From an uncultured Rhodocyclaceae bacterium (GTDB lineage: Bacteria > Pseudomonadota > Gammaproteobacteria > Burkholderiales > Rhodocyclaceae), in assembly GCA_907163225.1 (NCBI GenBank), contig OU015322.1, positions 1,713,001 to 1,777,000 on the forward strand: a DNA stretch of 64,000 nt, written 5' to 3'. The position numbers and the translations under genes are program-made. Below are positions 1-64,000 of this stretch, piece by piece. Under the pieces are notes generated by a model. That model searched no databases. It had not been told where the DNA came from and saw only the letters and a program-made list of their open reading frames with translations. How positions within the stretch are numbered: position 1 is the stretch's first letter; every line of letters begins with the position of its first letter.

Positions 1-589
1 GCAGTTCGGGCGGACACCCACTTCCTGCATAAATGCCACCTTGGCCCATAGCGGACCGTGATGCGAGTCTGGTTAGATTATCTGCCTCAGCATGTAGCTG
101 TCAATGGCGCTCTGACCCGCGGCGTGAGCCATCAAATAACTGGTGGCCACCACTTACCGGCCATTGTCTAGCCAAGACGCCAATGACCGTTCAGGCCGAG
201 CACCGCGCGGTTACTCACGCTGTCGTCTGTGGGGCCAGACCCAATGCTTGGTATTTCAGCTCCGTAGACGTGGCCTCAGTGGTGAGGCCACGTCTTTTGC
301 TCAATACACAGATGCGCAGGGACTCCCAAGCGCCGTCTCGTTCTTCCACTGCGTTGCCCGCCAATGGCTGTCTGGCTATTGCCCAATCCATTCTTGCCTA
401 AAGCCTCCAGCGCACCATTGAAAAAATATTTTTCGAAGCCTCTTATGAGGGAAAGGCGCAACTCTGTCGAGAAGGTCATTGAAACCCAGTCCAACGGGAA
501 TCGATAGGCAACCAAGCCGGAGGCTGCACAGCAGCACATTCGAGATAGTCGCGATTTCCCCGGACTTTAATTTTTCCCGAGGAATTGTG
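1..589. other. Left-edge stretch without a recognisable gene
   Basis: Several short open frames cross this stretch on both strands, but none has a recognisable domain, a convincing ribosome binding site or a partner, so I do not call a gene. The only clear structure is a 13-bp perfect hairpin at 266-295, listed separately. The stretch probably belongs to the same integrative element as the genes to its right, because no tRNA-end repeat that would mark the element boundary is visible here. Confidence 0.4.
266..298 (+). terminator. Hairpin with short T-run, terminator-like
   Basis: A perfect 13-bp inverted repeat (266-278 with 283-295, loop GTGG) is followed directly by TTTT. This is the form of a Rho-independent terminator reading on the plus strand. 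The gene it would end is not visible and may start left of the window. The T-run is short, so termination is uncertain. Confidence 0.5.
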
Positions 590-1663
590 ATGAACAAGAT
601 CGATATGGCTACATTCGCGGCACTGGGCCATGAGTGCATGAAATCTACGGCGTTTTCGGAAAAGGGCGATACGCATTACACGCTGATCGCCACACGTGAC
701 ACTGAGGTGGTAAGGCATCTCATCGGCATTCAGCGGATTGGGTTAGCGATGATCAATTCAATCGCCCCGCCATTTGAGTGGCGCGTGCTGAAGAATGGTG
801 AAGGAGCAATTTTCAAGGACACCCTAGGGGATTGGGTGTTTGGATTGCTGACTTTCCTGGATCGCGAAGAGTTTTCCGAATCGTTTCCGCTTCACGAGTT
901 CAACCCTGTCTCCAGGCGCCTATTGGAGATGATTGATGAGCGTCAGTTGATCGACAAGGTGAGATCCCCTGGGTGGCAAATCAGTAACGATGCAAAGCGC
1001 TCGCTGATGGCCGAACTGAACCGCTTCGTTATTGACTTCCGGGAGGAGTTTCACCAAGAAGAACTTGAGGCGCGCATGAAAAACTATCTGGCACGTTCGA
1101 CCCAGATTGAGCAGGGGCTGCGGAGCCTGATCAGCGACGCCGTTGAGCGTACTCCGCACATCATGGCAATTCGTATGGATCTCGCCTACAAGCCCCTGGC
1201 ATCGCTGCCCGATGGCCCGGAGTCCTTGGATCTCGACGAGGCGAACTCACATCGAGACGAGTTGCTAATGATTGCCAGAGAGTACTTCGGGGAATCCCTC
1301 CTGTCGTGTGCCTGGAAGCTCGAGCACTGCCGGGAGAAAGGCTATGGCTTCCATATGCTGTTCATTTTCGATGGACGCAAGGAATCGGATGATCTTGCAA
1401 ACGCAAGATTGATCAGTGATGTCTGGGATGTCAGGGTGACCAAGGATGCAGGTATCCACCTTTGCTACAACGCGAACGACAAAGTCTCCGAAACGTATGG
1501 CCTAGGTGTGATTTCCTGCTCCGACACTGAAGCCCTATCCCACTTTACTGAGCAGGTCGTAAGCTCAATGGCCAGGACAGATTATTTCCTGAAGATTCGG
1601 TCTGAACTGGCCGAGCAGGCATTTGGAATGGCGAGCTTTAATCCCAAATGTCACACGACCTGA
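590..1663 (+). CDS. YagK/YfjJ (inovirus Gp2) family protein, copy 1
   Basis: 357 residues. The C-terminal half has the pattern of the YagK_YfjJ_C / inovirus Gp2 family: HIMAIRMDLAYKP, then AWKLEHCREKGYGFHMLFIFDG. This family is found in CP4-type prophages and in filamentous phages, where Gp2 is the rolling-circle replication initiator. The ATG at 590 follows GAGGA at a proper distance and is preferred over the longer open frame from 479. It is clearly paralogous to the protein at 2614-3675, with an AlpA-like gene between them. A replication role for this element is inferred from the family; the catalytic residues were not verified. Confidence 0.7.
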   Translation: MNKIDMATFAALGHECMKSTAFSEKGDTHYTLIATRDTEVVRHLIGIQRIGLAMINSIAPPFEWRVLKNGEGAIFKDTLGDWVFGLLTFLDREEFSESFPLHEFNPVSRRLLEMIDERQLIDKVRSPGWQISNDAKRSLMAELNRFVIDFREEFHQEELEARMKNYLARSTQIEQGLRSLISDAVERTPHIMAIRMDLAYKPLASLPDGPESLDLDEANSHRDELLMIAREYFGESLLSCAWKLEHCREKGYGFHMLFIFDGRKESDDLANARLISDVWDVRVTKDAGIHLCYNANDKVSETYGLGVISCSDTEALSHFTEQVVSSMARTDYFLKIRSELAEQAFGMASFNPKCHTT

Positions 1664-1728
1664 CAAAGACTCTACCTGGTGCAGGTTACTTGTGGTTTTG
1701 AATCAGCAGTACAGAAACAATCCCACGA

Positions 1729-1759
1729 CCTGACACCCCAAACGGAATGGGGTGTCAGG
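1729..1759. repeat. 12-bp perfect stem-loop between Gp2-like gene and alpA
   Basis: CCTGACACCCCA at 1729-1740 pairs perfectly with TGGGGTGTCAGG at 1748-1759 across a 7-base loop. There is no T-run, so a classical terminator is unlikely. Given the neighbouring Gp2-like proteins, a double-strand origin hairpin is possible but unproven. Confidence 0.5.
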
Positions 1760-1842
1760 CACAAATCGTGTCGGGTGGTTAGGCAGAATCGATGAGTCTC
1801 AGGCCAAAAACTCGGGGGAACTAACTTTTCAGGCTTTTTCCT

Positions 1843-1856
1843 ACTAACTTTCCACC
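1843..1856 (+). repeat. ACTAACTTTCCACC repeat, copy 1
   Basis: A 14-base direct repeat, identical to 2321-2334. The two copies bracket the AlpA-like gene, 478 bp apart. Its role is unknown; an operator or excisionase-binding site is conceivable. Confidence 0.5.
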
Positions 1857-2088
1857 CAACAACCCCCTCCATCGCATTGCTTCGGTGGGGAAGGTGCTTT
1901 CTAGCAGGCGATAACTGACACAGCATCACGGTCAGACTGCTTTCGGTTGCCAAGGAGGTTGGCCTTCGCTTCAGAGGATTCAGTTCGGGAACCGCATATT
2001 TTTTTAATGGCAGCACGGTGATCGCAATGCCCGAATCGAATCTTTAAAGTGCCCTCCATCACATCATTGCTGCAATCGGAGAGAAGAC

Positions 2089-2325
2089 ATGTCAAACCAA
2101 AACCAGGGTACTCGGAGGGTGTTGCGCATCAAGGAAGTTTGCGAACGTACCGGACTTTCACGGAGCGGAATCTACGATCGCCTGAACCCGGGGTCCAAGT
2201 ACTACCAGCCAGACTTTCCGAAGCGCTTCAAGCTCGGTGTCCATTCGGTTGGCTGGGACTCTGCGGAAATCGAGCGTTGGATTGCTGAACGGAAGGAGAA
2301 CGGTATTGTTGGAACAGGTCACTAA
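2089..2325 (+). CDS. AlpA-family regulator / excisionase-like protein
   Basis: 78 residues with the typical AlpA order: RVLRIKEVCERTGLSRSGIY forms a MerR-like helix-turn-helix near residues 10-29, then FPKRFKLG and a terminal VGWDSAEIERWIAER. AlpA proteins of CP4-57 and P4-type elements switch on the integrase/excision genes or act as recombination directionality factors. GGAGAG precedes the ATG. It sits between two Gp2-like genes and shares the element with a P4-type integrase, matching the usual context. Which promoter it controls is not visible. Confidence 0.85.
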   Translation: MSNQNQGTRRVLRIKEVCERTGLSRSGIYDRLNPGSKYYQPDFPKRFKLGVHSVGWDSAEIERWIAERKENGIVGTGH

Positions 2326-2334
2326 CTTTCCACC
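2321..2334 (+). repeat. ACTAACTTTCCACC repeat, copy 2
   Basis: Second exact copy of the 14-base repeat seen at 1843-1856. It overlaps the last codons and stop of the AlpA-like gene. Confidence 0.5.
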
Positions 2335-2613
2335 AGAATAATCAAGCTATAGAACAAAACCGCCAAGGATTTGGGTTGATATTTCCTTGGCCGACGTCTA
2401 AAAGCTCTTGGAGTATATGTTATTGAATTTAATTAATTAAACAAGCAGTAGGGATTGAGTGGTTTTAAATAGATAAGTTATTCGACTTACGTTGAGTTTA
2501 TGGTAGTTCGTTGGCGAAACGTAATGGCCTTATTATCTAACCATGGAATTAGCGAGTGAATAACCAATTTGAGCGCAGTAAATTATTACTTCGCTATGCA
2601 TTAGGTGAGGGAG

Positions 2614-3675
2614 ATGAAACAAGATATTTATGATCAGATTGCTATAGCGTTCCTGAAGTCAACTGCGACTTACAGAAAAAATAGCCAAGATGAAGTTGAG
2701 CTGGTTTTTACTAGCGAAGCAACGGCTGCTAAAGCAGTAATTAAACTACTGTCTTTCTGCATAGATATGGCCAGAACGAAATCAGTATTGTTCAAATCGA
2801 AAGCGCCAAACAGAAAAAATACGCAGATTTTTAATAATAAACTAGGAGATACGCTTCTTACCTTCCTACTAGATCTCGACTTCGATGAGTTGCGAGCCTA
2901 TTTTCCGAAGCATGTCTTCAACCCCATGCTTGATCGGATGATCCTCATGCTCAAAGAGCGTGAGCTGGTTGAAAAAGCAAGATCGCCAAATTGGCGAATT
3001 AATCCTATTGCTGAACAAGATTTTGTAGATAGCCTGAACGAATTTGTTGATGCCTATCAAGAAGAGATCAACGGAAAAGATTTTAAGGTCGTGCTGAAAA
3101 ACTACCAGAGACGATCAAGAAAAAATGAAAAGCAGTTACGAGGCCTCATTGACAATGTTTTTGCTGCCTATCCCAAGGTTATGGTGATCCGTGTTGACGT
3201 CGCATACAAGGAGAACCACAGCTCAATGCATGGCTATGAGAAGGAATTGACACTGGCCCAGGTTCGAGATCATCGGAAGAAGCTACTGAAGCAAATTAAC
3301 AAAAAATTTAGCGACTCGTTGATAACCTACGCCTGGAAACTCGAATATGGCCTGAAAAAAGGCTATCACCATCACTTTTTGATTTTTCTGGATGGGGCGA
3401 AGCTTCGGCAGGACGTCGTGATCGGGAAAATTATTGGTGATACTTGGGCGAACGTCGCAACAGAGGGGCTCGGGATGTATTACAACTGCAATGGAAAAAA
3501 AGAAAACTACAAGGAGTTGTGTGTGGGAGTTTTTGGCCGGGGGGATATTGAGATGATCCGTACGCTTAAAGACGGTGTTGCAACCTATATGTCAAAGGTG
3601 GATTTTTTCATGAAGTTCGATTGGGACACTAGGTTTCGTAGTTTTGGCAAGGGCGCCATACCAAAACAAAAATAA
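2614..3675 (+). CDS. YagK/YfjJ (inovirus Gp2) family protein, copy 2
   Basis: 353 residues, paralogous to the protein at 590-1663 along its whole length: ...MVIRVDVAYKEN... and TYAWKLEYGLKKGYHHHFLI line up with the equivalent blocks there. The YHHHF block resembles the histidine motif of rolling-circle initiators. Base composition is visibly more AT-rich than copy 1, so the two are unlikely to be a recent duplication and may have been acquired separately. The ATG at 2614 is preferred because AGGTGAGG lies upstream; a GTG at 2605 is the alternative. About 280 bp of AT-rich sequence without a gene precede it. Confidence 0.7.
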   Translation: MKQDIYDQIAIAFLKSTATYRKNSQDEVELVFTSEATAAKAVIKLLSFCIDMARTKSVLFKSKAPNRKNTQIFNNKLGDTLLTFLLDLDFDELRAYFPKHVFNPMLDRMILMLKERELVEKARSPNWRINPIAEQDFVDSLNEFVDAYQEEINGKDFKVVLKNYQRRSRKNEKQLRGLIDNVFAAYPKVMVIRVDVAYKENHSSMHGYEKELTLAQVRDHRKKLLKQINKKFSDSLITYAWKLEYGLKKGYHHHFLIFLDGAKLRQDVVIGKIIGDTWANVATEGLGMYYNCNGKKENYKELCVGVFGRGDIEMIRTLKDGVATYMSKVDFFMKFDWDTRFRSFGKGAIPKQK

Positions 3676-3746
3676 ATAACTTAAATTCGGTAACAAATAA
3701 AGCAATCGAGATATTAAAAAATAAAATCAAGAGTAGTGATCTGTAT

Positions 3747-4496
3747 TTATAATCCGAAATTACTATTTGGGTCGCTGCTTTTTTCAGACAAGTCATGTAT
3801 TGCGTTATTCGGATCGGCCGAGTTATCAACGAAAGCCTTGATGATGCGTTGATCTTGGCGTAGGCATACTTTGACCCAGGGGAGAATGTTTTCATACAAA
3901 GGGAAAGATTGGCCAATTGCCTCATGAAACTTTTCAAGGCGTGGAATGGCAATATTAAGCATCTGCTTTCTGTTTTTCCATCCACCGCCAAGAGGATTCT
4001 CGATGATCTTTATGAGTTCATCTTTCATTGCTCCTGTTTCTCTGGCCGATTTGTTTTTCCCGCCTTTTTGTTTTGCCTCAATGCTTTGCAATTCTGCTTC
4101 AATCTGTCGCATTACGGATTCTCGCGTATCTAATAGTCCTCTGTAGTACCGTGATTGAGCGTAGTAATACCAGGCTGCATCACTATTGGACTGTTCAAGA
4201 TAATGGAGCGCCATACCGAGATATTGAATATAAGCATAATAATAGGCCTCTTCCCTAGGCGCTTTGCTGTATTCGACGTTGTGTTTTATACCCTCATCCG
4301 GGTACGCCTTGCCTGCGTCATTCTTTGCTTTTGCTGCCATCACCTCATCGAGAAATGCTTGATGATTTTCAGGAGGGTCTGATGGATAAAGCATTTCTTT
4401 CAGAAGCGCAGCAAGCGACTTTGGGAGGCTGTTCTCGTAGCTCAAAATAATGGGAGGAAATTTCATGACGGACTCTGATATTAGATAGGGAGACAC
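3747..4496 (-). CDS. Hypothetical protein of the tRNA-Phe element
   Basis: 249 residues from a GTG at 4496; an ATG at 4466 (MKFPPIILSYENSLPK) is an alternative start. I do not recognise a family. It is soluble, with an alanine/tyrosine-rich stretch around residues 80-125 (EEAYYYAYIQYLG, AAWYYYAQSRYYRGLL) that reads like a helical repeat, then a lysine-rich linker and a further helical region. It lies directly downstream of the integrase on the same strand, 14 bases apart, so the two may be co-transcribed. AT-rich composition suggests recent arrival. Confidence 0.55.
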   Translation of the reverse strand: MSPYLISESVMKFPPIILSYENSLPKSLAALLKEMLYPSDPPENHQAFLDEVMAAKAKNDAGKAYPDEGIKHNVEYSKAPREEAYYYAYIQYLGMALHYLEQSNSDAAWYYYAQSRYYRGLLDTRESVMRQIEAELQSIEAKQKGGKNKSARETGAMKDELIKIIENPLGGGWKNRKQMLNIAIPRLEKFHEAIGQSFPLYENILPWVKVCLRQDQRIIKAFVDNSADPNNAIHDLSEKSSDPNSNFGL

Positions 4497-4510
4497 AAGA
4501 CCTGCTTCTG

Positions 4511-5740
4511 CTATGACCGAGGGTCTGCGAGCACAGGAGTCAGAAGGGCAGTCTGTTTATCTGTAGCCTTCAGCCTTTCAAGAAAATCCGCCCACGTTTG
4601 CATCATAGCCTTCCGCTCCTTTATAAACTTGGTGCGGTTATACGCCGTACCTAAGGCATCAGGAACGCTATGTGCGAGCTGGTGCTCAATGACGACGGGA
4701 TCGAAATGCAACTCCTCATGCAGAATTGTCCGTGCCATTGCACGAAAGCCATGACCGGTTATGTCTTTTTGAGTGTCATAGCCAAGTCGACGCAAAGCCG
4801 CGTTCACGGTGTTTTCCGACATAGGCCGTTGCGGATCTCTTCCTGCAAACACATAGCGACCATGTCCTGTAAGCACGTGCAAATCTCTGAGGATTGCTAC
4901 AGCCTGAGATGCAAGCGGAACCAGGTGCGCTGTATCTGTCTTTGTTGCGGTGTAACTCCACTGCCCAGAATCAAGATCAATATGCTCCCACTCCGCCTTG
5001 CGCAATTCACCAGGGCGGACAAAAAACAAGGGCGCTAGCTTCAGGGCACAAAGAACAACGTAGCTTCCCTTAAAGTCATCGAAGGAACGCAACAGCTTGG
5101 CTACGCCTGCTGGATCAATAATGGCCGCGAAATGCCGTCCTTTGACGGGAGGCAGAGCTCCCCGCAAGTCGGTCGACGGGTCTCTTTCGCACAAACCGTG
5201 TGCCACTGCATACCGAAAAATCTGACTGCAGTTCTGCAATGCGCGGTGAGCGGTTTCCAGGACACCACGACTCTCTGTTTTTTTGATTGCGCGCAGCAAC
5301 TCAGCAGCTTTTATCTCGGCAATCGGTCGTGCGCCAAGCCAGGGGAAGACATCTCGCTCCAATCGGCGAATGATCTTGACTGCGTGACTTTCAGCCCAGT
5401 TTGGAGAAAACTTGGCAAACCACTCACGAGCAACAACCTCGAAACTGTTCTCCGCGCGCTCTGAACGAGCTGCCTTCTGAATCTTCCGATTTTCACCCGG
5501 ATCAATTCCGTCAGCCAGCAGTCGCTTGGCCTCGTCACGCCTGTCGCGAGCGGATTTCAACCCAACATCCGGATAAACCCCCATGGAAAGGGTTTTCCTC
5601 TTGCCGGCAAAGCGGTAATCCAGCCGCCACCACTTTGCTCCATTGGGTTTCAGAAGCAAATACAAGCCACCACCATCGGCCAATTTGATCGGCTTTTCTG
5701 GCGGCTTTGCGTTGCGAATAGAGGTATCGGAGAGCGGCAT
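4511..5740 (-). CDS. P4-type tyrosine integrase
   Basis: 409 residues. The N-terminus (MPLSDTSIRNAKPPEKPIKL ...GGLYLLLKPNGAKWWRLDYR) is the arm-binding DUF4102 domain of P4-type integrases, followed by a core-binding domain and a catalytic domain. Catalytic residues are visible: Arg in FFVRPGELRKAEW, His-x-x-Arg in HGFRAMART, a later His in EHQLAHSVPDA, and Tyr in GTAYNRTKF. The gene begins 163 bases from the tRNA-Phe 3' end and reads away from it, the standard layout for a tRNA-targeting island. Repeated TACCGTCA motifs sit just upstream. It should catalyse integration and excision of the element to its left. Confidence 0.93.
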   Translation of the reverse strand: MPLSDTSIRNAKPPEKPIKLADGGGLYLLLKPNGAKWWRLDYRFAGKRKTLSMGVYPDVGLKSARDRRDEAKRLLADGIDPGENRKIQKAARSERAENSFEVVAREWFAKFSPNWAESHAVKIIRRLERDVFPWLGARPIAEIKAAELLRAIKKTESRGVLETAHRALQNCSQIFRYAVAHGLCERDPSTDLRGALPPVKGRHFAAIIDPAGVAKLLRSFDDFKGSYVVLCALKLAPLFFVRPGELRKAEWEHIDLDSGQWSYTATKTDTAHLVPLASQAVAILRDLHVLTGHGRYVFAGRDPQRPMSENTVNAALRRLGYDTQKDITGHGFRAMARTILHEELHFDPVVIEHQLAHSVPDALGTAYNRTKFIKERKAMMQTWADFLERLKATDKQTALLTPVLADPRS

Positions 5741-5800
5741 GACGGTAACACCTTCACGTTAACTGCGAGTTACCGTCAAATCTACCGTCACTTACCGTCA
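5740..5800. promoter_or_regulatory. TACCGTCA repeats, putative integrase arm/Xis sites
   Basis: Three direct copies of TACCGTCA (5771-5778, 5783-5790, 5793-5800) and one inverted copy at 5740-5747 cluster between the integrase start and tRNA-Phe. This is where arm-type or excisionase sites are expected; the binding protein is inferred. Confidence 0.5.
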
Positions 5801-5903
5801 GATTGCAATAGACGGCTTTGGACTGCTCAGGACGTTAAAAAGGCCAGAACCCTTGTGTTTGCTTGGGTTTCTGGCCTTCTTCGGACTGCTTACTACTGAA
5901 TTT

Positions 5904-5979
5904 TGGTGGCCAATCGCGGAATCGAACCACGGACACGCGGATTTTCAATCCGCTGCTCTACCAACTGAGCTAATTGGCC
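5904..5979 (-). tRNA. tRNA-Phe (GAA)
   Basis: On the minus strand the sequence folds as a standard tRNA: acceptor GGCCAAT/ATTGGCC, D-arm AGCTCAGTTGGTAGAGC, anticodon stem-loop with TTGAAAA (anticodon GAA), T-arm with GGTTCGATTCC, and an encoded CCA at 5904-5906. Its 3' end faces the P4-type integrase, so it is very likely the attachment site of the left-hand element. The element-side sequence keeps the tRNA intact. Confidence 0.95.
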
Positions 5980-6044
5980 AAACGAGGGCGCATTATACCG
6001 ATCAGTCCGCTGCTTCGCAACCGAATCTAGCCACTTTCGAGGGC

Positions 6045-7580
6045 TCATGTACCGATAGGAGGCGATTGGCGGTATAGCTCAGAGAAATCATCGGGGGGTG
6101 GCATTGGCGGTAGCGGGGGGTGCCAGGTTGCAAAAGCAACGCGGGCTACCGCCCCTCGTCCGCGAGGATTCGGGCGCAAGCTGGCACGTGAATTGTGCTG
6201 CATGGCTATTTCCTGAACGATCGCAAGCCCGAGACCGCTGCCTTCGGTTGAGGCATCGTCAGCCCGATAGAATCGTTCGAAGACCAGCTCGGACTGCTCT
6301 TCGCTAATACCGACGCCATTGTCTTCGACTTCGAGCAGCACGGTGGCGTGATTGACTAGCACCCGACAGGTCACATGTCCGCCTGCGAGGGTATAGCGCA
6401 GGGCGTTGTCGAGCAGATTTTTGGCCAACTCCCTGAGCAAAAACGGATTCCCCAGAACCATTGCAGCGCCATCGGACTCGAATCCGAGATCGATATCCTT
6501 TTCAATCGCTACTGTTACCCAGTCTGCAACCACATCACGGATCAAGGTGGCCAGATCCAGCGGCTCGTGTTTTTGCTGGGCCGCTTCACCACTTTCGGTT
6601 CGTGCCAGGGTTAGCAACTGGTTGATCAACCTCCCGGCACGATCGACACCGGTTGCGATCTGGCGCAAGGCGTGGCGCAGCGCTTCTGGGTCGGTTTCTC
6701 GAATGGCAAACTGTGCTTGAGTTTTCAGCCCGGTCAGCGGCGTGCGCATCTGGTGAGCGGCATCGGCAACGAAACGCTGCTGTGCTGCGACGCCGCGCTT
6801 GACCCTTTCCAGCATCTCGTTGAAAGCTTCAACCAGAGGCTCCAGTTCTTCGGGTACGCGCCGGGTAGCGATTGGCGAGAGGTCATCGGGTTCACGGGCT
6901 TCGATTGTCTTGCGCAGGCGGGTCAGCGGTCGCAGACCACGTGACAATCCAAACCAGACGAGCATGACGGCCAGCGGGATGATGATGAATTGCGGCAGGA
7001 TAACGCTGGCGACAATCTTGTTGGCCAACTGGCTTCGTTTGTCGGTGGTTTCGCCAACCTCGACGATGATCCATTGCGCCGGGGTCATCTGTGGCTCGGC
7101 AAGATAGGTATATGCCAGGCGCAATTCCTGCCCCTTGAAATCCCCGTCTCGCATGTAGATCTCTCCGGGCACCACCGAATCATCGCGTGGCAACTGGAAG
7201 ACGGGAAGATCCCGGTCACCTGCCAGCAATTTTCCATCAGCGCCAACAACGTGAAAATACACGCTGTCAGTTTCGTCCGCCCTGAGCAAGGCTCTGGCTG
7301 AAGCGGGCAACGACAGAATCGGCTTGCCGTTTACAAGCTTGACCTGGCGTGCGATGGCCGCGACATGCTCGCGAAGTGCCTGGTCGTAGGGATAGTTGGC
7401 GACATTGTTGGCGAAGTAATGCGTGAAGGCGATACTCAGCGGCCAGACGAACAACAAGGGGGCCAGCATCCAGTCGAGAATCTCGCCAAATAGCGAGCGC
7501 TCGATTTCGGAGACTGGCGAAGGTGGGTTATTCGCCCTGGGGTCGCTCAAGGCAGTATCCAAGACCGCGGACAGTGGCAA
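6045..7580 (-). CDS. TctE-like sensor histidine kinase
   Basis: 511 residues from 7580. A first membrane segment (MLAPLLFVWPLSIAFTHYF) is followed by a periplasmic 2CSK_N-type domain, a second membrane helix (VILPQFIIIPLAVMLVWFGL), HAMP, HisKA with phospho-acceptor His276 in AAHQMRTPL, and a HATPase domain with LLDNALRYT, VEDNGVGIS and GSGLGLAIV. It belongs to the TctE/QseC group, which senses small molecules such as tricarboxylates and phosphorylates a partner OmpR-type regulator. The open frame overlaps the end of the regulator gene by 53 bases, so a somewhat later start is possible. The ligand is not evident from the context. Confidence 0.9.
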   Translation of the reverse strand: MPLSAVLDTALSDPRANNPPSPVSEIERSLFGEILDWMLAPLLFVWPLSIAFTHYFANNVANYPYDQALREHVAAIARQVKLVNGKPILSLPASARALLRADETDSVYFHVVGADGKLLAGDRDLPVFQLPRDDSVVPGEIYMRDGDFKGQELRLAYTYLAEPQMTPAQWIIVEVGETTDKRSQLANKIVASVILPQFIIIPLAVMLVWFGLSRGLRPLTRLRKTIEAREPDDLSPIATRRVPEELEPLVEAFNEMLERVKRGVAAQQRFVADAAHQMRTPLTGLKTQAQFAIRETDPEALRHALRQIATGVDRAGRLINQLLTLARTESGEAAQQKHEPLDLATLIRDVVADWVTVAIEKDIDLGFESDGAAMVLGNPFLLRELAKNLLDNALRYTLAGGHVTCRVLVNHATVLLEVEDNGVGISEEQSELVFERFYRADDASTEGSGLGLAIVQEIAMQHNSRASLRPNPRGRGAVARVAFATWHPPLPPMPPPDDFSELYRQSPPIGT

Positions 7581-8199
7581 TCTTTACGCCGCCGGTCTCG
7601 ATCTTTTTGCGCAACCGATGAACATAGACTTCGATAGCGTTGTGACTAACTTCTTCGCCCCAGCCACAAAGGTGATCGACCAACTGGTCCTTGCTGACAA
7701 GTCGCCCCATGCGACTGAGCAACACTTCAAGAAGCCCGATTTCCCGGGCGGATAGATCAAGTGTCTCGCCGTGGATCTGTGCCACCCGACCGATCTGGTC
7801 ATAGCTCAAGGCGCCGCACAGAATAGTCGGCGAAGTGCCTGCAGAACGGCGGGTCAGCGCCCGGACGCGAGCCTCAAGTTCGGCTAGTTCAAAGGGCTTG
7901 ACCATGTAGTCGTCGGCACCCAAATCGAGACCTTTGACGCGATCTCCAGTCCCGTCTAGCGCAGTCAGGATCAAGACGGGCAAATGCGAATTCCTTGCCC
8001 TGATGCGTTTGAGCAGTTCAAGCCCGGAGAGCTTCGGCAAACCGAGGTCGAGAATAAGCAAATCATAGGAAACTGTGAGCAGCGCAGTGTCTGCATCCAT
8101 GCCATTGGGCGCCCAGTCTACGGCATACCCGCCCTGGCGCAGGGAGCGGCAAAGCCCATCAGCAATGATGGTGTCGTCTTCAGCAATAAGGATGCGCAT
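7528..8199 (-). CDS. OmpR-family response regulator, partner of the TctE-like kinase
   Basis: 223 residues. The receiver domain has the acidic pair E7-D8-D9, phospho-acceptor Asp51 in LLILDLGLP, Thr in LTALDG and Lys in YMVKPFE; the C-terminal winged helix includes SAREIGLLEVLLSR and YVHRLRKKI. It is the first gene of a two-gene operon with the kinase and should act as its DNA-binding output. Targets are unknown; no transport operon adjoins it to give a hint, although actP lies beyond about 350 bases in the same orientation. Confidence 0.93.
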   Translation of the reverse strand: MRILIAEDDTIIADGLCRSLRQGGYAVDWAPNGMDADTALLTVSYDLLILDLGLPKLSGLELLKRIRARNSHLPVLILTALDGTGDRVKGLDLGADDYMVKPFELAELEARVRALTRRSAGTSPTILCGALSYDQIGRVAQIHGETLDLSAREIGLLEVLLSRMGRLVSKDQLVDHLCGWGEEVSHNAIEVYVHRLRKKIETGGVKIATVRGLGYCLERPQGE

Positions 8200-8310
8200 G
8201 TATTGGTTTTAGCCCTCGCCGGCGTAAGAATTCTGTAAGCCTACCGCATTATTCTGGATGGGCTGTTCTCCTTTTATGGTCTTCGGAGTATGCGGCTCAG
8301 CCGCTACTCA

Positions 8311-8356
8311 GGGGGTTGTCTGATCCTGCACTAGACAATCCCCTACCGTTTTTTTC
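8311..8356 (+). terminator. Terminator-like hairpin, possibly of a small RNA
   Basis: An 11-bp stem (8311-8321 with 8333-8343, one G-T pair) is followed after five bases by a run of seven T at 8349-8355. It reads on the plus strand, divergent to the response regulator gene, with no plus-strand protein gene before it. Confidence 0.45.
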
Positions 8357-8460
8357 CCGCTAAACCCATAGAGTCTATCAAATATTTTGCACTGCGATTT
8401 CCGCAGCGCACAAGCACGTCCGTTTTTGGGGCGGTGCCCCATGGTAGCTAGGACAACCTC

Positions 8461-8490
8461 ACGGTCAACCGGAAAAAACACACAAAATCC
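8461..8490 (+). repeat. Dispersed repeat, copy 1
   Basis: Contains the core GGTCAACCGGAAAAA at 8463-8477, followed by an A-rich tail. Located just past the actP terminator. One of seven copies in the core chromosome. Confidence 0.75.
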
Positions 8491-8494
8491 AAAA

Positions 8495-8527
8495 CAAAAA
8501 AAGCCCGGGTTGCCCCGGGCTTTTTGC
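8495..8527 (-). terminator. Rho-independent terminator of yjcH-actP
   Basis: AGCCCGGG (8502-8509) pairs with CCCGGGCT (8514-8521), with an A-run on one side and T-run on the other, so it can work both ways. It lies 19 bases after the actP stop on the minus strand. Confidence 0.85.
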
Positions 8528-8545
8528 TAACGACTGCTTGCCTGA

Positions 8546-10225
8546 TTAGTGACCGCTGGCGCCAGAAGCACCTAGACCGGTTTCCGAACGCAGCTGCTGC
8601 GCCGGGTACAGAGCACGTTCTTTCTGAGCCTGAGCAGAGTTGTCCAGAATGGACACCAGCCAGATCGTGAAGAACGCTGAAGTCATCGAGAAGATGGCAG
8701 CAGAGTTGTACGGGAACCAGGCGGAGCCTTTCGGGTTGCCCATAACAGCTTCCCAGACGCTGGCAGAACCAATCGTCAGGACAACGGCCATGGCCAGACC
8801 GACGAAGCCACCGACCACGGCGCCGCGCGTCGTACAGTTCTTCCACAACACGGACATGAAGAGCACCGGGAAGTTGGACGAACAGGCGATAACGAAGGCC
8901 AGCATCACCATGTAGGCAACGTTTTCTTTCTCGAAGGCAATACCGAGAACCATGGCCAGAACAGCCAGAGCAACGGTCGTGATCTTGGAGACGCGCAGTT
9001 CCTGTTCGGAAGAGCAGCCCTTTTTGAACACGGAAGCGTACAGGTCATGCGACACAGCAGACGCGCCAGACAGGGTCAGACCAGCAACCACAGCCAGAAT
9101 CGTTGCGAAGGCCACGGCAGAGATGAAGCCGAGGAACAGGTCACCACCAACAGCCTTGGAGAGATGCACAGCAGCCATGTTGCCGCCGCCCTTCAGACCC
9201 TTGGCCAGTTCGCCGCCGACGTAGAACTCAGACGGATTCTGGATCAGGTTGGTGATAGCGCCAAAACCGATGATGAAGGTCAGGATGTAGAAGTAACCGA
9301 TCCAGGTGGTTGCCCAGGCAACCGACTTACGAGCTTCCTTGGCGTTCGGCACGGTGAAGAAGCGCATCAGGATGTGCGGCAGACCAGCGGTACCGAACAT
9401 CAGAGCCATACCAACGGAGATGGCGGAGATCGGATCCTTGATCAGTGCGCCCGGGCCCATGATGGCGTCCTTCTTGGAGTGCACTTCAACAGCCTTGGTG
9501 AACAGCGCTTCCGGCGAGAAGCCGAATTGCATCAGCACGGAAAGAGCCATGAAGGTGGCGCCGCCGAGGAGCATACAGGCCTTGATGATCTGCACCCAGG
9601 TGGTTGCAGTCATACCGCCGAACAGCACGTACATCATCATGACGATGCCGACGAGGATTTCTGCGTACATGTATTCCATGCCGAAGAGCACCTTGATCAG
9701 CTGACCGGCACCGACCATCTGCGCAATCATGTAGAAAGCGACGATAACCAGGGAGGCAGAAGCGGCGAAGACGCGAACCGGGGTCTGGGAGAAACGGTAG
9801 GAAGCCACGTCAGCAAACGTGAACTTGCCCAGGTTACGCAGACGCTCGGCCATCAGGAAGGTAATGACCGGCCAGCCGACCAGCCAGCCGATCGAGAAGA
9901 TCAGGCCGTCAAAGCCGTTGGCGAACACGAGGCCGGAAATACCCAGGAAGGATGCGGCAGACATGTAGTCGCCAGCAATGGCCAGGCCGTTCTGGAAGCC
10001 GGTGATGCCGCCGCCGCCGGTATAGAAGTCAGCCGCAGATTTGGTCTTGGAAGCGGCCCACTTGGTGATGTAGAGCGTGCCGCCAACGAAGATGGCGAAC
10101 ATGACGATCGCGGTCCAGTTGGTGTCCTGCTTGGCGGTGTTGCCGAGGTCGGCACCAGCGGCGATAGCGCCACCGGCAACGGCCAGTGCCAGAAGGCCGG
10201 CGAGAATTTGGGTGAATTTAGTCAT
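8546..10225 (-). CDS. actP: Cation/acetate symporter ActP
   Basis: 559 residues from the ATG at 10225. A member of the sodium:solute symporter family that imports acetate and other short carboxylates across the inner membrane. It has an N-terminal signal-like helix ([16 protein letters not shown]), about 13 hydrophobic segments, and family blocks such as [20 protein letters not shown] and [17 protein letters not shown]. The start is set by the yjcH stop one base before it; the open frame continues upstream inside yjcH but is not used. Partner of the DUF485 protein. No acs gene is adjacent. Confidence 0.93.
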
Positions 10226-10226
10226 C

Positions 10227-10535
10227 TTACTTCTGTGCCTCCGCAATGATGGCTTCGTTGGTCGCATCAAACTCGGAGTTGGCGCGACGCACGTAGATCC
10301 ATGTCAGGACGATGGTGAAAACGATGACGCTAACGCCAAGCGGAACGCCGACGCTCATGACGGCGCCGGTGCTGACCTTGGCCGCCAGAAATTCCTTGTT
10401 ATAAGCGACCAGCAGAATGAAGCCGTAATAAGCGGCTGCACTGATAATGGTCATGATGATCCCGTATCTACTGCGCATGGCAATAAATTCGTGGAATTTC
10501 GGATTAGCGGTAATCCGATCCAGTACGTTTTGCAT
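10227..10535 (-). CDS. yjcH: DUF485 inner-membrane protein YjcH
   Basis: 102 residues with two membrane helices ([19 protein letters not shown] and [19 protein letters not shown]) and an N-terminal motif [15 protein letters not shown] typical of DUF485. In many proteobacteria it precedes actP in one operon and is thought to assist the permease. A GAGGAG ribosome site precedes the ATG, and the stop is separated from the actP ATG by a single base, so translation is probably coupled. Confidence 0.92.
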
Positions 10536-10654
10536 TGATTTTGCTCCTCAGATTATGTTTGTAGAGGCATTGCTGCGGATGTGAATTTAGGCCGAACGTC
10601 TTACAGGCAACTTACAGAGCGTCACGAAAATCCTCAGCAATGCTTTGACCTAAA

Positions 10655-10688
10655 GCAAAAAAGCCCCGCTCGAAAGCGGGGCTTTTTG
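10655..10688 (-). terminator. Terminator of groES-groEL
   Basis: AGCCCCGCT (10662-10670) pairs with AGCGGGGCT (10675-10683) over a CGAA loop, flanked by A- and T-runs. It lies just past the groEL stop. Confidence 0.88.
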
Positions 10689-10714
10689 CAAAGCGGTACA
10701 GCTTGGGCGGGGAA

Positions 10715-12367
<1,653 letters not shown>

Positions 12368-12380
12368 TTATAACTCCTGA

Positions 12381-12410
12381 ATTTTGATCTGTTTTTCCGG
12401 TTGACCGCAG
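12381..12410 (-). repeat. Dispersed repeat, copy 2 (groES-groEL spacer)
   Basis: Minus-strand copy; the exact 15-base core occupies 12392-12406. It lies between groES and groEL, within the operon transcript. Confidence 0.75.
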
Positions 12411-12440
12411 GATCAACCGAAATTGCTAGGGTTGCGGCAA

Positions 12441-12731
12441 TTAAGCCTGCAGAACGCCCATGATGTCTTCTTCACGCATGACCAGGACTTCCTGACCATC
12501 GACCTTGACAGCCTGGCCGGCGTACTTGCCGAACAGAACGCGGTCGCCAACCTTGACGTCCAGAGCGATCTGCTTGCCGTTGTCATCACGCTTGCCCGGG
12601 CCGATGGCCAGAACTTCGCCCTGATCCGGCTTTTCGCCAGCGGAATCGGGGATGACGATGCCGGAGGCAGTGGTGCGCTCGGCTTCAACGCGCTTGACGA
12701 TCACTCGGTCGTGCAAAGGACGGATATTCAT
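12441..12731 (-). CDS. groS: Co-chaperonin GroES
   Basis: 96 residues beginning [18 protein letters not shown], the normal GroES start; the longer open frame upstream runs through the CIRCE operator and is not coding. The mobile loop ([11 protein letters not shown]) is intact. It caps GroEL rings. First gene of the operon, with the CIRCE element 86 bases before the start codon. Confidence 0.98.
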
Positions 12732-12817
12732 AAATCTGACTCCTGAAAATAAGTTGCAACAAACAAAAATTGGCCGACCGCGGCAAACGCGGATTCGGGA
12801 ACGGAGCGAAGGGGTTA

Positions 12818-12844
12818 TTAGCACTCCTCTCCGGTGAGTGCTAA
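12818..12844. promoter_or_regulatory. CIRCE operator (HrcA site)
   Basis: A perfect TTAGCACTC - 9 bases - GAGTGCTAA inverted repeat. This is the known operator of the heat-shock repressor HrcA and lies upstream of groES, so the operon is expected to be HrcA-repressed. Confidence 0.97.
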
Positions 12845-12974
12845 TAATAGGGGCGAGGCCTGCGAATTTCAAGAGGCGGGGCTGCAAAATAGTATTTGCC
12901 CATGCCCCCCCGGTGCGCCTGCGCCAGCGATTGCCCTGCGAGTAAGCAGCCCGACCAAAGGCGCCTAACTACGT

Positions 12975-15176
12975 TTAACGCCCCCCGGGTGGCGCAAAGC
13001 GATAGGCGTTGCGCCCCGCTTGTTTGACGGCATATAGCGCGGCATCGGCGCTGACCCGAATGGTTTCGAGGTCTTCCCCGTGCTGCGGATATATGGCCAC
13101 CCCGACACTGGCTGATAGCCTCGCCTCGCCAGCATCCAGCAAGAAAGGACGAGCCAATGCCGCGACGACGCGCTGCGCGATCTCTTCCACCTCAAGCTGG
13201 CTACCAATCTTGGGGAGGATGACTGCGAATTCGTCGCCACCCAGACGCGCCACCGTATCGGACTGACGAACCGCTTGCAGCAAGCGACGGCTGGCCTCTA
13301 CCAGCAACTCGTCTCCCGCTGCGTGGCCGAAGGTATCGTTCACATCCTTGAAGTGATCGAGGTCAACGTAGAACAGGGCGAACTCCTCGCCGTAGCGCCG
13401 CGCCTGAGTCAGGGCCATTTGCAGGCGGTCGTGGAATAGCGCCCGATTGGGCAAGTCGGTGAGGGGGTCGCTCTGTGCCCGATGACGGAGCAGATCCTCG
13501 ACTTCCTTGCGCTGCGTGATATCGATGAAGGTGGCCACATGCCGGCCGCCGCTCTCGGCACCTTCGCCATGAATCGCCGAAATGGCCAGCCAGACGACGT
13601 ACACCTTGCCATCAGGACGCCGGTTCCAAACCTCTCCGGCCCAGTGGCCTTCCCTGTCAAGGGCTTGCCACATGTCACGGAAAAATGCGGAATCATGCCG
13701 CCCGGCACTCAGGATTCCTGGATCCTTGCCCATCACTTCCTGGGGGCGATAACCGGTAATCGCCGTAAAGGCCGGATTGACCTGGATAATTTTGTTTCCG
13801 GCATCGGTAACCACAATGCCCTCCGATGCGCTTTCCATCACAGCCGCTGATATTTGCAGCGCCCTTTCGTTGGCCAGCCGCTCGGTGACGTCATGAACAC
13901 TGATCACCCATTGCTGCTGGCTCGAAGCGCTCTCGATAGGCGCGACGTGGACATCACCCGTTCGTATGTGGGTACCGTCCGGCCGGGCAAAGTGCAAACG
14001 AATCATGGCCGATACGGGTTCGCCACGCGCCCGGCGGGCAAGGCGTTCAGCGGCGAGCGCCCGATCCGGGGCATGGATGAAATCGATCAACGCCCGGTTG
14101 AGCAATTGCTCCGATTGCATTCCGATCATCGTGGCGGCCTGCTCGTTGGCAAACGTAATGATGAAATCCGGCGCCTGCATGATGACGATGGCGTTCTGAC
14201 TGGTTTCGATCACCGAGCGATAACGTGCCTCGCTTTCACTGATCAGCGCTTCCTTGCACTTGCGTTCTGCCACTTCACCAAGCAGTTGATCGTTGGCCAG
14301 GGAAAGCGCCTGCGTCCGATCGGCTATCAGGCGTTCCTGCCCGGCGGAAGCCTCCTGCATCCGAAGAAAGTTTCGGTGCGAGCGGCGAATCACGTAATGC
14401 ATCAACAACGCGACGAGCAGGCCTGCCGCGCCAAAGATGCTCAGGACACGCGTGCGCTGGGTGCTGCGAACGTCTAGTATTTTTTCTGCCGGCATCGAGA
14501 CACTGATGCCACCACGAACCTCTCCCAGCTTGTAGCCCTGTTCGGCGTGACAGCCCAGGCAGGCGGACTTGATGTACAGCGGCGCCATGTAGCGGTGAAC
14601 CGGCCCGCTCTCGCCCTTCTGCAGCGACAGTGTTTCATCCCGACTGCCGTTCTCGAAGGCCCGCAGACTTTCCGCTTCCCAGGCATCGGCGGCATTCGCC
14701 GGGCGAATCGGCTTCAGGCTGGTGATGTGATATTTGACGCCATCGGCCTTCTCGGCAATTTCCGCGATCTGGCGGGTCATGAAAGCCGGGTTGACCATGG
14801 TCAGATGCATACCATCCGTTGTCAGCAGATCACGCCTGGGGTGGGTCAGATAGGGATTCGGCTGTGTACTTTCGGTGACAGGCGCGTAGACGCCGCCGAG
14901 TTGGGCATTCCAGTCACGGGTCAACTCGACCAGGCGAAAGAGGACGCTCCCGCGCTCGCGCGCCAGGACTTCGACATTTTCATCGATCTGGCGAAACTCC
15001 ATCGAGATGCCCAGCGCGCAGAGCACCGCGACCAACGCATACGCGATGACCAGCCAGGCACGATAGCCGAGGCTCAAAAAGATATCGTTTTCGGGAGGAT
15101 TACTGACGAGGTGACGCATTCGGCAAAGCCATGCAAGCTTCAACTTGTTCAATATAGCAGTAGCACCAGATTTCAT
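12975..15176 (-). CDS. Diguanylate cyclase with c-type heme sensor domain and PAS domains
   Basis: 733 residues from the ATG at 15176 (a TTG at 15191 is possible). After a membrane helix (AWLVIAYALVAVLCALGI) comes a DUF3365/Tll0287-like periplasmic domain with one CLGCH heme motif near residue 206, a second membrane helix, two PAS domains and a GGDEF domain with an intact GGDEF motif near residue 646. An RQSD inhibitory-site motif precedes it. No EAL domain. It should make cyclic di-GMP in response to a heme-sensed redox or gas signal; the signal is inferred from the domain family. Single gene; no obvious partner. Confidence 0.88.
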   Translation of the reverse strand: MKSGATAILNKLKLAWLCRMRHLVSNPPENDIFLSLGYRAWLVIAYALVAVLCALGISMEFRQIDENVEVLARERGSVLFRLVELTRDWNAQLGGVYAPVTESTQPNPYLTHPRRDLLTTDGMHLTMVNPAFMTRQIAEIAEKADGVKYHITSLKPIRPANAADAWEAESLRAFENGSRDETLSLQKGESGPVHRYMAPLYIKSACLGCHAEQGYKLGEVRGGISVSMPAEKILDVRSTQRTRVLSIFGAAGLLVALLMHYVIRRSHRNFLRMQEASAGQERLIADRTQALSLANDQLLGEVAERKCKEALISESEARYRSVIETSQNAIVIMQAPDFIITFANEQAATMIGMQSEQLLNRALIDFIHAPDRALAAERLARRARGEPVSAMIRLHFARPDGTHIRTGDVHVAPIESASSQQQWVISVHDVTERLANERALQISAAVMESASEGIVVTDAGNKIIQVNPAFTAITGYRPQEVMGKDPGILSAGRHDSAFFRDMWQALDREGHWAGEVWNRRPDGKVYVVWLAISAIHGEGAESGGRHVATFIDITQRKEVEDLLRHRAQSDPLTDLPNRALFHDRLQMALTQARRYGEEFALFYVDLDHFKDVNDTFGHAAGDELLVEASRRLLQAVRQSDTVARLGGDEFAVILPKIGSQLEVEEIAQRVVAALARPFLLDAGEARLSASVGVAIYPQHGEDLETIRVSADAALYAVKQAGRNAYRFAPPGGR

Positions 15177-15272
15177 ATTGATGCAGAGCAATCAGGCTGA
15201 CTGACGACTCAGCCCGGCCATTCAGGGGAGTGTTAGGCTACGATCCCTTTGTCGTTTTTTCGAAGCTACATC

Positions 15273-16739
15273 ATGTCATCACACCTGCTTGCCGCCCTGG
15301 CGCTGATCAGTCTCCCCCTGCTGGCCATGGCAGACGGCCTGCCGCCCAACGTGCTCAAGGCACTCAAGGCGGCGCAGATTCCGGCCAGTAGCGTTGCGGT
15401 TACCGTCCAGCCGGTCGACGCCCCGGCGCCGCTGGTTGCCCACAACGCCGTCCAGTCGATGAACCCGGCGTCGGTCATGAAGCTGGTCACCACCTACGCA
15501 GCGCTCGACCTGCTCGGCCCGGCCTACACCTGGAAAACCAGCGTGTGGTCCGAAAATGCTGCGACCACAGAAGCAACGGCAGGCCGTGCGGTCGACGGGA
15601 ATTTAAGCGGAAATTTGTACATTCGCGGCAGCGGCGATCCCCGTTTTGCCATCGAGCACCTGTCCGCCCTGCTCCGCCAGTTGCGCGTGCGTGGCATCCA
15701 GCAGATCAGCGGCGATATCGTGCTCGACCGTACCGCTTTCAACATCCCGGCCATCGACCCTGGCGCTTTCGACGACAAGCCGATGCGCCCCTACAACGTC
15801 GGGCCGGACGCCCTGCTCCTCAACTTCCGCGCCCTGCGCTTCACGCTGCAGCCGGACAACGGCCGGCCACGCGTGCTGATGGAAACGCCGAGCGACGGCC
15901 TGCGCGTCGACAATCAGCTGCGCGCCGGCAATGGCGACTGCGGCAGCAACTGGAAGGATCTGATCAGCGTCCGGCTGATTCCGGAAAACAATGGCAGCCG
16001 GCTGGAATTCACCGGCACCTACGCCGCGCTGTGTGGGGAGAAATCACTCAACCTGTCGCCGCTGCCGGCCGATGCTCAGGCAGGCGGCCTGATTCGCGCC
16101 TTGTGGAAGGAACTGGGCGGCAGCATCAGCGGTCAGGTGCGTGGTGGCAAGGTGCCGATCGGCGCCAAACTACTCGCCCAGCATGAATCACCGCCACTGG
16201 CCGACGCCGTGCGCGACATCAACAAGTTCAGCAACAACGTGATGGCCCGGCAGGTTTTCCTGACACTGGGGAATGACACCGCCCCCGCCACGGCTGAGCG
16301 CGCCAAGCAACGTATCGCCGACTGGCTGGCCGGACGCAACCTGCGCTTCAATGAACTGGTTCTCGACAACGGCTCAGGCCTGTCGCGGGTCGAACGGATC
16401 AGCGCCGACAGCCTCAATCGCCTGCTCCTCGACGCCTGGAAAAACCCGGTGATGCCGGAATTCGTGGCGAGCCTGCCCATCGTCGGCATCGACGGGACGA
16501 TGAAAAAGCGCCTGAACGGCTCCGACGCCACCGGCCGAGCCCACATCAAGACCGGCACGCTGGCTGACGTCAAGGCGGCTGCCGGTTACGCGCTCGATAT
16601 GCAGGGCCGTCGCCATGCCATCACCTTCCTGATCAACCACCCGCGCGCCCAGGCTGGCAGCGCGGCTATCGACGCCCTGCTGGTCTGGGTGGCCCAGCGA
16701 CGGGTCGGCGAAAAAGCGCCGGTACTGGAAAATGAGTGA
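15273..16739 (+). CDS. dacB: D-alanyl-D-alanine carboxypeptidase/endopeptidase (PBP4 type)
   Basis: 488 residues from the ATG at 15273, with a signal peptide (LLAALALISLPLLAMADG). Peptidase S13 motifs are present: Ser67 in ASVMK, SNN in NKFSNNVMAR, and KTG in HIKTGTLADV. It trims or cleaves D-Ala cross-links of murein in the periplasm. Its stop overlaps the start of the iron-sulfur protein by 8 bases, implying coupled translation, though a functional link is not obvious. Confidence 0.93.
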   Translation: MSSHLLAALALISLPLLAMADGLPPNVLKALKAAQIPASSVAVTVQPVDAPAPLVAHNAVQSMNPASVMKLVTTYAALDLLGPAYTWKTSVWSENAATTEATAGRAVDGNLSGNLYIRGSGDPRFAIEHLSALLRQLRVRGIQQISGDIVLDRTAFNIPAIDPGAFDDKPMRPYNVGPDALLLNFRALRFTLQPDNGRPRVLMETPSDGLRVDNQLRAGNGDCGSNWKDLISVRLIPENNGSRLEFTGTYAALCGEKSLNLSPLPADAQAGGLIRALWKELGGSISGQVRGGKVPIGAKLLAQHESPPLADAVRDINKFSNNVMARQVFLTLGNDTAPATAERAKQRIADWLAGRNLRFNELVLDNGSGLSRVERISADSLNRLLLDAWKNPVMPEFVASLPIVGIDGTMKKRLNGSDATGRAHIKTGTLADVKAAAGYALDMQGRRHAITFLINHPRAQAGSAAIDALLVWVAQRRVGEKAPVLENE

Positions 16740-17445
16740 CACTGCCGCCGCCGCCCAACCTTTCCCTGCTGACCCCCTGAATCTTGCCGGACTGAACCGC
16801 CAGCACGTTTTCGATCTGGCGCAATTGCCACCGGAAGTCAGGCGAACACTGAGCGCTACCGACGGCTACCGCCAGTTGATCCTGCTCGGCCACGGCGGGC
16901 GCCAGCTATGGGAATGCGTCAAAGCCAGCGGCATCGCGGGCGAACACCCGATCGACGATTATTGCGTGCAGACGGTGGCGCGCTGGTTCGCCGACTTTTT
17001 GCCGGATCGCCACTACCGGATTGTTTATCCCGGCGAACAAACCGTCGGTCTGCAGCAGCTGGGCAAGTTGGCCGGCTGGCATCAACCCTCGCCGTTCATG
17101 CTCGGCATCGACGCGAAATGGGGCAGCTGGTTTGCCTATCGGGCGGCCATTCTGGCCGATTCTGATTTTTTGCCTTTTTTTCCGGTTGACCGTAGAAGTC
17201 CCTGCGAGACCTGCCCAAGCCAGCCCTGCATCGTCGCCTGCCCGGCCGGCGCGCTGACCGGCGGCGCTTTCTCTTTCGACTTGTGCAGCGCATACCGCCT
17301 GAGCACAGGCAGTCGTTGCGCAAGCGCTTGCCTGGCCCGCAACGCCTGCCCTGTCGGCGCCGAACACCGCTATGACGACGAGCAGATTCGCCATTCCTAC
17401 AGCCACTCGCTCGCCATGATCAAAGTCTATACAGCCCGGCGATAG
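16732..17445 (+). CDS. Iron-sulfur (ferredoxin-like) protein of unknown role
   Basis: 237 residues. The C-terminal part has a cysteine pattern CETCPSQPCIVACP near residues 159-172 and further cysteines (CSAYR, CASACLARNACP), consistent with Fe-S cluster binding of the QueG-like or ferredoxin type. The N-terminal 150 residues carry no domain I can name. The DNA encoding LPFFPVDRR, immediately before the cysteine cluster, is an exact copy of the dispersed chromosomal repeat, so this segment of the protein appears to derive from a repeat insertion. Start overlaps dacB. Confidence 0.7.
   Translation: MSDTAAAAQPFPADPLNLAGLNRQHVFDLAQLPPEVRRTLSATDGYRQLILLGHGGRQLWECVKASGIAGEHPIDDYCVQTVARWFADFLPDRHYRIVYPGEQTVGLQQLGKLAGWHQPSPFMLGIDAKWGSWFAYRAAILADSDFLPFFPVDRRSPCETCPSQPCIVACPAGALTGGAFSFDLCSAYRLSTGSRCASACLARNACPVGAEHRYDDEQIRHSYSHSLAMIKVYTARR
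17171..17195 (-). repeat. Dispersed repeat, copy 3 (inside a coding sequence)
   Basis: The exact 15-base core is at 17177-17191 on the minus strand. It is read in frame as FFPVDR within the iron-sulfur protein. Confidence 0.75.
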
Positions 17446-17470
17446 GCCACCGCCGGCGCTGCCGAACCGG

Positions 17471-19840
17471 TCAGTCAGCCACGGCTTGCAGCTGGCGACC
17501 AGTCTCCAGCCAGTGCATCAATCGGCTGAACAAAATATCCGGCCCCACCGGCTTGGCGAGAAAATCGTCCATCCCGGCGGCGAGACACTCCTGCCGGTCT
17601 TCAGCAAACGCATTGGCGGTCATGGCGATGATCGGCACATTCTGACCGCGCGGCAATTGCCGAATCCGCCTGGTCGCCTGCAGACCATCGAGAACGGGCA
17701 TCTGGATATCCATCAGAATCAGGTCGAACGCTTCCTTGCTGACGCAATCAACCGCTTCTTGACCGTTTGCCGCCAGCGTGACCGTAAGAAGTTGCGATTC
17801 CAGCAAGGCGAGGACAACCTCGCGGTTCACCCGGTTGTCTTCGACCATTAACACCGAAGAGCCTGCGAACTTCTGGCGCAGGGCATCCCAATCCGACGCC
17901 AGAGCGGGCACCGGCACCGCTGCATCCCCCTGCACGACAGGTGCCAGACAGGCGGTAAACCAGAAAGTGCTGCCGCGGCCCGGCGTGCTCGTGCACCCGG
18001 CATCGCCCCCCATCAGCTGCGCCAGCCGCTTGCTGATGACGAGGCCGAGTCCGGTACCACCATGGCTGCGAGTGACCGAATTGTCGGCTTGTTCAAACGG
18101 CTTGAAGAGACGGTCGATCACATCGGGCGAAAGCCCCGGGCCGGTATCGATGACTTCGAAACGGATTGTCCCCGCCCTAGCGCTCGATTCGTCCGGCAGG
18201 CAGCGCAAAGTGACGCCGCCTGCTGCCGTAAACTTGACGGCATTGGCGGCAAAATTGAGCAGTGCCTGGCGCAAACGCGGGGGATCACCGCGCAAACCTT
18301 CCGGCAGATCAGCGCAATCGAGTTCGACCAGCAGCCCCTTGCGATTGGCATCCGCTGACACCAGATCCCTGACCGAGGCACAAATATCGCGGGGATCAAC
18401 CTCGACCGATTCTATTTTCAAGCGATCGGCCTCGATCTGGGAGAGGCTCAGCACGTCCTGAATGATTTCAAGCAGATGCTTGACCGCCCCCTGAATGATC
18501 TCTAGGCGCTCGCCTTGCCGCGCGCTTACCCCCTCCCTTTGCACCAGATGGGTCATCCCGGTCACCGCGTGGAGGGGCGTCCGGATTTCGTGGCTCATGT
18601 TGGCCAGAAAGGTGCTCTTCGCGCGATTGGCCACCTCCGCTGCCTCCTTGGCAGCCAACAGTTCGCGCGTGCGGTCACGAACCAGTCCCTCCAGATTTTC
18701 CCGGTAAGTGGTCAATTCGCGCTCGACCTGCTTGCGCTCGGTCACGTCACGGGCCGAGCCCACGATCCCGATCAGCTGGCCGAGCTCATCGATGAACGGC
18801 GCCTTGTGCACGTCCAGGACAATTTGTCTTCCCTTGACGTTGCCGGACTCCTCGAAGATGGACGGGGCACCGCGCTGCAGCATGACCGCATCGGTGTCCT
18901 GACACAGCTCGCCGAAGGTGTGCCACTGTGGCGTTTCTGCATGACGCGCGCGCTCGCGTTGAGCGAAGTACATGTCGTTCCGGCCAACCGGCTCATCCGT
19001 ATCGCTCGCCTGCAGGAGATTTTCAGCCATTGCCTTGTTGGCAAACAGGTAGCGCCCATCGAGGCCTTTCGCCCAGATCATATCCGGCACGTTGTCGCAC
19101 ATCATGCGCAGCAGATTGGAAAGCTCGCGGGCGCTGGCTTCACTTTCGCGCAAGGCCGCCTCAGCCTTGCCGCGCTCGTGCATTTCGTCCATCAACTGCA
19201 TGTTGGCTTCGATCGCCTGAGTTGCCCAACGCGAGTTGCGGATGCCTTTACCGAACAGAGCCACCGTCAATGCAGCACCAACCACTGCCATCCAGACCAG
19301 GACAACATCACCCTGCGTGCTGGCGAGATAAAGCAAACGCCCGATCACCGGCAGTGAAACACCGAGGCCCAGACTCAGGTAATACCAAGGCATAACCGCA
19401 TAGGCCAAAGTAGCCACGGTGGTGATGGAGACGACCAGCAGAAGCGCCATGCTCTGACCGAAGTGACCGGCATCAGCCGGCATGAGCAGAGCCCCGGCTC
19501 CGCAACACAAGCCCGTGAGCAGACCGAGCCCGGCACGCACGCGCAGCAAATGATCCACATTCTCCGGCCTCACACCCTGCCGCGCGATACGCCACTCGTA
19601 ACCAACCATGAGCGCCGTCAACAGCAGAACGGCCCCCATCCAGCTCAACCTGAGCATGGGCAAAACCCCGGCGCTATCGAGTACCCGATCAAAGAGCAGG
19701 GCAGAAACCGCGATACCGATCATGTTGCCTTCGGCGTGACCGAAGAAGGTCTCAACCCGAACCAGGCGCACCCGTGCATCAAACGACAAATGCCGCACCG
19801 AATCGGCAAAACCAGTCAGCGCGCGAAAATCAAAGGACAT
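17471..19840 (-). CDS. Hybrid sensor histidine kinase with PAS and receiver domains
   Basis: 789 residues. About six membrane helices in the first 200 residues form an integral membrane sensor, then a PAS domain ([20 protein letters not shown]), HisKA with His417 in [10 protein letters not shown], HATPase ([22 protein letters not shown]) and a C-terminal receiver with phospho-acceptor Asp711 in LILMDIQMP. No Hpt domain, so a separate phosphotransfer protein or regulator would be needed for output; none adjoins. Monocistronic by spacing, and the signal is unknown. Confidence 0.9.
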
Positions 19841-19922
19841 AAGCGGTCACGACAGAACGAAAGGCCAGAAAGGATGATCTAGAAAACCATCATACGCCGG
19901 CCCCGGAAGAAATTGAGCGATT

Positions 19923-20333
19923 TCAGGGCACCTTCCTTGCGCCAGACAAGGCCAGCCAGCCACGCACGACACGGTAACCGACCCACACCCCCAGCATCGG
20001 AATCATCAGCCAGGCGGCGATCGGAATGCCGATAATGGTCAGCATGACCAGGCCGGAAATAACCAGCCAGAGCAACGTGAACCAGAACGTGCGGATCTGC
20101 CAGGTGAAATGGCTTTCCAGCCAGGTACCGGCGACCTCGCCGCGTTTCAGATAATTGAGGAAGACCGCGATCAGCGACGGCAGGCCAAAAACAAAACCAC
20201 CGGCCACCGTCGCCACGGCAGAGGTGACGCCGACGAATACGGCAACGCCATGCAAGGCGTAAATGACATGCGTGAGCTGGACCAACGAAGGGCGTACGCC
20301 TTGCAGGTCGGGCACTGGGACGGGTTCGTTCAT
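19923..20333 (-). CDS. DUF4870-type membrane protein
   Basis: 136 residues with three or four membrane helices (YALHGVAVFVGVTSAVATVA, FGLPSLIAVFLNYL, FWFTLLWLVISGLVMLTIIG, WLMIPMLGVWVGYRVVRG), the layout of the DUF4870 family of unknown function. Its start overlaps the stop of the acetyltransferase gene by 4 bases, making it the last member of the ubiA-led operon. Confidence 0.75.
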   Translation of the reverse strand: MNEPVPVPDLQGVRPSLVQLTHVIYALHGVAVFVGVTSAVATVAGGFVFGLPSLIAVFLNYLKRGEVAGTWLESHFTWQIRTFWFTLLWLVISGLVMLTIIGIPIAAWLMIPMLGVWVGYRVVRGWLALSGARKVP

Positions 20334-20827
20334 GCGGTTTCCTCCGGGAGATATTTCTGCATCAGCAGCGCGTGGCCGGCTGCCGGGTCGAGTACGTACG
20401 GCACGTAGCCAGCCTGTTGGTAGGATGCCATCGCCCGCGTGTTGTTGGACAGAACTTCCAGCGTCAGCTTGCAGCAGCCGAGATGTCGGGCGCGCTCCTC
20501 CGCCCAGGCGAGCAGGGCCTGACCGATACCCTGGCCGCGCAGGCCGTCGCGCACCACGATGTCGTGAACATTGAGCAAGGGCAGCGCGGCAAAGGTCGAA
20601 AACCCGGCGAAACAGTCGATCAGCCCCACCGCTTCACCATCGCGCCAGGCCAGAGCGCCGTGGAAGCCGGGCACCTCGCGGATGGTGCGCACGAGATTGA
20701 GCTTGGCGTAGAGGGATAGCCCCTCGCCGCCGCCCATCGGGTCCTGCGCGTAGTGGTCGAGCAGGCCGAGCCAGATTCCAGCCTGCGCGAGATCGTGCAG
20801 ATCGAGCGGGACGACTGTGACGGTCAC
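20330..20827 (-). CDS. GNAT-family N-acetyltransferase
   Basis: 165 residues from a GTG at 20827 that overlaps the ubiD stop as GTGA; a more distal GTG at 20845 is less likely. The acetyl-CoA binding block [20 protein letters not shown] and the downstream [15 protein letters not shown] are typical of the GNAT fold. The substrate is unknown. It is embedded in a chain of overlapping genes with ubiD before and the membrane protein after. Confidence 0.87.
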
Positions 20828-22299
20828 AGGCCGAGATCGCTCCACATGGCGTCGACCTTCTTCTTCACGCCATCATCCATGACAATCGGCCGCCCCCATT
20901 CGCGGCTCGTTTCGCCCGGCCACTTGTTGGTCGCGTCGAGCCCCATCTTGGAACCGAGGCCGGCCACCGGCGAGGCGAAGTCGAGGTAGTCGATCGGCGT
21001 GTTGTCGACCAGCGTCGTGTCGCGCGTCGCGTCCATGCGCGTCGTCATCGCCCAGACCACTTCCTTCCAGTCGCGGATATCGATGTCGTCGTCCACGACG
21101 ATGATGGTCTTGGTGTACATGAACTGACGCAGGAAGCTCCAGATGCCGAACATGATGCGCTTGGCGTGGCCGGGGTAAGCCTTCTTGATGCTGACGATGG
21201 CCATGCGGTACGAGCAGCCTTCCGGCGGCAGGTAGAAATCGACAATTTCCGGGTACTGCTTCTGGAGCAGCGGCACGAACACCTCGTTCAGCGCGACGCC
21301 CAAGACCGCCGGCTCGTCGGGCGGCTTGCCGGTGTAGGTGCTGTGGTAGATCGGGTCGCGGCGCATGGTCATGCGCTCGATGGTGAAGACAGGGAATTCG
21401 GCCTGCTCGTTGTAGTAGCCGGTGTGGTCGCCGTACGGCCCTTCGAGGGCCATTTCGCCGGGGTGAATGACGCCTTCCAGAACGATTTCAGCCGAAGCGG
21501 GCACTTGCAAACCAGAGCCGATACATTGCGTAAGCTCGGTCTTGCCGCCGCGCAACAGGCCGGCAAACTGGTATTCGGAGAGCGAATCGGGCACCGGCGT
21601 CACGGCGCCAAGGATGGTCGCCGGGTCGCAGCCCAGCACCACCGCCACCGGAAATGGCTGCCCCGGATTGGCCAGTTGAAACTCGCGAAAATCCAGCGCC
21701 CCGCCGCGATGGGCCAGCCAGCGCATGATGACCTTGTTTGGCCCCAGCACCTGCTGGCGGTAGATGCCGAGGTTCTGCCGGTTCTTGTGCGGCCCCTTGG
21801 TGACGACCAGACCCCAGGTGATCAGCGGCGCGACGTCGCCCGGCCAGCAATGCTGGATAGGCAACTTCGCCAGATCGACGTCCTTGCCCTCCCAGACGAT
21901 TTCCTGACAGGGCGCGTTCGACACCTTCTTCGGCGCCATGTTCATCACCTGCTTCAGGATCGGCAGCTTGTCCCAGGCATCCTTCAGTCCCTTGGGCGGC
22001 TCCGGTTCCTTCAAATAGGCCAGCAGCTTGCCGACTTCGCGCAGGGCCTGCACCGACTCCTCGCCCATGCCCAGCGCCACCCGTTTCGGCGTGCCGAACA
22101 GGTTGGCGAGGACGGGCATGGTGTGCCGGGTTGGGCCAGATCGGGGCTTCTCGAACAGGATGGCCGGGCCTTCGGCGCGCAGCACGCGGTCGCAGATTTC
22201 GGTCATTTCGAGGCGGGTATCGACCTCGACGCCGACGCGCTTGAGTTCGCCGGTCTTTTCCAGTTGCGACATGAAGTCGCGCAGATCGTGATATTTCAT
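20824..22299 (-). CDS. ubiD: UbiD, prenylated-FMN dependent decarboxylase of ubiquinone synthesis
   Basis: 491 residues from the ATG at 22299 ([20 protein letters not shown]). It removes the carboxyl group from 3-octaprenyl-4-hydroxybenzoate, the product of UbiA, using prenyl-FMN. Family blocks include [29 protein letters not shown], the [13 protein letters not shown] core and [16 protein letters not shown]. The open frame continues upstream through the cytochrome gene but has no family similarity there. The ATG overlaps the stop of the cytochrome gene. Together with ubiA it forms consecutive steps of one pathway in one operon. Confidence 0.95.
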
Positions 22300-22718
22300 C
22301 GGGTGCGATACGAGAAGTGACAGCCGACACAGGCTGAAGTCAGGTTGGGCAGCAGGGCCAGCGCCTTGTCGCGGTCGCCGGTTTTGGCCACGGCGGCGAA
22401 TTCGCTGACCGCCTTGTGGCCATCCATGCCGATGCCGTGCATGGCCGGCGGCATGTGCGGGCCGGGCCGGGCATCGAAGGGCTTGCTGCGATGCTTGCCC
22501 ATGGCCGACATGCCAAGCTTGGCCTCGGCCGCAGCGCCAGCTTCCTTGACCTTGCCTTCGGCCATCAGCGCCAGCACCTCGTTGATCGCCAGCAGGTTGT
22601 CGAGCATTTCCTGACGCAGCGATTCCTGCGCGGCAGGCGGCAGGGTGACGAGCTGACGCGCGTCTTCGGCCATTGCTGCGGTCGACAGGAAAAACAGGGG
22701 AAAAATGAAATATTTCAT
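22296..22718 (-). CDS. Small periplasmic cytochrome c'-like protein
   Basis: 140 residues with a signal peptide ([19 protein letters not shown]) and a single CVGCH heme motif ten residues before the C-terminus. A helical body with a C-terminal heme site is the plan of class II cytochromes (c'). It is inserted between ubiA and ubiD with 4-base ATGA overlaps on both sides, so it is co-translated with ubiquinone biosynthesis enzymes. A role in quinone-linked electron transfer is a guess from position only. Confidence 0.75.
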
Positions 22719-23614
22719 CCGAAGCTCCGTCCGGAAATGATGAAATCGAGCGCAATGCCGGCAAAAATCGCGGCACCGACCCAGTTGTTGTGCAAAAACG
22801 CCTTGAAGCAGGCCATCCGCTCGCGGCCGCGTATCCAGGTGAAATGCACGCCCATGATGCCGGCCGCCACCGCCAGCCCGGTGTAGAAAGCCAGACCAAG
22901 GCTCAGCGTGTAACCGACCCAGCCGATGATGGCCAGCGTGGCCACGTAGCACAGCATGACCGCCGCCACGTCGAAGCGGCCGAAGGTGATGGCCGAGGTT
23001 TTGATGCCGATTTTCAGGTCGTCGTCGCGGTCGACCATGGCGTATTCGGTGTCGTAGGCGACCGCCCAGAACACGTTGGCGAGCAGCAGCCACCAGGCCT
23101 CGGCCGGCACTTCGCCGAGATGTGCCGCGTAGGCCATCGGGATGCCGAAGCCGAAGGCGATGCCGAGGTACGCCTGCGGAATGGCCAGAAAACGCTTGGT
23201 GAATGGGTAGCTGGCGGCGAGGAACAGGGCCGGCACCGACAGCCAGATCACCAGCTGGTTGCCCAGCATGACGACCAGCGCGAAGGCGACCAGCGACAGC
23301 CCGGCGAAAAGCGCCAGCGCCTCCTTCGTCGTTACCTTGCCGGCCGTCAGCGGGCGCTCCTTGGTGCGCTCGACGTGTTTGTCGAAATCGCGGTCAGCGT
23401 AGTCGTTGATGACGCAGCCGGCCGAGCGCATGAGCACCGTGCCGAGCACAAAAACCCACACGACCACCCAGGTCGGCCGCCCCAGCGCCGACAGCCAGAG
23501 CGCCCACAGCGTGGGCCAGAGCAGCAGCAGGATGCCGATCGGCTTGTCGAGCCGCATCAATTGCTCGTATACATCAAGCTTTTGGCGGATTTTGGTAATA
23601 TTTGTCACAGCCAT
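22715..23614 (-). CDS. ubiA: 4-hydroxybenzoate polyprenyltransferase UbiA, island-derived N-terminus
   Basis: 299 residues. An integral membrane prenyltransferase; the aspartate motifs NDYADRDFD and YAMVDRDDD are intact, so it should be active. The first 19 codons ([19 protein letters not shown]) come from the mobile island; from MRLDKP onward the sequence is chromosomal. The original 22 codons (MNWPALKERLDLYEKL plus MRLDKP) are stranded at 53211-53276. The substitute N-terminus is similar to the native one (QKLDVYEQL against ERLDLYEKL), so the island end seems adapted to restore the gene. No good ribosome site precedes the new ATG. It leads the operon that includes ubiD. Confidence 0.93.
23540..23559. 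other. attL core of the ubiA island
   Basis: CGGCTTGTCGAGCCGCATCA, identical to 53211-53230. It lies within the MRLDKP codons of ubiA. Chromosome is to the left, island to the right. The 29.7-kb interval between the two copies starts with a tyrosine recombinase gene. Confidence 0.88.
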
Positions 23615-23620
23615 GTCACA
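23597..23620. promoter_or_regulatory. Putative integrase arm sites, left end
   Basis: TGTCACA at 23603-23609 and again at 23614-23620, 11 bases apart, preceded by AATATTTGTCAC (23597-23608). The same pair with the same spacing occurs at the other end of the island. These sites overlap the start codon of the chimeric ubiA, between it and the divergent integrase gene. Confidence 0.6.
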
Positions 23621-23646
23621 GCACGCAAAAAACAGGAGGTATCAAA

Positions 23647-24630
23647 ATGGGCACGATTCGAAAAAGAGGAGATTATCAGTTCCAGGCTCAGGTTCGTCGA
23701 GCAGGATATCCGCCGCAATCGAAAACCTTTGATGCACGTAAGGACGCGGAGAAGTGGGTTCGCGCTCTTGAGCGCGAAATGGATACTGGCACATTCATTC
23801 CTCGCAGCGAAGCAGAGCGCACGACAATAGCCAAACTGGCCGAACGCTACCTCATAGAGGACCGCGTCTCAGAAATGAAAGGCCGACGCCAGGAGGAGCA
23901 ACGCGTCAACGCAATCTCAGACAAGTTTGGCAAATACCATCTTTCGGCAGTCAGTCCGGCAATGGTTACAGAGTGGATGAAGGAACTAGGAAAGACGCGC
24001 AGCCCCCAAACGGTGCAGCACTATGCTGCCACCCTTGGGCGTCTGTACAAGGCCGCTACGGTCGATTTTGGCATTCCTCTGCCGCTCGGCAATCCATTAA
24101 CTAGCGTGCGAATGCCGGCAGTGCGTAATGAGCGTGATCGCATCCTCGATGCCAATGAAGCAAAGCGCTTGGACGCAGCCCTGGATAAGTCGCGCGGCCA
24201 GCATTTGAAGCCGATAGTGCAGCTTGCATTAGAGACGGCCATGCGTCGTGGTGAGATCCTTGGCCTAACCTGGGACAACATCGATCTGAATAAGCAGATC
24301 GCCTTTCTGCCCAACACGAAGAACGGTGACTCCCGCACTGTGCCGCTGTCCAGTCGCGCCGTGGCCATCCTGAAAGGCCTACCCCGCAACATCAGCGGCA
24401 AAGTCTTCTCAACAAGCATGACAGCAGTTACAGAGGGCTTCCAGCGCGCCGTGCTGCGCGCCGAAATTGAAGACTTCCATTTTCATGACCTGCGGCACTG
24501 TGCTGTGTCAGCTCTGGCGAAAAAGCTCAGCATGCACGAGCTGGCGAAAATGGTGGGGCATCGTTCGCCCAGATCTGTGATGCGCTACTACAAGCAAGAT
24601 GATGCCGATCTGGTTCGGAAGTTAGGGTAA
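23647..24630 (+). CDS. Tyrosine integrase of the ubiA island
   Basis: 327 residues from the ATG at 23647, after a strong AGGAGGT site. The N-terminal part (MGTIRKRGDYQFQAQVRRAG) is an arm-binding domain, then a core-binding domain and a catalytic domain. Catalytic residues: Arg in ETAMRRGEILGLTW, His-x-x-Arg in FHFHDLRHCAV, His in KMVGHRSPRS and Tyr in VMRYYKQD. It is divergent from the chimeric ubiA, only 32 bases away, next to the attL core. It should recombine attP with the MRLDKP codons of ubiA. Confidence 0.94.
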   Translation: MGTIRKRGDYQFQAQVRRAGYPPQSKTFDARKDAEKWVRALEREMDTGTFIPRSEAERTTIAKLAERYLIEDRVSEMKGRRQEEQRVNAISDKFGKYHLSAVSPAMVTEWMKELGKTRSPQTVQHYAATLGRLYKAATVDFGIPLPLGNPLTSVRMPAVRNERDRILDANEAKRLDAALDKSRGQHLKPIVQLALETAMRRGEILGLTWDNIDLNKQIAFLPNTKNGDSRTVPLSSRAVAILKGLPRNISGKVFSTSMTAVTEGFQRAVLRAEIEDFHFHDLRHCAVSALAKKLSMHELAKMVGHRSPRSVMRYYKQDDADLVRKLG

Positions 24631-24936
24631 TACATTGGCATACAGTTGTCATCAAGCCGCACTGAGTCACATTCGGACGTGGGCCATGACATGCTGTCAA
24701 ACAGAAACGTTTGATCTCCATGCTCGATGCAGGGGCTTGGCAAACAATCTCGCCAAGAAATCTGCGCTTAAATCAATAGGAACAAATAGGCTTAAGGGCG
24801 CCACCACTCTCGGCGCGCCCAGCTTTATGTGCAAAAAAAACAACTGTACCAGATCTGAGATACGTTAAATTCCTACTTATGCCGTATGCAAACGCGTTAT
24901 AGCTCACTGCCCAACCAATATCGACAAAATAGGATC

Positions 24937-27900
24937 ATGAACATTTCGAGCAACTTCGCCTTCCTTGCTGAACATGATCCCGTATTTCTGCAGCTGGCAT
25001 CTACTGCTGAGCAGGTATTTGCCGCCGACCCCAACACCACTCTGATCAAGCTCCGGCAGCTTGGCGAGGCACTGGCACAGGATGTTGCCGCGCATGCTGG
25101 TGTGGAATTCGATGCAGACACCAGCCAGGCCGACCTGCTTTCACGCTTGTCCCGCGAAATCCGGCTAGATCCGACGATCCGCAATCTGTTTCACACGCTC
25201 CGTATTGAAGGCAACAAGGCAACGCATCAGTTCCGTACGGTCCATAAGGAAGCAATGGACGGTTTGAAACTGGCTCGCGAACTGGCGGTCTGGTTTCATC
25301 GTTCATTCGGCAAGTCCGGCGCCGGATTCAAACCAGGGCCGTTTGTAGCGCCAACAGATCCCAGTCAAACATTGAGGCTGCTGCAGAGCGAGATCGAACA
25401 GTTGCGTGCCGAGCTTTCGGTCAAGGACAGTGCGCTCGATAGCAAAGAGCAACTGAGCCGCCTGATTGAGCAAGAAAAAGAACAGTACGCAGTGCTGGCC
25501 GAGCAGATGGATGCCGAGGCACGGACTTATCAGGGCCTGGCAGAAGAACAGGCGGCGACACTGGATCGAGTTAGGCAGGAGTTTGAGGAGCGACTTCTAG
25601 CCCTGCAAACACAGCTCTATAAACAGACAGCCCAACAGGTCACACAGCGTACCCAAAATGCCAGCCAGCAACTGACGCTCAGTGAAGAACTGACGCGCAT
25701 CCTGATCGATCAGCAACTGATCGCCGCCGGTTGGGAAGCAGATACTCAAGAACTGAGTTATGCCAAGGGTGCTCGCCCTGAAAAAGGCAAAAACCGGGCA
25801 ATCGCCGAATGGCCGACAGTCGGGAAAGAAGCCGCCGATTACGTCCTTTTCGCTGGACTTACATCAATCGCCGTCGTCGAAGCCAAGCGCGAGAACACCA
25901 ACGTCGCCGGCAAGATCCCACAAGCTGAGCGATATTCCCGTGGTTACTACCAACTGACAGGCGCTCAACCTGCCTGGCAAATTGAAGGATGTGCAGCCGC
26001 CTGGCCAGATGGTCAGAATGGATACTTTGAGGTGCCATTCGTTTATTCCAGCAACAGCCGGCCTTACATCCAGCAACTGGCCGAACAGAGCGGCATCTGG
26101 TTCCGTGATGTGCGCAGCCCATCCAATCTTGCACGGGCATTGATGGATTTCCACTCGCCAGAAGGTCTCCTTGACCAACTGACGCGCAGTAAGGCCGAGG
26201 CAGAAATGAAGCTGCAAACGGAAGGCTTTGCCTATCTGCGGCTACGTGACTACCAGGAACGTGCAATCCAGGCCGTAGAAACTGCGCTGGCTGGTGGTCA
26301 AAGCAAATGCTTGATTGCCATGGCGACGGGCACGGGCAAGACACGTACGATCATTGGCCTGATGTACCGCTTCCTCAAGGCAGAACGCTTCCGCCGTATT
26401 CTGTTCCTGGTGGATCGCAATGCCCTTGGCACTCAGGCGCAGGAGAACTTCGACGAAGCGACGCTGGAGCAGAACCTGCCGCTCTCCAAGCTCTACAACG
26501 TTGCCGAGATGGGTGACATGGCCCCGGAAGCCGAGACCCGCGTCCAGGTCGCCACGGTCCAAGCAATGGTCAAGCGCATTTTTCAGAGCGATACGCCACC
26601 CAATATTGACGAGTACGACTGCATCATTATCGACGAAGCCCATCGCGGCTACACCCTCGACCAGGAGATGAGCGAAGGCGAATTGCTCGTTCGTGACCAG
26701 AATCAGTACCTCTCAACCTACCGTCGCGTCCTCGATTATTTCGATGCGACCAAAATTGCACTGACCGCTACACCAGCCAAGCACACCAGCGAAATCTTCG
26801 GTCGGCCGGTCTATACCTACTCATATCGCGAGGCCGTTGCCGACGATTGGCTGATCGATCACGAACCGCCCATTCGTTACGAGACATTGCTGAACAAACA
26901 CGGCATCAAGTTCGCGAAGGGAGAACAGGTCAGCGCCATTGATTTAGGTACCGGCGAAATCGAACAATCCGAACTTGAAGACGAACTGAGTTTCGAGGTC
27001 GAAAGCTTCAATCGCCGCGTGATCAGTGAAGACTTCAATCGAGTCATTTGCGAGCAACTGGTGCAGGAGCTCGACCCCTTCAGTGAAGAAAAAACGCTAA
27101 TATTCTGCGCAACCGATCTCCACGCGGACATGGTCAAGCATCTGCTCGATGATGCTTTCAAAGCCCTCTATGGTGAGCAATACAACGAAGCGGCCGTCCG
27201 CAAGATCACGGGCAAATCCGACAAGATCAAACAGCTGATCGCGCGCTACAAAAACGAACGCTTCCCCAGCATCGCTATTACCGTTGACCTGCTGACTACA
27301 GGTATCGACGTTCCGGCTATCGCCCATATCGTTTTCATGCGCAGGGTTCGTTCGCGCATCCTTTACGAGCAGATGATTGGTCGTGCAACGCGTCGTTGTG
27401 ACGACATAGGCAAGACCGTATTCAGGATTTACGACCCGGTCGATATCTACAGAGCGCTGCAAGCCGTCAATACCATGCAGCCCCTGGTCAAAGATCCGAA
27501 TGTCACGCTGGATCAGCTAGTCAGCGAACTGGCCAACCCGGTCAGCTTCACCGCTCCAGGCACGAAGCAGGGCGAAAGTCATGCACATGATGTTCTTGAT
27601 GCTATCAGCCAGAAGCTCATGCGCGTTCTGCGTGATGCCACCCACAAGGCGGAGAATGCACCTGCGGTAAAAACCCGGCTGGCCGAATTGGAGCAACATT
27701 GGGGCGTCGCCCCGGCAGTGCTTCACAAGCACCTGCGCGAACTTGGGCCGCAGGGTGCGGCAGAGTTTCTTCGCCAGCAGGCTGCATTGCTGCAACAGAT
27801 CGAAGGGGTAAAGCTGCTGATTGGCAGCCCCTACAAGCCTATTATTTCCGAACACAAGGATGAACTACTCGCTCGTGAACAAAACTATGGCGAATACCAA

Positions 27901-28404
27901 AAGCCGGAAGATTACCTCGACAGCTTCAACCGCTTCATTCATCAACAAATCAACCAATCGGTGGCGCTCGCCGTGGTTGTCAATCGACCAAAAGACCTGA
28001 CCCGCGAGCAACTGCGCGAGGTGCGCCTACTCCTCGATCAACATGGCTATTCCGAGGCACGGCTACAGACCGCCTGGCGTAATCGCAGCAATCAGGAGAT
28101 CGCTGCCAGCATCATTGGTTACATCCGCCAAGCAGCCCTTGGCGAGGCGCTGCAACCCTTTGAACAGAGGGTTGGCAACGCCATGCAGCGCATTTTTGGC
28201 CTCACCGCTTGGAGTCCCGTCCAGCGCAAGTGGTTGGATCGCCTCGCCAAACAGCTACATCACGAGGTTGTTATCGATAGCCAGTTCGTCAATCGTGCCT
28301 TTGCTAACGATGGTGGGGCTATACAGCTCGACAAGCTGCTTGGCGGCAAGTTAGACAACGTGTTGATCACCTTGGCTGAAGCGCTGTGGCCACAGGCGGC
28401 ATGA
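24937..28404 (+). CDS. hsdR: Type I restriction enzyme, HsdR subunit
   Basis: 1155 residues from the ATG at 24937. Order: N-terminal DUF4145-like helical region, a coiled-coil stretch near 150-250, a nuclease domain (DYVLFAGLTSIAVVEAKRE, with an ExK-type end), SF2 helicase with MATGTGKT near residue 460 and IIIDEAHRGY, a second RecA lobe (TTGIDVPAI, QMIGRATRR), and an EcoEI-type C-terminal domain. It is the translocating and cleaving subunit; it needs HsdM and HsdS, encoded downstream in order. The 250 bases before it show no gene. Confidence 0.94.
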   Translation: MNISSNFAFLAEHDPVFLQLASTAEQVFAADPNTTLIKLRQLGEALAQDVAAHAGVEFDADTSQADLLSRLSREIRLDPTIRNLFHTLRIEGNKATHQFRTVHKEAMDGLKLARELAVWFHRSFGKSGAGFKPGPFVAPTDPSQTLRLLQSEIEQLRAELSVKDSALDSKEQLSRLIEQEKEQYAVLAEQMDAEARTYQGLAEEQAATLDRVRQEFEERLLALQTQLYKQTAQQVTQRTQNASQQLTLSEELTRILIDQQLIAAGWEADTQELSYAKGARPEKGKNRAIAEWPTVGKEAADYVLFAGLTSIAVVEAKRENTNVAGKIPQAERYSRGYYQLTGAQPAWQIEGCAAAWPDGQNGYFEVPFVYSSNSRPYIQQLAEQSGIWFRDVRSPSNLARALMDFHSPEGLLDQLTRSKAEAEMKLQTEGFAYLRLRDYQERAIQAVETALAGGQSKCLIAMATGTGKTRTIIGLMYRFLKAERFRRILFLVDRNALGTQAQENFDEATLEQNLPLSKLYNVAEMGDMAPEAETRVQVATVQAMVKRIFQSDTPPNIDEYDCIIIDEAHRGYTLDQEMSEGELLVRDQNQYLSTYRRVLDYFDATKIALTATPAKHTSEIFGRPVYTYSYREAVADDWLIDHEPPIRYETLLNKHGIKFAKGEQVSAIDLGTGEIEQSELEDELSFEVESFNRRVISEDFNRVICEQLVQELDPFSEEKTLIFCATDLHADMVKHLLDDAFKALYGEQYNEAAVRKITGKSDKIKQLIARYKNERFPSIAITVDLLTTGIDVPAIAHIVFMRRVRSRILYEQMIGRATRRCDDIGKTVFRIYDPVDIYRALQAVNTMQPLVKDPNVTLDQLVSELANPVSFTAPGTKQGESHAHDVLDAISQKLMRVLRDATHKAENAPAVKTRLAELEQHWGVAPAVLHKHLRELGPQGAAEFLRQQAALLQQIEGVKLLIGSPYKPIISEHKDELLAREQNYGEYQKPEDYLDSFNRFIHQQINQSVALAVVVNRPKDLTREQLREVRLLLDQHGYSEARLQTAWRNRSNQEIAASIIGYIRQAALGEALQPFEQRVGNAMQRIFGLTAWSPVQRKWLDRLAKQLHHEVVIDSQFVNRAFANDGGAIQLDKLLGGKLDNVLITLAEALWPQAA

Positions 28405-28553
28405 GGTTCTGGATGTAGCCTGACGACCTGATGTAAAGCGATGCCAGCGCCGCAACTATCGGTTGTATACAATGACCGCCTTCTGTGCCCCGCCATATCG
28501 ATTAGAAAATATGCGGCCAGCGCACTATTAAATACGAATATAGAAAACCAAAC

Positions 28554-29990
28554 ATGAGCAACAACGATATCGTCCAGAAGCTCTGGAATCTCTGTGACGT
28601 TCTGCGTGACGATGGGATCAATTACTCCGATTACGTAACCGAGCTGGTGTTGCTGCTTTTCATCAAAATGGAACATGAGAATGCCCAGAGCGGCGTCATG
28701 TCCGGACACAAGCTGCCTGAGGGCGCACGTTGGCCTGACATTGCCAAGCTCAGCGGCCTGAATCTGCTTAACCATTACCGCGCCACGCTGCTGAGTCTTT
28801 CGCAGAGTACGGACCCTCTGATCTCGGCCATCTATGCCGATGCCCAAACCCGGCTCAAGGAACCCCGCCACCTTGAGCAACTGATCAAAAGCATTGATGG
28901 TATCGACTGGTTTTCCGCTCAGCGTGACGGCCTTGGGGACCTCTACGAAGGTCTCCTTGAAAAGAACGCCACAGAAACCAAGTCCGGTGCCGGGCAATAC
29001 TTCACGCCACGCCCGCTGATCGATTGCATTGTGGAACTGATTGCGCCAAAGCCCGGTGAAACAGTGCAGGATCCTGCAGCGGGGACAGCAGGCTTTTTGA
29101 TCGCTGCCGACGCCTACATCAAGGCTCGTACGGACAACCTCTACAACCTCAATGAAAAACAGCGCGAATTCCAGCGCAACAAGGCTTTCATTGGTATGGA
29201 ACTGGTCCCCGGCACCCGCCGGCTGGCGCTGATGAACTGCCTGCTGCACGGCATGGAAGGCGATGCCGAAGGCGTTATTCACCTCGGCAACACACTCGGC
29301 AGTGCCGGTAGCAATCTGCCGAAGAGCGGCATCATCCTCAGCAACCCGCCCTTCGGTACCGCCAAGGGCGGCGGCGGCCCGACCCGCGACGACTTCACGC
29401 ACAGCACCAGCAACAAGCAGCTCGCTTTCGTCCAGCACATTTACCGGCACTTGAAGGATGGCGGCCGTGCCGCTGTCGTGCTGCCCGACAACGTACTCTT
29501 CGAAGCCGGCGTCGGCGCCGACATCCGGCGCGACCTAATGGACAAGTGCAATCTGCACACCATCCTGCGTCTGCCCACCGGCATCTTCTACGCCCAGGGC
29601 GTCAAAACCAATGTGCTGTTCTTCGATAAAGTCAGCCAGCACGCCAGCGGCGGCACGAATGAAGTTTGGGTGTACGACCTTCGCTCCAACATGCCGCGCT
29701 TCGGCAAACGTACACCGCTGACCCGCAACCACTTTGCCAAATTTGAGGCCGCTTTTACTGGCCAACGCATAGACCAGGGGGAAGATGGTCGCTTCCGCTG
29801 CTTCAGTCGTGACTGGATCAGGGACCGTGCCGACAGCCTCGACATTGCCTGGCTAAAAGACGACAACGCCGAAGACGCTGCCGACTTGCCGGAACCGGCC
29901 GTGCTGGCGCAGGAAGCCATGGGGGAGTTGGAAGGGGCACTGGCGGAATTGAAAGCGATTCTGGCAGAGTTGGGTGAGGTGGAGGAATGA
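28554..29990 (+). CDS. hsdM: Type I modification methylase, HsdM subunit
   Basis: 478 residues. N-terminal helical HsdM_N domain, then an N6-adenine methylase fold: QDPAAGTAGFLIAAD binds S-adenosylmethionine and NPPF at residues 264-267 is the catalytic motif. It methylates adenines in the host recognition site and is part of the restriction complex. It overlaps hsdS by 4 bases (ATGA). 149 bases separate it from hsdR. Confidence 0.96.
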   Translation: MSNNDIVQKLWNLCDVLRDDGINYSDYVTELVLLLFIKMEHENAQSGVMSGHKLPEGARWPDIAKLSGLNLLNHYRATLLSLSQSTDPLISAIYADAQTRLKEPRHLEQLIKSIDGIDWFSAQRDGLGDLYEGLLEKNATETKSGAGQYFTPRPLIDCIVELIAPKPGETVQDPAAGTAGFLIAADAYIKARTDNLYNLNEKQREFQRNKAFIGMELVPGTRRLALMNCLLHGMEGDAEGVIHLGNTLGSAGSNLPKSGIILSNPPFGTAKGGGGPTRDDFTHSTSNKQLAFVQHIYRHLKDGGRAAVVLPDNVLFEAGVGADIRRDLMDKCNLHTILRLPTGIFYAQGVKTNVLFFDKVSQHASGGTNEVWVYDLRSNMPRFGKRTPLTRNHFAKFEAAFTGQRIDQGEDGRFRCFSRDWIRDRADSLDIAWLKDDNAEDAADLPEPAVLAQEAMGELEGALAELKAILAELGEVEE

Positions 29991-31462
29991 CTGGACTGCC
30001 TCAAGGTTGGTCTTCAACCCCATTCAAAAACATCTTGAGCCAAATTGTCGGTGGCGGTACGCCATCGAAGGCAAATCCAAGTTTTTTTGATGGTGCCATT
30101 CCATTTATGACCGTGAAAGACCTCTATGGGCGCTTTCCATCAGACACTATTGACCATGTTTCAGAAACGGCGATTGCAAATAGCGCAACCACCGTTGTTC
30201 CGTCAGATACATTGATCGTGGCAACACGAATGTCTTTGGGAAAAATCGTCCGCCCAACTGTAAGTGTGGCCATCAACCAAGACCTCAAGGCTCTATTCCT
30301 AGCGGACGGGATTGACAAAACCTACATCGAATATTTTTGGCGATCTCAATCGGAGCGTATTAACAGTCTTGGTACAGGAACAACAGTCAAAGGTATTCGC
30401 CTTGAGGACATTCGCGAATTAGTGGTTCCGCTTGCCCCGCTCCCTGAGCAAAAACGCATCGCCGACAAACTCGACAGCGTAGTAGCGCGGGTGGACGCCT
30501 GCCGCAACCGCCTCAACCGGCTCCCGGCCCTACTCAAACGCTTTCGTCTATCGATCCTTAACGCCGCCACATCGGGCGCGATAACGGAAGATTGGAGGGC
30601 GAAAAGGGCTGGTCTCCCCATTAGGAAAGCACGGCATGACGTTGAGCAAAGAGAGCAAGCACGAAAAACGGCGGTCAAGGTGCGGGGGTTATCCATCAAC
30701 GTAGCCCCGGAATTGCTCTACGATCTCCCTTCTTCATGGGACTGGATCGATAACTACCGCCTTGCCGATGACAAAGCAAACGCGATTTGCGCAGGCCCAT
30801 TTGGAACCATTTTCAAAGCAAAGGATTTCCGCGAAAAAGGTGTGCCGATTTTATTTTTGAGGCACGTTGGCGCTGGAATGTATTTGACTCGCAAGCCAGG
30901 CTTCATGGATGAGGCTGTTTGGAAAAATCAGCATCAAGAATACTCCGTCTATGGCGGCGAACTACTGGTCACGAAACTTGGCGATCCTCCAGGCAGTTCA
31001 TGCATCTATCCGATAGGAATAGGAACTGCCATGGTTACCCCTGATGTAATGAAGATGTGCGTTGATGAAGTGGTATGCCATCCCAAGTACCTGATGCATT
31101 ACTTCAACTCATCGGCCTCTAAAAAAATTGTCGAATCAGTTTGCTTTGGGGTCACTCGCTTGCGGATCGACCTGTCACTATTCAAGACCTTTCCCGTTCC
31201 GCTGCCCCCAATAGACGAACAAGCCGAAATTGTCCGCCGAGTGGAAATCCTTTTCGAATTTGGCGACCGCCTTGAAGCACGTCTCGCCACCGCCCGTATG
31301 CAGATTGGCCAATTGACGCCCGCGTTGCTCGCCAAGGCATTTCGCGGTGAGTTGGTGTCGCAGGATCCTGCGGATGAGCCGGCGACAGAATTACTCAAGC
31401 GCTTAGCCGAGCTACGCTCCGTAGCCCCTCAGGCCAAACGATGCAGGAAAGCTGCGCGATGA
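29987..31462 (+). CDS. hsdS: Type I specificity subunit HsdS
   Basis: 491 residues with two target-recognition domains, each starting with a characteristic block (SQIVGGGTPSKANPSFFDGA; ICAGPFGTIFKAKDFREKG) and each followed by a helical spacer (PLPEQKRIADKLDSVVARVD; PPIDEQAEIVRRVEILFEF). It sets the DNA sequence read by both HsdM and HsdR. Full length, so the system is probably functional. The recognition sequence cannot be predicted by eye. Confidence 0.94.
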   Translation: MTGLPQGWSSTPFKNILSQIVGGGTPSKANPSFFDGAIPFMTVKDLYGRFPSDTIDHVSETAIANSATTVVPSDTLIVATRMSLGKIVRPTVSVAINQDLKALFLADGIDKTYIEYFWRSQSERINSLGTGTTVKGIRLEDIRELVVPLAPLPEQKRIADKLDSVVARVDACRNRLNRLPALLKRFRLSILNAATSGAITEDWRAKRAGLPIRKARHDVEQREQARKTAVKVRGLSINVAPELLYDLPSSWDWIDNYRLADDKANAICAGPFGTIFKAKDFREKGVPILFLRHVGAGMYLTRKPGFMDEAVWKNQHQEYSVYGGELLVTKLGDPPGSSCIYPIGIGTAMVTPDVMKMCVDEVVCHPKYLMHYFNSSASKKIVESVCFGVTRLRIDLSLFKTFPVPLPPIDEQAEIVRRVEILFEFGDRLEARLATARMQIGQLTPALLAKAFRGELVSQDPADEPATELLKRLAELRSVAPQAKRCRKAAR

Positions 31463-31487
31463 AACTGATCAATCTGGAGTTAACACG

Positions 31488-32216
31488 ATGAAGCAGCCTG
31501 CCTTAGAACATCCCGTTGATCTGAAAGTGTATTGTGATGAGAGTTGCCACCTAGAACATGACGGTAGCGATGTAATGGTACTAGGGGCGCTATGTGCTCG
31601 TAACGCCGAAGTTGAGCGCGTAATCCGTACGATTAAATCGTTACGCGAAGAGCATAACTACCGAACCGAAATCAAGTGGACAAAGCTTTTTGCGAAACAG
31701 TGGCCTTTTTACAAAAAGTTAATCGACTTGTTTCTGGATGACGATGCTTTTCGTTTTAAAGCAACCGTCGTTCTGAACAAGAGCCAGCTTGACCATGAGC
31801 AATTCAATGAAAATTCTCATGGAACGTTTTATTACAAGATGATGTATTACGCACTTCGCGACTTTGTAGAGCCACAAAAAAGTCTGCGAATATATTTGGA
31901 CTATATGGATACCATGGGAGGCACTAAGGCGGCCACTCTTGCCAATGTACTTAGGAATAAGTTCTTGGCAACTCCCGATGCGCTAAATGTTCACATAATT
32001 CGGTCGCATGAATCGCAAATAATCCAACTTTGTGACTTGTTGATTGGCGCGATTTCATACGCCAACCGTACTGATATACCAAAAACAAGCACAATTAAGA
32101 ATCAGATCGTCGCTTACTTGGAGGAGAAGCTTTGCCGCTCCCTACAGAGTGGTACACCGCCATGGGAAGAGAAGTTCAACCTGTTCATGTTCACGCCGAG
32201 GGCCAGAGCATGCTGA
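31488..32216 (+). CDS. DUF3800 protein (RNase H-like fold) linked to type I RM
   Basis: 242 residues. LKVYCDESCHLEHDGSDVMV at the start and QIIQLCDLLIGAISYANR near 180 are the conserved acidic blocks of DUF3800, a family predicted to have an RNase H-like fold and often found in defence islands. It lies 25 bases after hsdS on the same strand and overlaps the next gene by 7 bases, so it is probably in the hsd operon. Its exact role is unknown. Confidence 0.82.
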   Translation: MKQPALEHPVDLKVYCDESCHLEHDGSDVMVLGALCARNAEVERVIRTIKSLREEHNYRTEIKWTKLFAKQWPFYKKLIDLFLDDDAFRFKATVVLNKSQLDHEQFNENSHGTFYYKMMYYALRDFVEPQKSLRIYLDYMDTMGGTKAATLANVLRNKFLATPDALNVHIIRSHESQIIQLCDLLIGAISYANRTDIPKTSTIKNQIVAYLEEKLCRSLQSGTPPWEEKFNLFMFTPRARAC

Positions 32217-32752
32217 GCCAACCTCTTAAATTGGGCCAAGTGGACGCGACAAAACTGATTGACTACCTATATGGGTTCTTTTACAGAGACTTTGTAATAG
32301 GCACGACCCTACTTAATAAACAGATCGTAATAGACCCTGAATGTCATCGAAAAGATGCTGGCAAGGAAAAAAGTTTTTGGCATCTCACAACCCGGAACAA
32401 TTCAAGGCAAGTTAGACAGGGGGCAAGATACGTCACACTGAAAGAACGACTTACTGACTATCCTCGTTCTGAGCGCATTGAATGGGTCAAGCAGATCATC
32501 GAAAACCATTCACATGATCGCATACGTTATTTTTACCATCAAGAAACTGATAGCAAGCAGATACGCCTTTATTTGTGGGCTTTTCAAGATGACTTTGTGG
32601 TCATTTTGCAAAAACTTGGACGTAACAGTTCGTCCATCTTAGTGACAAGTTTTTTCATCACTTACGATGATAAACGCGATGTCTACGAGAAACGTCTCGC
32701 CCGTTTTCAGTCAGGGGGGGCTCCCGAATTGAAAGGCTGCGAGTGGTTCTGA
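32210..32752 (+). CDS. Possible BECR-fold (PBECR-type) nuclease
   Basis: 180 residues from an ATG at 32210 that overlaps the stop of the DUF3800 gene. Segments such as IVIDPECHRKDAGKEKSFWH, RIEWVKQIIENHSHDRIRYF and SILVTSFFITYDDKRDVYEK resemble phage-type Barnase/EndoU/ColicinE5/RelE-like nucleases: conserved histidine and arginines, then a strand ending TSFF. This assignment is by pattern only and moderate. If right, a candidate RNA-cleaving toxin is translationally coupled to a DUF3800 protein behind a restriction system. A Rho-independent terminator follows at once. Confidence 0.5.
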   Translation: MLSQPLKLGQVDATKLIDYLYGFFYRDFVIGTTLLNKQIVIDPECHRKDAGKEKSFWHLTTRNNSRQVRQGARYVTLKERLTDYPRSERIEWVKQIIENHSHDRIRYFYHQETDSKQIRLYLWAFQDDFVVILQKLGRNSSSILVTSFFITYDDKRDVYEKRLARFQSGGAPELKGCEWF

Positions 32753-32758
32753 AATGAA

Positions 32759-32786
32759 AACGCTGCCTAGAAGGCAGCGTTTTTTG
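32759..32786 (+). terminator. Terminator of the hsd-DUF3800-nuclease operon
   Basis: ACGCTGCC (32760-32767) pairs with GGCAGCGT (32773-32780) over a 5-base loop and ends in a T-run. It lies directly after the last gene of the operon. Confidence 0.88.
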
Positions 32787-32896
32787 GAAGATGGTCGCCT
32801 ATTATAGGCCGGGCGAAACGGCCACCTCTTCTTACGCAATGGTAAGTGAGCGACTTGATGTTAGCAAAGCTAACGCAGATACTCCAATTAAATTTA

Positions 32897-33517
32897 TTAA
32901 TCGACAGTCGTGATCAGGTCGGTGTCTTGACGACAAGCACGCCCTGCAAGCAGCACCAGCGCGCTACGCCGCCCGCCTGCGCCGATGGTCAGAGATAACA
33001 CAACAGCCATTGCAGCCACCAAGCAGCCCACCCCAGCCACCTGCCAGCCTTGAAGACTGGCATAGATAGCAGCACCCGCGCACGCCAGGACGCCCAGCAA
33101 GGCCACTCCTGCCGGCTGCCTGGCTGCTGCCCGTTCCTGGATGTCGCGTATGTTGTATTCAAAAGCCTCCTCGCTCATTTCCAGGCCGTAACGCTCCATC
33201 GCCTCCTGTAGCCGCATGATGAATTCGTCCGAATGCCGGATGATAGGTCGACCTCCACTGAACGCCCCTGCATGGCAAGCCTCGTGCAAATACAGCGCCA
33301 AACAAACACAATCACCGTGCGCAACGGCTGCCGGGGAAAGGTAAATCTGATGCTCGCTGGGAACATAGAGCCCCAGCGCATTGCTGCCATCATCAGCTCG
33401 AATTCCGGCCAGATCAGCGACGGCGAATGAAAAACCTTCCAGAAGGCGTGCCAGATGGTCGCGCTTCTCGCCCGGGCAGGCCTGGAATAGCATTGCAGTA
33501 ATTTTTGCGTGTGTCAT
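32897..33517 (-). CDS. Membrane protein with HExxH-type motif, mobilization operon
   Basis: 206 residues from the ATG at 33517, with GGAG upstream; the longer open frame is not used. It has HEACH at residues 78-82, fitting the HExxH zinc-protease pattern, and two hydrophobic segments near the C-terminus (VALLGVLACAGAAIYASL; VAGVGCLVAAMAVVLSLTIG). No family recognised. Predicted as a tail-anchored or two-helix membrane protein with a possible metallopeptidase domain. It is the last gene in the operon running down from mobB and mobC. Confidence 0.6.
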   Translation of the reverse strand: MTHAKITAMLFQACPGEKRDHLARLLEGFSFAVADLAGIRADDGSNALGLYVPSEHQIYLSPAAVAHGDCVCLALYLHEACHAGAFSGGRPIIRHSDEFIMRLQEAMERYGLEMSEEAFEYNIRDIQERAAARQPAGVALLGVLACAGAAIYASLQGWQVAGVGCLVAAMAVVLSLTIGAGGRRSALVLLAGRACRQDTDLITTVD

Positions 33518-33533
33518 TTTGTGTTCTCCGGGG

Positions 33534-33770
33534 TTAAGAATTGATGATGTGGTCAATGCCATCGATGGTCGATGACAAGCTGTAAAAACGGTAATCAAGC
33601 GCAATGCACCGCCGCAGGGCGGCAAGGATGAGATCGCCGTCAGCCACCTGGCCTTGCAACGCCGCGACGTTGTCCAGCACCTCCTCCACTGTTTGAGCCT
33701 GGCCCAGTTCAGAACCAGCCAGCAGCTGCTGGCTGACTGGCGGGTGGTCCATATCGAAGACGTTGCTCAT
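33534..33770 (-). CDS. Small hypothetical protein, mobilization operon
   Basis: 78 residues, acidic and helical, with no recognised domain. Its ATG overlaps the stop of the 49-residue gene as ATGA, and its stop is 16 bases from the next start, so it is a plausible operon member. Confidence 0.55.
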   Translation of the reverse strand: MSNVFDMDHPPVSQQLLAGSELGQAQTVEEVLDNVAALQGQVADGDLILAALRRCIALDYRFYSLSSTIDGIDHIINS

Positions 33771-33916
33771 GGCTTGCCGCCTCCGTGGATCACCGGCTCC
33801 GCAGGCTTTTGCGAGATGTTGTTATTGGGATTGCGCTTACAAGTCGCCAACAGCCGCTGCCCGAGTTCCTTACGAATCGCTGCAACGGTCGGCTTTTCCG
33901 GCTTTTTGTCTTTCAT
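33767..33916 (-). CDS. 49-residue lysine-rich small protein
   Basis: MKDKKPEKPTVAAIRKELGQ at the start; basic and soluble. AAGGAGGT lies 5 bases before the ATG at 33916, a strong ribosome site. The stop overlaps the next ATG by 4 bases. Function unknown; a DNA-binding accessory role is possible but not shown. Confidence 0.65.
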   Translation of the reverse strand: MKDKKPEKPTVAAIRKELGQRLLATCKRNPNNNISQKPAEPVIHGGGKP

Positions 33917-33964
33917 GTGTTACCTCCTTGGATTCAAGATATCTCGGTTGTCGGCGAGGCTATT

Positions 33965-34662
33965 TCAGTCGCAAGCGCAGCCGTCCGGGAACGGCTGGAC
34001 GGTTTTAATGACTTGGTCGCTACCGTCCCCATTCAGAAAACCGAACAGATCGGGCGTGTAATCGATGACGACGCCGCGCAGCTCGCCCAGGAAGGCCAGC
34101 AGGCGTTCACGCTCCTTGAAGGCAATCGGGCGTATTTCGGTGGGGCCGATACTGAGTCTCAGTCCTTTCGATTCCCCGACCAGACGCACGACCTTTTCCC
34201 CACCCCCGTTGTGGCTCCACCACGATTCGGCCGTCGAATATGAATGAGTGCCGGCAAGGCGGCAAAGGCTTTGCAGTGGATCGCCAGGTCTTCGATGTCC
34301 TGGTAGTAGCGCCCGCCCCCGATATGGCGAGGACCAAGGGCTTGCCGCTGGCTGGAAACGAACCATTGATCACTGTTTTTCAGCTGATAACCGGCGGGCA
34401 TGACGAGGCGAAATACAAACTTGCTGATTACCATGATCAGCTCGAATGTCTTTTTCGGCAGCCACGAGGCGCCTTCTATGGCACCGTAAAGGAGGGGCTT
34501 TCCGTGGCCATGATGTCGAAATGCGCCCCAAGCCGCGCCGAAGGCGCAGGCGGCGGCAAAGACGGCGGACAAGGGCTTTAGCAAGAGGACAAGATGTTGT
34601 GCAACGCTCAGCGCAGCTGAGATTGCGATGAACACCAACATGATCTTGAAAATGAATTTCAT
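33965..34662 (-). pseudogene. Membrane protein gene, apparently frameshifted
   Basis: From the ATG at 34662 the frame reads MKFIFKIMLVFIAISAALS, a hydrophobic N-terminus, then a soluble part up to AFAALPALIH near 34245. At that point a second frame carries on sensibly (STAESWWSHNGGGEKVVRLV ... GFLNGDGSDQVIKTV) to a stop at 33965. The uninterrupted first frame instead ends at 34159 in an arginine/glycine-rich tail. A one-base indel around 34235-34245 would join the two parts. Two separate proteins or a sequencing error are alternatives. No family recognised. Confidence 0.45.
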
Positions 34663-34859
34663 TGTGTTGCCTCGAATTTCTGAACTGCTTGCAAATATTG
34701 GTTTGCCGCTTTGTAAGCCAGTTTTTCGGCCATGCTGGCGAATGCCGGCGAGCCGGAAATGGCGTAATCAACGGCAAAACTGCCGACCAGCGAGAACAAA
34801 ACCAGCGTGAACACGAGTGCACTGGTCGCGGAGAAGATAGATTTCTGCTTATCGGCCAT
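34659..34859 (-). CDS. Small membrane protein downstream of mobC
   Basis: 66 residues with one membrane helix (SALVFTLVLFSLVGSFAVDYA). Its start overlaps the mobC stop by 11 bases and its stop overlaps the next start by 4, so it is co-translated with the mobilization genes. Function unknown. Confidence 0.6.
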   Translation of the reverse strand: MADKQKSIFSATSALVFTLVLFSLVGSFAVDYAISGSPAFASMAEKLAYKAANQYLQAVQKFEATQ

Positions 34860-35670
34860 GGTTTTCTCCGGGCCAATTTTGAAAGCTGAAATAGCCGAAT
34901 CGGGCGCGGTGCGTCTCGGTGATCGCCACCGCTTCGCCGTTGAGCTTGACGTGAGTCACACGGGCCATCGCTCTGGCCACCAGCACCTCCACGTTTGGTG
35001 GGCAGACGAAATCGACCCGGCGGAACCGGCCTGCCTTCATATCTTGCAGGTAGGCAAGCCATAACTCTGCATACCGTTTCGGCGTTTTACAGTGCCGCTC
35101 TACCTCTATTGCCACGACCTCGTCGGCAGGACTCGTGGCTACTGCGTCGGGGATCTTCTTCCAGCCTTCGGCCGCAGCCCGGAGGCGCAGAGCGCGCTCC
35201 GGTTGCCAGCGCCATCCGGCGGCCTCGGCCGCCAGGCGTAGGCGCTGGCCGCATAGCTTGTGCTCAACCCATGACGGATTCGTGCGCCCCCGCTCGAAGT
35301 GTGGGGAATCGAAGGCATCCGCCACGGCGCAGCCGTGGGGCGTGATGCCAAACAGCTTCAGCTGCCTGCCTGCGAAGGGGATTGCTTCGCAAGCAATGAG
35401 CGCGTCGCGCTCCATTGCGGCCAGTGCGTCCAGCGCACGGCGGCGGGAGACGCCCATTACGACGGCGGCGATTTCCGACGTCGTCCAGACTTCGCTACTT
35501 GCCAGGAAACGGAGCAGCGATGACCTCTTGTCGGCTGCCCGCGCAAGACGCTGAGTATGTGTCATGGCTGGGAGCGCGGTACGGGTTGCGCCTGCCGGCT
35601 GCGCTGGCTCTGGCGCGGGACCGCCGGGTGGAAGCCCGGGCAGGTCTTGGGTTTTGTCGCATTGCTGCAT
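34849..35670 (-). CDS. mobC: MOBC-family relaxase (CloDF13 MobC-like)
   Basis: 273 residues from the ATG at 35670, preceded by AAAGGACAG. The N-terminal winged-helix part (RLARAADKRSSLLRFLASSE, VVMGVSRRRALDALAAMERD) is of the Replic_Relax type. The C-terminal part has D175 in IPDAV, then E189-x-E191 in AIEVERHCK and K195, matching the PD-(D/E)xK-like centre of MOBC relaxases such as CloDF13 MobC and pAD1 TraX. These nick oriT without the usual HUH motif. The gene follows a VirD4-like gene, as in CloDF13 mobB-mobC. oriT is expected nearby, probably in the hairpin-rich segment upstream of mobB. Confidence 0.78.
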   Translation of the reverse strand: MQQCDKTQDLPGLPPGGPAPEPAQPAGATRTALPAMTHTQRLARAADKRSSLLRFLASSEVWTTSEIAAVVMGVSRRRALDALAAMERDALIACEAIPFAGRQLKLFGITPHGCAVADAFDSPHFERGRTNPSWVEHKLCGQRLRLAAEAAGWRWQPERALRLRAAAEGWKKIPDAVATSPADEVVAIEVERHCKTPKRYAELWLAYLQDMKAGRFRRVDFVCPPNVEVLVARAMARVTHVKLNGEAVAITETHRARFGYFSFQNWPGENHGR

Positions 35671-35752
35671 AATTTCTGTCCTTTCTTGTTTCGACAAGAT
35701 CAGTATCGGGCGACTTCTCGGGAAGCTATTTCTGCCGTCGCCCGGTGGGCGA

Positions 35753-37600
35753 TCAGTCAAGATCCAGAGCACCACCGGCCGGCTTCGCTAGCTCGGCGTG
35801 CTCGAAATCTGGATAGGGCTCTTCGTTAACGATCTCCTCCGGCGTAGCCGGGAGATCGTCCAGGGCGAGCATGGCGGCAGCCACGCTGCCCGTGGCGGCC
35901 GAAGCCGCCGACTCCGGCATCGGTGCTACGGTCGGCGTAATCGCCGCTCTCGTCCGTTCCCCAGCGTTTACAGGCGCGGTGAAGCAAAACCGGGTGAGCG
36001 CGTCGGGAAGAATGAAAGCGGCGCAACCTTTTGGCATGCGGCGCAACATATTTGAGTCGAAGTGGAAGCGCTCGCTCTGGCGAATGGTGCGGTCGGCCTC
36101 GACCCGCTCGGACAAGGCCATACCCCGGGAGACCCGGCGGGACTCATCGTCAACCTGCACCACACCTGTTGCTTTCGCCACTTCGTCTACTGTGTCCCCG
36201 TCGCTAATCGAATAACAGATTTTTAGCGTCGTGTTCTCGCACACTGATCCCTTGACAGCCTCCTTGTCGAGGTCTCCGGGCACGTTTGCCAAATCCGAGA
36301 ACGACTGCATAGCGAGGATGGTGTGGAGCCCCCACCCAGCCGACGCACCCAAAGAAACCATGAACGCGGGCGAAATGTGCACGCGGAATTCGTCGGCGAG
36401 GACGCAGATCGTCCGCCCAGGCTTGAGCTGATCCCGGTTTTTGACCCGGAATAGCAGATGCAGCATGATCATTCGCTGAATAATGAGCGAGGTGGTATTA
36501 ATCATGTCCCCACACACGTAGAGTAGACCGCCCTCCTGCTCGCCGGCGTAGATGGAAACGCCCCCGGTTCCGCACGGCCGGTTGATCGCCGGCACATCGG
36601 CCAGGTCGCGCATGCTGGCGGCAAAGCTCTTGCACTCTTCCCAGGTATCGCCGAGGGCTGCAACGCAGTCACGCGGCGTTTTGCCGGGGTTCGCAGCAAC
36701 CCAGCGGGCTACCTGCCTTGCTGCTGCACGATCTTCGAGGCGATAGAAGTCTGCATCGGTGCCTTTCGGCGTCAGTCCCAAGGCTCCGATCAGCAAAGAT
36801 TCGATTGTCTGGGCCGTGTGCTCACAGCAATGCTCAAAAATGTTGATTTGTGGCGGCTGCCCTTGGTTGATGTTAATAAACCGGTAAGGCAAATTGTGCT
36901 CATCACATACTTTTTTGAAGATATGTGGCATGTAATTGTCAATCTTTGGGTCCAGCACTACCCCGAATTCCCTTTTCATGATCGCTTGCGACATCAGCGA
37001 CTGAACAACAACACCCTTCCCTGAGCGGCTACGGCCAGTCAACAATACGTGGCTGATTTTCCAGGCCTCGTAGTCGTAATAGATTGGCTGCTTGTGTTCA
37101 TCCTTGCCAACAAAGATCTTTTTCAGATCGGTCGGTCCCGTCCAGAATTTTTCCGGATCGTATTGACCGATACTTTTTGGAAGCAGCTTTTCGATATTTC
37201 TGATATCGGTCTTTTTATTGCGCTCCAAGGAGGTGTGAGCCGTGAGCTTCGCACTCAGCTTGTTCGTTTGCTGCGGCAGAAACCGGAGCAGAGCAAACGT
37301 AAGAGCCAGTGAAGCTGCCAGCGATGCTGTGTATTTCCAAGCAACGCCTAAGCCTGCGAGATGCGACTGAGTTAATACGACCGCAACTGCCCAATTTCCG
37401 GCAAAAGCAAATATCGGGACTAAGCCGAGAATAGCCAGCCGATTTAAGGCACGAGCAATTAAACCAGGTTCGCGGTCATCGCCCGTTATATCGATAGCAA
37501 CGATTGCCAGTGGCAATAAAGCCCCGGCTAAATAAATGTGGGGGATAGACAAAACCCAAAGGCACACGATACCCCAGTAACTGATTACGGCATGAAACAT
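35753..37600 (-). CDS. mobB: VirD4/TraG-like coupling protein (CloDF13 MobB-like)
   Basis: 615 residues. Three or four N-terminal membrane helices are followed by a soluble motor domain: Walker A GRSRSGKG with Lys195 and Walker B ICVLADEF. It is an inner-membrane ATPase that hands the relaxase-DNA complex to a secretion channel. Size and order (coupling protein, then relaxase) match the CloDF13 mobilization pair. No other type IV secretion genes are in the island, so transfer would need a helper conjugation system. Confidence 0.85.
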   Translation of the reverse strand: MFHAVISYWGIVCLWVLSIPHIYLAGALLPLAIVAIDITGDDREPGLIARALNRLAILGLVPIFAFAGNWAVAVVLTQSHLAGLGVAWKYTASLAASLALTFALLRFLPQQTNKLSAKLTAHTSLERNKKTDIRNIEKLLPKSIGQYDPEKFWTGPTDLKKIFVGKDEHKQPIYYDYEAWKISHVLLTGRSRSGKGVVVQSLMSQAIMKREFGVVLDPKIDNYMPHIFKKVCDEHNLPYRFININQGQPPQINIFEHCCEHTAQTIESLLIGALGLTPKGTDADFYRLEDRAAARQVARWVAANPGKTPRDCVAALGDTWEECKSFAASMRDLADVPAINRPCGTGGVSIYAGEQEGGLLYVCGDMINTTSLIIQRMIMLHLLFRVKNRDQLKPGRTICVLADEFRVHISPAFMVSLGASAGWGLHTILAMQSFSDLANVPGDLDKEAVKGSVCENTTLKICYSISDGDTVDEVAKATGVVQVDDESRRVSRGMALSERVEADRTIRQSERFHFDSNMLRRMPKGCAAFILPDALTRFCFTAPVNAGERTRAAITPTVAPMPESAASAATGSVAAAMLALDDLPATPEEIVNEEPYPDFEHAELAKPAGGALDLD

Positions 37601-38630
37601 AATTAGCCTCGCTTTCTATTTACGATGATTCATTATCACCGCTGAATCGAATAGGCTAATTTGGCTAAACGCTGGGGCCACCAGCGAAGCAGGATGGCCG
37701 GTAAGCCGGAGCTATCCGGCGCGCAGCCTGGTTAATATCGAAGATATTGTCCAGTCGGAGGCAAGCCGGATTTATCGGCGCGCAGTGGCAAAGTTATTCC
37801 GCCAGGAATAATGCGCAGTAAATTTCCGCGCTCACGCGGATATTTACGGAGAGGGTCCGGCGCAGCCGGGGCGAGGCGTCCAGCCGCAGCCCCCGAGCCC
37901 TCGGCGAAGGGACGGGGGGAGCCGAAGGCGAATTTTGGCCCAAGCCAAAATAGGGCGCCCCAGCGCCCGGTCGTCTTTGGGGGGCAACGCCCCGCTCCCG
38001 GACCGAAGGGCCCGGGCAACCTCTTTTATTGCATCCCCGCAAGGGGATGTTTCGAGCCGCAGGCGAGAAAGTAGAGGCGTAGCCGATACCACCCGAAGGC
38101 GAGAATTCGCCGAGGGTTAAAAGAGGTTGCCCGGGCGCGAAGCGATCCGGAGCCCGTGAGGTCGTACCCCGTAGGGGTGCGGCCGCTGCAGGTCTGCCGC
38201 AGGCAGGCCGTGAAGGCAAGGAGCAGAGAGCAGGACTGGCGTCCAGCCAGGCCAGTCAAGGGAATCGGCCCTAGCCGACGCGCGTAGCGCGCCTTGACGG
38301 TGGTCACTGAACAGCCGCAGGAAGCACCACAGGTGCGCCCGAAGGTGCGCCGTTGAGATGCGCCATGCTGCCGCGTCGCAGGCTTGGCGGACCATGCGGC
38401 GCAGCGCCGCGGCGTAGCTGCTGACAAGCGGCAACTATGAGGCGACCAGAGATGACATGCGAGGCAAGGCGCTGGGGGAACCTGTATTTGAATCCGATTC
38501 TGATTCTGAATCGGATTCAGAACCGAAACTGAATCGGAAACTGAAGCAGCAAGAAAAAGGAGCCAGGCGAACCCGGCTCCAACATTGCCCCGTGCAACGA
38601 AATGACAAAAATATTTTTTACTTTGTAATA
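37601..38630. other. Hairpin-rich noncoding region, candidate oriT
   Basis: About 1 kb upstream of mobB without a credible gene. By eye I see many perfect short hairpins: around 37734-37748, 37820-37845, 37932-37951, 38032-38049 and 38165-38177. There is also an imperfect repeat of AAGCCGGA...CGGCGCGCAG at about 37703 and 37763. An 18-base perfect inverted repeat occupies 38011-38028 and 38118-38135. Open frames here are shadows of the repeats. An origin of transfer is the simplest explanation beside a relaxase and coupling gene. Confidence 0.5.
38011..38135. repeat. 18-base inverted repeat flanking a small hairpin
   Basis: CCCGGGCAACCTCTTTTA at 38011-38028 and its exact reverse complement at 38118-38135 enclose 89 bases, including a CATCCCC/GGGGATG hairpin. 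The whole could fold as one long stem, or mark the ends of a small element. Confidence 0.6.
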
Positions 38631-38978
38631 TTATTTTTGCTTGAACTGCTTCGAATTTTGGCAATTCGATTCGGATGAAATTGGGCCAATTCGCCCGGTT
38701 TCGAATCGCTCCTTGAAATCGTTTTTTTCAGCTGGAGTCATCAGCGAATAAAATTCATCTGATTTCATTTTATCGGCCGATGATGCTGTAAATCCCATGG
38801 CCAAAATACTTAAAAAGTAAATGGCAATTAGCCAACGCGCCCACCTATTTAATCTGCGCGACCATTTATTTACCACGTTCGGCGTAAGGTTTTCGCCTCT
38901 CGCTGTTTCCATTGTTGCCACGCCCAGTGCGGCGCCGCTCAGCGCTGCTTTGATTCGCTTGATAAAAATATCAGTCAT
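38631..38978 (-). CDS. Small single-helix membrane protein of the island
   Basis: 115 residues from the ATG at 38978 with AAGGAC upstream. It has one clear membrane helix (WARWLIAIYFLSILAMGFT) and a charged, lysine-rich tail. No family recognised. It stands alone between the hairpin-rich region and a gene-poor stretch, and its AT-rich sequence differs sharply from the GC-rich DNA beside it. Confidence 0.55.
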   Translation of the reverse strand: MTDIFIKRIKAALSGAALGVATMETARGENLTPNVVNKWSRRLNRWARWLIAIYFLSILAMGFTASSADKMKSDEFYSLMTPAEKNDFKERFETGRIGPISSESNCQNSKQFKQK

Positions 38979-39239
38979 ATTTTAAAGTCCTTCAGTTTGG
39001 TTATAGACACTGATATTTTATATCTGACGTATCGATTGGTTATTTTGAAGACTATTCAAGCAAAAAGGCGTCTATTGCCGGCTTTGCTTATTACGGGTAT
39101 CCGGATTTTTCGGTGGACGGACTGGTTTGATCGAACCACCTCGAATTGCATGGGCAATATGGATAATTGATTGTGCACCGCGCAAATGCGCCGGCAGTTC
39201 CGGCTAACGGGTTTGCATCCCCACAGGCAGCTCGGTGCC

Positions 39240-39388
39240 TATTCTGTTGAAAAACTCGCTTATTCGCGAATAGGGAGGTTGGGTAAAAGAGCTCGATGTT
39301 CACAATCGAGCTGTATTCGACGATCTAGTCCCCGGGAAGGCTTCGACATACCTTGGAAGAACCCAGTTTTGGGTTTTTCAACAGAATA
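39240..39388. mobile_element. MITE-like element with 4-bp target duplication
   Basis: 149 bp with perfect 16-base terminal inverted repeats (TATTCTGTTGAAAAAC at 39240-39255, complement at 39373-39388), flanked on both sides by TGCC (39236-39239 and 39389-39392). It has no coding capacity. The parent transposon family was not identified. Confidence 0.6.
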
Positions 39389-40000
39389 TGCCCTTAGCGG
39401 ACATAGGCCAGTTGGGAAAGCGGACGCTCAGGAATGTTTGAATTGAGGGACCTGCGCGGCTTTTTGCGTAAGCCCCGTCGAATGATAAGAGGGGCGATGT
39501 TAGAGGCCGCCAAGGCCAAGCCACTCCCTCGCACGAACCGGAGGCTTGGCTTTCGGAAAGCCAGAGGCGCCATAGTTATAGGACTGACCTAGTGAATTCT
39601 CAGCTACAACAGTTGCTGAAGGGTCCGAGAGCGCTTTTGCTGAGCATGGTCAGTAATCGCGATTGCAAAAGGCGAGTTTTTGTTCACGCACAGTGATGCT
39701 GACGGGGGTGTGCCCTCACCGAAGGTGAGGGGTTAGGTTCACCCGCAGAGAATGACGGGGTTGCATTCGTCATTAACCGCTTTATTCTAAACGTCATAAA
39801 AACTGAGCGGGCTCGCTCGACTATAAACGATTTGAGCAACCCGCTAAAATGCATATAGCATTCGTGGCGCGTACGGTTTGTTCACGGACGCCGATGATAT
39901 GAGCAGTATTGGCTTGCCGGTGGCGCGGGAGTGTCGGGTCAAGGGCGGGCATCGCCCGGCGAAGCGAACCCTTGACGCGACAGAATTGAGACAAGCTGGT

Positions 40001-40040
40001 GTATGGCTAAGGTCGCGGCATGCCGTGGCCTTAGCCATAC
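40001..40040. repeat. 40-base near-perfect palindrome
   Basis: GTATGGCTAAGG at 40001-40012 mirrors CCTTAGCCATAC at 40029-40040, and the inner 16 bases also pair except for two G-T positions. No T-run follows. It lies 190 bases before the HSP90-like gene. Confidence 0.65.
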
Positions 40041-40230
40041 AAACCGGGGCAAGGTGAATCTGCCGCCAACCGTCCTGGTACGCTATTGCATGAGTGCACG
40101 CGCGGCATGATAAGACCATCGCCGTGCGTGACCATTGGAACATCATATCGGGTGACCACACTCATTTTGCTATACGATTGCGACTTGCTTCACTGTTTTC
40201 GATGAATAACGGCCAAAGCGGAGTCACGAC

Positions 40231-42915
40231 ATGCGGATGGACATCGAATTTGACGGCTTGCTACGACTGCTAGGTGAGCACCTCTACTCAGATAAGCGTG
40301 TATTCATTCGGGAACTAGTACAGAACGCACATGACTCGATCGTGCGCCGAAGACATGCAGATTCCAATTTGGCAGGTCGCATTGATATCGAGGCTGTTCC
40401 ATCGCAGGGCCGTGTGTCGGTTCGAGACAACGGCTTAGGCATGAGTCGTGACGATCTGATTAGTTACCTGTCCACGATTGCGGCAAGTGCCTCACGGCGG
40501 GCGCGTAGCACGGAAAGCGTGGAAGAAGTCATAGGGCAGCACGGTATCGGCTTCCTCTCAGCCTTCGTAGTCGCTCGCAGCGTTGAGGTACATACTCGAA
40601 AGGTTGGCAGTCAAGATGGATTGAAGTGGATAAATTCGGGAGGAATCGAGTATGAGATAGAAGATTCACCGCGAGCCGACATTGGAACTACGGTGAACGT
40701 AACAGTTGATCTGGACCAGGCCGCGGAGGTTGTAAGTGAAAGCGAGATCCGCAGCATCGTAAGAAAGTACGCAGACTTTCTTCCGATTCCGATCTTCCTT
40801 AACGGCTCCGGAAAGCCAATCAATCTGATGCACTTTCCTTGGGACACAGAGCGAACTGCAACTGAGAACAGAACACTTGACATCCGCATCTTTTTGGAGA
40901 AGCTCCAACGAGACTCAGTGCTCGAGGTAATTCCCTTCTCGTTCACTTCTCCCACCAGAGCCCAGGGTGCCATCTACCTCACCAGAACGCGAGTCCTTGG
41001 TGTCAATTATCCAAGAGACGTTCGTGTCTATCAGAACAGAATGCTCTTAACTGACCGCGGGCAGGAACTACTGCCGACCTGGGCAATATTTGCCAATGGA
41101 GTGGTTGATACACCCGACCTATCTCCGAACGCAGCTCGAGACGACTACGTACGGAATGCTGCATCTGAGACACTCACGGAAGCGCTCGGAGACCTGATTG
41201 TCACGCACTTCACGACACTCTCAAAATCGGACCCGGAAAGATTCCAAGAGATAGTCACATATCACAATCTCGGGTTGATGGCAGCCTGCTATTACCATAG
41301 TGACTTCTTCGACCGATTTTTCCATCTATTGCTGTTTCGAACTAATGCCGCACCATTTCGCATTCCGAGTTCGTCTAGGCAGTCTATAAGTGACTCGGAA
41401 GAAGAGAATTTTCATTCCCTGAATGAGATTCTTGATGCGATTGCTGAATCTGATGCTGTCGGTGAAGTTCTCGAACTACGAATTGTTGTGGATGGCCTAT
41501 CCGTTCGCCAGTTCTTTCGGATGGCAGATGCGGCGGGTGCGCTGGCGATAGACGCGAGCGGACTATTTACGGAAGAGTTGCTGAGGCGAGTAGAAAGCCT
41601 TGGGGTGATTGCACAACTCCGAGGTCGCGGCCTAAAGGTTACACCGATTGAGACTGCCGGTGAACGATCGCTCTTTAAGCCGCCTATTAGACCGAGGGAC
41701 GATGCGGTTTGTGTACTCGCCGAATTCTTTGACCACCGCTCGCGGTTTCTCGAACTCGGTTCACGGCTACGAATCGAAGCAGTCCGAATTCTGCCCGCAG
41801 AGGTGGTCGCGGTAGTGAGGGCGAGCGCAGCGCTAGCAGGCACAGCGGAGGAAGCCCGGCGGCTGATTAGTGATCCTAACGAGTCCGCGAGTGTCAAAGC
41901 GGTTGCAAGAGAGCTTCTGAGACGAAAGGCAAACGAGAAACTTCAGTTGCTCCTAAATGCAGAGAACGAGTTAATAGTTAATCTAGCGCATGCGCACGTT
42001 GCCATTGCTGGTAATGGTCGTACTCCCACGGAAGCAGAGGTAGAGTCTCTCGCCAAGATGCTGCTGCCTGTCTATTACATTGCTGTTATGAACAGTCAAT
42101 CAATGATGCCGCAGGCGGGAAGGGAGCACATCGCAAATGAGTTTACGGGCATGTTGTCGCAGCTACTAAGTTTGAAAAACTCTGCGACGCAGTTGGAGCG
42201 CCGTGCAATGGAAGCCGAAGCACAACTGCGTGCGCTCACCCCCACCGCTCGTGCGCCAGGAGAAGAGCATATCTCATTCTTTTATATCACACCATACTCG
42301 ACGACGTTTCATGAAATCCGAGATGCCGTTAGGTCCGTCGTCGAGGACCGCTGGGGATGTGAGTTGGTCATCTCCTCGGACATGCGGGAGGAGGACTTGC
42401 TGCTTGACAATATTCGATTCCAGATAGAAGCGGCGGATGGTTTCATTGCTGACATAACTGGCTTAAATCCTAATGTTCTCTTTGAATTGGGTGCAGCCCT
42501 GTTTACAAAAAAGGAGCGGCCTGTTGTGCTCCTTCAGAATGGTGTCGAAGCGGAATCATTGCCCGCGGATCTCGAAGGCCTCTTGCGGGTGGACTATTCC
42601 GCAGCCCCGGTTGGGCGTTTGGTCTCCTTCCTCGACTCAGAGATCAGAAAGACCCGTGGCGTCGATGAGATGCTTAAGGACGTAAGCAGACCTCGGGTTG
42701 TTGGGATCGATGTGGTTCGCCGCGCGCTACAATCTTCTGGCTTTGATACTCAGCAATTGGATCTGCAAGGGCTTGTCCGGTCTCTCCGAACGGAACAACA
42801 ATGGCGGCGCGTCTCTGACTCTGACATTCGAGGCCTTCTACCCAGAAATCTTGGCCATCTCGCTGGTCTGATGCGAGATTCCGTTCTGAGATTGCTAGAC
42901 AATGGAAACCATTGA
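40231..42915 (+). CDS. HSP90-like ATPase fused to a TIR/deoxyribosyltransferase-like domain
   Basis: 894 residues. Residues 1-210 form an HSP90-type GHKL ATPase: E28, N32 and D35 in IRELVQNAHDS, D66 in VRDNGLGMS, and GQHGIGF at 102-108. An HSP90-middle-like region follows to about 340 (RVYQNRMLLTDRGQELLP). A long region to about 670 has no assignment. Residues 675-790 (EEHISFFYITPYSTTFHEIR, then AADGFIADITGLNPNVLFEL) resemble TIR-like and nucleoside 2-deoxyribosyltransferase-like domains, with a likely catalytic Glu752 in FELGAA. No dedicated HSP90 dimer domain is evident. This suggests an ATP-driven sensor with a nucleotide- or NAD-attacking effector. The stop overlaps the next gene by 14 bases. 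The defence role is inferred. Confidence 0.78.
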   Translation: MRMDIEFDGLLRLLGEHLYSDKRVFIRELVQNAHDSIVRRRHADSNLAGRIDIEAVPSQGRVSVRDNGLGMSRDDLISYLSTIAASASRRARSTESVEEVIGQHGIGFLSAFVVARSVEVHTRKVGSQDGLKWINSGGIEYEIEDSPRADIGTTVNVTVDLDQAAEVVSESEIRSIVRKYADFLPIPIFLNGSGKPINLMHFPWDTERTATENRTLDIRIFLEKLQRDSVLEVIPFSFTSPTRAQGAIYLTRTRVLGVNYPRDVRVYQNRMLLTDRGQELLPTWAIFANGVVDTPDLSPNAARDDYVRNAASETLTEALGDLIVTHFTTLSKSDPERFQEIVTYHNLGLMAACYYHSDFFDRFFHLLLFRTNAAPFRIPSSSRQSISDSEEENFHSLNEILDAIAESDAVGEVLELRIVVDGLSVRQFFRMADAAGALAIDASGLFTEELLRRVESLGVIAQLRGRGLKVTPIETAGERSLFKPPIRPRDDAVCVLAEFFDHRSRFLELGSRLRIEAVRILPAEVVAVVRASAALAGTAEEARRLISDPNESASVKAVARELLRRKANEKLQLLLNAENELIVNLAHAHVAIAGNGRTPTEAEVESLAKMLLPVYYIAVMNSQSMMPQAGREHIANEFTGMLSQLLSLKNSATQLERRAMEAEAQLRALTPTARAPGEEHISFFYITPYSTTFHEIRDAVRSVVEDRWGCELVISSDMREEDLLLDNIRFQIEAADGFIADITGLNPNVLFELGAALFTKKERPVVLLQNGVEAESLPADLEGLLRVDYSAAPVGRLVSFLDSEIRKTRGVDEMLKDVSRPRVVGIDVVRRALQSSGFDTQQLDLQGLVRSLRTEQQWRRVSDSDIRGLLPRNLGHLAGLMRDSVLRLLDNGNH

Positions 42916-44074
42916 CGATCCGTTTACCGAATTCGTAGATTTGGGCAAGGACGCGGCCACGTCAGTTCTCAACGCGCAATGGCGCCGCGCTCTGGTGTCC
43001 ACAGTTCGCCGCGCGCGAGTTGGCCGCGAACTGTTTGGCAATGAGATATACTTCCACCTAATGGCCGAGGCGGCTGAGATCGCATTTGCCGGCCGATTGC
43101 TCTCTGACGCCTACGCTGTTTACCTTGAAGCTGTCCAGGAGCTTAGCGCTCTGGAGTCGCATACGGCGGCAGTAGCAAGATTGAGGAGTTCTCTACTCGC
43201 GCTGTTCTGTTCATTCAACGAAAAATTGGATGAGGTTTGGTCCATCATCGCAGAAACGCGAGACTGGATGCAGCGCATCGAAGCATTTGATCCAGTATCT
43301 GCCGCGAACATACGGTCGCAGCTTGAGCAGTACTCAATGAATCAAAACGCAGCGATTGCGGCTCTACTGGATGCAGTCCCGTTCGCCAGGCCACTTACGG
43401 AGACGGGTTTATGGAACACGAGTCGAGAGAGTATTCTGTTCGCGGCCGCTGTCCTTACTACCGAAGCCGGCCGTGCCGAGACTGCACGAAGTCTGTTTCA
43501 AGAATTCGAGCAGTCTACGATCCGCGAAGCGGTGATAGACGAACAGTGGAACGCTATCTCCGCTGTTCTGAGCATGTATAAGCAAATTATCCGATTTCAA
43601 TTGAATCCGGTCGAGAAGGAGATGATGGGGTTGCGTGGTTACGTCGGTGCGATGTTTGCCAGAAGCGATGCTCGATCGCTCATGACTGTTGTAACCGGTG
43701 AGATCTTGCTCGGTAACGCGTTGGCTGCGCGCAGGATCGTAAATCGATCCCTCTGCTTAAAGAAGGGCTATGGTGCGCGCTTCCTCTGGCGAGAGATAAT
43801 TGTAATCATCCGGCTCAATGAACTCTTTTCCGCTCGTGGCTTGGACCCAATCGACATTCGTCATTCAATGATTAAGCGACTCAAGAGAAATAGGCCTTCA
43901 ATGCTAAAGCTTGGAGAGTCGCTCGACTTGGAAACCCGGGCCTTGAGGTCGATTCGTAGTCTTGTGCGGTATTCCGGGATCATGGACAGGCGATTCGCTA
44001 CATCGAACTATTCGGCGCACGCGGAAAGATACGCCTTGGCGATTGGCCGTGCAAACGCCTTCAGTGACGGATAG
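42902..44074 (+). CDS. Unknown helical partner of the HSP90-TIR-like protein
   Basis: 390 residues, almost entirely predicted helical by eye (long runs of Ala, Leu, Glu, Arg), with no membrane helix and no recognised domain. A TPR-like or HEAT-like scaffold is possible because several 30-40 residue helical pairs follow one another. Its ATG lies 14 bases inside the upstream gene, so translation is coupled and the two proteins probably act together. Codon use and moderate GC match the partner rather than the core chromosome. Confidence 0.65.
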   Translation: METIDDPFTEFVDLGKDAATSVLNAQWRRALVSTVRRARVGRELFGNEIYFHLMAEAAEIAFAGRLLSDAYAVYLEAVQELSALESHTAAVARLRSSLLALFCSFNEKLDEVWSIIAETRDWMQRIEAFDPVSAANIRSQLEQYSMNQNAAIAALLDAVPFARPLTETGLWNTSRESILFAAAVLTTEAGRAETARSLFQEFEQSTIREAVIDEQWNAISAVLSMYKQIIRFQLNPVEKEMMGLRGYVGAMFARSDARSLMTVVTGEILLGNALAARRIVNRSLCLKKGYGARFLWREIIVIIRLNELFSARGLDPIDIRHSMIKRLKRNRPSMLKLGESLDLETRALRSIRSLVRYSGIMDRRFATSNYSAHAERYALAIGRANAFSDG

Positions 44075-44377
44075 CGAGGGGCTAAGTCGAGTGCTGCCGT
44101 CATGTAGATCGCGGAATGTCTGAGGCGCTCTAGATAGTTGAAGGATTAGTCATGAATGCACAAGGCCTGGAAGCAATCTTTGACTAGTGCGCGAGTACTA
44201 GGTCGGTCAGCTGCGCGATGGCTGTTTGGCAGGGTGGCGCGTCAACGGTGGATGGTGTGTGAGGCCTAACGAATGAAAGGGACTTCCCCGTCCCGAATTA
44301 GCGGCGGAAGCCGCTGGCAGCAGATGCTGCCATGATTGAGTTTCCACACTGAATCATTCACTCGAAAGGGGAAGTCC
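44075..44377. other. Left flank of the interrupted IS110 element
   Basis: No gene. The right part (from about 44260) carries short hairpins and leads straight into the IS110 transposase start, so it is probably the left end of that IS. The exact IS border was not determined. Confidence 0.45.
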
Positions 44378-44420
44378 ATGAATATTGTCACCGTAGGCAT
44401 CGATCTCGCCAAGAATGTAT
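44378..44420 (+). pseudogene. IS110-family transposase, 5' fragment
   Basis: MNIVTVGIDLAKNV is the typical start of IS110 transposases (the DEDD-type first aspartate is in GIDLAKN). The frame is cut at 44420 by an IS66-type insertion and resumes at 46957 as FALHGIDQSGKAV. Removing the IS66 element and one copy of its 8-base duplication joins the two parts exactly. Confidence 0.9.
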
Positions 44421-44501
44421 GTAAGCCCCCGGCAAACCCATCTGTAATTCGAGCTTGGCAATGAGGAAGATCGCGTCCACCAAACAGAATAGGTGGACAC
44501 G

Positions 44502-44873
44502 ATGGAAACGCGAATTGTGAATCTTCCCCGGCGGCGGTACAGCGCGGAGTTCAAGAAAGAGGTTGCGCTCTCCTGCAGTGAGCCGAATGTATCGATTGCC
44601 CGAGTGGCCTTGCATCATGGCCTGAATGCAAATCTGCTCAGACGTTGGGTGGTCGAGCATGGCGTCACGGGAGGGAATCGCAAGGCGAGGCAAGGAGGCG
44701 ACAGTCAGCCGCCAGCCCTGCCGGAATTTGTGCCGGTTCCAATCCCGCCCCAGACTGTTCCGGAGCGGCCAATACAAATTCAGGTTTTACGTGGCCATAC
44801 GACGGTAAAGATTGAGTGGCCAGCCCAGGCGGCAGGGGATTGTGCGGCCTGGTTGCGCGACTGGCTGAAATGA
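44502..44873 (+). CDS. tnpA: IS66 accessory protein TnpA
   Basis: 123 residues. RRRYSAEFKKEVALSCSEPN and IARVALHHGLNANLLRRWV form the helix-turn-helix of IS66 TnpA (IS3/IS911-like N-terminus). The ATG at 44502 has AGGTGG upstream. Its stop overlaps the tnpB start by 4 bases. Confidence 0.9.
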   Translation: METRIVNLPRRRYSAEFKKEVALSCSEPNVSIARVALHHGLNANLLRRWVVEHGVTGGNRKARQGGDSQPPALPEFVPVPIPPQTVPERPIQIQVLRGHTTVKIEWPAQAAGDCAAWLRDWLK

Positions 44874-45199
44874 TCCGGGTCGATGCCTTGTGGCTATCGA
44901 CCAGACCATTGGATATGCGCGCGGGAACGGAGACGATTCTGTCACAGGTGGTCAGGGTGTTTGGCGAAGCAAAGCCACATCAGGCCTATCTGTTTGCCAA
45001 CCGGCGCGGCAATCGCCTGAAGGTGCTGGTGCATGACGGCTACGGGGTCTGGCTGGCGAGTCGTCGTCTGAATCAGGGACGGTTTCAACTGCGGATCGGT
45101 GAGGGCCACGTCGCACTGACCCGGCCCCAGTTTGATGCCCTGATTCTGGGGCTGCCCTGGGAGCGATTGGCCGATGGCGGGGTGATTCGGCTTCTTTGA
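44870..45199 (+). CDS. tnpB: IS66 accessory protein TnpB
   Basis: 109 residues with the IS66 Orf2 pattern: LWLSTRPLDMRAGTETIL, HQAYLFANRRGNRLKVLVHD and LPWERL near the end. It is required with TnpA and TnpC for transposition of IS66 members. Overlaps tnpA as ATGA. Confidence 0.93.
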   Translation: MIRVDALWLSTRPLDMRAGTETILSQVVRVFGEAKPHQAYLFANRRGNRLKVLVHDGYGVWLASRRLNQGRFQLRIGEGHVALTRPQFDALILGLPWERLADGGVIRLL

Positions 45200-45252
45200 C
45201 TGTCCACTATTGGGGAAGTCCACGATAGCCGGGACGTGGTTTGGCCGGCATC

Positions 45253-46782
45253 ATGCTGTTCATGACGCTGCCTGCCGACCTTGACCACCTTGATGCCGAA
45301 ACCCTGCGCGAAATCGTGCGCCGGCAAGCCGAGGTCATTACCCGGAACGACCACGAACTCAACTGGCGCCAGGCGAAGATCGACAAGCTCACGCATGAGG
45401 TGGCGTATTACAAGCGTCACTACTTTGGGGTGAAGGCCGAGCGCCTGCCCGTTGAGCAGGGCCAGTTGTTTGAAGAAACCCTCGCCGCCGACATGGCTGC
45501 GATGACCGAAGAACTGGCTCAGCTATCCGCACCGAAGCCGAAGGGCCAGGCCAAACGTAGCCCCCTGCCGCCGGAATTACCGCGCACCGAGATTCATCAC
45601 GAACCGGAATCGAGCACTTGTGCCTGTGGCTGTCAGATGAAGCGGATCGGCGAGGATGTTGCCGAGAAGCTGGACTACACGCCGGGCACTTTTACGGTTG
45701 AGCGTCACATCCGTGGGAAGTGGGCCTGTGCCCAATTCGAAACGCTGGTTCAGGCCCCGGTGCCGGCGCATGTGATCGACAAGGGCATCCCGACGACGGG
45801 ATTGCTGGCGCATGTGCTCATCGCGAAATATCTGGACCACCTGCCGTTGTATCGGCAGGAAGGCATCTTCGGTCGGGCCGGATTGCCGATTCCCCAATCG
45901 ACCCTGGCCCAGTGGGTTGGACAGATGGGGGTTGCCCTGCAACCACTGGTCGATGCCTTGAAAGTCGAGATGCTCACCTACCCAGTGCTGCATGCCGATG
46001 AGACGCCAGTGGCGATGCTTGACCCGGGTGCTGGCAAGACCCATCGGGCCTATCTGTGGTCGTACAGCATCGGGGCTTTTGAGCCAGTCAAGGCGGTCAT
46101 CTATGACTTTGCCGAGAGTCGAGCTGGCAAACATGCCCGGGAATTCCTGGGCAACTGGCGAGGTACCCTCGTTTGCGACGATTACTCAGGCTACAAAGCG
46201 CTGATTGCCGAGGGGGTGACGGAGGCTGGCTGCATGGCGCATGCGCGCCGAAAATTCTTCGATCTGCACGCCAATAATCAGAGTCAAATCGCCGAGCAGG
46301 CGCTGAAATACATCCAGCGGCTCTACGCCATTGAGCGCGAGCTTGCGGAGCTTCCTCCCGAGGAGCGACGACGAATCCGGCAGGAAGAAGCGCAGCCCAT
46401 TCTCGATGAATTTCACGACTGGCTGAGCCGATACCGACTACAAGTGCCCAATGGATCATCCACCGCCAAAGCGATTGATTACAGTCTCAATCGCTGGACG
46501 GCACTCATCCTTTACGTCCAGGATGGTCAGGTACCGATTGATAACAACTGGATTGAGAACCGCATCAGACCGATTGCCACCGGCCGGAAGAACTGGCTAT
46601 TTGCCGGCAGCCTTCGCGCCGGCAAACGGGCTGCGGCGATCATGAGTTTGATCCAGTCGGCCAAGCTCAATGGCCATGACCCCTTCCTCTATCTGAAGGA
46701 CGTCCTCTCCCGCCTGCCCACCCAGCCCAATAGCCGCATCGGCGAATTGCTACCCCATAACTGGCAAGCAAGCCAATTCTGA
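45253..46782 (+). CDS. tnpC: IS66 transposase TnpC
   Basis: About 509 residues. An N-terminal leucine-zipper-like region (LREIVRRQAEVITRNDHELN) and a zinc-finger-like CACGCQMKRIGED are followed by the DDE core: first Asp in HADETPVAM, second in CDDYSGYKAL, Glu in NNWIENRIRPIATGRKNWLF. It is intact. A TTG at 45241 could extend it by four residues. Confidence 0.93.
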   Translation: MLFMTLPADLDHLDAETLREIVRRQAEVITRNDHELNWRQAKIDKLTHEVAYYKRHYFGVKAERLPVEQGQLFEETLAADMAAMTEELAQLSAPKPKGQAKRSPLPPELPRTEIHHEPESSTCACGCQMKRIGEDVAEKLDYTPGTFTVERHIRGKWACAQFETLVQAPVPAHVIDKGIPTTGLLAHVLIAKYLDHLPLYRQEGIFGRAGLPIPQSTLAQWVGQMGVALQPLVDALKVEMLTYPVLHADETPVAMLDPGAGKTHRAYLWSYSIGAFEPVKAVIYDFAESRAGKHAREFLGNWRGTLVCDDYSGYKALIAEGVTEAGCMAHARRKFFDLHANNQSQIAEQALKYIQRLYAIERELAELPPEERRRIRQEEAQPILDEFHDWLSRYRLQVPNGSSTAKAIDYSLNRWTALILYVQDGQVPIDNNWIENRIRPIATGRKNWLFAGSLRAGKRAAAIMSLIQSAKLNGHDPFLYLKDVLSRLPTQPNSRIGELLPHNWQASQF

Positions 46783-46956
46783 GCCCCCCCCTCAAACAAC
46801 AAAGGGATCAACACGCTGCCAACTAGACGGGGATCAAACCCTCGAAAACCTTGGCTTTCCAAGCCAATTTGCCAACTTAAATATCACTAGATCAAAAGTT
46901 GGCAAGCAAAACCCAATCTCCATCAAGATGGGATTACCGGGAGCTTACGAATGTAT

Positions 46957-47162
46957 TCGCTTTGCATGGTATTGACCAGAGCGGCAAGGCGGTTTTTATC
47001 AAACCCGAGGTGGTTCGCGGGCAATTGCTGGAAATGGTCGCCCACCTGCCGCCGTGCCTGATCGGCATGGAAGCCTGCTCCGGCGCCCACTACTGGGCGC
47101 GGGAATTCAGCCGCTTCGGTCACACCGTCAAACTGATGGCCCCCAAGTTCGTCGCGCCCTAC
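46957..47162 (+). pseudogene. IS110-family transposase, continuation, truncated
   Basis: FALHGIDQSGKAVFIKPEVV through to KLMAPKFVAPY continues the transposase begun at 44378. It stops being IS110-like at about 47162, where the sequence changes abruptly to an inverted recombinase stub. The serine-containing C-terminal domain is absent, so the gene is dead. Confidence 0.88.
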
Positions 47163-47220
47163 GCTCGGCAAAGCCCCGCAGGAGCATGGCGTTATCCATC
47201 CGTTGCCTGAGTTCAGTCAT
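47163..47220 (-). pseudogene. N-terminal stub of another tyrosine recombinase
   Basis: On the minus strand, from the ATG at 47220, the sequence reads MTELRQRMDNAMLLRGFAER. This resembles the start of XerC/D-like recombinases found beside IS91 or integron-like elements. It ends at the IS110 junction after about 19 codons. A GAGGAG ribosome site is kept upstream. Confidence 0.6.
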
Positions 47221-47438
47221 GTCGTTCTCCTCGTCAATTCGGGAACATTCCCGAATCACAGGATCGAACAACTAGGCCAACGCAGAATGCCAAACGCGGT
47301 GGCCGGTTTCCCCAACCACCACGTCAGCGGTTTAGTTCAACATACGTTATCCGGCAAGTTAGGTAAATCTGCCAGTGGTAATAGAAATTGCTTTTTCTGA
47401 ATGACGGCTACAGGGAAAGATGCCGACCGGCTGCTTCT
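47221..47438. other. Flank of the recombinase stub with a 20-base palindrome
   Basis: No gene. ATTCGGGAA-CA-TTCCCGAAT at 47237-47256 is a perfect inverted repeat 17 bases before the recombinase stub start, the place of an operator. The rest shows nothing I can assign. Confidence 0.5.
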
Positions 47439-49069
47439 GGCCCAGAGTGTGTAAAAACGCCGTGAAGAGCCAGCCCGGGGGCAGTTGTCACAAGTAATTT
47501 GGCCGTGGCAAGGCGGAAACATTGATTGGGAACAACAAAGAGAATGGCAAAAAGGCCCTACGGGGCCTGCATCGCTCCAATTAATGCCGCAACTCCCAAG
47601 ATTTTCATCACCCGCTTCAAGTTGTAGGCAAGTACCTGCAGGCTCATTTCAGTACTAACCCGATCCAGTGTCCGAGTCAGGAAATGAGCGCTGCCCATCC
47701 ATAATTTAAGTGTTCCGAACGGATGCTCAACCGTCTGGCGGCGAATTCGCATGCTGTCAGGCGCGCGATCCAGTCGGATCTGCATGTCCTCCAGGACGGT
47801 TTGATGCTCCCAGCGACTGACGCGTCGATAATCGCTTGGCGTGCATTGTTCCTTGATGGCGCAACGCGGGCAGTGCGAACTCCAGTAGCGATGGAGCTTT
47901 AGTCCCTTTTCGATACAAGAGAAGCGCCAGATCAAACGCTGCCCTGCCGGGCACTGATACTCATCGGTGGCCGGATCATAGATGAAGTCGGCCTTATCGA
48001 AACGACCGTCTGCCTTGGCGCCAGAGGTTCCCGTTTTGGGGACGATGGCGGTAATGCCTGCTTCTTGGCAGGCCAATATTTCCTCACCTTTGAAATATCC
48101 TCGATCAGCGATCACTGTCAGATCATTGGCACCAATTGCTACTCGCGCCTGCTTGGCCATGTTCGAGAGCTGATCACGGTCAGTACCGATGTTGGTGACC
48201 TCGTGAGCCACGATCAGATGATGCTGTGCATCAACCGCCGTCTGCACGTTGTAGCCCACGACACCTGTGCCGCGTGTCTTCATGGAGCGGGCATCCGGAT
48301 CGGTCAGGGAAATCTGCTTGTCCGGTGATTGCTCAAGTTCGACCTCGATCTCCTTGAGCTTTTGCATTTGCGCCTTCAGTGCCGAAATCTTGTCAGTAAG
48401 GCGCTCTGTCTTGGCTTGGGCGATTTCCGGCGCCTGCCGATCTGCCGTATCCAAGTCGGTCAAATATCGATTGATGCTTGATTTAATCTCTTCCATTCGA
48501 CGCTGTAATTTCGCCCGGGTGAAATTCCGGTCCCGGTTATTCACCGCCTTGAATTTGCTACCGTCGATGGCAACCAAGGATTCGGTGAAGAAATTCAATT
48601 GCTGACACAGGATGACGAATTGACGGCAAGCATTGCGGATGGACTTGCCATTGTCCTTGCGGAAGTTGGCAATCGTCTTGTGGTCAGGCGTGAGCGTCCC
48701 ATCAGCCACATCAGTTCAACATTACGTTGCGCTTCTCGCTCTAATCGGCGGCTCGACTGGATGCGGTTGAGATAGCCGTAGATATAGAGTTTTAGCAGTA
48801 CTGCCGGATGGTAGGCTGGCCGACCAGTTCCTGCCGGATCAACACCGTCGAACCCGAGTTGGCCGAGAGATAGTTCATCGACGAAGACATCGATCACTCG
48901 GACCGGATTCGAATCACTTATGTAGTCGTCAATCAGCTCCGGCAGCAATGTGCTTTGAGTCCTGCTCTCGCCTTGAACGAAACGCTTCATCTCGCCCACC
49001 TCATCATCAATGCCTATTGCATTGACCTGGCCAAGCAAAATTCGTTCACGTTTTTACACACTCTGGGCC
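47439..49069. mobile_element. IS1182-family insertion sequence, inactivated
   Basis: 1631 bp between 21-base inverted repeats: GGCCCAGAGTGTGTAAAAAC and one more base at 47439-47459, with the complement at 49049-49069. It holds one transposase gene on the minus strand, broken by a frameshift. No clear target duplication is seen. Confidence 0.85.
47558..48990 (-). pseudogene. IS1182-family transposase with frameshift
   Basis: From the ATG at 48990 (MKRFVQGESRTQSTLLPELI, with AGGTGGG upstream) the frame runs to ELMWLMGR near 48697, then shifts; the continuation LTPDHKTIANFRKDNGKSIR to the stop at 47558 is in another frame. Family members are read as one protein, and a single missing base around 48694-48696 explains the break. 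DDE-type residues lie in both parts (AIDGSKFKAVNNRDRN; VIADRGYFKGEE). Confidence 0.88.
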
Positions 49070-49201
49070 GGACTCGGACCTAGCCAGTTGCGAAATCGTA
49101 CATGGCATTTGAATTCCGCAGTGCACAAAGCTTAACCAAAATTCGCGCCCGCCCACCGGAATCTGCATCAACAGAACGACGATTGTGGGTAATCAGTGGT
49201 T

Positions 49202-50050
49202 TTATATCGCCCTTGCCGCTTTGTTTACTGTCGCTTCGGCATATTTTCTGGCTTCACCTGAGGTTCGCCGTTTTCCACGTTCTAGGGCGCGCTGAGTGAT
49301 ATTTTCAATTACCCACTCTGCTGGCTGGCCGGCAGCAAGGCGGCTCAGGGCATACCGGAACTCGTGGGCAGATTGATCGCCGTCGTTGCCCTGTGAGGCG
49401 GCAAAGGAGGAAGGCACACTCCCCCTTTGGGGAAGGTTTTGGGGCTTGCCCTGGTCTGCCAGCACGTCGACTGATGGGGAGAGATAGGGAGAAACATCCA
49501 GCAGAGGACCTTCGTTGTTAATCCCAGCAACCTTGATCCAGAACCCATTCCTGCCGGGCTTCTGATTTTTGAAACCAGGATATCGTCCGAAATGTTCGCC
49601 GCTTGTGCTCCCAGCATCGGCGCCAACCAAGCAGGAAAGCCTCGCTTGCGCCTGGTGGCGTTCGTACTCGCTCAACGGCTGCCTTGTGATAATCCATGCT
49701 TGGAAGTTGGCAAGGCTCGTTTCAACGACGATCGAACGGTACTTTTTCGAGACTCTTTCGGCCGTGACGGCGTCCACATCATCAAGGAAAACGATTGGAT
49801 GGTCAGCCGTTTCGCCGGCAGGAAGGTAACGGGCCGGCCGAAAGTAAACATTACAGCCCTTCATGTTGCAGGCCATCGCCCAGGCGAGCGACTTTTCGAC
49901 TTCGACGCGTCCACGCGGGCGACTATCGCCCTTCATGCACTCGCCATTGCCGCTTTTTCGTGGTCCCAGAACGGCGAGGTTGACTAGATCGACGCCGTTT
50001 CTGGTGAAAAAATCGAGGAATTGAATGGATTGTTTTTGCAGGAAAGTCAT
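49202..50050 (-). CDS. repB: RepB'-like DNA primase (IncQ type)
   Basis: 282 residues. VDLVNLAVLGPRK at the start and the central VFLDDVDAVTAERVSKKYRS, with ETSLANFQAWIITRQPLSEY, fit the RepB primase domain of IncQ plasmids such as RSF1010. There the domain is fused to the MobA relaxase or made separately as RepB'; here it stands alone. It would prime each strand at oriV. It is the third gene after repA and repC on the same strand, 190 bases behind repC. Confidence 0.78.
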   Translation of the reverse strand: MTFLQKQSIQFLDFFTRNGVDLVNLAVLGPRKSGNGECMKGDSRPRGRVEVEKSLAWAMACNMKGCNVYFRPARYLPAGETADHPIVFLDDVDAVTAERVSKKYRSIVVETSLANFQAWIITRQPLSEYERHQAQARLSCLVGADAGSTSGEHFGRYPGFKNQKPGRNGFWIKVAGINNEGPLLDVSPYLSPSVDVLADQGKPQNLPQRGSVPSSFAASQGNDGDQSAHEFRYALSRLAAGQPAEWVIENITQRALERGKRRTSGEARKYAEATVNKAARAI

Positions 50051-50229
50051 TTTAGTCTCTGATTTGGGTTTTGGTTTTACCTTCCCCCCAAGGGGGCTGT
50101 GGCCTTGGGGGTTTTCCGAGGCGGCCGCGCCACTAGGCGGCGGCTTGCCCCTTGTTTAATACAAGGTGTTATACATAGCGCCAAAACAGACGAAGACGAT
50201 TGCAGGGAGGGTGTTTACAAAACCTAGCG

Positions 50230-50269
50230 GTTGCACGTTCGTCAGTCTTTTGTTGCACGTTCGTCAGTC
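50230..50269. repeat. Two iteron-like direct repeats
   Basis: GTTGCACGTTCGTCAGTC occurs exactly at 50230-50247 and 50252-50269, a period of 22 bases. IncQ origins use 20-base iterons with short spacers bound by RepC. The repeats overlap the last codons of repC. Only two copies are seen, fewer than in a classical IncQ origin. Confidence 0.55.
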
Positions 50270-51126
50270 CGGCTGATTGTAGCGTGACCACTGTTGCCGG
50301 CCAGGGCGATCGAGAAAGCACCGGATTCGTTGACTTCTGCAATCGCCTCAGAAATTGCTTTTTTTCTGCGACTGCGAGTGCTTTTCTCATTGGCAAGACC
50401 GCCGTAAACGTGCCGCTCAATTTTTTCAAAGCTGATTGATCGCTCCCCCGCTTTCACACCGCCAAACCAGGCAGATAGCCAGCCGTAGAGGATCTTTGCG
50501 GGCGCACTGCGCAATTTTCTATACGTCCGCATCGACACAGCGGCATAGCTGCCTTCCCCCATTACAGCCTTCGTCAAACGAGCTGAGATATGGATGTTGA
50601 GGCCGCCGTCTTCACCCCATTCATCATGGATCAAGTGGGTTTTCACGTGTTGCTTGTCTGCCCTCCCTTCCACTACTATGGTCATCAACCTGCGTAGACT
50701 TTTGTCAACGGACACCCATTGGTTGCCTGCAGCTTCGACGCCTACCGCCCGGCAGATCTCTGCTTTTGTTGTCTTGAGAACAAGCACGTCGTTGGTTAGC
50801 GCCAAATTTTGCGGGCGCCGATCCGTGATAAGGCCGGGGGGTGCCTGATTGCCGGGCAGCAAAACGTATTCATCGTTTTTCATTGCCAGAGAAAGAATGG
50901 CAAGAAGAACCCCTAGGTCCCCTTCGTCACACTCCACCCCTTGAATGATTACTTTTCCTCCGTTCCAGGCTTGTTCAAGCGTCACTTCCTTTCTGTCACG
51001 TTGCTTTCCTGTGACATGAAACAGTCCAGAGAGACCAATGGCCATATCGTTTCTGGCCACCTCCTGCCGCCGCTCAATATTTAATCGAGCGGCAGCCGAC
51101 GTTTTTCCTGGTTTAGATCGCGCCAT
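50242..51126 (-). CDS. repC: IncQ-type replication initiator RepC
   Basis: 294 residues from the ATG at 51126 (MARSKPGKTSAAARLNIERR). The body shows the RepC pattern (LFHVTGKQRDRKEVTLEQAW, LNIHISARLTKAVMGEGSY, RKLRSAPAKILYGWLSAWFG) and the length is close to the 283 residues of RSF1010 RepC. It should bind iterons and open the origin. It overlaps the repA end by 14 bases. The final codons lie within an iteron-like repeat. Confidence 0.82.
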   Translation of the reverse strand: MARSKPGKTSAAARLNIERRQEVARNDMAIGLSGLFHVTGKQRDRKEVTLEQAWNGGKVIIQGVECDEGDLGVLLAILSLAMKNDEYVLLPGNQAPPGLITDRRPQNLALTNDVLVLKTTKAEICRAVGVEAAGNQWVSVDKSLRRLMTIVVEGRADKQHVKTHLIHDEWGEDGGLNIHISARLTKAVMGEGSYAAVSMRTYRKLRSAPAKILYGWLSAWFGGVKAGERSISFEKIERHVYGGLANEKSTRSRRKKAISEAIAEVNESGAFSIALAGNSGHATISRTDERATKD

Positions 51127-52027
51127 TTCTTTTGCTTTTGCCTTGTGCGTAATCCTGTGAATCCTCTTTTTTCTTATCAAGGGGAGAGTGCCCAGGGCAA
51201 TACAGGACGCCTCCATCCCCTCGTTTTAGCCAGATCTTGCCGTCCTCTTCCCCGTGATTTGCCTTCCCATTAGCCAGCACTCGCCAATCTCGCCGGTCTT
51301 TATCATTGGCGGTCGACACCTTCGCTTCTTCCTTGCTCATCCGCCGAATGGTCCACACGGCCCGGCAACCCGCAGGAAGGTCGGTTGCGCCACGCCCTGC
51401 ATGGTGGTCCTCCCTGCCATCAAGAATTGCTCCCTGACTGGCGTGGTGCACCAAGATGATCGTGACACCGATCTCCATGGCTGTTTCCACAAACCACCGA
51501 ATGAGGAAGTCCATGCCCGGCCCATCGTTCTCCTGCAAGTCGTGGAACATCCGAAGGGGATCAACAAAGGTCAGCCCGTACTCTTTAAGCTGCTGTTTAA
51601 ATATCTCTGCATGAGGTGTTGTTCGATAGCCTTCCCCGCTTTTTTCAATCAGTGGTTTGCGCTTCCCCGTCAGGGGAAGAAGAGTGACGCTGTCGTCATC
51701 ATCTCTCACTACCACCCCGTCTTTTTCAAGCTGTTTGTAAAGAGCCTTGAGCCTTCTCCCGTGGTCATCTCTGCGATCTTCCCCCGTGATTATCAAGACC
51801 TTCCTTGTGTGCCGACCAGGGGTGAATATCTTGCCCGCTGAAATGCCGAGGCCGACCGTGGCAGCGATTGTTAGCGTAAGAAAACTCTTCCCCACGCCAT
51901 CACTCCCGGAAATGAGTCCGACATCGCCGGGCTGGAGGGGGCCAAAGATAAAATCAGGGTTCGGCCAGTGCTGCCGCCCGGCGGCGGCAAGTGTAAGCGG
52001 CTCGCCCCAGGATTGATCGTGGCTCAT
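51113..52027 (-). CDS. repA: IncQ-type RepA helicase
   Basis: 304 residues. A RecA-like hexameric helicase of the RSF1010 RepA type: Walker A GSDGVGKS near residue 41, VLIITGEDRRDD, Walker B-like YGLTFVDPLRMFHD and VTIILVHHASQGA. It would unwind plasmid DNA at the origin. Start overlaps the previous stop as ATGA and its end overlaps repC, so the replication genes form one coupled unit. Confidence 0.85.
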   Translation of the reverse strand: MSHDQSWGEPLTLAAAGRQHWPNPDFIFGPLQPGDVGLISGSDGVGKSFLTLTIAATVGLGISAGKIFTPGRHTRKVLIITGEDRRDDHGRRLKALYKQLEKDGVVVRDDDDSVTLLPLTGKRKPLIEKSGEGYRTTPHAEIFKQQLKEYGLTFVDPLRMFHDLQENDGPGMDFLIRWFVETAMEIGVTIILVHHASQGAILDGREDHHAGRGATDLPAGCRAVWTIRRMSKEEAKVSTANDKDRRDWRVLANGKANHGEEDGKIWLKRGDGGVLYCPGHSPLDKKKEDSQDYAQGKSKRNGAI

Positions 52028-52473
52028 AGCTGCACCCCCGCCAGACCCAGATCAAGGGAAAGTTGACCTGCCAGCCTTGCGCGCTCCCTACGTGCGCCAG
52101 CAACGTCACGGCGCCGCCCTGGTTCACGAACGCGGCCAGAGGCAATCAGTTCCTTGCAGCGGCGCTGAACGCGCCAGCAGATTACTTGCCACTCATCCCC
52201 GATCACCTCTTCCCCTTCAAGCTGGCGCAAGTGATTCATGGCGTTGTAGCAAGTCTCACCAATGGCATTGTCTTCACTGAAGAAGGCAGCTGCGGCGGCC
52301 ACTACCGACCATGCCGGAGTTGCAACCGCAAGGCTGCGCAGGCCGTTTTCATGGACGCTGGCGCAAAGCCGAAGCCGCCCCATGAAATCGCGGGCGGACG
52401 AGTGCCGGACCGGCGCTTCGTGAAGGTCCAGCTCCATGAGCTCCATGGTTTGTTCATCGCGTAGATCGATCAT
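52024..52473 (-). CDS. Hypothetical protein upstream of repA
   Basis: 149 residues, no recognised domain, with a basic arginine-rich C-terminus (RVREPGRRRDVAGARRERAR). It overlaps both neighbours by 4 bases, so it is part of the replication operon. By position it recalls the small repF gene of IncQ plasmids, but no similarity could be checked. Confidence 0.55.
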   Translation of the reverse strand: MIDLRDEQTMELMELDLHEAPVRHSSARDFMGRLRLCASVHENGLRSLAVATPAWSVVAAAAAFFSEDNAIGETCYNAMNHLRQLEGEEVIGDEWQVICWRVQRRCKELIASGRVREPGRRRDVAGARRERARLAGQLSLDLGLAGVQL

Positions 52474-52814
52474 TGCTGCAGCTCCTGCTGGAGTGCAGCG
52501 CGGCGACGTTGCTCCGCCTTGGTGGGGCGGCCAACACGGGCAGCTGGTTCAGTTTTTACAGGCGCAGGGGTAGCAGCCTCTTGGTGCTGGCGGAGCCAGG
52601 AAATAATATCGGCGACAATCCAGCGCGGCGACTTACAGCCAGGCGGCGTGCATGCCGGCGGGATTTTGTGAGGGGCGCGACTGCGGTCGGCAAAAATTGT
52701 GGCCGGCGATTTATCAATGAGAATAGACAAGCCATCGGCGCCGACGACCGGTGGAAAGGCGCTTTGCGTTGCGCCGATATCAAGCGAATAACCAGGTAGG
52801 GTATGGTGGGGCAC
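52470..52814 (-). CDS. AlpA/HTH_17-like DNA-binding protein, first gene of the rep operon
   Basis: 114 residues from a GTG at 52814 with AAGGAA upstream. SILIDKSPATIFADRSRAPH, PPGCKSPRWIVADIISWLRQ form a helix-turn-helix of the AlpA/MerR-like kind, and GRPTKAEQRRR near the end resembles an AT-hook. As the first gene of the repA-repC-repB unit it may regulate copy number or serve as an excision factor. Overlaps the next gene as ATGA. Confidence 0.6.
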   Translation of the reverse strand: MPHHTLPGYSLDIGATQSAFPPVVGADGLSILIDKSPATIFADRSRAPHKIPPACTPPGCKSPRWIVADIISWLRQHQEAATPAPVKTEPAARVGRPTKAEQRRRAALQQELQQ

Positions 52815-53195
52815 GGCTTTTTCCTTTTAGGAAAATCGTGCCCACTGGCTGATAGTTCTGCTGCTTCAAATTAGCAGCTCGTTTCCCCATCAGCGGGGTG
52901 TTTGAAGCGGGAAGGGCTTATTTTTTGATCGCCTTCAGCCGGTATGGTGGCCGGTGCGGGTAATCACTAATTCCCCGCCACACCTGAAATCAGCCCTCAT
53001 AATCTACCTGCCAAATTTAATTGTCAATACCTGCGTGACAAATATTTTCTTGTATAGCCCAGCACCCCAGCGGTCTTGTCACACCTATGTCACATGACGC
53101 TGTGACAACAAGCGTAAATGACTGTCTATCCAAAGTAATCGAAAGTATTATTTATTGTTTAATTTCAACACACAGAACACTTGCATGCCATGCTA
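52815..53195. other. Right-end noncoding region of the island
   Basis: No gene. The left part holds the rep operon promoter region with a GC-rich hairpin near 52890. The right 160 bases hold the putative integrase arm sites and AT-rich sequence leading to attR. Confidence 0.5.
53035..53107. promoter_or_regulatory. Putative integrase arm sites, right end
   Basis: TGTCACA at 53077-53083 and 53088-53094 repeats the spacing seen at the left end; an inverted TGTGACA is at 53101-53107. GTGACAAATATT at 53035-53046 is the reverse complement of the left-end AATATTTGTCAC. Confidence 0.6.
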
Positions 53196-53276
53196 TTACA
53201 TTGAATGATGCGGCTTGTCGAGCCGCATCAGCTTTTCGTAGAGATCGAGTCTTTCCTTGAGGGCGGGCCAGTTCAT
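53196..53276 (-). pseudogene. ubiA: Severed native 5' end of ubiA
   Basis: From the ATG at 53276 the minus strand reads MNWPALKERLDLYEKLMRLD then KP, the normal UbiA start, and then enters island DNA as HHSM followed by TAA at 53196-53198. The remaining UbiA sequence is at 22715-23557. It keeps the native upstream context 27 bases behind the gene at 53304-54065. It may still be translated as a 26-residue peptide of no likely function. Confidence 0.9.
53206..53230. other. attR of the ubiA island, perfect inverted repeat
   Basis: TGATGCGGCT (53206-53215), spacer TGTCG (53216-53220), AGCCGCATCA (53221-53230): a perfect 10-base inverted repeat round a 5-base centre, the usual form of a tyrosine recombinase core. 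Its right 20 bases equal attL. Island is to the left, chromosome to the right. Confidence 0.85.
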
Positions 53277-53303
53277 CGGGCGATTTTACCTTGGCGTGTG
53301 CGC

Positions 53304-54065
53304 TCAGGCGGCGCCATGGCGACTTGCCTGCTGCCAGGCGATCACCGCCTGGCCGGCATGGGCCATGATCGCCTGATAACGATCCTGCGGCAGGGCATGG
53401 CGCAGCGAGGCGAACAGTTGCTGCGTGCCTTCGTGGACGAACGGCGATTTCGGCGCCAGATCGGAGAGTAGCGCGATCTGGATATTGGCCAGCGCATCGG
53501 CCAGCAGGCGCCAGCCCAGTTCCGGCATCTGCTCGTCAAGTGCGACCATCATGCTGCCCAGCGGCTGGACGATGCCTTCGACCTGCTCCATCGTTTCGCA
53601 GGCCGCCATGGCGTGCCACAGAGCAAGGTGAATACCGCGCCGCAGATCCACCTTGAAATCGATGGCAGCAGACTCGACCTCGGAAATCTGTTCGAAAAAC
53701 TGCTGGAACAGCGTGTCCTCACGCGCATCCAGCCGGGTGCGCAGGCCGCCGATCAGCGCCGTCAGCGCATGAATGGCGTCGAGCTTGAAGGCCTGCGTGT
53801 AGGCCAGCCCCCACTGGTCAAGGCCGCTGATCAGCAAGGCCAGGCGCAAGGCCCGCGCCTCATCGCCCACCCCGGCCCGGCACCAGTCGGCACAATGCCC
53901 CGCCACCTCGCCGAGCACCCCGACATCCGGCGCAGCATCAACCGTCGCCGCCTGACGGAATGCCCCGGCAAAAACATCCTGCGCCATCCGCGCAGCCAGC
54001 CGCTGGGTGTCGGCGTTGGCCAGCTTGGCAAGTTGATCGGCGGGGATTTTGGCGGCTGTCGTCAT
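53304..54065 (-). CDS. Hypothetical protein formerly upstream of ubiA
   Basis: 253 residues, mostly helical, soluble, with no domain I recognise. ADQLAKLANADTQRLAARMA at the start and LRRGIHLALWHAMAACETME in the middle are representative. Before the island inserted, its stop lay 27 bases from the ubiA start, so it was probably the first gene of the ubiA-ubiD operon. Dispersed repeat copy 4 is about 70 bases before its start. Confidence 0.6.
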   Translation of the reverse strand: MTTAAKIPADQLAKLANADTQRLAARMAQDVFAGAFRQAATVDAAPDVGVLGEVAGHCADWCRAGVGDEARALRLALLISGLDQWGLAYTQAFKLDAIHALTALIGGLRTRLDAREDTLFQQFFEQISEVESAAIDFKVDLRRGIHLALWHAMAACETMEQVEGIVQPLGSMMVALDEQMPELGWRLLADALANIQIALLSDLAPKSPFVHEGTQQLFASLRHALPQDRYQAIMAHAGQAVIAWQQASRHGAA

Positions 54066-54127
54066 GGCGAATCGAATGGAGGGAAAAGCGCGATTTTAAC
54101 GGGGCACCATGCAGCCGCGCCCAAATG

Positions 54128-54158
54128 CTGCGGTCAACCGGAAAAAATGGCCAAATCC
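54128..54158 (+). repeat. Dispersed repeat, copy 4
   Basis: Core GGTCAACCGGAAAAA at 54132-54146 followed by ATGGCCAAATCC, one of the longest matches to the consensus. Intergenic. Confidence 0.75.
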
Positions 54159-54256
54159 GAAAGGCAGTTTCCTTACCCAGGCGGTGGCGCGAAGCCACTA
54201 AACCGGGAGTCGCTAGCGGCCCATTCCTGAAGGCCGCGCAGCTTTGGACGTATCAG

Positions 54257-55531
54257 CTAATTGCCTGGCTTCAACAGACTCAGCGCTGCGCTGTGCATTC
54301 CAACCATGTGGTAGGGCTCCGGTTGTTCGGTACCACAACGACCGGCCTCGCAGGTTCGCTTGGCCGCGAATTTCCAGCCGCCATGAACGCCGTCAACAAA
54401 TTGCTCTTTGACGAGCTCCTGTGTCTGCTCATAGCGCCGCCAGAGTTCACGACGGTTATTCTTCGAGGCAGCTACCATCAGCGCGCGCAGCCCCTCGGCC
54501 TGTTGCCACCAGTATTTGTCACGGTCGATTGAGCCATCAGGGTAGACGCGATTCAAAACCCCGCCTTCGATATCGTCGTAGCCAATCTTCAAGGCATATT
54601 TCAGCAATCGTTCCGCGACGTCACCATACAAAACCGGCAGCCCCCGTTGCTCCGAACTGGCCAGCAGATGGCTCCATTCAAATTGGTGACCAATGTCGAT
54701 GTAACCACCCTTTTCTTTGGTTGGAAGCGGCTTCCAGTGCTCGTCGTACCACTCCGGTATGTAAGCGCCGCCATCGGCTTGTCCCTGAAGCAGTTTGTAG
54801 AGCACGAAATTGCCCACACTTTGCGCCCCTGCCACGGCCTTTGGGTCGCCGGTTGCATCGATGAGCGCCAGCAAGGCCTCATACATGTGCATCACCGGAT
54901 TCTGGTTACGCAAGCTGCTCGAAGGCCCAAAGTCACGGGGGGCATCAGGACGAAATCCGCCATCGGCATCCCTTAAGTGAGTATTGATATCGTTCCAGGC
55001 CGTCAGCGCGGCAGCGCGGTATTTCCCATCCTTTGTCACACGAGCAATATGAGAAAGGGCGAAAAGCGCAAAAGCGTGACCGTAGGTATTTTTGCCCGGG
55101 TTGATCACTTTGCCATCGACCGTGACTGCGGAAAAAAATCCGCCATGTTGAGGGTCGGAAAACCGATTGAGCAAAAACTCGGCGCCTCGCGTCGCCGCCT
55201 CCAGATAGCGCTTGTCGCCAGTGCCTTCGTAGCCTTTCAGCATGACAAAGACCAGACGGCTATGGGTCGTCAGATCACCACCTTCGGTTGGTACAGCTTT
55301 CCACTCACGGCTGAATCTGCTTAAAAGCATACCTGAGGGTGTTGGTGCAACGGCGAGCCAGCGAGCCATATGGGCATCCAGATCTTGTTTGTGCCACGCT
55401 GCAGCAATGAACTGACCACTGTCCGTCGCTTCGTTGCAGCCGCTCAGAGAGAACGAAATGCCGATCAGGCTGCACAGACAAATCAGGCCCGCCTGAATTT
55501 GCGAGCGGAAGGAGCGCCTCTTGTTGCTCAT
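54257..55531 (-). CDS. AGE-superfamily lipoprotein
   Basis: 424 residues. The signal region (AGLICLCSLIGISFSLSGC) ends in a lipobox LSGC, so it should be a lipoprotein. The body has the repeated aromatic helices of N-acylglucosamine 2-epimerase-type (alpha/alpha)6 barrels: YGHAFALFALSHIARVTKDG, GHQFEWSHLL, DKYWWQQAEGLRALM. It probably acts on a sugar or polysaccharide outside the cytoplasm; the substrate and whether it is an epimerase or hydrolase are unknown. No operon partner. Confidence 0.75.
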   Translation of the reverse strand: MSNKRRSFRSQIQAGLICLCSLIGISFSLSGCNEATDSGQFIAAAWHKQDLDAHMARWLAVAPTPSGMLLSRFSREWKAVPTEGGDLTTHSRLVFVMLKGYEGTGDKRYLEAATRGAEFLLNRFSDPQHGGFFSAVTVDGKVINPGKNTYGHAFALFALSHIARVTKDGKYRAAALTAWNDINTHLRDADGGFRPDAPRDFGPSSSLRNQNPVMHMYEALLALIDATGDPKAVAGAQSVGNFVLYKLLQGQADGGAYIPEWYDEHWKPLPTKEKGGYIDIGHQFEWSHLLASSEQRGLPVLYGDVAERLLKYALKIGYDDIEGGVLNRVYPDGSIDRDKYWWQQAEGLRALMVAASKNNRRELWRRYEQTQELVKEQFVDGVHGGWKFAAKRTCEAGRCGTEQPEPYHMVGMHSAALSLLKPGN

Positions 55532-55713
55532 GAATCAATTCCTTTCCTGATTGTTTTCGGCACTGTTTCGGCCAGTTCAAATCGCGACTTTAGCAGAACG
55601 AAATTGACATCAAACCGGGGCAGCCCTGCTCTTGTTGCGTGAAGTGAAATCATCCCTGGCCGCATGGCGCGATCGCAGAATGATCAACGCGAATAGCCTC
55701 TCCGTCCGAAATC

Positions 55714-56745
55714 TCAGTCCGCCGCCCACGCGAATTGCCGGGCCGCAAACGCCCAGATCATCCGCGAAGCATCCGGCCCCTTCGCGTCGCTGAAGGCTTG
55801 CCCGGCCGCGCCGCCGCTCCAGGCGTGGGCGAGTTGGGCGATTTCGCAGTGCGTCGCGACCAGTCGGCCATTTTTGCGATAGTCGGTGATGGTGGCGGCG
55901 TAGCGGGTGCCGCGCTGCACGGTTCGCGGTTGGCTGGCTTTGGCAGAAACCCGTTCGGCCCAGCGCTCGGCAGCTTCGCGGCCGTTGGCGGGGGCGACGA
56001 CGCGGTCGGCGGTGCCGTGGATGACGAGTAGCGCCGGTAGTTGGACGTCGGGCGGAACTGGCGGCAGCGGCGAGGGGGTGGCGCCTTTGCCGAACATGGC
56101 TTTGATGGCGCTGGCCGACGAATGGGCGACGCCGGGGGCGATGCCGGAGTGCATGGCGACGGCGCGGAAGCGGTCGGGATGCTGCGTGGCGAGCAGCACG
56201 GCCATGCCGGCGCCGGCGGAAATACCGGCCAGGGCGATGCGTTTGCGGTCGACGGCCTGTGTGAGGCAAATCTGTTCGATGGCGGCGCTGATCGAATGGG
56301 CTTCGGCCTGCGCCCGGCCGTTGCGGGTGTCGTACCAGTTCCAGCAGCCTTGCACGTTGGACAGTCGATCCTGTTCCGGGTAGAGCACGAAGAAGCGTTC
56401 GCGTTTGGCGATGCTGTTCATCCGGCTGCTGGCGGCCAGGGCGTCGGCATCCTGCCCGCAGCCGTGGAGCATGACGAGCAGCGGCAGGCTTTCGGTTTTG
56501 CGCACGCCGGGCGGTTTGTAGAGCCGGTAACGGCGCGGCCCGGCGGCGCCGATGGCGATGCCGGCCGTCCATTCGGTCGAGCTTGCGCGGGGCTTTTTGG
56601 CGGTGACCGGCTTGGCCGCCAGCGGCGCGGCGCGCAGGCTTTCCTTGAGCGCTTTGGTGCCGACGCGCATGGCGGTCTGCGTCATGGTCTTCAACACTTT
56701 GTTGACCGATCGGCTCCAGGCCGATTTTCGTGTGCGTCGTACCAT
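55714..56745 (-). CDS. PHB-depolymerase-family esterase
   Basis: 343 residues. An alpha/beta hydrolase with oxyanion block LVMLHGCGQDADALA, lipase box GISAG with the nucleophile Ser, HGTADRVV holding the acidic residue and a His in QLAHAWSGG. This is the catalytic arrangement of the LpqC/PHB depolymerase group of polyester or feruloyl esterases. The N-terminal 60 residues are basic and lack a clear signal peptide, so it may be cytoplasmic. No neighbour suggests a substrate. Confidence 0.83.
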   Translation of the reverse strand: MVRRTRKSAWSRSVNKVLKTMTQTAMRVGTKALKESLRAAPLAAKPVTAKKPRASSTEWTAGIAIGAAGPRRYRLYKPPGVRKTESLPLLVMLHGCGQDADALAASSRMNSIAKRERFFVLYPEQDRLSNVQGCWNWYDTRNGRAQAEAHSISAAIEQICLTQAVDRKRIALAGISAGAGMAVLLATQHPDRFRAVAMHSGIAPGVAHSSASAIKAMFGKGATPSPLPPVPPDVQLPALLVIHGTADRVVAPANGREAAERWAERVSAKASQPRTVQRGTRYAATITDYRKNGRLVATHCEIAQLAHAWSGGAAGQAFSDAKGPDASRMIWAFAARQFAWAAD

Positions 56746-56793
56746 TTCAGGCCCCCGATGCTGATTTCACGACCACAATGACTGCCGCAATCC

Positions 56794-56823
56794 CTGCGGT
56801 CAACCGGGAAAAATGACCAAAAT
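56794..56823 (+). repeat. Dispersed repeat, copy 5
   Basis: CTGCGGTCAACCGGGAAAAA followed by TGACCAAAATT; one G longer than the commonest form. It lies between the esterase start and the MFS-acyltransferase stop. Confidence 0.75.
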
Positions 56824-56832
56824 TCATAGCAC

Positions 56833-58713
56833 TCATCGAATATCGCCGCGTAGGGCCAGAACGCGTCGACGCAGATTATCCGGCGTCGCAGCCTCGGCCG
56901 TCATCTGCTCCCCCACGCGCAACGCGACATCGGAAAACAGACCACGCCGGAACGGCGTTTTCATCGCCGCGCCATCAACGCGCGAGAAAAAGCTGCCCCA
57001 CAACCCGGACAGCGCCATCGGCACCACCGGCACCGGGTTGGCGGCGAGAATGCGCGTGACGCCGGGTTTGAAGATCTGCAACTCGCCGTCGCGGGTGATG
57101 TTGCCTTCCGGAAAAATTCCGACCAGATCGCCGGCCGCCAGCGCTTTGCTCACTTCGACAAAGGCCGCCTCCATCATGACTGGATCTTCCTTGGCCGACG
57201 CAATCGGGATGGCGCCGCAGTGGCGGAAGACGAAACCGAGCAGCGGCGTCTTGAAAATGCGGTGATCCATGACAAAACGAATCGGCCGCGGCGAGGCGCC
57301 CATGATGACCACGGCGTCGGCGAAGCTGACATGGTTGGCAACAAGCAGCGCTGCGCCTTGTTCGGGAATGTGCTCGATGCCGCTGGTGCGCAGGCGGTAG
57401 GCGGCCTTGACCATCAGCCACGCGACAAAACGGAGCAGGAATTCCGGCACCAGACCATAGATGTACACCGCCACCGCCGCGTTCAGCAGCGCCGCCAGCC
57501 CGAACAGCGCCGGGATCGACAACCCGCCCCCCAGCAAACTGGCCGCCCCCAGCGCGCCAACGACCATGAACAGCGCGTTGAGGATGTTGTTGCCGGCAAT
57601 GATCCGCGCCCGGTGTTCGGCCGAGCTGCGCACCTGCACCAGCGCGTAAAGCGGCACGATGAAAAAGCCGCCGAAAACGCCGAGCATCATCAGGTCGAAC
57701 AGCACGCGCCAGATGGCCGGAATACTCAGCAGGGCGAGCAGTTCGTGCGGCGTCGTGCCGACCAGCCCGACCGGCGAGGCGAAGTAGAGATCAAGCCCGA
57801 ACAGCGTCAGGCCGATGGAGCCGAAAGGCACCAGGCCGATTTCGACATGCTTGCCTGACATCCGCTCGCAAAGCATCGAGCCGATCCCGATGCCGACCGT
57901 AAAAACCGCCAGCAGCAAGGTCACCGACGACTCGCCACCGCCCAGAACGAACTTGGCGTAGGCCGGGAACTGGGCAAGAAACAGCGCGCCGTAGAGCCAG
58001 AACCACGAGATACCGAGGATGGACAGGAAAACCGTGCGGTTCTGCCGGGCAAAAGCGATGTTGCGCCAGGTTTCGCTGAACGGATTGAGGTTGATCGTCA
58101 GTTCCGGCACCGGAGCCGGCGCTGAGGGAATGCTGCGGCTGCTCAGGTAGCCGGCGAAAGCGACGACGAAGCCGCCCACCGCGATCCACGCCGGATGCTC
58201 GACCGACCCGGCCAACAACCCACCGGCCAGCGTGCCGATCAGGATGGCAACGAAAGTACCGGCCTCGATCAGCGCATTGCCGCCGACCAGTTCATCAGCG
58301 TGCAAATGCTGCGGCATGATCGCGTACTTGACCGGCCCGAACAGCGTCGAATGCAGGCCGAGCAGGAATAGCGCGCCCATCAGCACGGGCAGGCTGTGCA
58401 GGAAGAAGCCGGTGGCGGCAACGCCCATGATGACCATTTCCAGCACTTTGACGAGGCGGGCCAGCATCGCCTTGTCGTACTTGTCGGCCAGCTGCCCGGC
58501 CGTCGCCGAGAACAGGAAAAATGGCAGGATGAAAATGCCGGCGGCCATGTTGGCCAACAGCCCCGGCGCCAGCGTCGTCCATTGCGCTGCCTGGAAAGTC
58601 AGCAGAACGACCAGCGCGTTCTTGAACAGGTTGTCGTTGAAGGCGCCGAGGAACTGCGTGACGAAGAAAGGCGCGAAGCGCCGGGATTTCAGGAGTCCGA
58701 ATTGACCGCTCAT
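56833..58713 (-). CDS. LplT-like MFS transporter fused to PlsC-type acyltransferase
   Basis: 626 residues. Residues 1-410 are a 12-helix MFS domain starting LKSRRFAPFFVTQFLGAFND, as in the lysophospholipid flippase LplT. Residues from about 430 are a PlsC-type acyltransferase with NHVSFAD (the HX4D motif) and FPEGNITRDGE. It would bring lysophospholipids to the inner face and reacylate them. It lies downstream of the acyltransferase/Aas protein, 91 bases away with repeat copy 6 between. In E. coli, lplT and aas are adjacent separate genes. Confidence 0.88.
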   Translation of the reverse strand: MSGQFGLLKSRRFAPFFVTQFLGAFNDNLFKNALVVLLTFQAAQWTTLAPGLLANMAAGIFILPFFLFSATAGQLADKYDKAMLARLVKVLEMVIMGVAATGFFLHSLPVLMGALFLLGLHSTLFGPVKYAIMPQHLHADELVGGNALIEAGTFVAILIGTLAGGLLAGSVEHPAWIAVGGFVVAFAGYLSSRSIPSAPAPVPELTINLNPFSETWRNIAFARQNRTVFLSILGISWFWLYGALFLAQFPAYAKFVLGGGESSVTLLLAVFTVGIGIGSMLCERMSGKHVEIGLVPFGSIGLTLFGLDLYFASPVGLVGTTPHELLALLSIPAIWRVLFDLMMLGVFGGFFIVPLYALVQVRSSAEHRARIIAGNNILNALFMVVGALGAASLLGGGLSIPALFGLAALLNAAVAVYIYGLVPEFLLRFVAWLMVKAAYRLRTSGIEHIPEQGAALLVANHVSFADAVVIMGASPRPIRFVMDHRIFKTPLLGFVFRHCGAIPIASAKEDPVMMEAAFVEVSKALAAGDLVGIFPEGNITRDGELQIFKPGVTRILAANPVPVVPMALSGLWGSFFSRVDGAAMKTPFRRGLFSDVALRVGEQMTAEAATPDNLRRRVLALRGDIR

Positions 58714-58740
58714 GCGTGGCTCGCAGCAAAGAAAATTTCA

Positions 58741-58770
58741 AAATTGGGCATTTTTCCCGGTTGACCCTAG
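58741..58770 (-). repeat. Dispersed repeat, copy 6
   Basis: Minus-strand copy with TTTTTCCCGGTTGACC at 58751-58766 and AAATTGGGCA before it. It lies between aas-like and MFS-acyltransferase genes. Confidence 0.75.
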
Positions 58771-58804
58771 GGCCAGCCGTTGCTTTTATGGTCGCAGAAG
58801 GCAC

Positions 58805-60946
58805 TCATACCGCCTCCGCCAGCCGCTTGAGCGTCACGTAATCGACTTTGCCGGTGCCGAGCAGTGGCAGCGAATCGACCTTGTGAATCTTGCGCGGCAC
58901 GGCCAGTTCCGGCACGCCGGTTTCGCGCGCCTTGGCAGCAAGCAGTTCGCGGGTCAGTTCGCCGTCGGTCGTGAACAGCACCAGCGCTTCGCCCTTGGCC
59001 GCGTCGGGCTGGCTGGAGGCGGCGTGGGGCAAGGCCGGCGAGGTGGCGGTAGCCAGTTTTTCGACGACTTCGAGGCTGACCATTTCGCCGGCGATCTTGG
59101 CGAAGCGTTTGACGCGACCGACGATTTTCACGAAGCCATCCTCGTCCAGCTCGACCACGTCGCCCGTTTCGTACCAGCCCTCGCCGACATCGGAAACCGG
59201 CGCTTGCAGCACGCCGGGCTGGTCGGCCTTGAGATAGCCGGCCATGACGTTCGGACCGCGCACATGCAGGATGCCGCCGCCGGCAATGCCGGGAACCGGC
59301 ACCAGCTTGTGTTCGACGCCCGGCAGCAGGTTGCCGACGGTGCCGGTGCGGTAGGCCATCGGCGTGTTGACGGCCAGCACCGGCGCCGTTTCGGTCGCCC
59401 CGTAGCCTTCGAAAATACGCAGTCCGAATTTCTCGAACCACTGGCTGCGCACGGCTTCCGAAAGCTTTTCGGCACCGGCGACGACGTAGCGCAGGCGGTA
59501 GAAATCGTAGGGATTGGCGAACTTGGCGTAGTTGGCGAGGAAGGTCGAGGTGCCGAAGAGCACCGTACAGCCGCGGTCGTAGGCCAGCTCGGGAATCACC
59601 CGGTAATGCAGCGGCGACGGGTAGAGGAACAGGCTGGCGCCGCTCAGCACCGGCAGCAGCGCGCCGGCTGTCAGGCCGAAGGAATGGAAGATGGGCAGCG
59701 CATTGAGCACCTTGTCGTGGACCGAGAAGTCGATGACCGAGCAGATCTGCGCGACGTTGGCGAGGATGGCGCGGTGCGGCAGGACGACGCCTTTCGGCTT
59801 GCCTTCGGAGCCCGAGGTGAAGAGCACGACGGCGACGTCTTCCGGCGAGGCCGGCAGCTCGAAGGCGCGCGGGAAGTGCAACGCGTAGAGCATCAGCCAC
59901 AGCTTGTCGCCGAGGCCGATTTTTTCGCGAACCTCTTCCAGATAAACCAGTTGCACGCCCTTCAAGCCAGCCAGCTTGTCGCTCAGCTTGGCCTGTTCGA
60001 CAAAGGCGCGGGAAGTGACGACGGTGCGAATTTCAGCCGCATCGACGGCGGCCTGCATGGCATCGGTGCCGGCCGAATAGTTGAGCATGGCCGGGATGCG
60101 CCTTCTTGCGGTCAACCCGAAAATCAGGCCAATTGTCGGCACCAGATTGGGCAGCAGCAGGCCGACCTTTTCGCCGGGCTGCGACAGGCGCTCGATCTGG
60201 CGGCCAAGGATCAGCGCCATTTTGAGCAGGTCGTTGTAGGAATATTCGACCTGCTTGATGTCCTCCAGCGTGCGCCGCCGCCAGCCGTAGATTTCACCCG
60301 CATCGCACAGGGCGGCGAACAGCGTTTGCTGCGGGCGCGAGGCGAAAATCATTTCCTGCATCAGCTTGCGCATCGCCTCGCCGGATTTGCGGCGGCGAAG
60401 CTTGGCGGTGGCGCCTTCCGGCATCGGGAAGTGCCGCTCAGGCAGAATGGACAAGCGTATTTTCGGGAACAGCGTTTTCGGATGCTTACCGGAGAGGCGC
60501 GAAAAATAGCTGCGCGAGGCGCCATCGACGCGCACCGGCACTACCGTCGCGCCGGTCTTTGCGGCGACGAAGGCAGGGCCATCGTAGACCTTCATCAGCG
60601 AGCCGGTCTGGGTGATGCGCCCTTCGGGGAAGATGACCACCGGGCGGCCCGATTCGATCAGGCGAATGACCTTTTTCATGGCCATAGGGCTGGTCGGATC
60701 GACCGCCAGATAGTCGACCTGCGACAGCAAAATGCGGAAGAAAAAGCTCTCGGCGATGGTCGTATGCACGACGAAAACTGGGTCGATCGGAAGGAACAAG
60801 CCGAGCAACAGGCCGTCAAGGAAGGACTGGTGATTGGCGACGACGAGCAGGCGGTCATGCTTGAAATTGGCCTGCTGCGCCGACATGTCGACGCGGAACA
60901 ACAGCCGGGCCAGGCCGCGCAACAGCGGCCGCAACAACTTGCGCAT
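58805..60946 (-). CDS. aas: Aas-like bifunctional acyltransferase / acyl-ACP synthetase
   Basis: 713 residues. The N-terminal 200 residues are a PlsC-like acyltransferase (VVANHQSFLDGLLLG with HX4D; FPEGRITQTG). Residues from about 230 form an AMP-dependent synthetase: VVLFTSGSEGKPKGVVLPH, EGYGATETAPV, WYETGDVVELDEDGF and a terminal GKVDY lysine block. The layout equals E. coli Aas, which reacylates 2-acyl-lysophospholipids. The segment GLIFGLTARRR is encoded by a degenerate copy of the dispersed repeat. Start overlaps the arsR-type stop as ATGA. Confidence 0.9.
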   Translation of the reverse strand: MRKLLRPLLRGLARLLFRVDMSAQQANFKHDRLLVVANHQSFLDGLLLGLFLPIDPVFVVHTTIAESFFFRILLSQVDYLAVDPTSPMAMKKVIRLIESGRPVVIFPEGRITQTGSLMKVYDGPAFVAAKTGATVVPVRVDGASRSYFSRLSGKHPKTLFPKIRLSILPERHFPMPEGATAKLRRRKSGEAMRKLMQEMIFASRPQQTLFAALCDAGEIYGWRRRTLEDIKQVEYSYNDLLKMALILGRQIERLSQPGEKVGLLLPNLVPTIGLIFGLTARRRIPAMLNYSAGTDAMQAAVDAAEIRTVVTSRAFVEQAKLSDKLAGLKGVQLVYLEEVREKIGLGDKLWLMLYALHFPRAFELPASPEDVAVVLFTSGSEGKPKGVVLPHRAILANVAQICSVIDFSVHDKVLNALPIFHSFGLTAGALLPVLSGASLFLYPSPLHYRVIPELAYDRGCTVLFGTSTFLANYAKFANPYDFYRLRYVVAGAEKLSEAVRSQWFEKFGLRIFEGYGATETAPVLAVNTPMAYRTGTVGNLLPGVEHKLVPVPGIAGGGILHVRGPNVMAGYLKADQPGVLQAPVSDVGEGWYETGDVVELDEDGFVKIVGRVKRFAKIAGEMVSLEVVEKLATATSPALPHAASSQPDAAKGEALVLFTTDGELTRELLAAKARETGVPELAVPRKIHKVDSLPLLGTGKVDYVTLKRLAEAV
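60106..60134 (+). repeat. Dispersed repeat, copy 7, degenerate, inside aas
   Basis: TTGCGGTCAACCCGAAAATC followed by AGGCCAATT; differs from the core by a few bases. It is read in frame on the other strand as part of the synthetase domain. Confidence 0.55.
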
Positions 60947-61257
60947 CAGGAATTTTCCTTCAGGTAATCCAGGACGTTGGTGAAGGTGATTTCGAGTGAA
61001 TCGCGGCTGATCCAGAACCAGACTTCCTTGCCGATCTTCTCCGAAGCCAGAACGCCGGACTCGTGCAGGATTTTCAGATGGTGCGAGACGGTCGACCGGG
61101 CCAGCGTCGACACCTCGGCAACCTGCCCGACGTTGAGCCGCTCGCCCGGCTCGAAAAGCAGCAGGATGCGCTGCCGATGCTCATCGCCGAGCGCCACGAA
61201 TATTTTGGACATCGCCTGCCATTGCGACGGAATTGCCCGGGAGTAATCATTTTTCAT
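60946..61257 (-). CDS. ArsR-family transcriptional regulator
   Basis: 103 residues. The winged helix ILLLFEPGERLNVGQVAEVS, STLARSTVSHHLKILHESGV is typical of ArsR/SmtB proteins. No CxC metal site is present, so metal sensing by the classical site is unlikely. It is the first gene of the operon and its stop overlaps the aas start, so it may sense a lipid-related signal or simply control this operon; that is inference. Confidence 0.88.
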   Translation of the reverse strand: MKNDYSRAIPSQWQAMSKIFVALGDEHRQRILLLFEPGERLNVGQVAEVSTLARSTVSHHLKILHESGVLASEKIGKEVWFWISRDSLEITFTNVLDYLKENS

Positions 61258-61461
61258 ATCGACAATCTTAGTTGTATCGACATGAATTCGTCAAGCCATT
61301 CTCGCCGCTCAGAGTCCACCACCCCAGCAGCATTCAAGCTGCATGGAACACTTGGATAGTTCTCGTTACGTTATCAGCAAGACTCTATCGCCACCCTGCA
61401 CCAACCTGGCTCCTTGCTGGACACCTCACACCGACAGCATCTCCTGAAGGTAGGTGAAGTT

Positions 61462-61486
61462 AAAAAGGGGCTTTCGCCCCTTTTTT
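61462..61486. terminator. Bidirectional terminator after amtB
   Basis: GGGGC (61467-61471) pairs with GCCCC (61476-61480), flanked by A- and T-runs that extend the stem. It lies 41 bases past the amtB stop and can also stop plus-strand reading. Confidence 0.82.
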
Positions 61487-61526
61487 GTATTCCTGTCCGA
61501 TAGACTTACCTGTTGCAAATCACAAA

Positions 61527-62729
61527 TCACCAGTTAGGTTCGCGCTCCGGCGTGGCGGTAATACGGTGAATACTGAGGTCGGCCCCCTGGTACTCGTCCT
61601 CTTGATCCATGCGCAGACCCAGCGTCGCCTTGAGCGCGCCGTAAACAATAGTTCCGCCGATCAGCGCAACGACGATCGCCAGCGCGGTCATGATCAATTG
61701 CGGCATGAAGGCAATCCCGCCGGCACCGCCCAGCGCCTTGCTACCAAAGATGCCGGCAGCAATACCGCCCCAGGCGCCACACATGCCGTGCAACGGCCAA
61801 ACGCCGAGCACGTCATCGATTTTCCAGCGGTTCTGCACCAGCGTAAACATGCCCACGAACAATCCGCCCGCCACGCCACCAACCACCAGCGCACCCATTG
61901 GGTGCATCAGGTCGGAGCCTGCGCAAACGGCGACCAGACCGGCCAGCGGCCCGTTGTGCAAAAAGCCGGGGTCATTCTTGCCCGCCACCAGCGCGACCAG
62001 CGTGCCACCGACCATGGCCATCAAGGAATTCAACGCAACCAGTCCGGAAATTTTGTCGAGCGTCTGGGCGCTCATCACATTGAAGCCAAACCAGCCCACG
62101 GTCAGTATCCATGCCCCGAGCGCCAGAAAGGGAATCGATGACGGCGGGTGGGCCGAAATGCGGCCATCCTTGCTGTAGCGCCCGTAGCGCGCGCCAAGAA
62201 GAAGCACGGCAGGCAGCGCGATCCAGCCCCCCATCGCGTGAACGACGACCGAACCGGCAAAATCATGGAACTCTTCGCCAAACGTGGCCTTCAGCCAGGC
62301 CTGGATACCGAACGCCTGATTCCAGGCTATCCCTTCATAGAAAGGATAGACGAAGCCAACCAGCAGAAAGGTGGCGATCAGTTGCGGGTTGAACTTGGCG
62401 CGCTCGGCAATGCCACCCGAGATGATGGCGGGAATGGCGGCGGCGAAAGTCAGCAAGAAGAAAAATTTGGTCAGTTCGTAGCCATTTTTCTCCATTAGCG
62501 TTTCGACGCCAGTGAAGAAATTGACCCCGTAGGCAACGCTGTAGCCGACGAAAAAATATGCCACGGTCGACACGCCAAAGTCCGACAAAATCTTGACTAG
62601 CGCATTGACCTGGTTTTTTTTGCGAACGGTGCCGACTTCAAGGAAGGCAAAGCCGGCGTGCATGGCCAACACCATGATGGCACCCAGCAATATGAACAGC
62701 ACGTTGCTGCTTGATTGATACGTCTCCAT
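61527..62729 (-). CDS. amtB: Ammonium transporter AmtB
   Basis: 400 residues from the ATG at 62729 (METYQSSSNVLFILLGAIMV), preceded by a G-rich ribosome site; the longer open frame is not needed. About 11 membrane helices; conserved DFAGSVVVHAMGGWIALPA and SDLMHPMGALVVGG carry the pore histidines, and GMFTLVQNRWKIDDVLGVWP is a usual late block. It moves ammonium into the cell. No glnK gene is adjacent in the window, unlike the common glnK-amtB pair. Confidence 0.95.
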   Translation of the reverse strand: METYQSSSNVLFILLGAIMVLAMHAGFAFLEVGTVRKKNQVNALVKILSDFGVSTVAYFFVGYSVAYGVNFFTGVETLMEKNGYELTKFFFLLTFAAAIPAIISGGIAERAKFNPQLIATFLLVGFVYPFYEGIAWNQAFGIQAWLKATFGEEFHDFAGSVVVHAMGGWIALPAVLLLGARYGRYSKDGRISAHPPSSIPFLALGAWILTVGWFGFNVMSAQTLDKISGLVALNSLMAMVGGTLVALVAGKNDPGFLHNGPLAGLVAVCAGSDLMHPMGALVVGGVAGGLFVGMFTLVQNRWKIDDVLGVWPLHGMCGAWGGIAAGIFGSKALGGAGGIAFMPQLIMTALAIVVALIGGTIVYGALKATLGLRMDQEDEYQGADLSIHRITATPEREPNW

Positions 62730-62887
62730 GAAACCCCCCAACAAAGAATGGCCAATTTGAAAGCAAGCACCATTCCAGTGCATGAATATTGTTACAAATC
62801 AGCGTATTACAAAAGCCATAAAACAAAAATCCGCACATTTTTGGTGCAAAAACAACATCGACGCTTCGCTTCGGTGCGTCAACGCCT

Positions 62888-64000
62888 TTATTTGGGGGCC
62901 AACTCGGAGGGTAGCAAAACCCATAGCCTGCCGCTCTGCTTCATCCGCCCGGCCTGTTCGCCAGCCTCTTTGCCAAAGCCCCAAAAGAAATCAGCGCGCA
63001 CCGCGCCCTTGATCGCCCCACCGGTGTCCTGCGCCATGACCAGACGATTCAGCGGTAACACGGTGTTGGGCCGCGTCGTCGCCAGAAACACCGGCGAGCC
63101 GAGGGGTATTGACCGCGGGTCGATGGCGATACTGCGCTCTGCGGTCAGGGGCACACCCAGCGCGCCAATCGGGCCGTCCTGGCTGTTGGGCACCTCACGG
63201 AAGAAAACGTAGCTGGGATTCGCGTTCAACAGGCTGTCGAGACGGGTCGGATTGGCCCGTGCCCAAGCCTGGATCCCCTGCATGGAAGCCTCTTCCAGCT
63301 TCAACTCGCCGCGATTGACCAATGCTTTCCCGATGGATTGGTAGGGGTGCCCGTTTTGATCGGCATAATTCAGGCGAACCGTGCTGCCGTCCGTCAGCTT
63401 GACGCGCCCTGAACCCTGAACCTGCAGAAAAAATAGCTCGACCGCATCGTCGACGAAGAGCAGCGTCTTGCCCGGCAGCTTTTCGCCATGCGCGACGATG
63501 TCAGCCCGCGACCAGTAGGGGACGATCTTGTTGCCTTCCAGGCGACCACGCACGCGCTTGTCCTTGAGCTCCGGGAAGACGGATGACAAGTCAATCGTTA
63601 GCAAGTCATCCGGCACTCCGCGCACCGGCTGCTCGTAGCCCTTGGCCCGCGTCCGGCTGCCACGCAGCAAAGGTTCGTAGTAGCCGGTGACCATGCCGTT
63701 GGCCGCACCATCGCCGGCGACTACCCCATAAGGCTTCAGATGCTGCTCGAAGAAGCGCCGCGGATCGTGTCCGGGCTTGCCATCCGCCGCCCGCGCCAGA
63801 TCACAGACGCGTTTCCAGCCCGGGCCGTTCGGCTTGCTGGTGACACCGCGGCAGGAGAGCATGAAGGCAGGCCAGGCAGCGGCGACATCATCGGCCGACC
63901 AGCCGGGCAAATCGATCCAGCTAGCCGCCTGGAACGACCGGGCAAAGGGTGCCGGCGCTGCTGGCGCAGTGGGCTGCGGGGCGGGCGCTGGAGGAACCAG
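62888..64000 (-). CDS. mltA: Membrane-bound lytic murein transglycosylase A, 5' end missing
   Basis: The frame is open to the window edge, so the start codon and signal peptide lie beyond 64000. At least 370 residues are visible. A proline/alanine-rich stretch (VPPAPAPQPTAPAAPAPF) leads into the MltA domain with VTGYYEPLL, FFLQVQGSGRV and the 3D domain MAQDTGGAIKGAVRADFFWG, which includes the catalytic aspartate. It cleaves glycan strands of murein in the periplasm. Confidence 0.93.
   Translation of the reverse strand: MVPPAPAPQPTAPAAPAPFARSFQAASWIDLPGWSADDVAAAWPAFMLSCRGVTSKPNGPGWKRVCDLARAADGKPGHDPRRFFEQHLKPYGVVAGDGAANGMVTGYYEPLLRGSRTRAKGYEQPVRGVPDDLLTIDLSSVFPELKDKRVRGRLEGNKIVPYWSRADIVAHGEKLPGKTLLFVDDAVELFFLQVQGSGRVKLTDGSTVRLNYADQNGHPYQSIGKALVNRGELKLEEASMQGIQAWARANPTRLDSLLNANPSYVFFREVPNSQDGPIGALGVPLTAERSIAIDPRSIPLGSPVFLATTRPNTVLPLNRLVMAQDTGGAIKGAVRADFFWGFGKEAGEQAGRMKQSGRLWVLLPSELAPK

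Follow-up and report, generated by a model that had tools for sequence, protein, structure and literature searches.

A mobile island in the start of ubiA in a Rhodocyclaceae bacterium, its replacement N-terminus and its putative relics

The integrative element SXT provides its target gene prfC with a new start and a promoter. Its attachment site attB is the 5' end of prfC (PMC2654960, PMC3715440), and genomic islands have been described to reconstitute in many cases the gene that they enter (PMC12884075). Closely comparable systems are the dusA islands and prophages, which carry an integrase, insert where a protein gene begins and replace the 5' end of that gene with sequence of their own; a replacement beta strand as well as putative promoters have been proposed for them (PMC4482086). 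The island described here, which is inserted in the start of ubiA, resembles the dusA islands in that the 5' end of a protein gene is supplied by the element. It differs from them, however, in its target, which is dusA or dusB in their case, and the available portion of that account describes neither an overlap of an arm site with a start codon nor a series of relics (PMC4482086). Membership of the dusA-specific integrase family was considered and rejected, the insertion lying in ubiA. With the SXT/R391 ICEs at prfC, the island shares a tyrosine recombinase and an attB close to where a protein gene begins (PMC2654960, PMC3715440), whereas those ICEs are conjugative elements of ~100 kb with another target gene and other cargo. 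Searches of the open-licence literature retrieved no paper that presents ubiA as an integration target in its title or the listed opening of its abstract: the elements treated in the excerpts of PMC5797428 occupy tRNA genes, with UbiA appearing there only as the label of a gene in the legend to a figure, and the matching word in the excerpt of PMC12134362 is the name of an unrelated method. Replacement of the 5' end of a target gene is already known from the dusA islands, while ubiA as the target was not found in print within this material; the integrase clade described below is of a known kind.

The window, by which we mean the whole analysed stretch of 64,000 nucleotides, contains a mobile island of 29,671 bp, measured core to core, that is inserted in the start of ubiA. 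The island ends and their surroundings comprise the following features, in window coordinates:

20824..22718, minus strand: genes downstream of ubiA, namely ubiD (20824-22302) and a cytochrome c'-like gene (22293-22718; weak match, below the Pfam cut-off)
22715..23608, minus strand: chimeric ubiA with a conserved GTG start; reading frame also open from an ATG at 23614; Pfam UbiA, 1.1e-64
23540..23559, plus strand: attL core on the integrase side, 20 bp; contains, on the minus strand, the ubiA codons for MRLDKP
23558..23608, minus strand: 17 island-supplied replacement codons
23603..23620, plus strand: TGTCACA pair with a spacing of 11 bp, candidate arm sites for the integrase, the first of which overlaps the GTG start of ubiA
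23647..24630, plus strand: tyrosine recombinase (integrase), 327 aa; PF00589, 5.5e-28
23672..23700, minus strand: weak promoter-like site upstream of the chimeric ubiA, inside the integrase gene; not above chance
53077..53107, plus strand: paired TGTCACA and inverted TGTGACA, candidate arm sites of the far end
53211..53230, plus strand: attR core, 20 bp, identical to the attL core; with its flanks a 10-bp inverted repeat around TGTCG
53211..53276, minus strand: stranded native 5' end of ubiA (MNWPALKERLDLYEKLMRLDKP)

The 20-bp core, CGGCTTGTCGAGCCGCATCA, is present in two identical copies (23540-23559 and 53211-53230) and nowhere else in the window, and the pair constitutes the sole exact match of at least 12 bases between the end regions 23401-23720 and 53101-53400. 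This comparison bears out the claim of the earlier note, made from the sequence before the present analysis, that both cores fall within the MRLDKP codons of ubiA. Its claim that the native start of the gene lies stranded some 29.7 kb away held as well: the attR side reads MNWPALKERLDLYEKL-MRLDKP, a second, native ubiA start, and joining of the two flanks by script restores a native UbiA start of the MNW type. At E<=1e-3 a single ubiA match was obtained in the genome, which consists of one contig of 3,463,890 bases; hence, the chimera is the only UbiA found. As is generally known from ubiquinone biosynthesis, ubiA is important for growth.

Uninterrupted ubiA of the native type was seen in relatives of the same genus. 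The gene was found in 56 of 60 genus genomes, at 57 places, 30 of which were read as DNA. Besides the window's own locus, these comprise 28 loci devoid of an integrase match (E<=1e-5) in the flank, all of which start with ATG and 24 of which are of the MNW type, as well as the locus of genome G070, which features both an integrase and a chimera. Close integrase homologues (E<=1e-75) are confined to two of 76 genus genomes, the window's own and G070, and to four of the 297 genomes in the family-wide sample, where the copies of G208 and G712 do not lie beside ubiA; across the order, 11 of 399 genomes contain a homologue at E<=1e-68, located beside ubiA only in the window's own genome. The G070 integrase is 85% identical to that of the window and again stands divergently beside a chimeric ubiA, and its element extends over 41,835 bp between two identical cores, with a native ubiA start, MNWPALKERIDLYEKL, preceding MRLDKP at the far core. 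From the family-wide sample, G607 contributes an integrase of 66% identity beside ubiA and an element of 8,870 bp, the cores of which differ at 2 of 20 bases and the far core of which follows the native start MDLVAVKTRLDLYEKL before MRLDKP. An attB-type target, the 5' end of ubiA, together with both cores is visible in three complete elements, and these independent relatives support a site-specific integration that would have swapped the UbiA N-terminus in frame.

The island-type N-terminus might instead be an ordinary native variant of ubiA in some lineages, next to which an integrase came to lie by chance, as G022 and G615 indeed possess ubiA genes that start with GTG, encode a VTT... N-terminus and lack an integrase match. 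Such a coincidence is hardly credible, however, considering that in three of three complete elements another native ubiA start, seemingly complete, is present at the far core, that the similarity runs on into non-coding arm DNA and the integrase gene, and that the integrase-free genus loci all begin with ATG and predominantly with the MNW type.

With a probability of roughly 0.88, the locus represents an integrative, probably mobilisable element at the ubiA core, from whose GTG the chimera is read, while the native start is parked and restored upon excision. In this mechanism, a tyrosine recombinase would recombine the 20-bp core of attP with its identical counterpart in ubiA, located in the MRLDKP codons close to the gene start, and attP would carry, beside its core, 17 in-frame codons that mimic the UbiA N-terminus. 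Following integration, ubiA would be read as a chimera from the island-borne GTG, and the 16 native upstream codons would remain parked at attR until excision restores them.

The tyrosine recombinase gene is situated at the left island end, divergent from ubiA, with 38 bp separating the two starts. The R, K, HxxR, H and Y positions that are likely to be catalytic in this family are invariant in the three integrase copies, and the enzyme would presumably act on the cores described above. The motif TGTCACA, or its inverse TGTGACA, occurs 10 times in the 64 kb of the window, five of these in the 300 bp that make up the element arms, 10 times in 100 kb of G070 (five in the arms, with two pairs) and seven times in 17.5 kb of G607 (six in the arms, with two pairs, the far one being one base short). 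Within these three stretches of 64, 100 and 17.5 kb, TGTCACA pairs with a spacing of 11 bp are restricted to the two element ends. The pairs are probably integrase arm sites, and the GTG start of ubiA sits in the motif on the integrase side.

In a tree of 32 integrases, the three intact ubiA-linked copies form one clade (100/100). The other 29, derived from the same genus, family or order and 31-48% identical, are recombinases of the same Pfam type and of similar length, but differ from the island integrase in that 13 of them have a tRNA gene at a distance of up to 400 bp and none lies beside ubiA in the flanks read. A change of target in which ubiA took the place of tRNA genes would agree with this tree, the deep branches of which are open; the direction is a presumed one. 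A viral origin of the element was rejected, since viral contigs contain only distant integrase relatives (22-29% identity); the arm pattern found no match in viral contigs, and phage records gave no DNA match. A plasmid source was likewise discarded: integrase relatives are present in 2,498 plasmid records, all below 60% identity, with 37.6% as the best among those listed.

The earlier note had proposed that the island supplies ubiA with a new start and 19 codons, of which the in-frame start stood, whereas the replacement proved to comprise 17 codons from the GTG at 23608 instead of 19 from the ATG. Read from the ATG at 23614, the operon-side UbiA protein opens with MA before the GTG-encoded residue. 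This ATG was rejected as a conserved start, as it is AAG in G070 and G607, although G680 shares it, while the in-frame GTG is preserved in all 12 replacement-region sequences compared; hence, the replacement is read as 17 codons. In G813 an ATG directly follows the GTG.

The resemblance of the replacement peptide to the native one, also claimed by the earlier note, is evident from shuffling, as the observed similarity score was reached by none of 20,000 shuffles for the window, none for G070 and one for G607. The upstream codons could in principle constitute an untranslated or irrelevant leader of accidental resemblance, with ubiA being read from the ATG of MRLDKP. In line with this, an in-frame ATG is available at the core, the Pfam UbiA domain begins at residue 31, and no clear Shine-Dalgarno sequence was recognised by eye before the GTG at 23608. 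A mere leader is nonetheless quite improbable in view of the shuffling result, the lack of stop codons from the 17 codons in 12 of 12 sequences and a low pN/pS that is specific to the ubiA frame. Over codons 5-17 of nine sequences, pN/pS amounts to 0.303, compared with a permutation mean of 0.85 and with 1.08 and 1.5 for the replacement codons in the shifted frames; values as low arose in 0 of 500 column permutations for these nine, in 0 of 1000 for all 12 sequences (0.297) and in 18 of 997 for the three intact elements alone (0.229), counts that are no strict probabilities because the sequences share kinship. As judged from these ratios, the replacement codons are under purifying selection, and the low values at codons 5-17 imply that the core-adjacent part of the peptide is held as protein. 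Codons 2-4 after the GTG are hardly constrained as protein (pN/pS 0.73), which would be anticipated for codons kept for DNA reasons, and the first replacement codons are probably held as DNA. The notion that the element was selected to keep ubiA working thereby gains support as far as retention of the replacement is concerned.

On the other hand, the assertion of the earlier note that ubiA, the cytochrome gene and ubiD are under the control of an island promoter was not substantiated, given that the promoter scan returned one 9-of-12 site where 0.7 +/- 1.0 are expected by chance. Transcription of ubiA from an island promoter is presumed, as is an enzymatically functional chimera that would rescue the interrupted gene. 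Among solved structures one distinct sequence (4od4/4od5) aligns, beginning at residue 57, and therefore the replaced segment cannot be placed on a structure.

The interior of the island encodes the following functions:

24886..31462, plus strand: type I restriction-modification genes hsdR, hsdM and hsdS (cargo)
34849..37600, minus strand: MobC-like protein (167.8 bits, curated cut-off 200) and TraD/TraG-like coupling protein
49202..52027, minus strand: RepB-type primase, RepC and RepA-like ATPase, forming a replication module
52470..52814, minus strand: small protein of 114 aa adjoining attR, guessed to be an excisionase

Two transposases are carried in addition. Among the ORFs scanned in the window element no relaxase was identified, and the G607 element contains a MobA/MobL relaxase. 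The island is a candidate integrative and mobilisable element, a class defined by an integrase of its own and mobilisation genes in the absence of a complete conjugation apparatus. The RepA/RepB/RepC module is similar to that of IncQ plasmids, and the element may replicate after excision. Apart from the integrase, the 114-aa protein is the only one of 11 island proteins tested that matches both other complete elements, and its homologues adjoin attR in all three; its location and small size prompt the guess that it acts as an excisionase.

Several further observations concern the gene content of the region. Directly after the type I genes, a DUF3800 protein and its partner (31488-32752) match the PADLOC candidate defence models PDC-M04A and PDC-M04B. 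At 40231-44074, an HSP90/HATPase-like protein of 894 aa neighbours an ORF of 390 aa without a Pfam match, and in the G070 element an HATPase protein adjoins a metallophosphoesterase (L077 14813-18597); both sets of HATPase genes and neighbours are possible defence pairs. The G070 element also contains a second recombinase gene (Pfam Integrase_1; L077 6743-7633) soon after the first. To the left of the ubiA island, a tRNA-Phe gene (5904-5979, minus strand) lies beside an ORF (4511-5740, minus strand) that weakly matches the integrase query (E 1.8e-4), and a second element is possibly located there.

Beyond the complete elements, integrase sequence (E<=1e-3) was detected upstream in 24 of 123 ubiA loci, which represent eight genomes, all with an island-type start: three intact copies (the window, G070 and G607) and five remnants. 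The integrase seems to have suffered an internal deletion in G762, where it lies at the end of a contig, to be fragmentary in G680 (pieces within 1-171 and 235-275) and partial in G788, and to have shrunk to residues 1-33 in G703 and to residues 1-23 in G245. In G475, G495 and G813 the arm region alone is kept, with no integrase detected, and the locus of G802 ends at a contig edge. Since the G762 locus is contained wholly and letter for letter in a Propionivibrio contig from the contig scan, the two are the same contig. In G703, a homologue of the gene at window 56833-58713 lies 1.4 kb from the chimeric start, so that little of an element can remain there, given that in G070 and G607 this gene is situated no more than 0.9 kb past attR.

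The earlier note had regarded the occurrence of the same start in genomes without an integrase next to ubiA as evidence against its interpretation. Among 97 genomes in which the ubiA start was read, VTNITKIR is limited to the window's genome and G070, both with an integrase, a sample that gives no prevalence as it was picked partly by likeness to the chimera, with the peptide being incomplete in four of the 97. Homologous starts do occur without an intact integrase in G762, G680, G703, G245, G788, G475, G495 and G813, so that the counter-evidence named by the earlier note is seen in part only.

Of 395 family genomes, 18 gave a match to a model built from the arm sequences, in each case at a ubiA start; 12 matches reach E<=2.1e-9, nine of which had been used to build the model, leaving G802, G788 and G813 as strong new ones. 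The six weak matches (E 8e-6 to 1e-3) include G593 with a plain native MNW start and, for this reason, were neither counted as relics nor used in the selection tests. Across the order, two of 399 genomes matched, both belonging to the window's family, in a sample that lists 13 genomes of this family and under strict filters that lose weak matches. Among further loci, G534 combines a different, ATG-started ubiA with a weak integrase-like match (E 0.012 with the window integrase) and falls into no clean class, while a query with the truncated integrase of L055 picked up only weak similarities (E at least 0.003) beside native ubiA starts, and this integrase was left out of the panel. The loci L170 (G030) and L168 (G801) are weak model matches with VVTNI and VVNI starts, and G801 retains a short integrase-like start, MATIRKRGE; these two are possibly older relics or products of another integrase subfamily that uses the same site.

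We read the loci without an intact integrase as relics of the same element family, in which the element body would have been lost; the borrowed ubiA start seems to outlive the element. Alternatively, the start of ubiA could have been rearranged independently at each of these sites, by other recombinases or by recombination, and it agrees with this that G475, G495 and G813 display similarity over the length of the arm only, and that the upstream DNA read, ~16-18 kb in G245, G475, G680 and G703 and 3.5 kb in G495, did not contain a second core. Independent origins are nevertheless unlikely, as the integrase codons of G703, G245 and G680 are kept at the expected place and on the expected strand. 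With relics as the preferred reading, the decay series from intact element to scar is unusually clear.

We lean, by a modest measure, towards a broader interpretation, according to which the element family acts as a recurrent donor of a first, exon-like segment of ubiA, an essential quinone gene, and the borrowed N-terminus has on several occasions been retained permanently by hosts after loss of the integrase and element body. Because the arm site would hold the start codon, attachment DNA and host N-terminus would be forced to evolve together. With the ubiA island, the known targets whose start has to be rebuilt by the mobile element invading them now include a core respiratory gene, and the graded series from intact element to scar makes permanent rewriting of host proteins testable. 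Moreover, attachment-site DNA that doubles as a start codon constitutes a compact case of two functions being selected on one sequence.
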